A stretch of DNA of 64,000 bases from Boletus sp. NGJ (taxonomy: Eukaryota > Basidiomycota > Agaricomycetes > Boletales > Boletaceae), in NCBI GenBank assembly GCA_019096195.1, contig JAGTXK010000075.1:1-64000 (forward strand), given 5' to 3'. Made by a program: the position numbers and the translations under genes. Below, piece by piece: positions 1-64,000 of this stretch (within the stretch, counting starts at the first letter, position 1; each line of letters starts with the position of its first letter). Below the pieces are notes generated by a model. That model searched no databases, was not told where the DNA came from, and saw only the letters and a program-made list of their open reading frames with translations.

Positions 1-1590
1 CTATATAACTCAGGAACATGAACAAATAGAGCCAAAGTATAAGTAGGTATCTAAATGTGTCTGCTCCTGGCTATCTGTTAAAAAAGACTTATATAATTTA
101 AATAAGTATCCATGGAGATATAGTCAATTCAAATTAGCAAGTCATTGACTCAATTTTGTAACCACATATATATCGAATCTATAGAATCGGCCAATTCTAG
201 TGCTTTGTATGACCTCCTTTGGCCTTGATCACTGCTTGGATCCTCCTAGGCATGCTTTCAATCAAATTCTAACATTCCTCTGGATTTATGTTGTTCCATA
301 CTTCTGCCACTCTATCCCAAATCTCCCATACTCCTTTTGGCATGGTCTTGTATAGCTATGGCAAGCTCCTTTTTGATGTGATTTGCCAGAGGTGTTCAAT
401 GGGATTAAGGTCTGGAGATTGTGCTGGCCAAGTCAAGGAGCTTGATCTCCTTGTCCTTCCAGCCACTGCCTTGGCTCTTTTGGAGGTGTGCTTGGGGTCA
501 TTGTCCTGTTGAAAGATCACATGCTCTCTTTAGAGAAATTCCAGAGTTCCTTCCAGCTGGAAGGAAGCAGAGTTGTCCTCCAAAATGGCCACACATACTG
601 CTCGGCATCCACCCTTCCCTTCAACCTCTGCAAGAGTGCCCCACTCCTCTCCCAACCCATGCACCCCCATACCATACCAGGATATTTCCTCCTCCAAACT
701 TCACTGTTCCCTGAACCTCCTCTGTCTTGCATAAGGCCCTCTCCTGCCTGTTTCCATACCTACTTCCTTTCCATCTGACCCTATCCTGTTGATCTTGGTC
801 TCATATGACCAAATAACATATGACCATATAACCCTCGTCCAGTCCTCCACAGTCCATTGTCTGGTGCTTGAGAGCAAAGGCTAGACACTTTGTTGCCTTT
901 GCTTCTCAGACAAGAGATGGCTTCTTTCTTCTTTGTCTACAGCCTTGAGATGAATGCTGTCTTGAGGAGTCATTCCTCACTGTTTGTGCAGGAGACTGGA
1001 CTAGAGAGAGCATGGAATTGATGATGATGGGTAGCCTGGACAGCATTTTCAACTTTGCCAGAGGTGATACTAGAGACAATTCTCCTTTTATCAGTAGGAG
1101 AAAGTTTGGAAGGACATCCTAATTTGATGTTTTCCTTGCCTGGGTGGATCTCCTTGATAACCCTGGCCACAGTAGACTTCCCCAGACCAGTTTGGAATGA
1201 TATCTGCCTAGTAGAAAGGCCAGATTCAGAGAGAGAGAAGAATATTGGCTCTAGCAGAGGAGGGAGTGGATTTCATGATGAAGTAGGGTTGGCTGGATGG
1301 TATCTCTGCTCTTTATGCCATTTGGAGTTATGTAAGTGACATAATCAGACAGGGTTGAAGCACAGCATCCATCAGAACCTTATGTTATTTACTAAATGAT
1401 AGTTGATAATATCAGAGTCAAATAAGTGTCCCAATGACATATCCTTTTAATATGGCTATATCTCAGTGCCATGACAACCAACTCACATGACTAAGGGCTC
1501 ATTGTCAGGACAAGGATTAGGGCTAATGTCTTTGAGTTCTCCTGCAAATGTCAAGTCTTTTTAACATTGGGACACTTTTTTGTGCCACTG
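1..1590 (-). mobile_element. Tc1-like transposon A (old, runs off window edge)
   Basis: The right boundary is a Tc1-type end reading CAGTGGCACAAAAAAGTGTC on the minus strand from 1590, followed by TA at 1591-1592. An inner inverted copy of the same motif lies near 1425-1445. On the other side, bases about 75-170 match the inner part of the same family's terminal repeat (compare 2430-2500), so the outer end lies just left of position 1. Family: Tc1/mariner, the same subfamily as the element split by Gypsy at 2285-3297. The internal transposase is badly eroded. Confidence 0.85.
190..1305 (-). pseudogene. Tc1 transposase, degenerate
   Basis: Read on the minus strand, 970-1170 encodes the helix-turn-helix/linker part of a Tc1 transposase (VIKEIHPGKENIKLG followed by PSKLSPTDKRRIVSSI). 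The DDE part survives only as short out-of-frame pieces across about 420-900, with recognisable remains of the 'fast QQD' and 'SPDLNP' regions. Numerous small insertions relative to the 2516-3297 relative break the frame, so no functional enzyme can be made. The stop region near 200 aligns with the TAA at 2516 of copy B. It would have cut and pasted its own element at TA sites. This copy looks older than its neighbours. Confidence 0.75.
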
Positions 1591-1592
1591 TA

Positions 1593-2284
1593 TTCTATGG
1601 GCCTGAACATGCTGTACAATTGGAACATCATCAATGGGGATGATTGGTACTACTATAAGCAACATTAATACAGCCAGAAACATGATCAGTGAGACTTTAT
1701 TCTCCATGCTATCACAAGCTAGTGAACTATGCAATATATGTAAGTCCATCAATATGACTAATAAGCACAATGACTACAGCCTTCTCTAAGTCACTTGTAG
1801 ACCACATGATGTAAGTCCAGATATCTACAATATGAATTATGGTAGTCAGTAGACCAAAGCTATAGTCTACATGCCACAAATCCATAATCCATGGTGAATA
1901 GATACATACATCTTAGTGTCAGTAAAGTAGCTATACATGTAAAACCTTTACATGACATACATAAGTCCAAGATAAAGCATCTGAATTGGCCTTTCAACTA
2001 TCTGTAAGTCTAAGTAACCTAGCCATAAGTATAGAATATTGTAAGTCCATAGTCACTCCCATTCACAGACATGTTACTTCATAAGAATAGCACCCCTAGC
2101 CATAAGTAGCTAAATACTTTGTAAGACCAATACCCAGTCTCCTACTTGATCCAATAGTGAACCCATTGTTTTTTACAACCTCACCTTTTGTCATTAGTAA
2201 ATTGCATAGCTTCTCAAATTTCTACAAAATATATTTAGATGCTAACCATTATAATCCAGCATTACTGTCTTTTCACATGACTTA
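1593..2284. other. Unassigned stretch between two Tc1 copies
   Basis: I see no intact gene here. The plus strand holds a short open stretch at 2157-2284 that continues conceptually into right-arm sequence at 59610 and below on the other strand. This is therefore host DNA of the Tc1-B insertion, probably the upstream part of the old Gypsy fossil. The rest is AT-rich and eroded. Confidence 0.5.
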
Positions 2285-3297
2285 CAGTGGCTCAAAAAAG
2301 TGTCCCAATGTTTGGCTATTTTGCAAAGACTTGACATTTGCAAAAAAACCAAAAGGTATTAGCCCTAACCCTTGCTGGGCCATTGATAGCCCTAATCCTT
2401 GCCCTGAAGATGAGCCCTTAGTCATATAATTTGGTTGTCATGGCACTAAGATATAGCCATATTAAAGTGACATGTCATTGGAACACTTTTTTGAGCAACA
2501 TTTCTATTCTTCAATTTAGTACTTTGTATGCCCTCCCTTTGCCTTTATCACTGCCTCTAGTCTTCTAGGCATACTCTCTACCAATCCTTGACACTCCTCA
2601 ACCTCTATCTTCCCCCACTCCACTTCAATTCTCTTCCAAAGCTCCCATACTCCTTTTGGTGATGTTGTATAGCTATTGAGTTTTTTTTGAGGATTTGCCA
2701 GAGATGTTCAATGGGATTAAGGTCTGGAGATTGTGCTGGCCAGTCAAGAAGCTTGATCCCTTGAGATTCCAGCCACTCCTTGGCTCTTTTAGAGGTGTGT
2801 TTGAGGTTATTATCTTGTTGAAAGATAATGCTCTCTTTAGAAATTCCAGAATTTTCCATGGAAGGAAGCAGATTATCCTCCAAAATGGAGACATACTGCT
2901 CAGCATTCATCCTCCCTTCAACCTCTGCAAGAATCCCCACTCCACTCCAACTCATGCATCCCCAAACTATTAAGGAACCTCCTTCAAACTTTACTGTTCC
3001 CTGAACTTCCTTGTCTTGCAAAGACTTTCCTACCAATTTCCATACATACTTCCTTCTATCTGACCCAATCCTGTTGATCTTGGTTTCATCTGACCATATA
3101 ACCCTAGTCCAGTCCTCCACAGTCCAATGTTGGTGCTTGAGAGCAAAGGCCAGCCTATGTTGCCTATGCTTCACAAACAAGAGTGGCTTCTTTTTCTTGA
3201 CTACAGCCTTGAGAGATGCAGACTTGAGAACATTCCTAACAGTTTGAGCAGAGACAGGAGAAGAGAGAGTAGAATTGATGAGATGGGTAGCCTAGAC
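2285..3297 (-). mobile_element. Tc1-like transposon B, 3' half
   Basis: The outer end CAGTGGCTC starts at 2285 with TA at 2283-2284. The terminal repeat is about 210 bases long and carries an inverted inner copy of the end motif near 2470-2496. The other edge is not a Tc1 end. It is the insertion point of a Gypsy LTR (3298), with target duplication TAGAC at 3293-3297. The matching 5' half of the same Tc1 copy lies in the right arm at 59611-60200, where GTCTA precedes the 5' LTR. The undivided element would be about 1.6 kb. Confidence 0.9.
2516..3297 (-). pseudogene. Tc1 transposase, C-terminal part (DDE domain)
   Basis: This is the catalytic part of a fungal Tc1 transposase, which acts in the nucleus to excise and insert the element at TA. 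The 191-codon open stretch at 2605-3180 holds the first aspartate (WSDETKIN), the second (FQQDNN) and the glutamate (SPDLNPIEHLW), so the DD34E triad is intact here. A frame break follows the last motif near 2600, and the tail ends at TAA 2516-2518 (…HTKY). The N-terminal HTH part is absent because the gene was cut by the Gypsy insertion at 3298; it survives at 59962-60200. Non-functional as it stands. Confidence 0.9.
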
Positions 3298-3776
3298 TGT
3301 TATGACCTTTCGGAACAAAACCACAAGGCTAGGACTATTTGCAGGTTACACGAATCCTGGCTGAACAAATCAGGTGGGGAGTCATTGTCCGTACTGTTCC
3401 CAACCCTACAATGACCAGAATAGCCAAAGCTAATGAGTTGTTGGAGGAAAAATACAAGTGGATTAGACTGGGGATACCAGTCATCAAAGTGCTACTTTAT
3501 ATACATGAGGAGAGTGCGCACGGACCAAGCAGTGCGTGTGATAAATTACTAAGTATAGTAAGATGGAGATTAATAGGGCTGTGTGAGAAGAGCAGAAATT
3601 AAAGAGGCGTGGATCACATGAGGTGTGACGTCATATGATGTCATAGGTTCTAGACCTATCATGTGATGTGTTTCCATGGTCACATGCACAGTCACATGAC
3701 TTATGAAGAAAATAGTTGAAGAAAATGAAGCGTAAGTGTTTGTTTGAAAAGTTTGAAAATTTCTTATATTATAACA
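3298..3776 (-). repeat. 3' LTR of chromodomain Gypsy (479 bp)
   Basis: It begins TGTTATAATA and ends GGTCATAACA when read on the minus strand, giving the usual TG…CA ends. It is flanked on the outside by TAGAC (3293-3297). It differs from the 5' LTR at 60201-60679 at about 11 of 479 positions by eye; about ten are transitions and most of these are at CpG. Confidence 0.93.
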
Positions 3777-5874
3777 CTACCCCCTCTTTAAGACTCGAAT
3801 TCCAGGCGAGTCATTGTTTTTTCATTTTTGGTGAAGTTTTCATAAGGAGTGAATAATGAAGTGAATGCTGAGATGGATAAACCGTGAAGCTTGCATGGTG
3901 CGGAAGGATTAAGACGATGGAAATCTTTGACTGCATCCGGTGCAGTGATACGAATTTCATCAGATTCCCAGGTATGATCGGTTTCATCGTAACCCTTCCA
4001 GTGAACCAGATATTCTAATTTGCTATTCTTCATCCTGGAAGCGGCAATAAAATCAACTTCAAACTGCTCTTCTCCCTCTTCATCAATCTCTATAGCGTCA
4101 GGTTGTGATTTGGGCTGTCCAGGCAGCGTTTCTTTGTATGGTTTGACGCGAGAGATGTTCACCGTTGGATGAATGTGAACAGAGTTGGGGAGTTTAAGCG
4201 TTATGGCGTTAGGAAGAATCCTTGTGATAGCATAAGGACCAATCCATTTTTGTGTAAGTTTTTTCACTGTATATGGAAGTTTTAATTTATCTGTAGATAG
4301 CCACACCTGTTGACCAATAGAATATCTGGGTGCAGTGGATCGTTTTTTATTGGAAGAGGTGATCATCCTCTCTTGTGTAGCTTCTAGCGCTTCTTCAATA
4401 TTCTTATGATTTCATCCAATTTCCTTCGCAAAGCCGTGAGATTCCCTTCAAAAACCCATACGTGGTATGTAGTTTCGTGTGACTTTGAAAGGTATCTCGC
4501 CAGTAGCTGTTGTAACAGTGTTATTATGCGAGAATTGGGCTAACTTCAACCATTTGACCCAGTCGTTTTGTTTCTTTCCAGCATATGTGCGGAGATACTG
4601 CTCGAGATCTCAGTTTACACGTTTGGTTTGTCCGTCCGTTTGCGGATGATATGCCGTAGAGATTTTTTGTTTTATTCCAAGGAGCTTACAAAGCTCCTGG
4701 GTGAAGGCAGAAATGAACTGTGGTCCTCGATCTGATACGAGGGTAGAAGGGAGTCCATGTGTTGACCAAACATGGTCTCTAAATAAAACGGCAAGGTTTT
4801 TCGAAGAGCATGTATTGTAAATAGGTATGAAAATAACTTCTTTAGAAAATCTGTCCACAACGATGCAAATAGCTGTAAAGGAGTGTGATGAAGGTAGACC
4901 TATGATAAAGTCTACCAATAAATCTTCCCATGGTCTTTTTGCCGTGGGTAGAGGAATAACTTTTCCTGCTGGTGCATTTTGCTTACCCTTCATGAGGGCA
5001 CACACTTGGCAGTGATCTACATAATTTTTTATGTCCTTTGTGACTCCTGGCCATGAGAAATATTGAGAAAGAGTGTGTATAGTTTTGGAGTGACCGCCAT
5101 GTCCTGCAATAGGCGAGTCATGACATAAAGTAATGATTTCTGTACGTAAGGTTTCGGGAACGAATATTTGGTCTTTTTCATTTTTGAATAGATTAAGTTT
5201 AGAATAGAAAAGGAAATTGTTTATGGCGTTTATGTTATATTTTTTAGATTCTTTTTGTATTTTTGTTATAAGATCTGAAGATAGAGAAACATGGTTTATA
5301 AAAATAGAAGAAGGGAGAATCGTGATGTTTTGATTGTGATCTTGCACTGCGTCACCATGATCGGGTCTTCTGGAAAGAGCGTTGGCTCTTCCATTTGAAG
5401 AACCTGGTTTGTAAACAAAAGAATAATTAAATTCTTGAAGAAGTGCATGCCAACGTGCTTGTCGTCCACTAAGCGTTTGAGGCTTTTTCCAATATTCTAA
5501 GTTTTTGTGGTCGGTCCAGATTTCAAATCCTTCTCGACCAATTAGATAGTGGCACCATTCTTCTAGGGCGCAAATTACTGCAAGCAGTTTCTTGTCGTAA
5601 ATTGGATAATTGCACTCTGCGCTATTAAAGGAGTGAGAGATAAAGGCAACTGGTCGCCAATTACCATTGTTATATAGAGTAGAGAGCACTGCTCCCGTGG
5701 CGATGTCTGAGGCATTGGTTTCCATGCGCATTTCTTGATCGTGGTTTGGATATACAAGAAGTGGTGCTTCCGTAAATTTTCTTTTTAAGTTGGAGAATGC
5801 TTCTTGTTGTTCTGGGCCCCATTTGAACGGAACGTTTTTCTTGGTAAGATCGTTTAGGGGTCGGGCGATTTGTG

Positions 5875-6871
5875 CAAAGCCTTCTATGAATCGTCTATAA
5901 TAATTACAAAGTCCAAGGAAGCCTTGGAGTTGCTTCAGTCGTGTAGGTATTGGCCAATCCATGACCCCAGCTACTTTCTTTGACTGCATTTCTACCCCCT
6001 CTTTAGATACGACCATTCCTAAAAAGTCCACTTTTCTGGTTTTACGTAAAGGTTGTTCTCATGTAAGCGGTGTAGAACTTCCTTCACAACTTCTTTGTGT
6101 TGTTCTTTTGTCTTTTTTGATGTAAATCTCATGACGTCGTCGATGTAGATGACAACTACAGCATACATGTAGTTAAATATGTCGTTCATCATAGTTTGGA
6201 ATGTGGGGGAAGAGTTTGTGAGTCCGAAATACATAACGGTAGGCTCGTATGCTCCGATAGGGGTGACGAAGGCTGCTTTCCATTCATCGCCTTCTTTGAT
6301 ACGGACATTGTTATATCCCCATCGAAAGTCCATAGCCGTAAATAGGTTCGTGTTCTTGAGTCGATCAATTAACTGCGGGATGAGAGGGAGTGGATAGGAA
6401 TTCTTGATGGTTCCTTCATTTAAATATTGGTAGTCCATGACCATTCATTTTTTACCGTCCTTTTTTGGAATAAAGAAGATGGGGGATGTCTGTGGAGATT
6501 TTGAGGGTTTGATGTAAGCCTTCCTTTTCGATGAATGTTCTGACTTCTTCCATCTCAATGTCCGAAAGGGGAATAACGTGTCCTTTCTTTGGGATGAAGT
6601 CTTCTTTGAGATTGATTGCATGATCCCAGTGTTTTTCGTAAAGGCATCCTTTGAGATTCTTTCTCCGAGAAGACATCTAGAAATTCATGATAAGTTAGTG
6701 GAACTTTCCCTTTGAGTCCTTCCTCTATCGTACAAAGCTGAACCAGTTCATAAGAAGAAGTGGGTCCTAGGCCCATAATTTTACAGTAAGAGGTACAGCG
6801 GGGAAAAGTAATTGTTTGTTTTATCCAATCGATGTCAGGGTTGTGGCAGTACAGCCAATCATAACCAATGA
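5875..6871 (+). repeat. Outer palindrome arm beyond the deletion (left)
   Basis: This stretch is the reverse complement of 63005-64000, with coordinates summing to about 69875. It lies inside the chromodomain Gypsy element. The symmetry resumes immediately outside the 4.07 kb that is missing from the left arm, so left positions 1-5874 should pair with sequence beyond the right edge of the window. Confidence 0.9.
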
Positions 6872-8965
6872 CGCCATTGCCTTTGAGAATATGCATAGGG
6901 GAACCCTTAAAGAAACTCACTTTACCCCATACAGAATCCCTCATATGCCCTATGAATCATAGCAATACAAGAATATTCCTATACCAACAGATATATGGGA
7001 TAAAGTAATGGAAGTATTAGTATTCTAACTCAATTGATGCTGGAGTATATGAACCATATCAATTGCCCTACTGCCCTTGCTGATTTGGCACTTAAAATGC
7101 TAAGAAGTGAAAGCTTCATATTGTCCATGACCTGCAACTCCATAACAAAATAAGCATATAAGGATCATCAATTCCCCCTAACCTGAATTAGTTTATTGAC
7201 CAATATTTAGGTGGAAAATGCTTATAGTCTTTGACTTGTATTGAGAATTTGATGCTAGGAAAATGGTTAAAGTCAGTCATGATATGATAGCTTTTCTACC
7301 ACTCTTAGGAATGCTGAGAATCACTTCACTATCAACAAAATACAGATATACTAATCTTCCTCTGAATTTCAAGAATGTATGATATTCATATTCAAGGACA
7401 AGATAGACAAACAAGTTATGAATGTTTTCATTGATGATGGTTCCATCTATGGACCAACTATAGTATACTTAGACAAAAATGGAAACCCTGTGATAATATC
7501 AAAGAAACCTGATATCAGTAAATACATTTGGGAACATGTACTGTAGTAGATCTAAATAGAATTTTACACTGCTCAATAGAAACTGGTGCTACTGTACATT
7601 CTCAGACAAGAAACTCCAAATCTGCAAACTCCATGTCCAAATATGAAATGTTCACACTTGATACCCACTATATATTTCCACCCTCACTACACTTTCACAC
7701 TACCTATAGATGATACTCTCGCCTACCACCAACCAAACTCCCTCCTTGCTATACATATAAATACACAACCTAGTCCCCATATGATACCACATCCATATCA
7801 TACACCATTCTACCATTCATATCCTTGTATTCCTCATCGTATCCTTTATTATATAATATACCATATAACTGATAATACCCACATATGCTTTCACTAGCTA
7901 TATCCTCATTGTATCCATTACTATATGGTATCAAGTAGCCTCACAGCTAAACCTGGCATTTACCACCACAAGCATAGGCCCACAAGCCTCTAAACTACAC
8001 TGACCTATGGACATATCTGATGCAGTGCTCAGTATCCACACAAGGCTACTAATCAGGAGCTAGCCTCCAGATCACCTGATGACTTCTATACAGGCAAAAG
8101 CAATGGAAACCCTTTTTCAAACAACATTTCTTTACATGTTTGCTTTGCCTCCTGTGATTAGAACACTATAAGCTAGGGGAATTTTTACCTCCTTGATGAA
8201 ACAATCTCTAGGTCTGCTAGGTTTGAGTCAGTTGAATACTTAGTATAACTGAGTGCATGGGTTGTTTGCCAATTTCCAACAAATGCTGAAGAATTGGAAT
8301 TGAAATGGTTTCAACTGTAGTCTGGTTAATAGTGTAAACAACTGTAAACAACTATAAACATATCTAAAGGTATGCTAGTCAATGCTACTAGGTTGCTAGC
8401 CTTTGGTTAGTAGGCTTTTTTAGCAGGTCAAATGAGTCAATTGCTATAAAAGGCAATGACTTTGTGGCTGGTAATCCGCAGATATGCTGGATTGTCAAGA
8501 TGTTGAGATCTTCCCGGTAAGGCTGAAATAGATTCACACTACACTTAGGTCACTCAGATAGGTTATGATAACTCAATCTTATTGTTTGCTAAGGAGAGTG
8601 CAATTTAGTGCTTATTTGGCTATACTGTCACTTATCCTCTTAGGTGGGCAGTCAGCAGAGCAGCAGGGATGTTTGGGGTCTAGTAGTATTAAACTATTGG
8701 GGATCTATTCCCTTTTGTTGCCCTATTTAAAGTTTTCTCCCAAAAGGTATTCTATATTTCTTGTGCACTATTGGCTACAAGAATTTACTTCTAAGAATCT
8801 AACTAGCTATCTAAACAATGGAGAATGTCCTCCTCAAGGTCCTCTGTGGGTTGCCTGTGAGTGGTACTCCAAATAGGGGTAAGAATTGCTCTTCTTGAGA
8901 GAACTTCTCTAGTTGAGATGCCCTATATGAGGGGTGATCTGCTCTCTTTGTGGCCTGAATGGCTC

Positions 8966-9005
8966 TTCTTTTATAGATAAATACATGGGCTTGGCTAACC
9001 AATCA
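8966..9005 (-). promoter_or_regulatory. Putative LTR promoter boxes
   Basis: On the minus strand ATTGG (inverse CCAAT, 8999-9003) lies about 24 bases upstream of TATAAAAG (8968-8975). The same pair is kept in the related repeat at about 30905-30965. Position and conservation suggest a retroelement promoter; activity is not shown. Confidence 0.4.
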
Positions 9006-9060
9006 GAAGGGTTGGCTGCTTACAAATGCCAAGTGTTTACTAACTGATGCATGGAACACT

Positions 9061-9140
9061 ATGGAATATCATAGAATCTTATGGAATGTCATGGAATCTT
9101 ATGGAATCTTATGGAATCTTATGGAATCTCATGGAATGCT
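9061..9140 (+). repeat. 10-bp tandem repeat ATGGAATCTT
   Basis: Four near-exact units lie at 9101-9140 (the last ends in C), preceded by imperfect units from 9061. The sister repeats near 31030 and 29200 have only one or two units, so the array expanded in this copy. The mirror is at about 56671-56750. Confidence 0.8.
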
Positions 9141-9307
9141 GAGTCATGTGATGGAAGGCTGTGTAGAATATGGTCACATGGTCACATTCTCTCACTGGCA
9201 CTTAACTATATTTATTAGATCCATCACAGATACATTAGACAAGATCCAATCCATTTCCCAATGTGATTCTATCTCAATATCCAATCTCATGATCAAATCT
9301 ATGTAAC

Positions 9308-9700
9308 ACCTTAAACATTCCTTTTGCATTTCTCTTTCATTTCATCCTTGCATTCCTATCTATTGATCCCTTTGATACAGTATATCACAATGTAGCTGTG
9401 TTTCAGAACATTATGGACTACCTTTCACTTACATGTGCATAACACATGCATTTCATTCCATCCCTCCTTCCTTTTACAATTGAACATTAACAATTTCTTG
9501 TTCCTGTGATGTCATACCCAGTACCCTACAACATTATAGCATAGCATGGTCCATGCACCACTGCCGGTAGTATATAAGTAGCCAGTAGAGTATCATGTTC
9601 TCCTTAGTCTTGATATTGCCTCTTGCTCTCCTGCATATTGCCTTAGTTGGCAACACTTGAGATATTAGGTCTAGGCTTCACCACTCTGTTTGTTGGTTGT
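9308..9700 (+). repeat. Second LTR-like segment
   Basis: AT-rich segment with TATATAAG near 9574 in plus orientation, lying between repeat R1 and the resumed Gypsy coding sequence. It may be a solo LTR of another family. Its exact ends are unresolved. Confidence 0.4.
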
Positions 9701-11118
9701 TCCTTTCAAAATACTGAAACAAGCAGTTGGAGTAGATGGCTGAAAACCAGACAATGATAGAATAAAGGCTATCTATGAATGGCCCACTTCTAAGAATGCT
9801 AAAGGAGCAAGACAGTTTATGGGCCTATGTGGAATGGTCCATATATGGATTGCTACTTTCAAATACAGTAGCTACCACCATTGTTTTCACTTGGAGAAAG
9901 AAAAGATTTGAATGGACTAAAGTTTACTGATACTTTTTTGAAATGCTTAAGGAACTTGTAATTTCAGCTCCAATACTACTACCAATTGACTACACCTCAA
10001 GTCAACTCCATCATACTATTAGTAGACTCTAGTTATACATATAGGGGTAGGTATGGTACTATCCCAACTAGACCATCACAATATAAATCTATATTATTTT
10101 CCACTACAGAAGCTATCTATTACCAGCCAAAGTTGGGGCTGTATGGATTGTTTCATGCAACTAGACATTTCCACTCCTAGTAGATGCTAAGTACACCAAA
10201 GGAATGTTGAGAAAATTAGAGCTGAAACCTAATACAGTTATAAACAGATGGATTCAAGAAATCCTGATGTTTGATTTAAATTAGTATATGTATCTGCTAC
10301 TACACTCACCTCTGATGCTTTATCAAGAATTCCAACTGATCAAACACAAGTTTTACACTATGATGACACTTGGTTGGATGAAATAGCTCTTTATAATAAG
10401 GCTATATATATCAGCAGATCAGCATCAAACATCTGATTATAGTATATTTATGCAACTCACCTGATGCAAGCAAATTGTTACAACATAGCCACTGCCAAGC
10501 AGGAGGCTAGCCAAGATCTGTGACCACATTACCAACTCATTTCCTTGAATTGCTAGTGAAGAACTCCTCAAAAGGGTTAAGAAGTACTATATCAGAGCTA
10601 ATAAACTATTCAAATGAGTTCAGAATGGCAAACTGCTACTAGTTATCCTTGATCCAAGAAAGTGCCTAGACCTACTAACTCAAGCTCATAATTTCTTGGG
10701 ATATTATGGAATCAAGACAACTTGGCTTGGCAGAATCTACAACATAGATTTTATTGGCCCATCATGTACAAAGATGCAATATACTATATTAAATCCTACT
10801 ATGAGTGCCAAATTAGAAGTATTCTAAAGATACATTTGCCCATTACTATATCTCCACCAGCTATTGTATTCATTAAAGCATATAGTATATTGATATAATG
10901 TATATGCCAAATGCTTAAGAATACATTCTATTGTAATTGCAAGTGATGACCTCACAAAATATGTTGAGGGACAAGCTTTGAAAAAAGCTTCAACTAAAGC
11001 AGTTGCAAGGTTTATGTTATGATTCTGAAGGAGAATACCCCTTTTTACCAATTATTCATTCATCCTTCCTCTTCAACCATTGATAACTTACAGTATACTG
11101 TAAGAAGACCTAATGTTA

Positions 11119-11203
11119 CAGTGGTTTCCATAAGTATGTGGAAAACACATTGAAGAAAGTCGCACCTTGGAGACAGCCGCAGAAGGACCCAGAAGTGGCT
11201 GAC
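11119..11203 (+). repeat. Left TIR of mariner A
   Basis: Starts CAGTGGTTTCCATAAG right after TA and matches the inverted copy at 14102-14186 with a handful of differences. Confidence 0.92.
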
Positions 11204-11269
11204 TGGGTAGCCTGCAGCTGAATAAGCATCATTGCTTTTGCAAGCTGCCACTACTCATGCTGCTGGACA

Positions 11270-12323
11270 CTGCTGCATTGTATCTCCTAACCTCAAAGCC
11301 CACATCTCCCTCTTGTATCATAAAGACCATAGTGTCCAACAGATCTGTCACATATTGGTTGTCAAAAAGTCACTTGTTTACACGACACTCTCCTTGGACT
11401 CAAAATATGGGACTGTAACCAACCCAAACAAGTACTCTTGTACTACCGGTCGCCCCTGAGTACTCACCTGAGCAGATGTTGCTCTTATCTCTACTGTCAT
11501 TCAGTATCGGAGTACCATCTACCTCGATGAGCTTCAAAGTGAGCTATGGGCTAAGCATCATAAGTACATTATATTCTCTACCCTTCTTCAAATACTCCTG
11601 TGGCTTTTCATCACCCAGAAGATTATTTCCTCTTCTGCTGCAGAGCAGAATGAAGAGATGCATGCAATTTACATGAACTGCATCGCTGCAGAAGCACCAG
11701 ATCCAAATATGCTTGTTTTTGTTGATGAAGCTGCCAAGGATAAATGAACGTCCACCTGCCAACATGGACGGTCGACAAGAGGAGTTCATTGTCACATCAA
11801 GAGGTGCTTTGTACATGGCACAAGATTTTCTATCATTCCTGCTATCACTCTTGATGGCATTATCACATACGATGTCATTGAGAGACTGGTTGATGGTAAG
11901 CATTTTTCGAGCTTTTTGAATAAACATGTGGTGTGTTATTTATATTTCTATGTATATTTCATCAATCACATCTTTGCTACAGATGCCATTTACCAATCCA
12001 TATCTGGGTCCCCACAGTGTACTCATCATGGACAATTGTTGCATTCACCATGGTGAGGAGGTCTGTGCGCTGATTGAAGACATGCATCATATGTCATCAA
12101 TGCATCATTCTTTATGTACTAACCACCATTAGTGTGCAAACTCATTTTCCTCCCTCCTTACTCCCCTGATTACAATCCCATTGAGCAGGCCTTCTCAGCT
12201 ATCAAGGCGTATTTTCGGCGCCACTGTAATGACTTCTTGATAACCATGATTGCTCGTGCTTGTCAGAACATCACTCCTGACAAAGTAGAAGGATATTTTA
12301 TGGCATTGGATTACATTGTATAG
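11270..12323 (+). pseudogene. Mariner-like DDE transposase (spliced, decayed)
   Basis: Nuclear cut-and-paste transposase of a type common in Agaricomycetes. The N-terminal helix-turn-helix region ('LKAHISLLYHKDHSVQQICH') lies at about 11290-11460, followed by 'YLDELQSELW' near 11514. The first catalytic aspartate is in MLVFVDEAAKD near 11712, the second in VLIMDNC near 12025 (after an intron at about 11893-11983, GTAAG…CTACAG), and the glutamate in SPDYNPIEQAF near 12165. A second intron ends at the AG at 12131 after a CTAAC branch site, but its donor is degraded. Frame breaks occur before 11476 and after about 11740, so it is probably dead, though all three catalytic residues remain. The neighbour is the convergent companion gene, 125 bases downstream. 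Confidence 0.88.
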
Positions 12324-12448
12324 TTGAAATGGACTTAGGACTGTTGTAATCAATTGTTATCTGATTAAATGGAGTCATCAGAGCAATAGCATTGCATTCA
12401 AATGTCGAACTAGATACTAAGTGACACGGAAATACTGGCAATATTGTC

Positions 12449-14040
12449 CTAGTTATTGAAAAAGCCAACCTTATCCTCCTCGACATCCTCACAAACAATA
12501 AATCCCTTTGGAACTGGAAGCCAAATGCCATGATCTGTTGCCTGGTACCAGAGGTCATAGTCCCTTGGTCCATTGTCATCACCAGGTATCATTGGGGACA
12601 TAGTAAAGCAGCAGCAGCAGTCATCATGATACTTCTGCTTGTAGCTGATCTTTTTCTGAAGTGGATGGGTAGGTGACCTCAACTTGCTTGTTGAGCTTTG
12701 ATCAGTATCACTATGCTTCCACTTTGCATCGGGACCATTCCACCAAACCATACAATCCTTTTTCAGACAGATGATATTGCCAGTTGGAATTCCAATGTCC
12801 AAAAGCATCTTGTCACTGATTTTGGAGAGCATATATGGCCCAATGTGTTGTGTGGTGAGTTTGTGCTCATATGTAGTAGTGTTAGAAACACCCAGATCAG
12901 TTTCTGCATACTTGAGAAAGCATGAAAGCTAGGATGGGAATAGAAATGGAGGCAGGACTGATTTTTCTAAGACATTATGAGTAGGTGTAGTTGGAACTAG
13001 AGCAGATTGGCTATTTGACCCAGACTGAGGAAGCAAATTAGCTAGCATCTGAAGGAGAAAAACTGATGTAAGTGAGTTAACATCCAATAGCCCAGGCCCA
13101 GATTTTAGAGATGGTAGCAACTGTGGAGGAGTCTGCACATGCACCTTGTGAGCTGGATGTAGGAACAGTGCCTTGTTGGCAATATCAAATGAAGGAATAT
13201 TGGGCAGCATATGCAATGTGGCCTGCCCTTTCTCCTACGAGCTGATTAGAATTTTTTTTGATGCAACATTATAGAGCCATACCAAAGTGTGAGCCCAGTC
13301 AAGTATCATAGTGGGAGTGAGTGGGATGGTAATATCTGATGGTCCAATATACATAAGACCTTCATTATGCTTGTTCTTGTACATTTTTGCAAGTTTCAGG
13401 CACCATTGAGCAAGGTGCACATCAAGGTCTGATACAGTTTGGGACAGGGTCTTGGTCTTATTTGAAAATTACATTATTAGACCATTTAACCATTGAAATG
13501 AAAGGAAATACCTGGTTCTTGTCTGATGTGCCTGATTCTTCATCTCCAGCATTGGCATTGGCTTGATACGAGGGGAGTTTCTCAATTGTTTCATATCAAT
13601 GAGTATTTTTGTTGTGCCAGAGTTCCCAATGGTGTTAACAATCTTGTGGACCATTTTCTTGTAGTCTGACTCATTGTCTACATCCATTGCCTCACTCATG
13701 TGCTGGCTAGATAAATTCTCATAAGACCAACAACTGAAAATGTGGAAAGTCAAACCTCTTCATCTTCAGTACAATATAGTATACTTGAATGAAAAGTGCT
13801 GCTTGCAAGAGATCTTGTACCAGGCTTTTCCATGTTTCTCAAGCATGCTTTCCAAGAATTCAATATAGTTAGTCTCATCAAGCAGAAAAAGTAGTTCCTT
13901 AGTTTTTATAGATTTTTCTTGTCACTTGGCAGTAGTTCTGGCCTTAGATGACTGCTTGAGTGTCAAATAGATAGTAAGGGTGACTGCAAAGGCATACTGC
14001 CTCTCGGCAGATTGAGCTCCCAGGCCTGATTGCTCAGACA
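12449..14040 (-). pseudogene. Transposon companion gene with SAM-like domain (copy A)
   Basis: Function unknown. It starts at ATG 14040 (MSEQSGLGAQSAERQYAF), 62 bases inside the right TIR. Order of parts: a helical N-terminal region with 'FLLDETNYIEFLESMLEKHG' (about 13860-13920), a conserved block 'HLAQWCLKLAKMYKNKHNEG' followed by 'LTPTMILDWAH' (13235-13420), a proline/serine-rich linker (12929-13216), and a C-terminal SAM-like fold 'IGPYMLSKISDKMLLDIGIP' (about 12760-12840). The tail runs to 12449. Several small introns are likely. One in-frame TGA and one or more shifts make this copy doubtful. SAM domains generally mediate protein-protein contact. From memory, proteins with this layout are very numerous in mushroom genomes. 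It shares the TIR-bounded unit with the transposase. Confidence 0.7.
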
Positions 14041-14101
14041 TGCGAGTGATGTAGGTATGTGATATAAATTCGACCCAATATCTACACTACAGGTTGCTTA
14101 C

Positions 14102-14186
14102 TCAGCCACTTCTGGGGTCCTTCTGTGGCTGTCTCCAAGGCATGACTTTCTTCAATGCATTTTCCACATACTTATGGAAACCACTG
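14102..14186 (-). repeat. Right TIR of mariner A
   Basis: Inverted partner of 11119-11203, followed by TA at 14187-14188. Confidence 0.92.
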
Positions 14187-17100
14187 TAAAGTCATCAGAA
14201 ATAACATGGGGAGTGTTCCTCTTGGAGAACAGTTGACACTTGGTGCTTCTCTTGATAACACAGCCTTCTAGGCTATGGCCAGCCATCTCTGAGATCTTGA
14301 ATCTCTCTGATAACCATTTGCATGATAATGCTCACTTGAGTACAGTTAAAATAGATGTAATGGAGTCAGTGGGTACAAAGTGGTAGTGGAAGGATTCAGA
14401 GAAAAACTTGCTGTGTTTGCTGTCTCTGATGTTATATGTGGTTGGGTAAAACTGGGAGATTTCTGACTCAAAGCTAGTTCTAGCCTAAAAGGGGGAAAAG
14501 GTGAGCTATGAACCCACTTTCTAGGAGCCTTAGTAAAATGTCCAACAAGGCTTGAGACCTAATCACTAGAAGCAAAAGGCTGCTTACCATCATTACACTA
14601 GCAGCATGGTAATCCACATGAAGTTATTGAGGAGCTTCTGATCAGCTTGTAGAAATGGTGTGAGAATGAGTGCATGCTCCCTTAAATACAATATGAAGGC
14701 CTCTCCAGCCCAGTGACCAATTACTTTGACCATGTCAAAAGGTACCCCTTTTAGTAGATAGAAAAGGATCCCTCCTATGTGAAGGCTGTGGCGTTTGAGT
14801 TCTGTGAGACTGTTTCATTTGGTGATGTCTGCCAATTTGCTTGTGACTTGTGTTTTTGTTAGTGGTTGGAGTCCACCCTTTGTGTGTTTCCATGTGAATA
14901 GATGTGCATCTGATAGGGCTGGATTAAGCTGGAAGTGGTTCTATAGCACTGTTTCTGGGTTCATGATGCAGCCTGGCTGTGAAGCATATTGTACATCTTT
15001 GTCTGTGGCATCACATTTGGTGACTGGAATCCTGAATTTGATGACAGATAGATTGTCTTTGTCTTGTAGCCAGGATGCATTGTGGCACATTATGTACTTT
15101 GCAGGTTTAAATTTCTTGTGTATGTTGGGTACAGTGAATTCATCCAGTCTTACTACCATGTAAAAAGTTACTACTACATAGGCATAAATAGCAGCATCAC
15201 AGGGGTCATTCATATTGAGGCTGGCATGTATGATTTTAAGATCATCAATGGTGGTGGTGGTGCTTGGCATGTTTGGAGCTGTGAGGGGCTAAGCAGGCTG
15301 CTTCTCGGAGTGTAAGACAAAGCTCATCTGGGTGAATGTTCCAGGGCTAACCATGTAGTAGGTGCCAGGCTTTTATGCCTGCTGCATAGTTTGCCAGGGT
15401 TGAGCCTAAGATGCCTTCTGCACAGTTGGAAAGAAAGGTAAGAAGCAGTGTGCCTGATATTGGACAGCACTTGTGACTCGAAATGGGTCCATTGAGGTCA
15501 CAGTAGATATGGTATATGAGCAATGCATTGCCATAGAGGGTTTTTGTGCTATTTGCCCAGGAGGCTTCAATGACTTCAGGATATGATTAAGACTGGTGTT
15601 GGATACTGCTGCTTGGTTGGAGTCATCTATTGCTCTTATGGAAGGTGTGGAGGGTGTCCACTGGTGTAGTTGGTCTTTTGCAAGGCAGTGGAGGCAGTTT
15701 GGGGATGGCAGGGGACAAAGATTGGGTGGATATGGGGTTTGGATGGCACTGTGAAAGATAGACTCCTGGGATTGGCAGGGAATGGTAGCTGGGAGTTGAA
15801 GCATGTGGGGCTAGAGTCAATCGCTCTGGAGGACACTGAGGACCAGTTTGTTCTTGAGCTGGATCTCTGCTCTGGTTCTTTCAACTGCTTCTTGTTGGAT
15901 ACACTGGTCATTGAAGATTCTGCTGATGCTAGTAGGGTACTCTTCTTCTTTGAGGTTTCTGAGCTCTCAGGCTAAGAGTGGATCTGTGGCATTCATGAGG
16001 GAAATCCCTAAGGTGCTCTGGTAGTGGAATGGCTAGAGGTAGGCTGTTTTCTAGACTGTAGGTACCACTGGATGGTTAATTGACTGGGTTGTCTCCACTG
16101 GGGATGTAGCATGTTGTGATGCTGTATACGTGAATGGCTAAGTTAAGGAAAGTGTGGATATGTTTGAAATTGCATTGACTGTGCAGTTGCAGTGCCTGCC
16201 CACATGCCATTCCTCAACAATGCCTATGTTGTTGTCATGTAGAATGATGTGATTTGTGCTAAATAGGATGGCATTAAAATAAGGAGCTCAAAGGCAATGG
16301 CCTCAGCCCATCCAATGTCTTTGGTCCATTGAGAATTTTCCATTCTGCATCCAGGTGCCAGGTGTGCCACTGGTTTTTGACTATAATGCCAATTTCAATA
16401 TGAGAACTGGCATTAGAGAAAGCTCTGAGATCAAGGAAGGTGGGTGGGGTGTAAATTGGGTGAATAACTATTCCTTTGCTCAGATTGTCCCTCCTCAGTG
16501 TAGATCTTTGATTTTTGTCAGGGCAGTGGGGGACAAAAGATCATTTGGCACAAGTCACTAGCATGCTCTCAAGTCCCACAAGGTATGTTCAATCCTGAGG
16601 TAGGATGGATGCCATATGTAGTAGTTTACCATATAGTTCCTGCATGTGTTTCAGGCTATGTGTCTATCTTGCTAGCCATTCATCAATTTCATTAATATAT
16701 TTCTTGGTTTTGGTGGGGCTGAGGGTTACAGTCTGCTGCTCTGAATCCTGGATAAAGCCTATATAAATGGTGGAGAAGGCAAAGAGTTGGTCTTTGGATG
16801 TTTCCCATGGGATGCCAAGTTTACAGGAGATCTCATCTATATTAGTGATATTGTATGTAAAGAGGGCATCTTCTTCTAAACAGGGGGAATTGTTGTATAG
16901 ATCTCAGATGGGGCAGAAACAGTCTTTGCTGAATTCTTCTATAGATTCATTTGGGTGTTCTACTCCACTGTACCAGATTCTCAAGGTGGTGTGTCTTAGT
17001 CCTGTATGCCTGATATCCTCATGCCATTGACATCTGACCTCATTGTATTGGTGAAGATGTATTTGTGGTATTCAGGAAAAAAAAAAGGACATTGACCCAC

Positions 17101-19480
17101 TTGTCCAGTAGGCCAATGCCTTTGGTGCATTGTATTTCTAAACCTGCATCAGCTATTTGTCCATAGGCTCCACAGGATGGTGATGTGCCAAATGCAACAC
17201 AGGTGTCAATACATGCTGTTGTATTGGATATACATACTACTGTAGCTGGCCATTGTAATTTATGTAATGGTATTGTATAACAGGCTTCCACTATGTCTCA
17301 TGTGGCCACCTATGATCCTGCAGGTAGATGTGATATTAGCATATAGATCATTGAGAATTTTTACAATATGCATGGGAAAATTTTCATCATGATGGCATTG
17401 TTGATGGATGGGTTGGGGAAGTAAACTGATTTCTTGATGGGGAACAAGAAGTTTTGCACTGGGCAGAACTTGCCTGGTTTACCAGATTTTGGTATTAGTG
17501 ATAGAGGGGAGGATTTGAATGGGCCAAGAAAGGTCCTATGTAGCAGCCTTTGATTAACTCTTTATTCACAATGTCATTGAACTCTGCCTCATAAATGGCA
17601 AGGGAGATACTATTTGAGGGAATTTGTACACAGGAAATCATGAGATATCCTACAATGAAGCCTTCACGTAAGCCAGATGGGACAGATTGGAAGCAGTCAA
17701 TTAGTCCAGTCTGTTGAAGTGCAATCTCCCAGGCATCAGCCTTATAGAGAGTTTGGGCCTGGTGCTTTCTGTGCTCGAGGGCATGAGCTAGCTCCATATG
17801 TGAGTGCTCCACATCCTGAGCATGCATGCATGCTGTCATGTTTCTTGCTATATCCACTGTCACACTGCCACATGCTGCATAGAATGGCATCTGTTTCCCT
17901 AACTTGAAATGCTTTATTGAATGATTCAATAAATGTATTGAATTGGTCATTCCAAGTTCTTTTGGCTGTGTAGAAGATGACTGGCACAAACTGGTAGAGC
18001 ATTGTGTGCAAGAGATGATACTTTGTGCATGGTGTGGTTTGAGAACAAGGAGGATGGTTAGGAGTCTGTATGAAAGGAACAGAGGCATTTGGGCAGTACT
18101 GTGTCTGCATGTTCCCTGGATGATGGGAAGATGGGTCATTTAGAAAGACTGGGCAACCACACATGTGTGGGTTTGGCAAAGGCATTGGGTGTATGAGCCT
18201 GGCCTGAGAAGGATGTGTAATGGTCATTGACCTGATGTTGTGTTGATGATCACCCATATGTGGAGAGTGGTGAGATTGTACCAATGGGATTACAACACAT
18301 CATGCAAGTGCTATGATTATCCCAATAAGTGGGGTTGGAAGTGATGTGCAATTATGTGTATAGCATCGCATTAGGGTTCATTTGGCTGTAGAGATGTCAA
18401 GATATAAGAAAGGTCTGCATCCCAATGGTGATCCACATGGAAATGTATATCCATGTGTGGCATTGGAATGAGCCTGCATCCTGATTATGGTCTGCATAGG
18501 AATGAGTGCCTGCATGCAGCATTAGGATGGGATGGAATAGTGATGTGGAATGAGAGGATGAAGGTAATGTAGGAGTGAAGGATAGTTCATTAGCTGGGAT
18601 CATTGTGTATGTGAAGTGAGATATAGACCATTTGCACTGCTTCAATTTTGGTGGCATATATAATGTCGAGCAGCTCTTGGTGGTAGTCATTGAGGTGACC
18701 TACATGCAAAGGTAGTGAGCTGAAGGCATCTGGTGTGCCAAGAGTTTTGTGCCAGTCTCTGCATACTTTACCTTGAGAGAGGAGGAGGATATGTTTGTAG
18801 TACTTGCTTGGGTTATGCCTCCAGTCATAATCTTCTATGGCTAGCCAGAAATGTCTGGTCATTTCTAGACAGTTTGGGGGCCAGTCTTGCTGCCTCATGG
18901 CATTGAGCATCCTGTAATTTGCTTGTCTGAACTCCTCCCACGAGAGTGATTCATCTTCAACTTTGTGTTTCTTCGCTTTGACAGAGGTGCTGGTTTGGAA
19001 GGTGGGACCTTTGTTTGTGAAATGGTAAAGAGGTACATAGTCTTCTTTCCAGGGCTTAGAGAGCACATGTTGCAATGGAAGAAGGAGTGCTGTGGCTGAG
19101 AGCAGTCTGTCTGGTATTGGCACAAACTTGTTCTTGTACTTATTCTTCTCCTCTTTTTTGGCTTCTCCCTTCTCCTTGCATTAAAGTGCCCACTGCTATT
19201 CAGCTTCTTGTTCAGCTTGCTCATGGTGTTGTTTTTCTTCAACTACATTGGCTTCATGCTGAAGTTCCCAATTTTCTATCTCTCTAGCATGTTGAATGGT
19301 CCACAATACTCTGAGTGTCTTCACCATTTCCTGGTCAGTTTTACTGTCTACTGTGAAAACAAGTCTTTCATCATAGAATTTTAGTAGTGCATAGTCCAGG
19401 CAACATTCCTGAGTAGGGTCTGCCATATTTGAATATGAAAGATGTCTGGTCTAGCAATGAAGTGGGATGATGATAAAAAG
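14187..19480 (-). mobile_element. Tyrosine-recombinase retroelement fossil (DIRS-like), left copy
   Basis: Minus-strand order of parts: gag-like N-terminal segments (18590-19426, with 'PIPDRLLSATALLLPLQHV' and 'LGTPDAFSSLPLHVGHLNDY'), a Cys/His knuckle (about 17760-17870), reverse transcriptase (about 16600-17520, including 'GIPWETSK' and 'YGKLLH' blocks), RNase H (about 16000-16500), and a tyrosine recombinase (about 14620-15270, with 'TTTIDDLKIIHASL' and a C-terminal 'HSLHIGG' plus 'IGHWAGEAF' region). The RT-RNase H-recombinase order fits DIRS-type elements of basidiomycetes. The element is broken in many places and its terminal repeats were not resolved. It is old relative to the palindrome. 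The 14187-14600 part is a further unassigned coding remnant next to mariner A. Confidence 0.75.
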
Positions 19481-20274
19481 AGAAGGAAAATGCAAGTGAG
19501 GCCCTGCTTAAGCTAGTGGAGGTGGCAGAAAGAAGAAAGTGCCCCACCTCACTGAGCTCTCATGCAGACCTCATCTATACACTGCTGTGTGTCTCTGCTT
19601 ACATAGGATATTATCTATTTCATCTTCTCACATTTCTTCATATAGCTGTACTTATCTTTAATCAGATATTGCCTTCTTAGCTATATTCTCTTGTACATAA
19701 CCTAGTATTTCTTAATTATCCAGTCTCATTCCAAATGTGGCCATTTCCTTCTATTTATGATAATATAGTTAGACCTGCCCTAAAGTGGCCAACTACTATA
19801 TATGTATAGTACAGTTGACTGCCACTCAAATGTAGACTCTAACTATGATCTACATTGTATCCTGTGTAATTTACCATAGTCTTAATTCCACCCCACTTCA
19901 AACTATCCTTAAAGTTCTGAAAGCCATCTCTATTGTACTCATGATTATCTTGGTGATTACTTTACATCTTTGCACTATTTCCTCTGTTCATGAACCTCAC
20001 TCTTGGAGACATCTATCATAAGACTTGTCAAGTAAAGCCCAGGACTCCACCACTGGTTATTGAGAGGCTTCAACCCATACTATGTTACAGGGTCACAGTG
20101 ACCTGCATCAAACTTGTTTCATGCATAGTCAGAAGCTACCACATGAATGGAGTTAATTCTGCCACTTGCAGCAGTTGGGATCTTTCAATATTCTAGAGCC
20201 TAATAACCCTTAGTATGACCTAGCACCCCTGCAATTTTCAGAATATTTCATCAAGAAACTCAGAAGAAATTAAT
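19481..20274. other. Unassigned, no gene recognised
   Basis: AT-rich sequence upstream of the gag-like start of the tyrosine-recombinase element. It could hold that element's terminal region. I see no open frame of note, no repeat partner in the window except the mirror at 45540-46333, and no RNA gene. Confidence 0.5.
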
Positions 20275-20344
20275 GTTTTTCTCCAACATATAGCTTTGTT
20301 ACTATCTACAAGTACATAGCTAATAGAATTGTAAATACTACATA
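20275..20344 (+). repeat. Edge of LTR-like repeat R2, split by pogo
   Basis: Starts at the family edge TGTTTTTCTCCAACATATAG and runs to the TA at 20343-20344, where the pogo element begins. The rest of R2 lies on the other side of the pogo element from 29121. The uninterrupted sister at about 31130-31208 shows the empty site. Confidence 0.85.
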
Positions 20345-20835
20345 CAGTTGAAGTTCTCATAGTGCATGACTTCATGATCCATAATTCTAATTTTGCATCA
20401 GCTTGGACCATTTCCTGAGTTGGTTAGCAAGGAAATTGCATAATGCATAATGCATAGCATTTTTAGGGGAAATATGCATTTTGAGCATGGCAGAAAATGC
20501 AGATGAGCCAAATATTGTCAGACTCTGTGATCAGGGCTGAGATAAAAACAAGCTCTAGGGCCTGTGCCACTGACAATTGGCAGAGGAATGGAGAAATTTA
20601 CATATGGGAATAGCTCACAACAACACACTCACATCCATTCTGTGCTTCAAGAATGTCTAATGGACATAGCCTGAGTTCACCAAGTTCAGAGCAAAAACGA
20701 AAGCCTTGCACACATCATGCTCCATACAAGCCTTGTTAGCTAAAATGTGTTCAAGACAAGAATACACCAAAAACTTCGGCACACAGCACCCAACCAATCA
20801 AGCAAGTCAATCTCACACTCTTTGACTGGCTGACA

Positions 20836-21350
20836 GTGTTCAAGTTCATTGATGATCACCCTGGCATTCTTCAAGATGCTATTGTTCAGCATGTTAGGAC
20901 TCTTCCTGATTCTCGGGCACTTGTTTTTGACCAGTCAACACTGTCTTGGAAGATCAAAGACTGTCTGAAGCTTGAAGCACATGTTCATGATTATCCCAGT
21001 GCAATGTCATCAAAACATGTTCATGTTGTGACAAGCCCAGCTATTGATCATGCACTCTTCCTTTGGGTCAAGCACATGCAGGAGAAAGGTGAACATGTCA
21101 CAGGTGCCATGCTCATAGCCAAGCAAGAAAAATACAAAGAAAAGACATTCCAAATAACGAACATTTGAAAGGCGATGGTTGGCTTCCAAGCTTCAAACAT
21201 GCTTATGGCATTAAGGAGTTTTGAAGACATGGTGAGGCTGGATCTATGGATCTCAGTATTGTTGATGCTGAAAGGGCCTGTCTTAAGGTTATTCTTGCCA
21301 ACTACAAATCAAAGGACAGGTTTAACTTTGATGAAACAGCTCTTTTCCCT
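20836..21350 (+). pseudogene. Fot1/pogo transposase, N-terminal half
   Basis: CENP-B/Fot1-like DNA-binding part: a helix-turn-helix stretch beginning 'FKFIDDHPGILQDAIVQHV' (20836-20990), then the HTH_Tnp_Tc5/CENP-B block with 'ALFLWVKHMQEKGEHVTG' (about 21040-21110). A frame break near 21165 is followed by the start of the catalytic domain at about 21310-21345 (NFDETALFP), whose aspartate is kept. The gene is then interrupted by the mariner-like insertion. The role was self-mobilisation of the pogo element. The C-terminal half is at 27590-28926. Confidence 0.88.
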
Positions 21351-21678
21351 CTATAAGCTCATTGCCTCTGAGTTATTACTGTCCTTTTCAGGTAAGTTGA
21401 TCCCACAGTAAAATTCCATCAAAAATTAGGTCTCATCTTCAACCAGCTATAGCATCTCAACATGCAGCCAGAATTCTATGGAAATGATACTGATCAACTC
21501 AGGGGAATCATTTCCGGGGTGACTGGTTGCGAAAAAATGAAGTTCTAGATTTTCGAAATTCTGGAATTCTAAGAGGTGTACATTGTGTCTGATCCTCACT
21601 CCATTGGTAGGAAATGACATGAGAAATCAATGTATATTGTCCATAACATGTATGAAATATATATGACTCATCGTATAA

Positions 21679-24142
21679 CTAAGAATGACCAGGAAAAACC
21701 CATTCGCCCGACTTTATTGCTTCCAGGTCTTCATCAGCATATTGAAATATTGTGATAGCTGTACTGCTGTCAATTCCAAGCCAATCTTCAAGTGTCGATA
21801 GCTTGATGTACCTGTCTGAGAGTTGAGACAGCCAAATAAACCCTTTTGCCTTCAGAAGATGCCCAAATAGCTCAAAAGTGACTCTGTCATGGCCCCATTC
21901 TTCATCCTGATCAAGATACACAAACCAGCTTGTGAGTTTGGGAATGGATGCGAGGGGTATGCATGAGCTGCGGCGGCCTCTATCTAAGTCAGATGCTGTG
22001 ACTCGGAGATGCTGTGTTTGTGTGGGCTGAGTGACACCATTATGAGCTGGTGAAGGTGATCATGATTGTCTTGCACCTGGCAGCTGGTCATGATGATGAC
22101 ATTGCCCACTCATACCACATTCATTGCTGGGTGGATAAACTTGAATGACTGGTGGTGGAGGGTATGGGCCATATCCAGTAGGGTATCCTGAGTGACCTGG
22201 CATGAATGGCTGGACACCATGACCTGGGCTGGTGAGACAGGAAGAATCATGCATCTTTGGGTTCCCAGTTGGCAGGCCCATCAGTTTCTCATCAATCATT
22301 GCTCTGCCTTCAATCTGATAATACATACTGTTAGTACTATGATGATTCCTGCAAAAAAAAACACTTATGATCTGTACTGCCCAAAATCCAATGTTTGCGA
22401 TCGTTAATGGATAACAAATATTACCACCACTTGGAGTATAACAATATGTCAGGGTCTCGGATCCCTTTGAGTATATCATGCACTTCCATCTCTCCATGAG
22501 TTGCTTGATTAGTTCTTTGTGGTGATCAGTTCCTTCTGTCAACTGAGATGTGGGATTTTGTTTTGCTGTGGCTCCAGATGGTCCTGCTTTTGCACCCTAG
22601 AAAGAATATTAGTATGATTTGTGGGATTCAATAACAACAATAAATTAGTAGTACATACACTCTTAGTAGTATTACCATTGCCAGACCAGGTTGAGCCATC
22701 ATTGCCAACACTGGCATCTTCAAAGTGTACAAGAGGGTCCTTTGGTGTGCGAGTTGATGGCTTTCCATTTGTGAGACAGGGAGGTACAATGAGAGGTCGC
22801 ATTCTTCATATGAACATTTCTAGTTTGTCCTCTGACTGGATCGAAATAAAACCTTGTTTGGCCTTGTTGCAATCAAATTGATATTGTGGCCGAACTAGTC
22901 TTGAAAAGTGCTCGATTTTCTCAGCAATAGCAATATGGAGAGCATCAAAAGTGACAGTAGATTTGATTTCAAAGGGTGCATGTGAGTCATCTGATCAGTG
23001 AGCAGTACATTGAACTGTAAATGCTATACAGATCAAAGCCCATGAATCAATATTCAATTCAGTTAATTTCAATGTAAAACATCACTCACTGCAATGTTCT
23101 GGATCATAACTTGAAGTCTCAATGGGTTCAGCAGAACTCGTCCCCCTATGAGTAGACTCTGCTTTCTGCTTCCCTTTCACAATGGCACGTGGTACTGGCT
23201 TGGGCTTGGGCTTGGGCTTCAACATCTAAGTCAGCTGCTTGGGGACATTGTTGAATGGCTTGTTGCATCTGAAGATTTTCTTCATCGTCTTCAGAGCCTC
23301 CTTGAGATTCTTCACCATTGGTCAACTCTCCTACATCCATATCAAAGTTCTCACTCTGCTTGCTTTTATGTATCTTAGTGTTGAAGTCAGAATCTCCATC
23401 TCTGTCAGTGAAGGTGACCACAGTGAGAGTATTTGCTACGGCTGAGTACTGAACCAAATTCAGATCAATAACCTGGTGAGTTCCATAGCTGGGTGTAGTA
23501 GGATGATAATCGTAGTTGAATTCTGCCCTTTCATCAGCTTCAGCAATCAAATATAGGTCAGCATCATTCAAAGCTTGACACGTCAATGACTCATTGAGTG
23601 GCCAATTTGAAGTGGCATTTGGCACCATTACATGTTCATTCAAGGTCAATCGGCTACTACAATTTAGACTTGGAGCAGAATTGGGTTCACATGAGGCTGA
23701 CAGGTAAAAGATGATAATCTATTTATTTATAAGTGGCAAGAACATACCACCAGCAAGCACTGAAGGCTAAGGAGGAAGCTTGTGAGACCAAGGTTTACTT
23801 GATGCTCAGATGACTGCTTGAAGCTCAATGGGTGGAGTACTATTGCCACATGTCGAGTGAGTGTGGCTCTCTTGATGTACACACTCAGCTCCACTGTCTG
23901 TGCATTTGTGGCACATAGTGGCCCCAGGTGGCATCTCAAAATGTGCCTTGGCTTTATGACAGTGCAAACAGGCCCCAGGCTTTGTTGCAGGACCTGAAAT
24001 GAGCCAACGGTGAGTTTGTTAGAGAGATTAGTCAAAAGAAAATACTATTACTAGCCAAAGAATGGCCTTTGGATGGCTGAGCGAGCAATGCTTTGGTGTC
24101 ACTTATTGTGCTATTGATCTTTTTGTGCTTCCTAGCAGACAT
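21679..24142 (-). pseudogene. Transposon companion gene with zinc-cluster-like and SAM-like domains (copy B)
   Basis: Function unknown. The probable start is ATG 24142 (MSARKHKKINSTISDTKALL). Order of parts: a zinc-cluster-like motif at about 23874-23980 (CLHCHKAKAHF then MCHKCTDSGAECV), a basic Lys-Pro run near 23200 (KPKPKPKPVPRAIVKGKQK), a conserved domain at about 22750-22975 ('FDALHIAIAEKI', 'QSEDKLEMF', 'MRPLIVPPCL'), a second at about 22370-22500 ('LMERWKCMIYSKG', 'ICYPLTIANIGFWAVQI'), then a C-terminal SAM-like fold (21679-21921, 'LSTLEDWLGIDSSTAITIFQYA'). At least four short introns seem present. One stop precedes 'RMRPL', so this copy may be decayed. It sits downstream of the transposase on the same strand within one TIR unit. 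A DNA-binding or protein-binding accessory role is inference. Confidence 0.7.
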
Positions 24143-25173
24143 GGAGTTGGCAGGCTGACTTGGACAGATAGTTGTTTGAGCATGAGAGGTGGATAAGTTT
24201 GCACCTACATTTATAGTGAATGCCTTGTGTCAAGTGAGTTTGCATAGCCTACGAACTTACGAGTTATCACAATAAGACATAAATTTTCAATGAAGATGAA
24301 GTGAGCATTGTCGTCAATGGAGGTGAGCCCTGTGCTGAATAGTATGTGAACATGAGGTGAAAAGCCAACATACACTACCATGATATTGATAGTTGTCATT
24401 TGATCATTGAGCAACTTGGTCTCAGATATAGTTGGTCATGCATTGGATTGCCAGCCTCTGACTTGTGAAAACATACAAGAACAACAGCGTAGTAGAGATT
24501 GTAAAGAGGTACAATAATCATACATATCCACAGTGTGCATACCACCCATAAGCGTCTGCAGGCATGATAATGTACAAAGCCCTAAGCAATGTGACCAATA
24601 TGTCTTCATCAGACATCTCTGTCATGGCCATCTGTATATAGTCACCATTCCTATGAAGATGGTATTTCATTGCTAAAAATGTGAGCTCAGTTGCGTTGAA
24701 GTCAGGGGAGTAGGGAGGTAGGAATTCACACCGCATTCCTCTATGTGATACTTAGTTTAGCAAATTGAGGGGGAAAAAACTCACTGAGCCTCAATAAGCT
24801 CCACAATATTAGAATGCTTATAAATGTGACAGTTATCCATGACAATGATGGAGTTAGGACCAGGGAAAGACTGCATAAAGTCAAGTAGCTGCTTGATAAA
24901 CCTCTTGAATGTTGCTGTACAAAATGACCCCTTGACAATGTCACAATGCAAGCTGCCTTCATGGAGCAACAGTGCAGGTAGAACCAAGAAGCTATATTGT
25001 AATCAGCAAATATTAATGTTAGATCAATAACAACACAACTCACCATCGACCATGTACAAAGAAGGCCTTTCTTTGTGCCTTGGTGCCTCGAATTGACCAT
25101 GCACAACCGCAATAAGTTGTGTGACAATATACAGAGTTTTTGTCAACAAAAACCAAGTGTTCTGCCTTATATA

Positions 25174-25390
25174 CAGTGACCTCCAAAACTGTTGCAATGT
25201 TTAACCCTGATGTGGTGCATGCAGCGCACCACAACCACCTGTGGGAATTACACTTCGCTTTGGTGGAAACAAACAAAGTACACATTCGTGGCTACAATCC
25301 GGCCTCTGGATCATGTGATTTGGATCAGAGGATGTGGAGTTATGTCCATTTCAAAACAGCAATATCATTGCAACAGTTTTGCATCTTTTG
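25174..25390 (+). repeat. Terminal inverted repeat of Tc1-D (3' side)
   Basis: About 217 bases, inverted partner of 26487-26703. It carries an outer and an inverted inner copy of the presumed transposase-binding motif. Confidence 0.9.
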
Positions 25391-25404
25391 ATATGAAGTG
25401 GGTA

Positions 25405-26421
25405 TTAGTACTTGGTATAGTCTCCTTTTGCCTTGAGCACTGCCTCAACCCTCCTAGACATGCTTTCAATTAACTTCTGACACTCCTCAAGTGGTATCCC
25501 CTCCCATTCCACCTGAACTCTCTTCCATAACTTATGAATTCCACTAGAAGGTTGTTCTTGATCTGCTAGCCTTCTTTTGAGGTGACCCTAGAGGTGTTCA
25601 ATGGGGTTGAGGTCAGGAGACTGTGCTGGCCATATCATAGTCCCAAACTCCTGCTCTCCAAGCCACTCTTTCACCTTTTTGCAAGTATGCTTGGGGTCAT
25701 TGTCTTGCTGAAAGATCATGTTAGGAGGATCTAGACCATAATACTGCAGAGTATTCAGCAGCTTATCCTTCAAAATCTGAAGGTAAAGGTCCCCATCCAT
25801 CCTACCATCAATCTTGGTAGCATAGCCAACTCCCTGCCAAGTCATACACCCCCACATCATGAGAGAACCTTCTCCAAACTTCAAGGTCCCTTCAACCAAT
25901 CTACCATTAAGTCCTTTACCTGCTTTTTTCCAGACCCATTTTCGCCCATCTGACCCTAGGCAATTGATTTTAGTCTCATTAGACCATACTACCTTCTTTC
26001 AGTCCTCTATAGTCCAATCCTTATGAGCATAGGCAAAATCCAAGCAAGCCTTGTGATGCCTAGCTGATAGAAGGGGGTGTTTAGACTTTACCACAGCCTT
26101 CATACCAGTTTTTCTCAAGTGCCGGCATACTGTGGAGGTAGAGAGGGGTTGGTTGACCACATTGGTGAGAGCCTTGGTCACCTGGACAGCATTTTCTGCC
26201 TTTCCAGATGAAATAAGACAGATGGCATGATGAAGATTGATAGGAGAAAGTTTGGATGGGCAACCTCCAGCAGACTTCTGAAGCTCAGAACACTCTTTGG
26301 AGTAGAGCCTGGATATGGTAGAAGCATGGAGACCAGTGGTGGCAGCAATAGAATGAGCTGACTGGCCAGCATCAAGCATAGAGAGAATGGTGTTTTTCTA
26401 AGTAGAAGAGATGGATCTCAT
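25405..26421 (-). pseudogene. Tc1 transposase, full length with three nonsense codons
   Basis: Read from ATG 26421 to TAA 25405-25407 it is one frame of 338 codons, the normal length for fungal Tc1 transposases. Stops occur at codon 8 (TAG), at a conserved Trp after 'DWTIED' (TGA) and at the conserved Trp of 'NPIEHLW' (TAG). All could arise from C-to-T or G-to-A changes. The first catalytic aspartate is changed to Asn (VVWSNETKIN instead of WSDE). The second (FQQDNDPKHT) and the glutamate (SPDLNPIEHL) are kept. The HTH region 'AHSIAATTGLHASTISRLYS' is clear. It is dead as an enzyme but may still be mobilised in trans, since its ends look good. Confidence 0.95.
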
Positions 26422-26486
26422 GATGATGTGGTTGGAAATAAAGAAGTGTGTGAACTATTATTTCAACAAGATTGCACATTCTCTAC

Positions 26487-26703
26487 TAAAAGGTGCAAAA
26501 CTGTTGCAATGGTATTGCTGTTTTGAAATAGACATAACTCCACAGCCTTTGATCCACATTACATGATCTAGAGGCCGGATTGTAGCCAAGAGTGTGTATT
26601 TTGTTTGTTCCCACCAAAGCGAAGTGTCATTCCCACGGGTGTTTATGGTGTGCTGCACGCACCACATCAGGGTTAGACATTGCAACAGTTTTGAAGGTCA
26701 CTG
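26487..26703 (-). repeat. Terminal inverted repeat of Tc1-D (5' side)
   Basis: Inverted partner of 25174-25390 with scattered substitutions, ending GGTCACTG then TA. Confidence 0.9.
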
Positions 26704-27589
26704 TAAACCAATTCTAGTAAGATAATCCAGCTGTTTTTCCGCAGACCATTCTATCACAACAGATGTGACCTAGAAATATAAAAATCAGTCATCAGAGTCA
26801 TCACAAATGTCAATACAAAAAAAAAAAACTTTTTTCATTGTAAGTCCTGTCCTGCAAAGTGTCCTCCAAACAGTTGCACATGAGACATTGACACTGCAAG
26901 AGATAGCAAGCATCTCCTGCAATTCATCCAAGTACAGATCAGGGGTCTTGCTGATGGTCCCCAGAAGAAACTAATACATACAATCATTGGTTAGTAGCTA
27001 TCGCATCATAAACAAACTAATTGCTAGTGCGATTATACCTCGATGTTGGTATTACTAAGGTGCCTATTGTGTTTTCGTTTTTGCTGAGTTGTTGTTCTAT
27101 CACAAGGATTTGGAACTGATCTGTATGTATGAAAATACGAGAGAACATGTTTGACAGTGCAAGTCGAGATATTGAAGCACATAGCAATCTGTTTGAGATC
27201 GAGAAGCTCAAGGTTTGATATTTGTACTATGGCCCATTGGATGTCTGGAGAAGTCTGTTTGCCTTGCTGCATATCTGTGATGAGGTTTCAAGCCCTATAT
27301 TGCAAGAAGAAACACAATATTGACACCAGACATACTGTGATCAGAAATTCCAGAATTCTGGAATTTTGAGTTTTCAAAACTTGTTTTTTTCCTCACCAGT
27401 CAATCTGGAACCTGTTCTCTGGCCCCCTCCGAGTCAAATGGTATGGTTTTTGTTGAATTCCAGCCATGTGTTAAGGCGCAATGCTCACCTGAAGACAAGA
27501 TGTGTTTTTTTACATAATATTCTCATGGGATCAAGTCACATGAAAACAACAGTAATGTCAAGTCATAACTTATGTCATACCATATTGCT

Positions 27590-28926
27590 AGGGCTCCACC
27601 CGAGTATGGACTTGCAACACAACCAATGGCTGGAAAAAAAAAAAAAAAATTTCATATCACAATTAGATTGACATGCAATGCAGACAGAAGTGAGAAACAT
27701 CCAATACTCTTTATCAGGAGGTCAGCAAAGCCACAATGCTTCAAAGAGTGCACACCAAAGTCACTTGGGTTTAATTATCATAACAACAACAAGGCTTGGA
27801 TGACTGGGGTGATATTTGAAGAGTATAAACTTCACTTGTTTTACAAAATTCTATTTTGACACCTTATAGATGGCTCAAATCAGTGGATCTAGTGATGTAG
27901 TCACAAAACAGACATATCTGTTTGCTCATCAACAACTTCTCAGGACACTATGTTGACTATCAGCCACAAAACATTCATCTCAAGTTTTTTCAGCCAAATC
28001 TCACCTCACATATCCAACCATGCAATGTAGACATTATTCATACAACCAAAGCCCTGTATCAAAAGGCCTTCTGTCTCCATGTGGTTGAACTTGATAAAGC
28101 TAGAGCACATGAAATCTACAAAATCAACTTACTCAAGGCAATGTACATGGTTACAAAGGCTTGAGATGCTGTTGCAGCATCAACAATTACAAATTGTTGG
28201 AACCATGCAAAAATCCAGCCAGACATGACACAGCACACCATGAGAGTGCCAAACACAATCTCCAATGCATGCATGGATCCAATAAGGGATCTGAGGGCTT
28301 GGGAGATTGTCTGCACATTCACAATGTCAGAAATGTGGTTACCTGAAGCCAAAGATCAATTGAAGGAGGTCCTAGGCTCCAACTATGCCCCTAACAAGTG
28401 GTTTGATATCTTGAAGATCATTATGGATGCTGAAAATGACATTACAAAGGCTGTCGATGGACTTGATCAAGTCACAAAGCAAATCTTTGGTTGTCAACTT
28501 ACATAAATCAATCCATCAGTTGTTTCAGTTCAGAAATCCACTTCTTCAGCATAGCCTACTCTTCTGCAGCTGTTCACAGCCAAACGCGACCTTGAAGATG
28601 TTGTTCAAGACCTCATATGACACAAATGAATCATTGGAACAGCATTGACACTGAAGAAAATGTTGAATCCTGTTAAAGGAAATAAAGTGGGAGAATTAAC
28701 CTACCAATTTGAACATGGGGATGATGAGATCATTGCAAAGGTAAACCATAAAATGGCTATGCAGTGTGGTGAGATTGTTGAGGTCAAGTCAGATGAGGAT
28801 GATGAAGCTGACAATGTAACAACCATGGGACTTGGGAAAATGATTTGGATGACTGAGCAGATGGAAGGAATTTGCATTAGCCATGAGACACAAGAGATAG
28901 CACTGGACTTGGCTCAATGTTTGTGA
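27590..28926 (+). pseudogene. Fot1/pogo transposase, C-terminal half
   Basis: Catalytic and C-terminal part of the pogo transposase begun at 20836. It resumes with 'YGLATQPMAGKKKKKF' near 27605, then 'NADRSEKHPILFI', 'GFNYHNNNKAWMTGVIFEEY', the second catalytic motif near 27925 (LINNFSGH, where D is expected before NFSGH), the third near 28020 (IQPCNVDII, where QPCDAGII is usual), and a C-terminal tail with 'MLNPVKGNKVGELTYQFEHGD' (28660-28725). Second and third aspartates thus both read Asn, and several frame breaks separate the blocks (near 27855, 28165, 28505). The 5' half lies across the mariner insertion. Confidence 0.9.
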
Positions 28927-29120
28927 TAGTTCAGGATCAAGTTGTGAAGGCAGGAGCAGGCAATGTTGACACAACCCACACTGTGCGGGTTCTGGGCATA
29001 ACAGCTAGTTACACTGTAACATATGTCATACTTAGTCAGACCAATCTCAAGTTGTATATATCTAATAATGCATTACAATACTACACTTTCCAACATTATG
29101 CACTATGAGAACTTCAACTG
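28927..29120 (+). repeat. 3' end region of pogo element with TIR
   Basis: Non-coding tail. The terminal inverted repeat occupies about 29096-29120 and is followed by TA. Confidence 0.85.
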
Positions 29121-29645
29121 TATATAGTTAAGTGCCAGTGAGAGAAAGTGACCATGTGACCATATTCTACACAGCCTTGCATCACATGACTCAGCATTCC
29201 ATGAGATTCTATGGTGTTCCATAGTGTTTCATGCATCAGTCAGCAAACACTTGGCATTTGTAAGGAAAGTCTTGGCATTTATAAGCAGCCAACCCTTCTG
29301 ATTGGTTAGCCAAGTCCATGTATTTATCTATAAAAGAAGAGCCCTTCAGGCCACTAAAAGAGTAGACTTTCTCACTAGAGAAGTTCTCTCAAGGAGAACA
29401 ATTCTCACTATCATTGGAGTACCCCTTACAGGTATCTCATAGAGGATCTTAAGGAGGACCATCTTCATTGTTTAAACAGCTAGTTAGACTGTTAGGAGTA
29501 AAGACTTGTAACCAATAGTGCACAAGTAAAATAGGACACCTTTTGAGAGAAAACCCTAAATAGGGCAACAAAAGAGAATAGATCCCCAACACTTTAATTC
29601 TACTAGAACCTAAGCAACCCTGCTACTCTGCTAACTGCCCACATA
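29121..29645 (-). repeat. LTR-like repeat R2 (main part, truncated)
   Basis: Inverted relative to about 30598-31130, to which it is nearly identical, including the CCAAT/TATAAAAG pair near 29290-29340. It stops at 29645 (…AAAGAAATA), so only about half of the repeat family is present. Together with R3 it makes a local inverted repeat of about 530 bases around a 950-base core. Confidence 0.85.
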
Positions 29646-30099
29646 AAGAAATAAACAGGAAAGATCAAGAGGACAAGACTGAGATCCTCTGGTGGCTCTG
29701 GGCCTTTATATACTATCTAGGGGTTTACATTTGTATACACTTGATCTAACGATATACTATGCTATATATATGATTGGTGAGGCTAACATGAGGATAACAT
29801 GTATATCAGTATAGCCATGGAATGAAAGGGAAGCATAGCATGAGGAGTATATGAGGAGGGCAAGTCATAGATAGGGGCATCAGGCAAGAATGAGGCAATC
29901 TAGACCTAGAACAAGTGAGAGGGAATGCCATAAGGATGCCATGAGGTCTATGGGTTTAGATCTATGGATGGACTTGAGTATTTAGGAGGATTGGATTATA
30001 GAGGCTAATTATAGGGGCTAAATATGAAAGTGATTGCATAAAATCAGAACAAATAGTAGAAATAAAGGGAAAAATAATATGGTGACTTCTAAGTCAGAT
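29646..30099. other. Unassigned AT-rich core between R2 and R3
   Basis: No gene recognised. On the minus strand TATATAAAGG near 29708 resembles a TATA box, so this may be part of another LTR. The mirror is at 35715-36168. Confidence 0.45.
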
Positions 30100-31210
30100 G
30101 AAAGCTATGAAAACTATAAACAATGGGCTTTTCCAGACTTTTACTTTGCCTCCCATGGTTAGAACACTATAAGCTAGGGGAAATATACCTTCTAGATGAA
30201 ACAGTATCTAGCTCGGCATGGGTTGTTTGCCAATTCCCAACAAATGTTGAAGAATTAAAATTGATTTATTTCAACTGTGGTCTGGTTAGTAGGGTGTTAG
30301 TGGTGTAAACAACAGTAAACATGTCTAAATGTATGCTAGTCAACACTACTAGGTTGCTAGGCTTTATTAGAATGAATTTTAAAAAGGTTGAACAGTCAAA
30401 TGAGTCAATTGCTATAAAAGGCAATGACTTTGTGGCTGGTAATCCACAGATATGCTGGATTATTAAGATGTTGAGATGTTCCAGATAAAGCTGGAATGGG
30501 TTCACACTTCACTTAGTTCACTCAGAAAGGTTATAGTAATACAATCTTATTGTTGGATAAGGAGAATGCATTTCAGGGCTGTGTTTGACTGTACTGTCAC
30601 TTATTTCTTTATGTGGGCAGTTAGCAGAGTAGCAGGGTTGCTTAGGTTCTAGTAGAATTAAAGTGTTGGGGATCTATTCTCTTTTGTTGCCCTATTTAGG
30701 GTTTTCTCTCAAAAGGTGTCCTATTTTACTTGTGCACTATTGGTTACAAGTCTTTACTCCTAACAGTCTAACTAGCTGTTTAAACAATGAAGATGGTCCT
30801 CCTTAAGATCCTCTATGAGATACCTGTAAGGGGTACTCCAATGATAGTGAGAATTGTTCTCCTTGAGAGAACTTCTCTAGTGAGAAAGTCTACTCTTTTA
30901 GTGGCCTGAAGGGCTCTTCTTTTATAGATAAATACATGGACTTGGCTAACCAATCAGAAGGGTTGGCTGCTTATAAATGCCAAGACTTTCCTTACAAATG
31001 CCAAGTGTTTGCTGACTGATGCATGAAACACTATGGAACACCATAGAATCTCATGGAATGCTGAGTCATGTGATGCAAGGCTGTGTAGAATATGGTCACA
31101 TGGTCACATTCTCTCACTGGCACTTAACTATATATGTAGTATTTACAATTCTATTAGCTATGTACTTGTAGATAGTAATAAAGCTATATGTTGGAGAAAA
31201 ACATTTATCC
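30100..31210 (-). repeat. LTR-like repeat R3 (uninterrupted copy)
   Basis: The most complete copy of the R1-R3 family. It ends at AAAAACA near 31205 (TGTTTTTCTCC on the minus strand). It contains the intact target site ACTATATATGTAG near 31126-31138 into which pogo inserted in R2. It is very similar to R2 and clearly diverged from R1. Confidence 0.8.
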
Positions 31211-31273
31211 CCACCAAAGCTAAGCAGAATTCATCAGGGTTAGTTATTGTAATGGTTTTGAAGGTCACTATAT
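31208..31273 (-). repeat. Remnant of a Tc1-D-type terminal repeat
   Basis: Resembles 26625-26703: CCACCAAAGC, CATCAGGGTTAG, TTTTGAAGGTCACT, then TA. Only the outer part survives, so a Tc1-D relative once ended here. Mirror at 34541-34606. Confidence 0.7.
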
Positions 31274-31274
31274 G

Positions 31275-31972
31275 GGCTTCAAGGATTATTAGGCACACCA
31301 CATGGAGTTCCTATGGGTACATTGATTTGAAAAGCAGGAGCCACCCTTGGGGTGGCAGCAGAGTAGCCTGGACATACTAAAATTCATGCTGATGGCAGCT
31401 CTGGGCACTTTTGGATTCATCAATCCAGATGATATTCTGAGGGGGTGACATCTTATTCCCAGATTTTGTACAGGTTGATTACATTCAGATAGTATTTCAG
31501 TATCACAGATTGCAGAGGATGCAAATGATTGGAAAAGCTACTATGTCAACAGGTGAGTGATGGTTCTTATTACCAGAGGTCTTCAAATAACACATTTAAC
31601 AATAAATTTGTTGACTGGGATATGCTTCTTTATTATCATTGGGACCTTGCAGTGAATCACACATATACACACAGCTGCCAGAATGGTGAGGCTGGGATGA
31701 ACTTTAATCATGGCTGTGGCCAGAGGGACCTGACAGCATACACTAAATCTCCACCAAGTGATGAAGAGTCTCCTACAGAACACTTTATAGAGCATAATGA
31801 CAATAAAGAACAGGACAAGGGTTGGCAAGGTGGTGCTGAGGAACACTTGAAAGATGGTGGCAACTCATCTGGCAGTGACTCTGAGGAGCCTTTTGTTGAT
31901 ACTAATTGCAACTCTGAATTTGGCAATTTGCAGGTTGTCTTATCCATTACACTCCATTATTGCATAGTGTAG
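31275..31972 (+). pseudogene. C-terminal fragment of an abundant fungal hypothetical protein
   Basis: Function unknown. Recognisable blocks are 'INPDDILRG' with 'HLIPRF' (about 31420-31470), 'ANDWKSYYVNR' (about 31515-31552) and 'FNNKFVDWDMLLYYHW' (about 31598-31645), followed by an acidic tail rich in Asp/Glu/Ser (31740-31940). From memory, long repeat-associated proteins of mushroom fungi end in '…LIPAF…DW.YYYVN.FVDRDMFMR…' and a variable acidic tail, so this is probably the 3' end of one. Upstream coding sequence is absent. The only sizeable open frame is 31529-31972. Stops interrupt the earlier blocks. It is flanked by a Tc1 remnant and by mariner copy C. Confidence 0.5.
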
Positions 31973-32111
31973 AATCATGGCCAAAAGTTATTCCAACTCT
32001 GACTCTAGATTGTGGTATGTCATGGTGTGGCTTTGACAAACCCCAGAATTTTCTTCTTGACTCTGTACATTAAATTTGAAGGCAATCATATGCAGTTCTT
32101 AAGTATACTAT

Positions 32112-32906
32112 GTGATTTTACTGTTGTTTTCATGTGACTTGTCATCATGGGAAAGTCACATCCAAAAATACCCCCTGACTTCAGTCATCCATATCTACTT
32201 AACAACTGCTCAGAATTTGTTGGTAATGATACTGTTTGGCTTGGATGAAGCAGGAGATCACTTTCCATGTTGACTGATAGTGAAAAAACCAGTTTTTGTA
32301 AATCCAAAATTCTGAAGGCTTCAGAATGCAACTGGGATTTGCTCTCCCCTTCTCCTACATTATATACTATTGTGAGAAGGTGAAATATGAATGAATCACT
32401 CAGTGACACTCACTATTTGAATTGCCCAATACAAGATACTGTTATAACTCAATTGATAGCACACATTGATACCAGGCAGATTGTAGCAATAGACAGGGTT
32501 GTCAGAGTTCTTCAAGTGCACATCACACTTTTACTGCTTATGGAGTGCTGTGATAAACTCCTGTTGCATTTCCATTCCATCCATTTTAGGGTTTGATGAT
32601 AACAATAGCTTCTATTCAGATGATGATCCTGAGCTTTTTGCATCCTAGAAATAGAATAAATAATAAATATGCAACTGAATGTTCAATATACTGCTTTATT
32701 ATAATTCCCAGTGGGTGCTGGATCAGCTCACTTATTCTCTGATGCTATATCATCAAAGTAAACTGTCACAGGCTTCATTGGTTGAGTTGATGGCTTTCTG
32801 TTGGCAAGACAGGGAGGAACAATGAGTGGTTGCACTGTTTCTACAAACATTTCAAGTTTATTGTCTGACTGTATGGAAATAAAGGCTGTCTTCATCTTGC
32901 AATCAA
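32112..32906 (-). mobile_element. Mariner B-type end, copy C, cut by palindrome centre
   Basis: A terminal repeat like that of mariner B starts near 32112 (ACTGTTGTTTTCATGTGACTTG), with the inner AAAATTCTGAAGG motif near 32308. It is followed on the minus strand by companion-gene pieces. The other end of the element and its transposase are absent, because at 32907 the sequence turns back on itself. Confidence 0.8.
32414..32906 (-). pseudogene. Companion gene fragment (copy C)
   Basis: Minus-strand blocks parallel copy B: 'FISIQSDNKLEMFVETVQPL' region at about 32830-32889 with 'IVPPCLANRKPSTQP', an intron ending TTTCTAG near 32649, and 'ALHKQ…KCDVHLKNSDNPVYCY' with 'VCYQLSYNSILYWAIQI' at 32414-32596. 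One stop replaces the conserved Trp before KCD. The SAM-like C-terminus is missing, as the terminal repeat follows directly. The N-terminal part is lost at the palindrome centre. It shows that the two middle domains are conserved between diverged elements. Confidence 0.75.
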
Positions 32907-32917
32907 GTTGATTGCAA
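32897..32917. other. Palindrome centre (10 + 1 + 10 bases)
   Basis: The arm TTGCAATCAA is followed by a single G and then its reverse complement TTGATTGCAA. The related companion-gene copy at about 22880 reads AATCAAATTGAT there and then continues ATTGTGG. The native sequence at this spot was therefore probably a short inverted repeat, ATCAA-N-TTGAT, before the fold-back. The palindrome begins inside a companion-gene copy and has no other spacer. Confidence 0.9.
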
Positions 32918-33702
32918 GATGAAGACAGCCTTTATTTCCATACAGTCAGACAATAAACTTGAAATGTTTGTAGAAACAGTGCAACCACTCATTGTTCCTC
33001 CCTGTCTTGCCAACAGAAAGCCATCAACTCAACCAATGAAGCCTGTGACAGTTTACTTTGATGATATAGCATCAGAGAATAAGTGAGCTGATCCAGCACC
33101 CACTGGGAATTATAATAAAGCAGTATATTGAACATTCAGTTGCATATTTATTATTTATTCTATTTCTAGGATGCAAAAAGCTCAGGATCATCATCTGAAT
33201 AGAAGCTATTGTTATCATCAAACCCTAAAATGGATGGAATGGAAATGCAACAGGAGTTTATCACAGCACTCCATAAGCAGTAAAAGTGTGATGTGCACTT
33301 GAAGAACTCTGACAACCCTGTCTATTGCTACAATCTGCCTGGTATCAATGTGTGCTATCAATTGAGTTATAACAGTATCTTGTATTGGGCAATTCAAATA
33401 GTGAGTGTCACTGAGTGATTCATTCATATTTCACCTTCTCACAATAGTATATAATGTAGGAGAAGGGGAGAGCAAATCCCAGTTGCATTCTGAAGCCTTC
33501 AGAATTTTGGATTTACAAAAACTGGTTTTTTCACTATCAGTCAACATGGAAAGTGATCTCCTGCTTCATCCAAGCCAAACAGTATCATTACCAACAAATT
33601 CTGAGCAGTTGTTAAGTAGATATGGATGACTGAAGTCAGGGGGTATTTTTGGATGTGACTTTCCCATGATGACAAGTCACATGAAAACAACAGTAAAATC
33701 AC
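32908..33702 (+). mobile_element. Mariner copy C and companion fragment (mirror)
   Basis: Exact mirror of 32112-32906. Companion blocks read on the plus strand from the centre outward (32925-33085 and 33218-33400). No difference from the left copy was noticed. Confidence 0.8.
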
Positions 33703-33841
33703 ATAGTATACTTAAGAACTGCATATGATTGCCTTCAAATTTAATGTACAGAGTCAAGAAGAAAATTCTGGGGTTTGTCAAAGCCACACCATGACATACC
33801 ACAATCTAGAGTCAGAGTTGGAATAACTTTTGGCCATGATT

Positions 33842-34539
33842 CTACACTATGCAATAATGGAGTGTAATGGATAAGACAACCTGCAAATTGCCAAATTCAG
33901 AGTTGCAATTAGTATCAACAAAAGGCTCCTCAGAGTCACTGCCAGATGAGTTGCCACCATCTTTCAAGTGTTCCTCAGCACCACCTTGCCAACCCTTGTC
34001 CTGTTCTTTATTGTCATTATGCTCTATAAAGTGTTCTGTAGGAGACTCTTCATCACTTGGTGGAGATTTAGTGTATGCTGTCAGGTCCCTCTGGCCACAG
34101 CCATGATTAAAGTTCATCCCAGCCTCACCATTCTGGCAGCTGTGTGTATATGTGTGATTCACTGCAAGGTCCCAATGATAATAAAGAAGCATATCCCAGT
34201 CAACAAATTTATTGTTAAATGTGTTATTTGAAGACCTCTGGTAATAAGAACCATCACTCACCTGTTGACATAGTAGCTTTTCCAATCATTTGCATCCTCT
34301 GCAATCTGTGATACTGAAATACTATCTGAATGTAATCAACCTGTACAAAATCTGGGAATAAGATGTCACCCCCTCAGAATATCATCTGGATTGATGAATC
34401 CAAAAGTGCCCAGAGCTGCCATCAGCATGAATTTTAGTATGTCCAGGCTACTCTGCTGCCACCCCAAGGGTGGCTCCTGCTTTTCAAATCAATGTACCCA
34501 TAGGAACTCCATGTGGTGTGCCTAATAATCCTTGAAGCC
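33842..34539 (-). pseudogene. C-terminal fragment of abundant fungal protein (mirror)
   Basis: Mirror of 31275-31972. The open stretch at 33842-34285 is identical in translation. See the left copy for domains. Confidence 0.5.
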
Positions 34540-34540
34540 C

Positions 34541-34606
34541 ATATAGTGACCTTCAAAACCATTACAATAACTAACCCTGATGAATTCTGCTTAGCTTTGG
34601 TGGGGA
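34541..34606 (+). repeat. Tc1-D-type terminal remnant (mirror)
   Basis: Mirror of 31208-31273. Confidence 0.7.
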
Positions 34607-35714
34607 TAAATGTTTTTCTCCAACATATAGCTTTATTACTATCTACAAGTACATAGCTAATAGAATTGTAAATACTACATATATAGTTAAGTGCCAGTGA
34701 GAGAATGTGACCATGTGACCATATTCTACACAGCCTTGCATCACATGACTCAGCATTCCATGAGATTCTATGGTGTTCCATAGTGTTTCATGCATCAGTC
34801 AGCAAACACTTGGCATTTGTAAGGAAAGTCTTGGCATTTATAAGCAGCCAACCCTTCTGATTGGTTAGCCAAGTCCATGTATTTATCTATAAAAGAAGAG
34901 CCCTTCAGGCCACTAAAAGAGTAGACTTTCTCACTAGAGAAGTTCTCTCAAGGAGAACAATTCTCACTATCATTGGAGTACCCCTTACAGGTATCTCATA
35001 GAGGATCTTAAGGAGGACCATCTTCATTGTTTAAACAGCTAGTTAGACTGTTAGGAGTAAAGACTTGTAACCAATAGTGCACAAGTAAAATAGGACACCT
35101 TTTGAGAGAAAACCCTAAATAGGGCAACAAAAGAGAATAGATCCCCAACACTTTAATTCTACTAGAACCTAAGCAACCCTGCTACTCTGCTAACTGCCCA
35201 CATAAAGAAATAAGTGACAGTACAGTCAAACACAGCCCTGAAATGCATTCTCCTTATCCAACAATAAGATTGTATTACTATAACCTTTCTGAGTGAACTA
35301 AGTGAAGTGTGAACCCATTCCAGCTTTATCTGGAACATCTCAACATCTTAATAATCCAGCATATCTGTGGATTACCAGCCACAAAGTCATTGCCTTTTAT
35401 AGCAATTGACTCATTTGACTGTTCAACCTTTTTAAAATTCATTCTAATAAAGCCTAGCAACCTAGTAGTGTTGACTAGCATACATTTAGACATGTTTACT
35501 GTTGTTTACACCACTAACACCCTACTAACCAGACCACAGTTGAAATAAATCAATTTTAATTCTTCAACATTTGTTGGGAATTGGCAAACAACCCATGCCG
35601 AGCTAGATACTGTTTCATCTAGAAGGTATATTTCCCCTAGCTTATAGTGTTCTAACCATGGGAGGCAAAGTAAAAGTCTGGAAAAGCCCATTGTTTATAG
35701 TTTTCATAGCTTTC
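34604..35714 (+). repeat. LTR-like repeat R3 (mirror)
   Basis: Mirror of 30100-31210, with CCAAT and TATAAAAG boxes in plus orientation near 34850-34905. It contains the empty pogo target site near 34676-34688. Confidence 0.8.
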
Positions 35715-36168
35715 ATCTGACTTAGAAGTCACCATATTATTTTTCCCTTTATTTCTACTATTTGTTCTGATTTTATGCAATCACTTTCATATTTAGCCCC
35801 TATAATTAGCCTCTATAATCCAATCCTCCTAAATACTCAAGTCCATCCATAGATCTAAACCCATAGACCTCATGGCATCCTTATGGCATTCCCTCTCACT
35901 TGTTCTAGGTCTAGATTGCCTCATTCTTGCCTGATGCCCCTATCTATGACTTGCCCTCCTCATATACTCCTCATGCTATGCTTCCCTTTCATTCCATGGC
36001 TATACTGATATACATGTTATCCTCATGTTAGCCTCACCAATCATATATATAGCATAGTATATCGTTAGATCAAGTGTATACAAATGTAAACCCCTAGATA
36101 GTATATAAAGGCCCAGAGCCACCAGAGGATCTCAGTCTTGTCCTCTTGATCTTTCCTGTTTATTTCTT
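35715..36168. other. Unassigned core (mirror)
   Basis: Mirror of 29646-30099. TATATAAAGG lies near 36102 in plus orientation. No gene seen. Confidence 0.45.
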
Positions 36169-36693
36169 TATGTGGGCAGTTAGCAGAGTAGCAGGGTTGC
36201 TTAGGTTCTAGTAGAATTAAAGTGTTGGGGATCTATTCTCTTTTGTTGCCCTATTTAGGGTTTTCTCTCAAAAGGTGTCCTATTTTACTTGTGCACTATT
36301 GGTTACAAGTCTTTACTCCTAACAGTCTAACTAGCTGTTTAAACAATGAAGATGGTCCTCCTTAAGATCCTCTATGAGATACCTGTAAGGGGTACTCCAA
36401 TGATAGTGAGAATTGTTCTCCTTGAGAGAACTTCTCTAGTGAGAAAGTCTACTCTTTTAGTGGCCTGAAGGGCTCTTCTTTTATAGATAAATACATGGAC
36501 TTGGCTAACCAATCAGAAGGGTTGGCTGCTTATAAATGCCAAGACTTTCCTTACAAATGCCAAGTGTTTGCTGACTGATGCATGAAACACTATGGAACAC
36601 CATAGAATCTCATGGAATGCTGAGTCATGTGATGCAAGGCTGTGTAGAATATGGTCACATGGTCACTTTCTCTCACTGGCACTTAACTATATA
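36169..36693 (+). repeat. LTR-like repeat R2, main part (mirror)
   Basis: Mirror of 29121-29645. It ends at the TA preceding the pogo end at 36694. Confidence 0.85.
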
Positions 36694-39110
36694 CAGTTGA
36701 AGTTCTCATAGTGCATAATGTTGGAAAGTGTAGTATTGTAATGCATTATTAGATATATACAACTTGAGATTGGTCTGACTAAGTATGACATATGTTACAG
36801 TGTAACTAGCTGTTATGCCCAGAACCCGCACAGTGTGGGTTGTGTCAACATTGCCTGCTCCTGCCTTCACAACTTGATCCTGAACTATCACAAACATTGA
36901 GCCAAGTCCAGTGCTATCTCTTGTGTCTCATGGCTAATGCAAATTCCTTCCATCTGCTCAGTCATCCAAATCATTTTCCCAAGTCCCATGGTTGTTACAT
37001 TGTCAGCTTCATCATCCTCATCTGACTTGACCTCAACAATCTCACCACACTGCATAGCCATTTTATGGTTTACCTTTGCAATGATCTCATCATCCCCATG
37101 TTCAAATTGGTAGGTTAATTCTCCCACTTTATTTCCTTTAACAGGATTCAACATTTTCTTCAGTGTCAATGCTGTTCCAATGATTCATTTGTGTCATATG
37201 AGGTCTTGAACAACATCTTCAAGGTCGCGTTTGGCTGTGAACAGCTGCAGAAGAGTAGGCTATGCTGAAGAAGTGGATTTCTGAACTGAAACAACTGATG
37301 GATTGATTTATGTAAGTTGACAACCAAAGATTTGCTTTGTGACTTGATCAAGTCCATCGACAGCCTTTGTAATGTCATTTTCAGCATCCATAATGATCTT
37401 CAAGATATCAAACCACTTGTTAGGGGCATAGTTGGAGCCTAGGACCTCCTTCAATTGATCTTTGGCTTCAGGTAACCACATTTCTGACATTGTGAATGTG
37501 CAGACAATCTCCCAAGCCCTCAGATCCCTTATTGGATCCATGCATGCATTGGAGATTGTGTTTGGCACTCTCATGGTGTGCTGTGTCATGTCTGGCTGGA
37601 TTTTTGCATGGTTCCAACAATTTGTAATTGTTGATGCTGCAACAGCATCTCAAGCCTTTGTAACCATGTACATTGCCTTGAGTAAGTTGATTTTGTAGAT
37701 TTCATGTGCTCTAGCTTTATCAAGTTCAACCACATGGAGACAGAAGGCCTTTTGATACAGGGCTTTGGTTGTATGAATAATGTCTACATTGCATGGTTGG
37801 ATATGTGAGGTGAGATTTGGCTGAAAAAACTTGAGATGAATGTTTTGTGGCTGATAGTCAACATAGTGTCCTGAGAAGTTGTTGATGAGCAAACAGATAT
37901 GTCTGTTTTGTGACTACATCACTAGATCCACTGATTTGAGCCATCTATAAGGTGTCAAAATAGAATTTTGTAAAACAAGTGAAGTTTATACTCTTCAAAT
38001 ATCACCCCAGTCATCCAAGCCTTGTTGTTGTTATGATAATTAAACCCAAGTGACTTTGGTGTGCACTCTTTGAAGCATTGTGGCTTTGCTGACCTCCTGA
38101 TAAAGAGTATTGGATGTTTCTCACTTCTGTCTGCATTGCATGTCAATCTAATTGTGATATGAAATTTTTTTTTTTTTTTTCCAGCCATTGGTTGTGTTGC
38201 AAGTCCATACTCGGGTGGAGCCCTAGCAATATGGTATGACATAAGTTATGACTTGACATTACTGTTGTTTTCATGTGACTTGATCCCATGAGAATATTAT
38301 GTAAAAAAACACATCTTGTCTTCAGGTGAGCATTGCGCCTTAACACATGGCTGGAATTCAACAAAAACCATACCATTTGACTCGGAGGGGGCCAGAGAAC
38401 AGGTTCCAGATTGACTGGTGAGGAAAAAAACAAGTTTTGAAAACTCAAAATTCCAGAATTCTGGAATTTCTGATCACAGTATGTCTGGTGTCAATATTGT
38501 GTTTCTTCTTGCAATATAGGGCTTGAAACCTCATCACAGATATGCAGCAAGGCAAACAGACTTCTCCAGACATCCAATGGGCCATAGTACAAATATCAAA
38601 CCTTGAGCTTCTCGATCTCAAACAGATTGCTATGTGCTTCAATATCTCGACTTGCACTGTCAAACATGTTCTCTCGTATTTTCATACATACAGATCAGTT
38701 CCAAATCCTTGTGATAGAACAACAACTCAGCAAAAACGAAAACACAATAGGCACCTTAGTAATACCAACATCGAGGTATAATCGCACTAGCAATTAGTTT
38801 GTTTATGATGCGATAGCTACTAACCAATGATTGTATGTATTAGTTTCTTCTGGGGACCATCAGCAAGACCCCTGATCTGTACTTGGATGAATTGCAGGAG
38901 ATGCTTGCTATCTCTTGCAGTGTCAATGTCTCATGTGCAACTGTTTGGAGGACACTTTGCAGGACAGGACTTACAATGAAAAAAGTTTTTTTTTTTTGTA
39001 TTGACATTTGTGATGACTCTGATGACTGATTTTTATATTTCTAGGTCACATCTGTTGTGATAGAATGGTCTGCGGAAAAACAGCTGGATTATCTTACTAG
39101 AATTGGTTTA

Positions 39111-40640
39111 CAGTGACCTTCAAAACTGTTGCAATGTCTAACCCTGATGTGGTGCGTGCAGCACACCATAAACACCCGTGGGAATGACACTTCGCTTTGG
39201 TGGGAACAAACAAAATACACACTCTTGGCTACAATCCGGCCTCTAGATCATGTAATGTGGATCAAAGGCTGTGGAGTTATGTCTATTTCAAAACAGCAAT
39301 ACCATTGCAACAGTTTTGCACCTTTTAGTAGAGAATGTGCAATCTTGTTGAAATAATAGTTCACACACTTCTTTATTTCCAACCACATCATCATGAGATC
39401 CATCTCTTCTACTTAGAAAAACACCATTCTCTCTATGCTTGATGCTGGCCAGTCAGCTCATTCTATTGCTGCCACCACTGGTCTCCATGCTTCTACCATA
39501 TCCAGGCTCTACTCCAAAGAGTGTTCTGAGCTTCAGAAGTCTGCTGGAGGTTGCCCATCCAAACTTTCTCCTATCAATCTTCATCATGCCATCTGTCTTA
39601 TTTCATCTGGAAAGGCAGAAAATGCTGTCCAGGTGACCAAGGCTCTCACCAATGTGGTCAACCAACCCCTCTCTACCTCCACAGTATGCCGGCACTTGAG
39701 AAAAACTGGTATGAAGGCTGTGGTAAAGTCTAAACACCCCCTTCTATCAGCTAGGCATCACAAGGCTTGCTTGGATTTTGCCTATGCTCATAAGGATTGG
39801 ACTATAGAGGACTGAAAGAAGGTAGTATGGTCTAATGAGACTAAAATCAATTGCCTAGGGTCAGATGGGCGAAAATGGGTCTGGAAAAAAGCAGGTAAAG
39901 GACTTAATGGTAGATTGGTTGAAGGGACCTTGAAGTTTGGAGAAGGTTCTCTCATGATGTGGGGGTGTATGACTTGGCAGGGAGTTGGCTATGCTACCAA
40001 GATTGATGGTAGGATGGATGGGGACCTTTACCTTCAGATTTTGAAGGATAAGCTGCTGAATACTCTGCAGTATTATGGTCTAGATCCTCCTAACATGATC
40101 TTTCAGCAAGACAATGACCCCAAGCATACTTGCAAAAAGGTGAAAGAGTGGCTTGGAGAGCAGGAGTTTGGGACTATGATATGGCCAGCACAGTCTCCTG
40201 ACCTCAACCCCATTGAACACCTCTAGGGTCACCTCAAAAGAAGGCTAGCAGATCAAGAACAACCTTCTAGTGGAATTCATAAGTTATGGAAGAGAGTTCA
40301 GGTGGAATGGGAGGGGATACCACTTGAGGAGTGTCAGAAGTTAATTGAAAGCATGTCTAGGAGGGTTGAGGCAGTGCTCAAGGCAAAAGGAGACTATACC
40401 AAGTACTAATACCCACTTCATATCAAAAGATGCAAAACTGTTGCAATGATATTGCTGTTTTGAAATGGACATAACTCCACATCCTCTGATCCAAATCACA
40501 TGATCCAGAGGCCGGATTGTAGCCACGAATGTGTACTTTGTTTGTTTCCACCAAAGCGAAGTGTAATTCCCACAGGTGGTTGTGGTGCGCTGCATGCACC
40601 ACATCAGGGTTAAACATTGCAACAGTTTTGGAGGTCACTG
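39111..40640 (+). mobile_element. Tc1-like transposon D (mirror)
   Basis: Mirror of 25174-26703. The transposase frame runs from ATG 39393 to TAA 40407-40409, with the same three stops and the same Asp-to-Asn change at the first catalytic position. Confidence 0.95.
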
Positions 40641-41671
40641 TATATAAGGCAGAACACTTGGTTTTTGTTGACAAAAACTCTGTATATTGTCACACAACTT
40701 ATTGCGGTTGTGCATGGTCAATTCGAGGCACCAAGGCACAAAGAAAGGCCTTCTTTGTACATGGTCGATGGTGAGTTGTGTTGTTATTGATCTAACATTA
40801 ATATTTGCTGATTACAATATAGCTTCTTGGTTCTACCTGCACTGTTGCTCCATGAAGGCAGCTTGCATTGTGACATTGTCAAGGGGTCATTTTGTACAGC
40901 AACATTCAAGAGGTTTATCAAGCAGCTACTTGACTTTATGCAGTCTTTCCCTGGTCCTAACTCCATCATTGTCATGGATAACTGTCACATTTATAAGCAT
41001 TCTAATATTGTGGAGCTTATTGAGGCTCAGTGAGTTTTTTCCCCCTCAATTTGCTAAACTAAGTATCACATAGAGGAATGCGGTGTGAATTCCTACCTCC
41101 CTACTCCCCTGACTTCAACGCAACTGAGCTCACATTTTTAGCAATGAAATACCATCTTCATAGGAATGGTGACTATATACAGATGGCCATGACAGAGATG
41201 TCTGATGAAGACATATTGGTCACATTGCTTAGGGCTTTGTACATTATCATGCCTGCAGACGCTTATGGGTGGTATGCACACTGTGGATATGTATGATTAT
41301 TGTACCTCTTTACAATCTCTACTACGCTGTTGTTCTTGTATGTTTTCACAAGTCAGAGGCTGGCAATCCAATGCATGACCAACTATATCTGAGACCAAGT
41401 TGCTCAATGATCAAATGACAACTATCAATATCATGGTAGTGTATGTTGGCTTTTCACCTCATGTTCACATACTATTCAGCACAGGGCTCACCTCCATTGA
41501 CGACAATGCTCACTTCATCTTCATTGAAAATTTATGTCTTATTGTGATAACTCGTAAGTTCGTAGGCTATGCAAACTCACTTGACACAAGGCATTCACTA
41601 TAAATGTAGGTGCAAACTTATCCACCTCTCATGCTCAAACAACTATCTGTCCAAGTCAGCCTGCCAACTCC

Positions 41672-44135
41672 ATGTCTGCTAGGAAGCACAAAAAGATCAA
41701 TAGCACAATAAGTGACACCAAAGCATTGCTCGCTCAGCCATCCAAAGGCCATTCTTTGGCTAGTAATAGTATTTTCTTTTGACTAATCTCTCTAACAAAC
41801 TCACCGTTGGCTCATTTCAGGTCCTGCAACAAAGCCTGGGGCCTGTTTGCACTGTCATAAAGCCAAGGCACATTTTGAGATGCCACCTGGGGCCACTATG
41901 TGCCACAAATGCACAGACAGTGGAGCTGAGTGTGTACATCAAGAGAGCCACACTCACTCGACATGTGGCAATAGTACTCCACCCATTGAGCTTCAAGCAG
42001 TCATCTGAGCATCAAGTAAACCTTGGTCTCACAAGCTTCCTCCTTAGCCTTCAGTGCTTGCTGGTGGTATGTTCTTGCCACTTATAAATAAATAGATTAT
42101 CATCTTTTACCTGTCAGCCTCATGTGAACCCAATTCTGCTCCAAGTCTAAATTGTAGTAGCCGATTGACCTTGAATGAACATGTAATGGTGCCAAATGCC
42201 ACTTCAAATTGGCCACTCAATGAGTCATTGACGTGTCAAGCTTTGAATGATGCTGACCTATATTTGATTGCTGAAGCTGATGAAAGGGCAGAATTCAACT
42301 ACGATTATCATCCTACTACACCCAGCTATGGAACTCACCAGGTTATTGATCTGAATTTGGTTCAGTACTCAGCCGTAGCAAATACTCTCACTGTGGTCAC
42401 CTTCACTGACAGAGATGGAGATTCTGACTTCAACACTAAGATACATAAAAGCAAGCAGAGTGAGAACTTTGATATGGATGTAGGAGAGTTGACCAATGGT
42501 GAAGAATCTCAAGGAGGCTCTGAAGACGATGAAGAAAATCTTCAGATGCAACAAGCCATTCAACAATGTCCCCAAGCAGCTGACTTAGATGTTGAAGCCC
42601 AAGCCCAAGCCCAAGCCAGTACCACGTGCCATTGTGAAAGGGAAGCAGAAAGCAGAGTCTACTCATAGGGGGACGAGTTCTGCTGAACCCATTGAGACTT
42701 CAAGTTATGATCCAGAACATTGCAGTGAGTGATGTTTTACATTGAAATTAACTGAATTGAATATTGATTCATGGGCTTTGATCTGTATAGCATTTACAGT
42801 TCAATGTACTGCTCACTGATCAGATGACTCACATGCACCCTTTGAAATCAAATCTACTGTCACTTTTGATGCTCTCCATATTGCTATTGCTGAGAAAATC
42901 GAGCACTTTTCAAGACTAGTTCGGCCACAATATCAATTTGATTGCAACAAGGCCAAACAAGGTTTTATTTCGATCCAGTCAGAGGACAAACTAGAAATGT
43001 TCATATGAAGAATGCGACCTCTCATTGTACCTCCCTGTCTCACAAATGGAAAGCCATCAACTCGCACACCAAAGGACCCTCTTGTACACTTTGAAGATGC
43101 CAGTGTTGGCAATGATGGCTCAACCTGGTCTGGCAATGGTAATACTACTAAGAGTGTATGTACTACTAATTTATTGTTGTTATTGAATCCCACAAATCAT
43201 ACTAATATTCTTTCTAGGGTGCAAAAGCAGGACCATCTGGAGCCACAGCAAAACAAAATCCCACATCTCAGTTGACAGAAGGAACTGATCACCACAAAGA
43301 ACTAATCAAGCAACTCATGGAGAGATGGAAGTGCATGATATACTCAAAGGGATCCGAGACCCTGACATATTGTTATACTCCAAGTGGTGGTAATATTTGT
43401 TATCCATTAACGATCGCAAACATTGGATTTTGGGCAGTACAGATCATAAGTGTTTTTTTTTGCAGGAATCATCATAGTACTAACAGTATGTATTATCAGA
43501 TTGAAGGCAGAGCAATGATTGATGAGAAACTGATGGGCCTGCCAACTGGGAACCCAAAGATGCATGATTCTTCCTGTCTCACCAGCCCAGGTCATGGTGT
43601 CCAGCCATTCATGCCAGGTCACTCAGGATACCCTACTGGATATGGCCCATACCCTCCACCACCAGTCATTCAAGTTTATCCACCCAGCAATGAATGTGGT
43701 ATGAGTGGGCAATGTCATCATCATGACCAGCTGCCAGGTGCAAGACAATCATGATCACCTTCACCAGCTCATAATGGTGTCACTCAGCCCACACAAACAC
43801 AGCATCTCCGAGTCACAGCATCTGACTTAGATAGAGGCCGCCGCAGCTCATGCATACCCCTCGCATCCATTCCCAAACTCACAAGCTGGTTTGTGTATCT
43901 TGATCAGGATGAAGAATGGGGCCATGACAGAGTCACTTTTGAGCTATTTGGGCATCTTCTGAAGGCAAAAGGGTTTATTTGGCTGTCTCAACTCTCAGAC
44001 AGGTACATCAAGCTATCGACACTTGAAGATTGGCTTGGAATTGACAGCAGTACAGCTATCACAATATTTCAATATGCTGATGAAGACCTGGAAGCAATAA
44101 AGTCGGGCGAATGGGTTTTTCCTGGTCATTCTTAG
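41672..44135 (+). pseudogene. Companion gene copy B (mirror)
   Basis: Same gene as 21679-24142: zinc-cluster-like motif at about 41834-41940, Lys-Pro run near 42595-42625, the 'FDALHIAIAEKI' domain near 42864-42900, the 'RWKC…FWAVQI' domain at about 43320-43445, and the SAM-like end at 43893-44135. Intron signals include TTTCTAG before 43218 and TTTTGCAG near 43465. No difference from the left copy was noticed. Confidence 0.7.
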
Positions 44136-45469
44136 TTATACGATGAGTCATATATATTTCATACATGTTATGGACAATATACATTGATTTCTCATGTCAT
44201 TTCCTACCAATGGAGTGAGGATCAGACACAATGTACACCTCTTAGAATTCCAGAATTTCGAAAATCTAGAACTTCATTTTTTCGCAACCAGTCACCCCGG
44301 AAATGATTCCCCTGAGTTGATCAGTATCATTTCCATAGAATTCTGGCTGCATGTTGAGATGCTATAGCTGGTTGAAGATGAGACCTAATTTTTGATGGAA
44401 TTTTACTGTGGGATCAACTTACCTGAAAAGGACAGTAATAACTCAGAGGCAATGAGCTTATAGAGGGAAAAGAGCTGTTTCATCAAAGTTAAACCTGTCC
44501 TTTGATTTGTAGTTGGCAAGAATAACCTTAAGACAGGCCCTTTCAGCATCAACAATACTGAGATCCATAGATCCAGCCTCACCATGTCTTCAAAACTCCT
44601 TAATGCCATAAGCATGTTTGAAGCTTGGAAGCCAACCATCGCCTTTCAAATGTTCGTTATTTGGAATGTCTTTTCTTTGTATTTTTCTTGCTTGGCTATG
44701 AGCATGGCACCTGTGACATGTTCACCTTTCTCCTGCATGTGCTTGACCCAAAGGAAGAGTGCATGATCAATAGCTGGGCTTGTCACAACATGAACATGTT
44801 TTGATGACATTGCACTGGGATAATCATGAACATGTGCTTCAAGCTTCAGACAGTCTTTGATCTTCCAAGACAGTGTTGACTGGTCAAAAACAAGTGCCCG
44901 AGAATCAGGAAGAGTCCTAACATGCTGAACAATAGCATCTTGAAGAATGCCAGGGTGATCATCAATGAACTTGAACACTGTCAGCCAGTCAAAGAGTGTG
45001 AGATTGACTTGCTTGATTGGTTGGGTGCTGTGTGCCGAAGTTTTTGGTGTATTCTTGTCTTGAACACATTTTAGCTAACAAGGCTTGTATGGAGCATGAT
45101 GTGTGCAAGGCTTTCGTTTTTGCTCTGAACTTGGTGAACTCAGGCTATGTCCATTAGACATTCTTGAAGCACAGAATGGATGTGAGTGTGTTGTTGTGAG
45201 CTATTCCCATATGTAAATTTCTCCATTCCTCTGCCAATTGTCAGTGGCACAGGCCCTAGAGCTTGTTTTTATCTCAGCCCTGATCACAGAGTCTGACAAT
45301 ATTTGGCTCATCTGCATTTTCTGCCATGCTCAAAATGCATATTTCCCCTAAAAATGCTATGCATTATGCATTATGCAATTTCCTTGCTAACCAACTCAGG
45401 AAATGGTCCAAGCTGATGCAAAATTAGAATTATGGATCATGAAGTCATGCACTATGAGAACTTCAACTG

Positions 45470-45539
45470 TATGTAGTATTTACAATTCTATTAGCTATGT
45501 ACTTGTAGATAGTAACAAAGCTATATGTTGGAGAAAAAC
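45470..45539 (-). repeat. Edge of LTR-like repeat R2 (mirror)
   Basis: Mirror of 20275-20344, on the far side of the pogo insertion. Confidence 0.85.
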
Positions 45540-46333
45540 ATTAATTTCTTCTGAGTTTCTTGATGAAATATTCTGAAAATTGCAGGGGTGCTAGGTCATA
45601 CTAAGGGTTATTAGGCTCTAGAATATTGAAAGATCCCAACTGCTGCAAGTGGCAGAATTAACTCCATTCATGTGGTAGCTTCTGACTATGCATGAAACAA
45701 GTTTGATGCAGGTCACTGTGACCCTGTAACATAGTATGGGTTGAAGCCTCTCAATAACCAGTGGTGGAGTCCTGGGCTTTACTTGACAAGTCTTATGATA
45801 GATGTCTCCAAGAGTGAGGTTCATGAACAGAGGAAATAGTGCAAAGATGTAAAGTAATCACCAAGATAATCATGAGTACAATAGAGATGGCTTTCAGAAC
45901 TTTAAGGATAGTTTGAAGTGGGGTGGAATTAAGACTATGGTAAATTACACAGGATACAATGTAGATCATAGTTAGAGTCTACATTTGAGTGGCAGTCAAC
46001 TGTACTATACATATATAGTAGTTGGCCACTTTAGGGCAGGTCTAACTATATTATCATAAATAGAAGGAAATGGCCACATTTGGAATGAGACTGGATAATT
46101 AAGAAATACTAGGTTATGTACAAGAGAATATAGCTAAGAAGGCAATATCTGATTAAAGATAAGTACAGCTATATGAAGAAATGTGAGAAGATGAAATAGA
46201 TAATATCCTATGTAAGCAGAGACACACAGCAGTGTATAGATGAGGTCTGCATGAGAGCTCAGTGAGGTGGGGCACTTTCTTCTTTCTGCCACCTCCACTA
46301 GCTTAAGCAGGGCCTCACTTGCATTTTCCTTCT
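45540..46333. other. Unassigned, no gene recognised (mirror)
   Basis: Mirror of 19481-20274. No gene or RNA is seen. It may hold the upstream terminal region of the tyrosine-recombinase element. Confidence 0.5.
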
Positions 46334-49300
46334 CTTTTTATCATCATCCCACTTCATTGCTAGACCAGACATCTTTCATATTCAAATATGGCAGACCCTA
46401 CTCAGGAATGTTGCCTGGACTATGCACTACTAAAATTCTATGATGAAAGACTTGTTTTCACAGTAGACAGTAAAACTGACCAGGAAATGGTGAAGACACT
46501 CAGAGTATTGTGGACCATTCAACATGCTAGAGAGATAGAAAATTGGGAACTTCAGCATGAAGCCAATGTAGTTGAAGAAAAACAACACCATGAGCAAGCT
46601 GAACAAGAAGCTGAATAGCAGTGGGCACTTTAATGCAAGGAGAAGGGAGAAGCCAAAAAAGAGGAGAAGAATAAGTACAAGAACAAGTTTGTGCCAATAC
46701 CAGACAGACTGCTCTCAGCCACAGCACTCCTTCTTCCATTGCAACATGTGCTCTCTAAGCCCTGGAAAGAAGACTATGTACCTCTTTACCATTTCACAAA
46801 CAAAGGTCCCACCTTCCAAACCAGCACCTCTGTCAAAGCGAAGAAACACAAAGTTGAAGATGAATCACTCTCGTGGGAGGAGTTCAGACAAGCAAATTAC
46901 AGGATGCTCAATGCCATGAGGCAGCAAGACTGGCCCCCAAACTGTCTAGAAATGACCAGACATTTCTGGCTAGCCATAGAAGATTATGACTGGAGGCATA
47001 ACCCAAGCAAGTACTACAAACATATCCTCCTCCTCTCTCAAGGTAAAGTATGCAGAGACTGGCACAAAACTCTTGGCACACCAGATGCCTTCAGCTCACT
47101 ACCTTTGCATGTAGGTCACCTCAATGACTACCACCAAGAGCTGCTCGACATTATATATGCCACCAAAATTGAAGCAGTGCAAATGGTCTATATCTCACTT
47201 CACATACACAATGATCCCAGCTAATGAACTATCCTTCACTCCTACATTACCTTCATCCTCTCATTCCACATCACTATTCCATCCCATCCTAATGCTGCAT
47301 GCAGGCACTCATTCCTATGCAGACCATAATCAGGATGCAGGCTCATTCCAATGCCACACATGGATATACATTTCCATGTGGATCACCATTGGGATGCAGA
47401 CCTTTCTTATATCTTGACATCTCTACAGCCAAATGAACCCTAATGCGATGCTATACACATAATTGCACATCACTTCCAACCCCACTTATTGGGATAATCA
47501 TAGCACTTGCATGATGTGTTGTAATCCCATTGGTACAATCTCACCACTCTCCACATATGGGTGATCATCAACACAACATCAGGTCAATGACCATTACACA
47601 TCCTTCTCAGGCCAGGCTCATACACCCAATGCCTTTGCCAAACCCACACATGTGTGGTTGCCCAGTCTTTCTAAATGACCCATCTTCCCATCATCCAGGG
47701 AACATGCAGACACAGTACTGCCCAAATGCCTCTGTTCCTTTCATACAGACTCCTAACCATCCTCCTTGTTCTCAAACCACACCATGCACAAAGTATCATC
47801 TCTTGCACACAATGCTCTACCAGTTTGTGCCAGTCATCTTCTACACAGCCAAAAGAACTTGGAATGACCAATTCAATACATTTATTGAATCATTCAATAA
47901 AGCATTTCAAGTTAGGGAAACAGATGCCATTCTATGCAGCATGTGGCAGTGTGACAGTGGATATAGCAAGAAACATGACAGCATGCATGCATGCTCAGGA
48001 TGTGGAGCACTCACATATGGAGCTAGCTCATGCCCTCGAGCACAGAAAGCACCAGGCCCAAACTCTCTATAAGGCTGATGCCTGGGAGATTGCACTTCAA
48101 CAGACTGGACTAATTGACTGCTTCCAATCTGTCCCATCTGGCTTACGTGAAGGCTTCATTGTAGGATATCTCATGATTTCCTGTGTACAAATTCCCTCAA
48201 ATAGTATCTCCCTTGCCATTTATGAGGCAGAGTTCAATGACATTGTGAATAAAGAGTTAATCAAAGGCTGCTACATAGGACCTTTCTTGGCCCATTCAAA
48301 TCCTCCCCTCTATCACTAATACCAAAATCTGGTAAACCAGGCAAGTTCTGCCCAGTGCAAAACTTCTTGTTCCCCATCAAGAAATCAGTTTACTTCCCCA
48401 ACCCATCCATCAACAATGCCATCATGATGAAAATTTTCCCATGCATATTGTAAAAATTCTCAATGATCTATATGCTAATATCACATCTACCTGCAGGATC
48501 ATAGGTGGCCACATGAGACATAGTGGAAGCCTGTTATACAATACCATTACATAAATTACAATGGCCAGCTACAGTAGTATGTATATCCAATACAACAGCA
48601 TGTATTGACACCTGTGTTGCATTTGGCACATCACCATCCTGTGGAGCCTATGGACAAATAGCTGATGCAGGTTTAGAAATACAATGCACCAAAGGCATTG
48701 GCCTACTGGACAAGTGGGTCAATGTCCTTTTTTTTTTCCTGAATACCACAAATACATCTTCACCAATACAATGAGGTCAGATGTCAATGGCATGAGGATA
48801 TCAGGCATACAGGACTAAGACACACCACCTTGAGAATCTGGTACAGTGGAGTAGAACACCCAAATGAATCTATAGAAGAATTCAGCAAAGACTGTTTCTG
48901 CCCCATCTGAGATCTATACAACAATTCCCCCTGTTTAGAAGAAGATGCCCTCTTTACATACAATATCACTAATATAGATGAGATCTCCTGTAAACTTGGC
49001 ATCCCATGGGAAACATCCAAAGACCAACTCTTTGCCTTCTCCACCATTTATATAGGCTTTATCCAGGATTCAGAGCAGCAGACTGTAACCCTCAGCCCCA
49101 CCAAAACCAAGAAATATATTAATGAAATTGATGAATGGCTAGCAAGATAGACACATAGCCTGAAACACATGCAGGAACTATATGGTAAACTACTACATAT
49201 GGCATCCATCCTACCTCAGGATTGAACATACCTTGTGGGACTTGAGAGCATGCTAGTGACTTGTGCCAAATGATCTTTTGTCCCCCACTGCCCTGACAAA

Positions 49301-51627
49301 AATCAAAGATCTACACTGAGGAGGGACAATCTGAGCAAAGGAATAGTTATTCACCCAATTTACACCCCACCCACCTTCCTTGATCTCAGAGCTTTCTCTA
49401 ATGCCAGTTCTCATATTGAAATTGGCATTATAGTCAAAAACCAGTGGCACACCTGGCACCTGGATGCAGAATGGAAAATTCTCAATGGACCAAAGACATT
49501 GGATGGGCTGAGGCCATTGCCTTTGAGCTCCTTATTTTAATGCCATCCTATTTAGCACAAATCACATCATTCTACATGACAACAACATAGGCATTGTTGA
49601 GGAATGGCATGTGGGCAGGCACTGCAACTGCACAGTCAATGCAATTTCAAACATATCCACACTTTCCTTAACTTAGCCATTCACGTATACAGCATCACAA
49701 CATGCTACATCCCCAGTGGAGACAACCCAGTCAATTAACCATCCAGTGGTACCTACAGTCTAGAAAACAGCCTACCTCTAGCCATTCCACTACCAGAGCA
49801 CCTTAGGGATTTCCCTCATGAATGCCACAGATCCACTCTTAGCCTGAGAGCTCAGAAACCTCAAAGAAGAAGAGTACCCTACTAGCATCAGCAGAATCTT
49901 CAATGACCAGTGTATCCAACAAGAAGCAGTTGAAAGAACCAGAGCAGAGATCCAGCTCAAGAACAAACTGGTCCTCAGTGTCCTCCAGAGCGATTGACTC
50001 TAGCCCCACATGCTTCAACTCCCAGCTACCATTCCCTGCCAATCCCAGGAGTCTATCTTTCACAGTGCCATCCAAACCCCATATCCACCCAATCTTTGTC
50101 CCCTGCCATCCCCAAACTGCCTCCACTGCCTTGCAAAAGACCAACTACACCAGTGGACACCCTCCACACCTTCCATAAGAGCAATAGATGACTCCAACCA
50201 AGCAGCAGTATCCAACACCAGTCTTAATCATATCCTGAAGTCATTGAAGCCTCCTGGGCAAATAGCACAAAAACCCTCTATGGCAATGCATTGCTCATAT
50301 ACCATATCTACTGTGACCTCAATGGACCCATTTCGAGTCACAAGTGCTGTCCAATATCAGGCACACTGCTTCTTACCTTTCTTTCCAACTGTGCAGAAGG
50401 CATCTTAGGCTCAACCCTGGCAAACTATGCAGCAGGCATAAAAGCCTGGCACCTACTACATGGTTAGCCCTGGAACATTCACCCAGATGAGCTTTGTCTT
50501 ACACTCCGAGAAGCAGCCTGCTTAGCCCCTCACAGCTCCAAACATGCCAAGCACCACCACCACCATTGATGATCTTAAAATCATACATGCCAGCCTCAAT
50601 ATGAATGACCCCTGTGATGCTGCTATTTATGCCTATGTAGTAGTAACTTTTTACATGGTAGTAAGACTGGATGAATTCACTGTACCCAACATACACAAGA
50701 AATTTAAACCTGCAAAGTACATAATGTGCCACAATGCATCCTGGCTACAAGACAAAGACAATCTATCTGTCATCAAATTCAGGATTCCAGTCACCAAATG
50801 TGATGCCACAGACAAAGATGTACAATATGCTTCACAGCCAGGCTGCATCATGAACCCAGAAACAGTGCTATAGAACCACTTCCAGCTTAATCCAGCCCTA
50901 TCAGATGCACATCTATTCACATGGAAACACACAAAGGGTGGACTCCAACCACTAACAAAAACACAAGTCACAAGCAAATTGGCAGACATCACCAAATGAA
51001 ACAGTCTCACAGAACTCAAACGCCACAGCCTTCACATAGGAGGGATCCTTTTCTATCTACTAAAAGGGGTACCTTTTGACATGGTCAAAGTAATTGGTCA
51101 CTGGGCTGGAGAGGCCTTCATATTGTATTTAAGGGAGCATGCACTCATTCTCACACCATTTCTACAAGCTGATCAGAAGCTCCTCAATAACTTCATGTGG
51201 ATTACCATGCTGCTAGTGTAATGATGGTAAGCAGCCTTTTGCTTCTAGTGATTAGGTCTCAAGCCTTGTTGGACATTTTACTAAGGCTCCTAGAAAGTGG
51301 GTTCATAGCTCACCTTTTCCCCCTTTTAGGCTAGAACTAGCTTTGAGTCAGAAATCTCCCAGTTTTACCCAACCACATATAACATCAGAGACAGCAAACA
51401 CAGCAAGTTTTTCTCTGAATCCTTCCACTACCACTTTGTACCCACTGACTCCATTACATCTATTTTAACTGTACTCAAGTGAGCATTATCATGCAAATGG
51501 TTATCAGAGAGATTCAAGATCTCAGAGATGGCTGGCCATAGCCTAGAAGGCTGTGTTATCAAGAGAAGCACCAAGTGTCAACTGTTCTCCAAGAGGAACA
51601 CTCCCCATGTTATTTCTGATGACTTTA
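46334..51627 (+). mobile_element. Tyrosine-recombinase retroelement fossil (mirror)
   Basis: Mirror of about 14187-19480, here on the plus strand. Parts: gag-like (46388-47224), Cys/His knuckle (about 47940-48050), reverse transcriptase (about 48290-49230), RNase H (about 49310-49810), tyrosine recombinase (50544 to about 51190), then an unassigned remnant to the mariner A end. It is an old fossil broken in many places. It looks the same as the left copy. Confidence 0.75.
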
Positions 51628-54600
51628 CAGTGGTTTCCATAAGTATGTGGAAAATGCATTGAAGAAAGTCATGCCTTGGAGACAGCCACAGAAGGACCCC
51701 AGAAGTGGCTGAGTAAGCAACCTGTAGTGTAGATATTGGGTCGAATTTATATCACATACCTACATCACTCGCATGTCTGAGCAATCAGGCCTGGGAGCTC
51801 AATCTGCCGAGAGGCAGTATGCCTTTGCAGTCACCCTTACTATCTATTTGACACTCAAGCAGTCATCTAAGGCCAGAACTACTGCCAAGTGACAAGAAAA
51901 ATCTATAAAAACTAAGGAACTACTTTTTCTGCTTGATGAGACTAACTATATTGAATTCTTGGAAAGCATGCTTGAGAAACATGGAAAAGCCTGGTACAAG
52001 ATCTCTTGCAAGCAGCACTTTTCATTCAAGTATACTATATTGTACTGAAGATGAAGAGGTTTGACTTTCCACATTTTCAGTTGTTGGTCTTATGAGAATT
52101 TATCTAGCCAGCACATGAGTGAGGCAATGGATGTAGACAATGAGTCAGACTACAAGAAAATGGTCCACAAGATTGTTAACACCATTGGGAACTCTGGCAC
52201 AACAAAAATACTCATTGATATGAAACAATTGAGAAACTCCCCTCGTATCAAGCCAATGCCAATGCTGGAGATGAAGAATCAGGCACATCAGACAAGAACC
52301 AGGTATTTCCTTTCATTTCAATGGTTAAATGGTCTAATAATGTAATTTTCAAATAAGACCAAGACCCTGTCCCAAACTGTATCAGACCTTGATGTGCACC
52401 TTGCTCAATGGTGCCTGAAACTTGCAAAAATGTACAAGAACAAGCATAATGAAGGTCTTATGTATATTGGACCATCAGATATTACCATCCCACTCACTCC
52501 CACTATGATACTTGACTGGGCTCACACTTTGGTATGGCTCTATAATGTTGCATCAAAAAAAATTCTAATCAGCTCGTAGGAGAAAGGGCAGGCCACATTG
52601 CATATGCTGCCCAATATTCCTTCATTTGATATTGCCAACAAGGCACTGTTCCTACATCCAGCTCACAAGGTGCATGTGCAGACTCCTCCACAGTTGCTAC
52701 CATCTCTAAAATCTGGGCCTGGGCTATTGGATGTTAACTCACTTACATCAGTTTTTCTCCTTCAGATGCTAGCTAATTTGCTTCCTCAGTCTGGGTCAAA
52801 TAGCCAATCTGCTCTAGTTCCAACTACACCTACTCATAATGTCTTAGAAAAATCAGTCCTGCCTCCATTTCTATTCCCATCCTAGCTTTCATGCTTTCTC
52901 AAGTATGCAGAAACTGATCTGGGTGTTTCTAACACTACTACATATGAGCACAAACTCACCACACAACACATTGGGCCATATATGCTCTCCAAAATCAGTG
53001 ACAAGATGCTTTTGGACATTGGAATTCCAACTGGCAATATCATCTGTCTGAAAAAGGATTGTATGGTTTGGTGGAATGGTCCCGATGCAAAGTGGAAGCA
53101 TAGTGATACTGATCAAAGCTCAACAAGCAAGTTGAGGTCACCTACCCATCCACTTCAGAAAAAGATCAGCTACAAGCAGAAGTATCATGATGACTGCTGC
53201 TGCTGCTTTACTATGTCCCCAATGATACCTGGTGATGACAATGGACCAAGGGACTATGACCTCTGGTACCAGGCAACAGATCATGGCATTTGGCTTCCAG
53301 TTCCAAAGGGATTTATTGTTTGTGAGGATGTCGAGGAGGATAAGGTTGGCTTTTTCAATAACTAGGACAATATTGCCAGTATTTCCGTGTCACTTAGTAT
53401 CTAGTTCGACATTTGAATGCAATGCTATTGCTCTGATGACTCCATTTAATCAGATAACAATTGATTACAACAGTCCTAAGTCCATTTCAACTATACAATG
53501 TAATCCAATGCCATAAAATATCCTTCTACTTTGTCAGGAGTGATGTTCTGACAAGCACGAGCAATCATGGTTATCAAGAAGTCATTACAGTGGCGCCGAA
53601 AATACGCCTTGATAGCTGAGAAGGCCTGCTCAATGGGATTGTAATCAGGGGAGTAAGGAGGGAGGAAAATGAGTTTGCACACTAATGGTGGTTAGTACAT
53701 AAAGAATGATGCATTGATGACATATGATGCATGTCTTCAATCAGCGCACAGACCTCCTCACCATGGTGAATGCAACAATTGTCCATGATGAGTACACTGT
53801 GGGGACCCAGATATGGATTGGTAAATGGCATCTGTAGCAAAGATGTATTGATGAAATATACATAGAAATATAAATAACACACCACATGTTTATTCAAAAA
53901 GCTCGAAAAATGCTTACCATCAACCAGTCTCTCAATGACATCGTATGTGATAATGCCATCAAGAGTGATAGCAGGAATGATAGAAAATCTTGTGCCATGT
54001 ACAAAGCACCTCTTGATGTGACAATGAACTCCTCTTGTCGACCGTCCATGTTGGCAGGTGGACGTTCATTTATCCTTGGCAGCTTCATCAACAAAAACAA
54101 GCATATTTGGATCTGGTGCTTCTGCAGCGATGCAGTTCATGTAAATTGCATGCATCTCTTCATTCTGCTCTGCAGCAGAAGAGGAAATAATCTTCTGGGT
54201 GATGAAAAGCCACAGGAGTATTTGAAGAAGGGTAGAGAATATAATGTACTTATGATGCTTAGCCCATAGCTCACTTTGAAGCTCATCGAGGTAGATGGTA
54301 CTCCGATACTGAATGACAGTAGAGATAAGAGCAACATCTGCTCAGGTGAGTACTCAGGGGCGACCGGTAGTACAAGAGTACTTGTTTGGGTTGGTTACAG
54401 TCCCATATTTTGAGTCCAAGGAGAGTGTCGTGTAAACAAGTGACTTTTTGACAACCAATATGTGACAGATCTGTTGGACACTATGGTCTTTATGATACAA
54501 GAGGGAGATGTGGGCTTTGAGGTTAGGAGATACAATGCAGCAGTGTCCAGGCATGAGTAGTGGCAGCTTGCAAAAGCAATGATGCTTATTCAGCTGCAGG

Positions 54601-54692
54601 CTACCCAGTCAGCCACTTCTGGGTCCTTCTGCGGCTGTCTCCAAGGTGCGACTTTCTTCAATGTGTTTTCCACATACTTATGGAAACCACTG
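51628..54692 (-). mobile_element. Mariner-like transposon A with companion gene (mirror)
   Basis: Mirror of 11119-14186, three bases shorter (3065 bp). The two small length differences between the arms fall in this element: one base in the first transposase intron (near 53844) and two bases near 54556. The companion gene is on the plus strand at 51774-53365 and the transposase on the minus strand at 53491 to about 54540. Confidence 0.92.
51774..53365 (+). pseudogene. Companion gene copy A (mirror)
   Basis: Same as 12449-14040, in plus orientation. The 'HLAQWCLKLAKMYKNKHNEG' block is in 52394-52579 and the SAM-like fold near 52974-53055. No difference from the left copy was noticed. Confidence 0.7.
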
Positions 54693-57600
54693 TAACATTA
54701 GGTCTTCTTACAGTATACTGTAAGTTATCAATGGTTGAAGAGGAAGGATGAATGAATAATTGGTAAAAAGGGGTATTCTCCTTCAGAATCATAACATAAA
54801 CCTTGCAACTGCTTTAGTTGAAGCTTTTTTCAAAGCTTGTCCCTCAACATATTTTGTGAGGTCATCACTTGCAATTACAATAGAATGTATTCTTAAGCAT
54901 TTGGCATATACATTATATCAATATACTATATGCTTTAATGAATACAATAGCTGGTGGAGATATAGTAATGGGCAAATGTATCTTTAGAATACTTCTAATT
55001 TGGCACTCATAGTAGGATTTAATATAGTATATTGCATCTTTGTACATGATGGGCCAATAAAATCTATGTTGTAGATTCTGCCAAGCCAAGTTGTCTTGAT
55101 TCCATAATATCCCAAGAAATTATGAGCTTGAGTTAGTAGGTCTAGGCACTTTCTTGGATCAAGGATAACTAGTAGCAGTTTGCCATTCTGAACTCATTTG
55201 AATAGTTTATTAGCTCTGATATAGTACTTCTTAACCCTTTTGAGGAGTTCTTCACTAGCAATTCAAGGAAATGAGTTGGTAATGTGGTCACAGATCTTGG
55301 CTAGCCTCCTGCTTGGCAGTGGCTATGTTGTAACAATTTGCTTGCATCAGGTGAGTTGCATAAATATACTATAATCAGATGTTTGATGCTGATCTGCTGA
55401 TATATATAGCCTTATTATAAAGAGCTATTTCATCCAACCAAGTGTCATCATAGTGTAAAACTTGTGTTTGATCAGTTGGAATTCTTGATAAAGCATCAGA
55501 GGTGAGTGTAGTAGCAGATACATATACTAATTTAAATCAAACATCAGGATTTCTTGAATCCATCTGTTTATAACTGTATTAGGTTTCAGCTCTAATTTTC
55601 TCAACATTCCTTTGGTGTACTTAGCATCTACTAGGAGTGGAAATGTCTAGTTGCATGAAACAATCCATACAGCCCCAACTTTGGCTGGTAATAGATAGCT
55701 TCTGTAGTGGAAAATAATATAGATTTATATTGTGATGGTCTAGTTGGGATAGTACCATACCTACCCCTATATGTATAACTAGAGTCTACTAATAGTATGA
55801 TGGAGTTGACTTGAGGTGTAGTCAATTGGTAGTAGTATTGGAGCTGAAATTACAAGTTCCTTAAGCATTTCAAAAAAGTATCAGTAAACTTTAGTCCATT
55901 CAAATCTTTTCTTTCTCCAAGTGAAAACAATGGTGGTAGCTACTGTATTTGAAAGTAGCAATCCATATATGGACCATTCCACATAGGCCCATAAACTGTC
56001 TTGCTCCTTTAGCATTCTTAGAAGTGGGCCATTCATAGATAGCCTTTATTCTATCATTGTCTGGTTTTCAGCCATCTACTCCAACTGCTTGTTTCAGTAT
56101 TTTGAAAGGAACAACCAACAAACAGAGTGGTGAAGCCTAGACCTAATATCTCAAGTGTTGCCAACTAAGGCAATATGCAGGAGAGCAAGAGGCAATATCA
56201 AGACTAAGGAGAACATGATACTCTACTGGCTACTTATATACTACCGGCAGTGGTGCATGGACCATGCTATGCTATAATGTTGTAGGGTACTGGGTATGAC
56301 ATCACAGGAACAAGAAATTGTTAATGTTCAATTGTAAAAGGAAGGAGGGATGGAATGAAATGCATGTGTTATGCACATGTAAGTGAAAGGTAGTCCATAA
56401 TGTTCTGAAACACAGCTACATTGTGATATACTGTATCAAAGGGATCAATAGATAGGAATGCAAGGATGAAATGAAAGAGAAATGCAAAAGGAATGTTTAA
56501 GGTGTTACATAGATTTGATCATGAGATTGGATATTGAGATAGAATCACATTGGGAAATGGATTGGATCTTGTCTAATGTATCTGTGATGGATCTAATAAA
56601 TATAGTTAAGTGCCAGTGAGAGAATGTGACCATGTGACCATATTCTACACAGCCTTCCATCACATGACTCAGCATTCCATGAGATTCCATAAGATTCCAT
56701 AAGATTCCATAAGATTCCATGACATTCCATAAGATTCTATGATATTCCATAGTGTTCCATGCATCAGTTAGTAAACACTTGGCATTTGTAAGCAGCCAAC
56801 CCTTCTGATTGGTTAGCCAAGCCCATGTATTTATCTATAAAAGAAGAGCCATTCAGGCCACAAAGAGAGCAGATCACCCCTCATATAGGGCATCTCAACT
56901 AGAGAAGTTCTCTCAAGAAGAGCAATTCTTACCCCTATTTGGAGTACCACTCACAGGCAACCCACAGAGGACCTTGAGGAGGACATTCTCCATTGTTTAG
57001 ATAGCTAGTTAGATTCTTAGAAGTAAATTCTTGTAGCCAATAGTGCACAAGAAATATAGAATACCTTTTGGGAGAAAACTTTAAATAGGGCAACAAAAGG
57101 GAATAGATCCCCAATAGTTTAATACTACTAGACCCCAAACATCCCTGCTGCTCTGCTGACTGCCCACCTAAGAGGATAAGTGACAGTATAGCCAAATAAG
57201 CACTAAATTGCACTCTCCTTAGCAAACAATAAGATTGAGTTATCATAACCTATCTGAGTGACCTAAGTGTAGTGTGAATCTATTTCAGCCTTACCGGGAA
57301 GATCTCAACATCTTGACAATCCAGCATATCTGCGGATTACCAGCCACAAAGTCATTGCCTTTTATAGCAATTGACTCATTTGACCTGCTAAAAAAGCCTA
57401 CTAACCAAAGGCTAGCAACCTAGTAGCATTGACTAGCATACCTTTAGATATGTTTATAGTTGTTTACAGTTGTTTACACTATTAACCAGACTACAGTTGA
57501 AACCATTTCAATTCCAATTCTTCAGCATTTGTTGGAAATTGGCAAACAACCCATGCACTCAGTTATACTAAGTATTCAACTGACTCAAACCTAGCAGACC

Positions 57601-59610
57601 TAGAGATTGTTTCATCAAGGAGGTAAAAATTCCCCTAGCTTATAGTGTTCTAATCACAGGAGGCAAAGCAAACATGTAAAGAAATGTTGTTTGAAAAAGG
57701 GTTTCCATTGCTTTTGCCTGTATAGAAGTCATCAGGTGATCTGGAGGCTAGCTCCTGATTAGTAGCCTTGTGTGGATACTGAGCACTGCATCAGATATGT
57801 CCATAGGTCAGTGTAGTTTAGAGGCTTGTGGGCCTATGCTTGTGGTGGTAAATGCCAGGTTTAGCTGTGAGGCTACTTGATACCATATAGTAATGGATAC
57901 AATGAGGATATAGCTAGTGAAAGCATATGTGGGTATTATCAGTTATATGGTATATTATATAATAAAGGATACGATGAGGAATACAAGGATATGAATGGTA
58001 GAATGGTGTATGATATGGATGTGGTATCATATGGGGACTAGGTTGTGTATTTATATGTATAGCAAGGAGGGAGTTTGGTTGGTGGTAGGCGAGAGTATCA
58101 TCTATAGGTAGTGTGAAAGTGTAGTGAGGGTGGAAATATATAGTGGGTATCAAGTGTGAACATTTCATATTTGGACATGGAGTTTGCAGATTTGGAGTTT
58201 CTTGTCTGAGAATGTACAGTAGCACCAGTTTCTATTGAGCAGTGTAAAATTCTATTTAGATCTACTACAGTACATGTTCCCAAATGTATTTACTGATATC
58301 AGGTTTCTTTGATATTATCACAGGGTTTCCATTTTTGTCTAAGTATACTATAGTTGGTCCATAGATGGAACCATCATCAATGAAAACATTCATAACTTGT
58401 TTGTCTATCTTGTCCTTGAATATGAATATCATACATTCTTGAAATTCAGAGGAAGATTAGTATATCTGTATTTTGTTGATAGTGAAGTGATTCTCAGCAT
58501 TCCTAAGAGTGGTAGAAAAGCTATCATATCATGACTGACTTTAACCATTTTCCTAGCATCAAATTCTCAATACAAGTCAAAGACTATAAGCATTTTCCAC
58601 CTAAATATTGGTCAATAAACTAATTCAGGTTAGGGGGAATTGATGATCCTTATATGCTTATTTTGTTATGGAGTTGCAGGTCATGGACAATATGAAGCTT
58701 TCACTTCTTAGCATTTTAAGTGCCAAATCAGCAAGGGCAGTAGGGCAATTGATATGGTTCATATACTCCAGCATCAATTGAGTTAGAATACTAATACTTC
58801 CATTACTTTATCCCATATATCTGTTGGTATAGGAATATTCTTGTATTGCTATGATTCATAGGGCATATGAGGGATTCTGTATGGGGTAAAGTGAGTTTCT
58901 TTAAGGGTTCCCCTATGCATATTCTCAAAGGCAATGGCTGCTTTGTTCTTTACTAGTATGTAAAGAAATAATTATATTTTATCCAGCCATAGAAAATTCT
59001 TTTTGCACATCTCTACATACAATTTTCTTGAGTAAATTTTGCTGTGGGCATAATATTATCAAAGTGGATATTAGATAGTACCAAGATTGATAAGAAATTA
59101 AAAGGAATGGTCTTTTTAACCTTAAATTCAATTGGGATTGGTTAAACTATAGGTCTGATTTTCTTATCAACCAGTTTGTAGGCTCCATAGGCATATCCTG
59201 CACACATGTAGAAGAGTGAGTAAGTTCTCCTAAGATTTCAGAATCAAGGTGGTAGTTACCCATGTTGCTGTCTTTTTCATGTGACTTGTCGGTGTAGAAA
59301 ATTTCTTTCAAACACATATCATCTTTAGTCAGTTCACAGCATCTTAATATAATGCCAGAATTTGAAGGAAAATATATCATCTGCCTTGTAGACACATGTA
59401 GAATATATGCCAAGATGATCAGAGATGAAATTCAAACATTCATATTTTGGAGGCACAAGAATATACAGTAACTTTCAGTTATTCTGGAATTGAACCTCTA
59501 AATGTCAACAAGGAGAGTGATATTTTTTTTTCTGAATTTCTATATTGTGCTGAGGTGCTATAAACTGACCAAAGGTGATATGTGTTTGACAGAAATTTTC
59601 CACATGCATA
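54693..59610 (-). mobile_element. Older Ty3/Gypsy fossil (right copy, longer)
   Basis: Mirror of 6873-11118 as far as 58938. It then continues to about 59608 with upstream pre-RT coding remains that the left arm has lost. It holds the mirrored LTR-like insertion at about 56110-58156 (R1 at 56504-57711). It is highly broken and old. Its upstream part was later the target of Tc1 copy B at 59609-59610. Confidence 0.78.
56504..57711 (+). repeat. LTR-like repeat R1 (mirror)
   Basis: Mirror of about 8100-9307, starting TGTTACATAG at 56504. It contains the ATGGAATCTT tandem array in inverse form (56671-56750) and the CCAAT/TATAAAAG pair near 56808-56845. Confidence 0.55.
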
Positions 59611-60200
59611 CAGTGGCTCAAAAAAGTGTCCCAATGTTTGACTATTTTGCAAAGACTTGACATTTGCAAAAGAACCAAAAGGTATTAGCCCTAACCCTTG
59701 CTGGGCCATTGATAGCCCTAATCCTTGCCCTGAAGATGAGCCCTTAGTCATGTGAGTTGGTTGTCATGGTACTGAGTTATTGCCATATTGAAAGGATATG
59801 TCATTGGGACACTTATTTGACCCTGATATTATCAATTATCATTTAGTAAATAACATAAGGTTCTGATGGATGCTGTGCTTCAACCCTGTCTGATTATGTC
59901 ACTTACATAACTCCAAATGGTATAAAGAGCAGAGATACCATTCAGCCAACCCAACTTCATTATGAAATCCACTCCCTCCTCTGTTAGAGCCAATATTCTT
60001 TTTCTCTCTGAATCTGGCCTTTCTACTAGGCAAATATCATTCCAAACTGGTCTGGGGAAGTCTACTGTGGCCTGGGTTATCAAGGAGATCCACCCAGGCA
60101 AGGAAAACATCAAATTAGGATGTTCTTCTAAACTTTCTCCTACTGATAAAAGGAGAATTGTCTCTAGTATTACCTCTGGCAAAGTTGAAAATGCCGTCTA
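59611..60200 (+). mobile_element. Tc1-like transposon B, 5' half
   Basis: Outer end CAGTGGCTC at 59611 after TA (59609-59610), inner inverted motif near 59797-59822, then the transposase start. It is interrupted after GTCTA (60196-60200) by a Gypsy 5' LTR. With 2285-3297 in the left arm it accounts for one complete Tc1 of about 1.6 kb. Confidence 0.92.
59962..60200 (+). pseudogene. Tc1 transposase, N-terminal part
   Basis: ATG 59962 opens 'MKSTPSSVRANILFLSESG' followed by 'LSTRQISFQTGLGKSTVAW', a typical Tc1 helix-turn-helix, and 'SKLSPTDKRRIVSSITSG'. The frame is open up to the LTR insertion at 60201. It is cut off before the catalytic domain, which survives only at 2516-3297. Confidence 0.9.
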
Positions 60201-60679
60201 TGTTATAATATAAGAAATTTTCAAACTTTTCAAACAAACACTTACACTTCATTTTCTTCAACTCTTTTCTTCATAAGTCACGTGACTGTGCATGTGACCA
60301 TGGAAACACATCACATGATAGGTCTAGAACCTATGACATCATATGATGTCACACCTCATGTGATCCACGCCTCTTTAATTTCCGCTCTTCTCACACAGCC
60401 CTATTAATCTCCATCTTACTATACTTAGTAATTTATCACACGCACTGCTTGGTCCGTGCGCACTCTCCTCATGTATATAAAGTAGCACTTTGACGACTGG
60501 TATCCCCAGTCTAATCCACTTGTATTTTTCCTCCAACAACTCATTAGCTTTGGCCATTCTAGTCATTGTAGGGTTGGGAACAGTACGGACAACGACTCCC
60601 CACCTGATTTGTTCAGCTAGGATTCGTGTAACCTGCAAATAGTCCTAGCCTTGTGGTTTTGTTCCAAAAGGTCATAACA
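60201..60679 (+). repeat. 5' LTR of chromodomain Gypsy (479 bp)
   Basis: TGTTATAATA…GGTCATAACA, preceded by target duplication GTCTA (60196-60200). A TATA-like TGTATATAAAG lies near 60472-60482. Its partner is the 3' LTR at 3298-3776. Confidence 0.93.
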
Positions 60680-63004
60680 CTTGGATTAGACTATATACAC
60701 AACACTCGGACTCCAGAGCCAAGGAGATTATACGCGGGCCCAGTGTTTAAGGGACATCTGTAGTATTCACCACTTGACGGTGACGAGAAAAGCACTCGCC
60801 GAAATGCTTGCATATACGCTCATCCGGCATCATAAATAAGGATAATGTTGCTGCCGGGCATAGTGCACTAGCCCCACTTCTTAGGTGGTTGCCGATCTAA
60901 GTGTACGCTGATTCTACGATAGTGAATCCAGATTCTCGTGATTACCTGTGACGTCACAAAGTTACGATAAGGAGATTTATCTCGACTTTCTCCCGTGTAA
61001 CGCCTGCTCATAGTAAAGCAGTTATACTCTGGTCCTCCATCACTGCTTGCCCACCATTTTCAACGATCTTTATTTCGACTCCTACGAAGGCGTAGGGACC
61101 CCAGAACCCGATTGTAAGATATTGGGTAGTAAGGTCCTGAAAGAAGACCGACCAAGGAAAAGAAAAACCTATATCAGAAATCCCGACAAAGTCAGACCTC
61201 TCCGTCCCTCCTCCACATTTGCCCTCTACCACATCGCATACTTCCGCTCATATCTTTGTCCAACCTCTCTTCTAAAACCCGTCAACAAATATGTCTCATC
61301 TCGACATTGATGAGCTTGTCCAAAAACTCGCCGACCTTACTCAGGAACGTGATAAAGATAATGTCACCAAGAAAATCGCCGACCCTGGGAAATGGGATGG
61401 CACAAGGTCAACCTTCCACCCATGGTGGATAAAGCTCCGTCTCTGGGTCGACGCTCAGACCTGGAAAAACAACAAGATCATGGACATCGCAGTCCTCTCG
61501 CGCCTCAAGGGAAAGGCAGAAAGTTTTGCTCAACTTGTAATGGAGCACTATCTTGATGAAGAGGCGACCATCGAGACAGACACAAACGGAGTCATGCAGC
61601 CAGCAAAAGGAGCCAATGCGTGGCCAACATGGAACAGGTTGCAAGACCAAATAAAGACGCACTTTTGTATTGATACATTAGTGCACGAGTCTCTGAGGAA
61701 ACTCGAGACTTTGAAACAAAACGGTCATCTCATAGACCTGTTCCTGCAAAAATTCGAGATTCTGAGGAAAGAGTCATACATAGACGACCATCACACTGAA
61801 GTTCTTCTCAAAAAGGCTGTAGATTACAAGATCTATGAGAGATCTTGGCTAAACAGTCCAGCTCGAAACTTCAATTACGAAGATCTGGTCATAAACTACA
61901 GAACAATAGGAAGGGCGTTTGAACAAATAGCGAACAAACGCGGACCGCCCATTCGATCTCAACCTCCTCGTTCATCGTTTCCCTCCTCCTCGTGGGCAGC
62001 CCCCACACAATTCTTACTGCCCCCAATACACGGCAGTGGGCACTCAACCGGGTCGCGGTGCACCCATGGAAATAGGAGTCCAGCAGGCTGGACCTTCGAA
62101 AGAAACAAGGACCTGTTTCCATTGTGGCAAACCCGGCCACATAAAGCCAAACTGCCCCACGAATCCATTCAAACAGACTGGTCGTCCACCAATGCAGAGA
62201 CAGATATGGGATTGGAACCAAGGCTCGTACGTCGAGCAAACCCAGGGAGAAAATGAGTATCCCTCTTTTTTTAATGAACTCCAATCTCAACAATACGCAT
62301 CATGACCACTCCCGCAACCTCCCATAGCTACAGCGGCACCAAGTGTAGCAGCAAGGGCATACGTTTCTGATGAGGCAGAAGTGTATTACAGAGACAAGTT
62401 TGAAGTGGAGGCCAAAGCCAGAGCTGCTCAGGCTTTAAATGGACAGCGCCAATGAGTGAAGAGGGAACTCAGCGGCACGAACAATTTTCTTCTTCTTCTC
62501 TTACAACATGTACCAGTAGCGACTTTCCTATCTCAGATCTTTCTTCTGTTCTACGTAATTTATCAATGGAATCTGTGAGGGCATCTCAATTGAGCGTGGC
62601 ACCGGACTTAAGTGTACTTAATTCCCTCGTCAAACAACAAAAAATATCACGTATCTATAAACCCACAAAGGTTACATTGAACCAAGCATCCACGCTTTCC
62701 TATGGCGGAGAATTCTCCCTCAAAACCATAGTATCGTGCAATGTCAATGGCCAGTGGTCACGTTACCGTTTCCAGTCCCTCCTGGATTCTGGGAGCGTCG
62801 CATACTTTTATTGATCAGGACTACGTTAAACGTCACGGAATTCCCTTTCTATACTATTGATAACCCCATAAAGATACATAACACTGACGGTTCAGAAGGA
62901 GCTATCGGACCGATCCGTCACATGCGTAACACTGATGGTGGAAATTGAAGGACATTATGAAGTAATAGACGCTTACATATCAAAGCTAGGAACCCATCGT
63001 ATGA

Positions 63005-64000
63005 TCATTGGTTATGATTGGCTGTACTGCCACAACCCTGACATCGATTGGATAAAACAAACAATTACTTTTCCCCGCTGTACCTCTTACTGTAAAATTA
63101 TGGGCCTAGGACCCACTTCTTCTTATGAACTGGTTCAGCTTTGTACGATAGAGGAAGGACTCAAAGGGAAAGTTCCACTAACTTATCATGAATTTCTAGA
63201 TGTCTTCTCGGAGAAAGAATCTCAAAGGATGCCTTTACGAAAACACTGGGATCATGCAATCAATCTCAAAGAAGACTTCATCCCAAAGAAAGGACACGTT
63301 ATTCCCCTTTCGGACATTGAGATGGAAGAAGTCAGAACATTCATCGAAAAGGAAGGCTTACATCAAACCCTCAAAATCTCCACAGACATCCCCCATCTTC
63401 TTTATTCCAAAAAAGGACGGTAAAAAATGAATGGTCATGGACTACCAATATTTAAATGAAGGAACCATCAAGAATTCCTATCCACTCCCTCTCATCCCGC
63501 AGTTAATTGATCGACTCAAGAACACGAACCTATTTACGGCTATGGACTTTCGATGGGGATATAACAATGTCCGTATCAAAGAAGGCGATGAATGGAAAGC
63601 AGCCTTCGTCACCCCTATCGGAGCATACGAGCCTACCGTTATGTATTTCGGACTCACAAACTCTTCCCCCACATTCCAAACTATGATGAACGACATATTT
63701 AACTACATGTATGCTGTAGTTGTCATCTACATCGACGACGTCATGAGATTTACATCAAAAAAGACAAAAGAACAACACAAAGAAGTTGTGAAGGAAGTTC
63801 TACACCGCTTACATGAGAACAACCTTTACGTAAAACCAGAAAAGTGGACTTTTTAGGAATGGTCGTATCTAAAGAGGGGGTAGAAATGCAGTCAAAGAAA
63901 GTAGCTGGGGTCATGGATTGGCCAATACCTACACGACTGAAGCAACTCCAAGGCTTCCTTGGACTTTGTAATTATTATAGACGATTCATAGAAGGCTTTG
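63005..64000 (-). repeat. Outer palindrome arm beyond the deletion (right)
   Basis: Partner of 5875-6871. The encoded reverse-transcriptase stretch at 63431-63856 is identical in translation to that at 6019-6444 on the other strand. The match runs to the window edge. Confidence 0.9.

Follow-up and report, generated by a model that had tools for sequence, protein, structure and literature searches.

The 64-kb window analysed here (the whole stretch of 64,000 nucleotides from Boletus sp. NGJ contig JAGTXK010000075.1) contains a giant near-perfect palindrome, and we consider it probable that this is a technical fold-back taken up into the assembly and not a structure of the chromosome. The two strands of the window are nearly alike and the mirror axis is a single base, G at 32907 (Table 1). 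The palindrome had been recognised in the initial annotation and is confirmed: over 27,027 aligned pairs the arms show no substitution and three small gaps. Outward from the centre, 20,939 flawless pairs end at left 11968 and right 53846; a 1-base gap at left 11967 is followed by 704 pairs, and a 2-base gap at left 11261-11262 by 4,388 pairs that run up to left 6873 and right 58938. Here the arms break, with one base on the left against 4,066 bases on the right. The symmetry then resumes without substitution, the one gap in this outer segment being a T5/T4 homopolymer at left 6636; the other two of the three small gaps lie outside homopolymers. The symmetry had been described as resuming beyond the deletion to reach both window edges. 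It does resume and reaches the right edge, but not the left, since the right arm runs out at 64000 and leaves left positions 1-5874 with no partner inside the window. The centre is offset by 907 bases from the middle of the window, which hints weakly that the record extends little beyond the palindrome. Chance is ruled out as the origin of the symmetry, as one base-shuffled version of the window held no inverted 31-mers common to both strands.

Table 1 Features of the palindrome and of the gypsy element split between its arms
Feature	Position	Strand	Basis
Left arm, inner core	6873..32906	+	Versus reverse complement of 32908-58938: no substitutions, one 1-base and one 2-base gap
Right arm, inner core	32908..58938	-	Reverse complement of 6873-32906 apart from the 1- and 2-base gaps
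Centre of symmetry, 1-nt spacer (G)	32907..32907		32906 pairs with 32908
Short inverted repeat ATCAA-G-TTGAT at centre	32902..32912		Sequence
Open frame from centre, 59 codons and stop	32907..33086	+	Protein-level likeness to diverged copy
Diverged copy of centre-adjoining sequence	22751..22882	-	102 of 132 alignment columns identical
Left arm past deletion	5875..6871	+	Partner 63005-64000; 996 pairs, 1 gap
Right arm past extra segment, to window edge	63005..64000	-	Partner 5875-6871
Deletion junction, left arm (one base, C, in place of 4,066 bp)	6872..6872		Arm comparison
Right-arm-only segment: Tc1-like piece, 5′ LTR, gag with zinc knuckle	58939..63004	+	zf-CCHC above cut-off
Gypsy 5′ LTR, GTCTA just before	60201..60679	+	LTR comparison
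Gypsy 3′ LTR of same insertion, then GTCTA	3298..3776	-	11 of 479 mismatched against 5′ LTR
Gypsy pol, several frames: reverse transcriptase, RNase H, integrase, SH3, chromodomain	3788..6444	-	Pfam

The axis falls in a short inverted repeat. Of 32,846 left-arm positions, 52 (0.16%) carry a repeat with 5-bp arms and a 1-nt spacer, and the rates for 5-bp inverted repeats with spacers of 0-3 sum to 0.64%. The open frame that starts at the centre has a mirror image on the left arm and no Pfam match. Its diverged copy, in which the frame is interrupted by a stop, runs on beyond the fold point of the palindrome and holds ATCAA-A-TTGAT at 22872-22882, that is, the same 5-bp repeat with a one-base spacer, spanning both sides of the fold point. 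Because this one diverged copy carries the same ATCAA-N-TTGAT, the inverted repeat at the centre is probably older than the fold-back. A repeat already in place, as fold-back priming in vivo would require, suggests that a broken end was hairpin-capped or primed its own synthesis, whether in the tube or in the cell; it does not single out an in vivo origin. Comparison with a diverged internal copy, as used here to ask if the repeat preceded the fold, is a small reusable method.

One gypsy insertion is split between the arms, its 5′ LTR and gag lying on the right and its 3′ LTR with the matching GTCTA on the left. For this reason both arms are read as copies of one locus, with the deletion in the left arm and the undeleted state in the right. 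Transposon insertion into the right arm was rejected as the source of the 4-kb difference, as the segment belongs to an insertion that ends in the left arm; no duplication was seen at the segment's own ends. Retrotrans_gag fell below the Pfam cut-off in this segment, and the SH3 match in pol is Tf2-1-like; with the chromodomain and the protein families present, it would suit an agaricomycete fungus. A search of solved structures returned Ty3 and other retroelement pol chains. The deletion junction has no microhomology and one filler base. A 5-bp inverted repeat, CAATG/CATTG, straddles it; this was spotted post hoc, the rates for spacers of 0-6 sum to 1.2% of positions, and the repeat was set aside as evidence.

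In the 25 frames scanned, Pfam recognised transposons and no conserved cellular gene. A Tc1-like frame at 2605-3288 matches DDE_3 and HTH_Tnp_Tc3_2. The right-arm frame at 59926-60210 and the similar left frame at 970-1269 have no Pfam match and are called Tc1-like from nucleotide similarity (88.5% over 592 columns) and a by-eye reading of the frames against 2605-3288. No Rfam match reached the gathering score, ARAGORN found no tRNA genes and two viral-contig scans gave no relative. A single scan of prokaryote genomes returned 16 loci (32-70% identity) on 3-13 kb contigs of bacterial and archaeal records, some of them probably eukaryotic contamination; these loci were left out of the argument. 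None of four doubled telomere-type motifs occurs in the window, and a palindromic chromosome with its telomeres inside the window was rejected on this ground.

Since the central repeat is probably pre-existing and the right arm is the undeleted state, the case narrows to a fold-back at a short inverted repeat, most likely of technical origin. We propose that the end of a DNA fragment fell near ATCAA-G-TTGAT and that its 3′ end folded over at the short repeat, to be either sealed or copied there. Reading through the resulting hairpin-capped or self-copied molecule would yield one strand and then the complement of that strand, separated by a single base. An assembler taking up such a fold-back read would exit the locus and return along it, so that both arms would be the same DNA. 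The in vitro timing and the exact step are inferred, whereas the one-base centre, the substitution-free arms, the same-locus origin and the repeat in the diverged copy are the observed parts of this account. A contig assembled across a technical fold-back would be expected to have same-locus arms without natural divergence and a tiny spacer or none, as is found here (1 nt). Gaps with no substitutions, one of them in a T homopolymer, would be the pattern of consensus error and not of natural divergence. The 4-kb difference may reflect two passes through different versions of the locus, one with a minority or allelic deletion, or a second chimeric read.

Comparable artefacts have been reported. 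Inverted-repeat reads are put at 0.18-7.33% in nanopore ligation libraries (PMC13141652), and fold-back reads, some without sequence between their halves, are described as able to tangle assembly graphs (PMC12870357). The share of palindromic reads is given as 43.6 and 47.8% in two amplified Arabidopsis sets and as 0.5% in an unamplified set, the last figure being attributed to false positives and missed adaptors (PMC6218980). Among amplification chimeras 406 of 475 were inverted, and more than 70% of junctions had 2-21 nt of pairing (PMC1855051); the joint here likewise lies at a short complementary stretch. As described in these four sources, fold-back chimeras share with the window one locus on both strands, near-perfect identity and no spacer or a tiny one. 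They differ in that the arms here, as known from the contig alone, are set apart by a 4,066-bp deletion.

This deletion in one arm is the main result against an artefact, as it calls for either a further event or another version of the locus. With the 4,066-bp segment present in the right arm only, the window is not simply a copy of one fold-back molecule. The junction does not lie between repeats, unlike that expected of a collapse error, and this, with two of the three small gaps lying outside homopolymers, also counts against an artefact. The simplest artefact, a template-then-complement read, is disfavoured because such a read needs no inverted repeat at the centre.

Fold-back priming in vivo would leave the same short-repeat signature, which also counts against a technical origin, and the palindrome could be a real, recent inverted duplication in the chromosome; we think this rather unlikely. 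A break near ATCAA-G-TTGAT, folding of the resected end on the repeat, fill-in and ligation would give a hairpin cap, and replication round the cap a giant palindrome, one arm of which later lost 4 kb; template switching at a short repeat, as in ODIRA, is a variant route. The probably pre-existing repeat and the clean one-arm deletion fit such an event. Such duplications are reported to be centred on natural inverted repeats of 3-15 bp in yeast without Mre11 nuclease or Sae2, and a 5-bp repeat was used in wild-type clones (PMC10622511). The window resembles these in having a few-bp natural inverted repeat at its centre and a copy running outward, but its spacer is 1 nt and no nuclease-deficient background is known here. 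Repeats of 5-9 bp with 3-12 bp spacers are reported as enough in deficient yeast (PMC7999016, citing Deng et al.), and the spacer here is shorter. ODIRA examples likewise have short inverted repeats, of 4-5 bp, at the inverted junction (PMC11790251). ODIRA would call for a pair of inverted junctions with a triplication around an origin; one large symmetry axis is seen within the 64 kb of this window. The stability risk is said to rise with longer, more identical arms and shorter spacers (PMC7999016). Here the centre is unmodified across 20,939 bp per arm, with no substitutions at all between the arms. Palindrome instability usually acts elsewhere than 26 kb out, where the large deletion lies here. 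These points count against a real duplication. The technical fold-back is favoured over a real duplication because of the absence of divergence, the 1-nt spacer and small differences that are gaps only. We judge it unlikely that fold-back on a 5-bp repeat in vivo produced a natural palindrome whose arms reach 27 kb or more around a spacer of one base, and one stable enough for sequencing.

Of the options listed in the initial annotation, very recent origin, fold-back and misassembly all stand, while two others fare poorly. Head-to-head joining by the assembler of two dikaryon or diploid haplotypes, one with the 4-kb deletion, would explain why a deletion resembling a heterozygous variant is confined to one arm; zero substitutions in 27,027 pairs is not the divergence expected of alleles, and such a join would itself need a fold-back-like read to produce the 1-nt centre, making this very improbable. 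An old palindrome held identical by arm-to-arm gene conversion, as in human Y ampliconic palindromes, would likewise have long arms of high identity, but conversion should leave arms alike around a unique spacer, and here neither the 4-kb deletion nor any of the three small gaps has been corrected. The Y palindromes retain a spacer longer than the single nucleotide found here. That Pfam recognised transposons and no conserved cellular gene among the frames scanned also counts against conversion. Active homogenisation has no positive support and is scarcely credible.

Large inverted duplications within one record are also described for the 2013 Adineta vaga and the Folsomia candida assemblies (PMC5490193, PMC5916493, PMC7749112). 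Those are described as homologous gene blocks, unlike the palindrome in this window, and one Folsomia palindrome has a Ks of 0.2 (PMC5490193) against nil substitution divergence here. Another A. vaga assembly is reported with a single palindrome, its authors noting its low N50 (PMC7749112). At title and abstract level, the literature search brought no fungal giant palindrome of this kind to notice.

If the palindrome is technical, the record doubles a locus, counts of copy number, transposons and synteny would be misled, and a one-base centre at a short inverted repeat would be a simple flag for such contigs. If it is truly natural, its size would be unusual for an unspaced palindrome in a natural genome, and it would serve as a test case for cellular hairpin tolerance. 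The organism would then tolerate hairpins, or fail to open them, where model yeasts process such structures, and decay after formation would have started with a 4-kb deletion far from the centre.

The window is, letter for letter, an inverted repeat about base 32907, as the initial annotation had proposed and as a 31-mer census, a base-by-base walk and BLAST all find. In the census a single axis holds 20,909 matching inverted words and the further axes are shifted by the small gaps and the 4-kb difference; one base-shuffled window gave no inverted 31-mers. Walking outward, 20,939 perfect pairs surround one unpaired G, followed by 704 pairs after a 1-base gap and 4,388 after a 2-base gap. Left base 6872 alone then faces 4,066 right bases (58939-63004), beyond which the outermost 996 pairs (5875-6871 against 63005-64000) contain one T5/T4 gap. 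BLAST agrees with this layout, which totals 27,027 pairs, zero substitutions (arm divergence below about 1.1e-4, rule of three) and three small gaps. The symmetry that the annotation had extended to both window edges reaches the right one (64000); nothing in the window pairs with left 1-5874, so the palindrome may continue.

The Pfam-recognised content of the arm is transposon sequence. Of 25 frames scanned (10 + 10 + 5; threshold E 0.01), 11 had a Pfam match at this level or better, four of them only below the family's curated cut-off. The gypsy element contributes reverse transcriptase, RNase H, integrase, a Tf2-1-like SH3 domain, a chromodomain and a zinc-knuckle gag; the other pieces are Tc1-like (DDE_3, HTH_Tnp_Tc3_2) and DDE_1 transposase. 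No tRNA gene or Rfam family was matched in the window. The sequence looks fungal, and its source is probably an agaricomycete. The shortest of the three frames tabulated presumably resembles widespread unnamed agaricomycete proteins. A related repeat at 20269-20367 shows what appears to be the empty site of the tabulated element, and 8139-9211 is a 77% relative of the element's right half. Gypsy-type pol at 33-41% identity also occurs in five contigs of one MAG labelled uncultured Trichormus, probably as eukaryotic contamination of that MAG.

Element and open frames in the left arm
Feature	Position	Size	Remarks
Element with terminal inverted repeats	29121-31134	2,014 bp	534-bp repeats (1 mismatch); TA at both ends; mirrored on right arm
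Open frame	12449-12928	159 codons	No Pfam match at E 0.01
Open frame	17495-18139	214 codons	No Pfam match at E 0.01
Open frame	18590-19180	196 codons	No Pfam match at E 0.01

The right-only segment contains, in order, a Tc1-like piece, an LTR (60201-60679) and gag. The Tc1-like piece is so labelled for its similarity to left 1039-1593 and is itself unmatched in Pfam; of the gag, the zinc knuckle scores above and the gag domain below the Pfam cut-off. The outer left arm carries pol, a second LTR (3298-3776) and then a Tc1-like frame with a Pfam match. GTCTA directly precedes the right-hand LTR and directly follows the left-hand one; together they form the 5-bp target duplication left by a single insertion, with one copy in each arm. 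This layout implies that both arms derive from one locus, the right being the undeleted state and the left having lost the segment. The insertion appears to interrupt a Tc1-like gene, which makes these nested transposons. Since its LTRs differ at 11 of 479 positions (2.3%) and the arms at none, it would be far older than the palindrome. The left deletion junction has one filler base and no microhomology; a 5-bp inverted repeat straddles it (CAATG-4 nt-CATTG, 6866-6879). In the right arm 4 kb separates the two halves of this repeat, which may have arisen by chance (about 1%) or may reflect template switching.

A repeat search matched the sequence beside the centre, 32784-32883, to a diverged copy in direct orientation at 22751-22850; a gapped alignment (102 of 132 columns identical) extends to and just through the centre. 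Translated outward, the right arm gives a frame open from the centre itself (VDCKMKTAFISIQSDNKLEMF...) and the copy, in the same direction, reads ...RPQYQFDCNKAKQGFISIQSEDKLEMF..., so a formerly coding frame seems to be interrupted at the centre. The copy has itself decayed (a stop follows ...KLEMFI), and Pfam matches nothing in the frame at the centre. At the window's ATCAA-G-TTGAT the unfolded copy has ATCAA-A-TTGAT, and similarity stops just past these bases. Judged from this one copy, the 5-bp inverted repeat with its one-base spacer was therefore probably present before the fold. Such repeats occur at 52 of 32,846 left-arm positions (0.16%); summed over spacers of 0-3, the rate is 0.64%. 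A pre-existing repeat speaks against folding at whatever point a fragment happened to end (e.g. template and then complement read in succession) and argues, as far as a single copy can, for the snap-back of a 3' end onto the short repeat, followed by sealing or extension.

Snap-back at short repeats is known both in vitro and in vivo. Among amplification chimeras, 406 of 475 were inverted and >70% of junctions were primed at 2-21 complementary bases (PMC1855051); palindromic reads made up 47.8 and 43.6% of two amplified Arabidopsis sets, whereas an unamplified control had 0.5%, explained by false positives and undetected adaptors (PMC6218980). Inverted-repeat reads form 0.18-7.33% of ligation-type nanopore libraries, and according to the authors sequence alone cannot separate false from true chimeras (PMC13141652). 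Fold-back reads, their halves sometimes lacking intervening sequence, can tangle assembly graphs (PMC12870357). In yeast without Mre11 nuclease or Sae2, inverted duplications centre on natural 3-15 bp repeats (PMC10622511); for such repeats a review cites lengths of 5-9 bp and spacers of 3-12 bp, and it links longer, more identical arms and shorter spacers to a greater stability risk (PMC7999016). Gene-block palindromes are described in the Adineta vaga 2013 and Folsomia candida assemblies (PMC5490193, PMC5916493); unlike these, as there described, the window's arms are without any substitution between them. Another A. vaga assembly has a single palindrome, its authors noting a low N50 (PMC7749112), and a survey of parthenogenetic animals warns that erroneous scaffolding creates artificial palindromes (PMC7953838).

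We consider a technical origin probable, since there are no substitutions and the small differences are all gap-type, the spacer of a very long perfect palindrome is one base (a form whose stability is at high risk), the centre lies near the window middle, and wrong overlaps would be easily accepted in such transposon-rich DNA. Against an artefact stand the two of three small gaps that lie outside homopolymers and the clean loss of 4 kb from a single arm, which needs either a second event or a sample containing two versions of the locus. If a real and recent inverted duplication arose in vivo, it would explain that deletion as later decay, yet must account for so large a loss alongside not one substitution, and we regard it as unlikely. 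Haplotypes joined head to head are a far more doubtful source, and a palindrome maintained by gene conversion is the least credible. Under a technical origin, sample handling or library preparation would have left a fragment end of this transposon-rich locus capped by a hairpin or copied onto itself, and assembly would then have run out along the locus and back.
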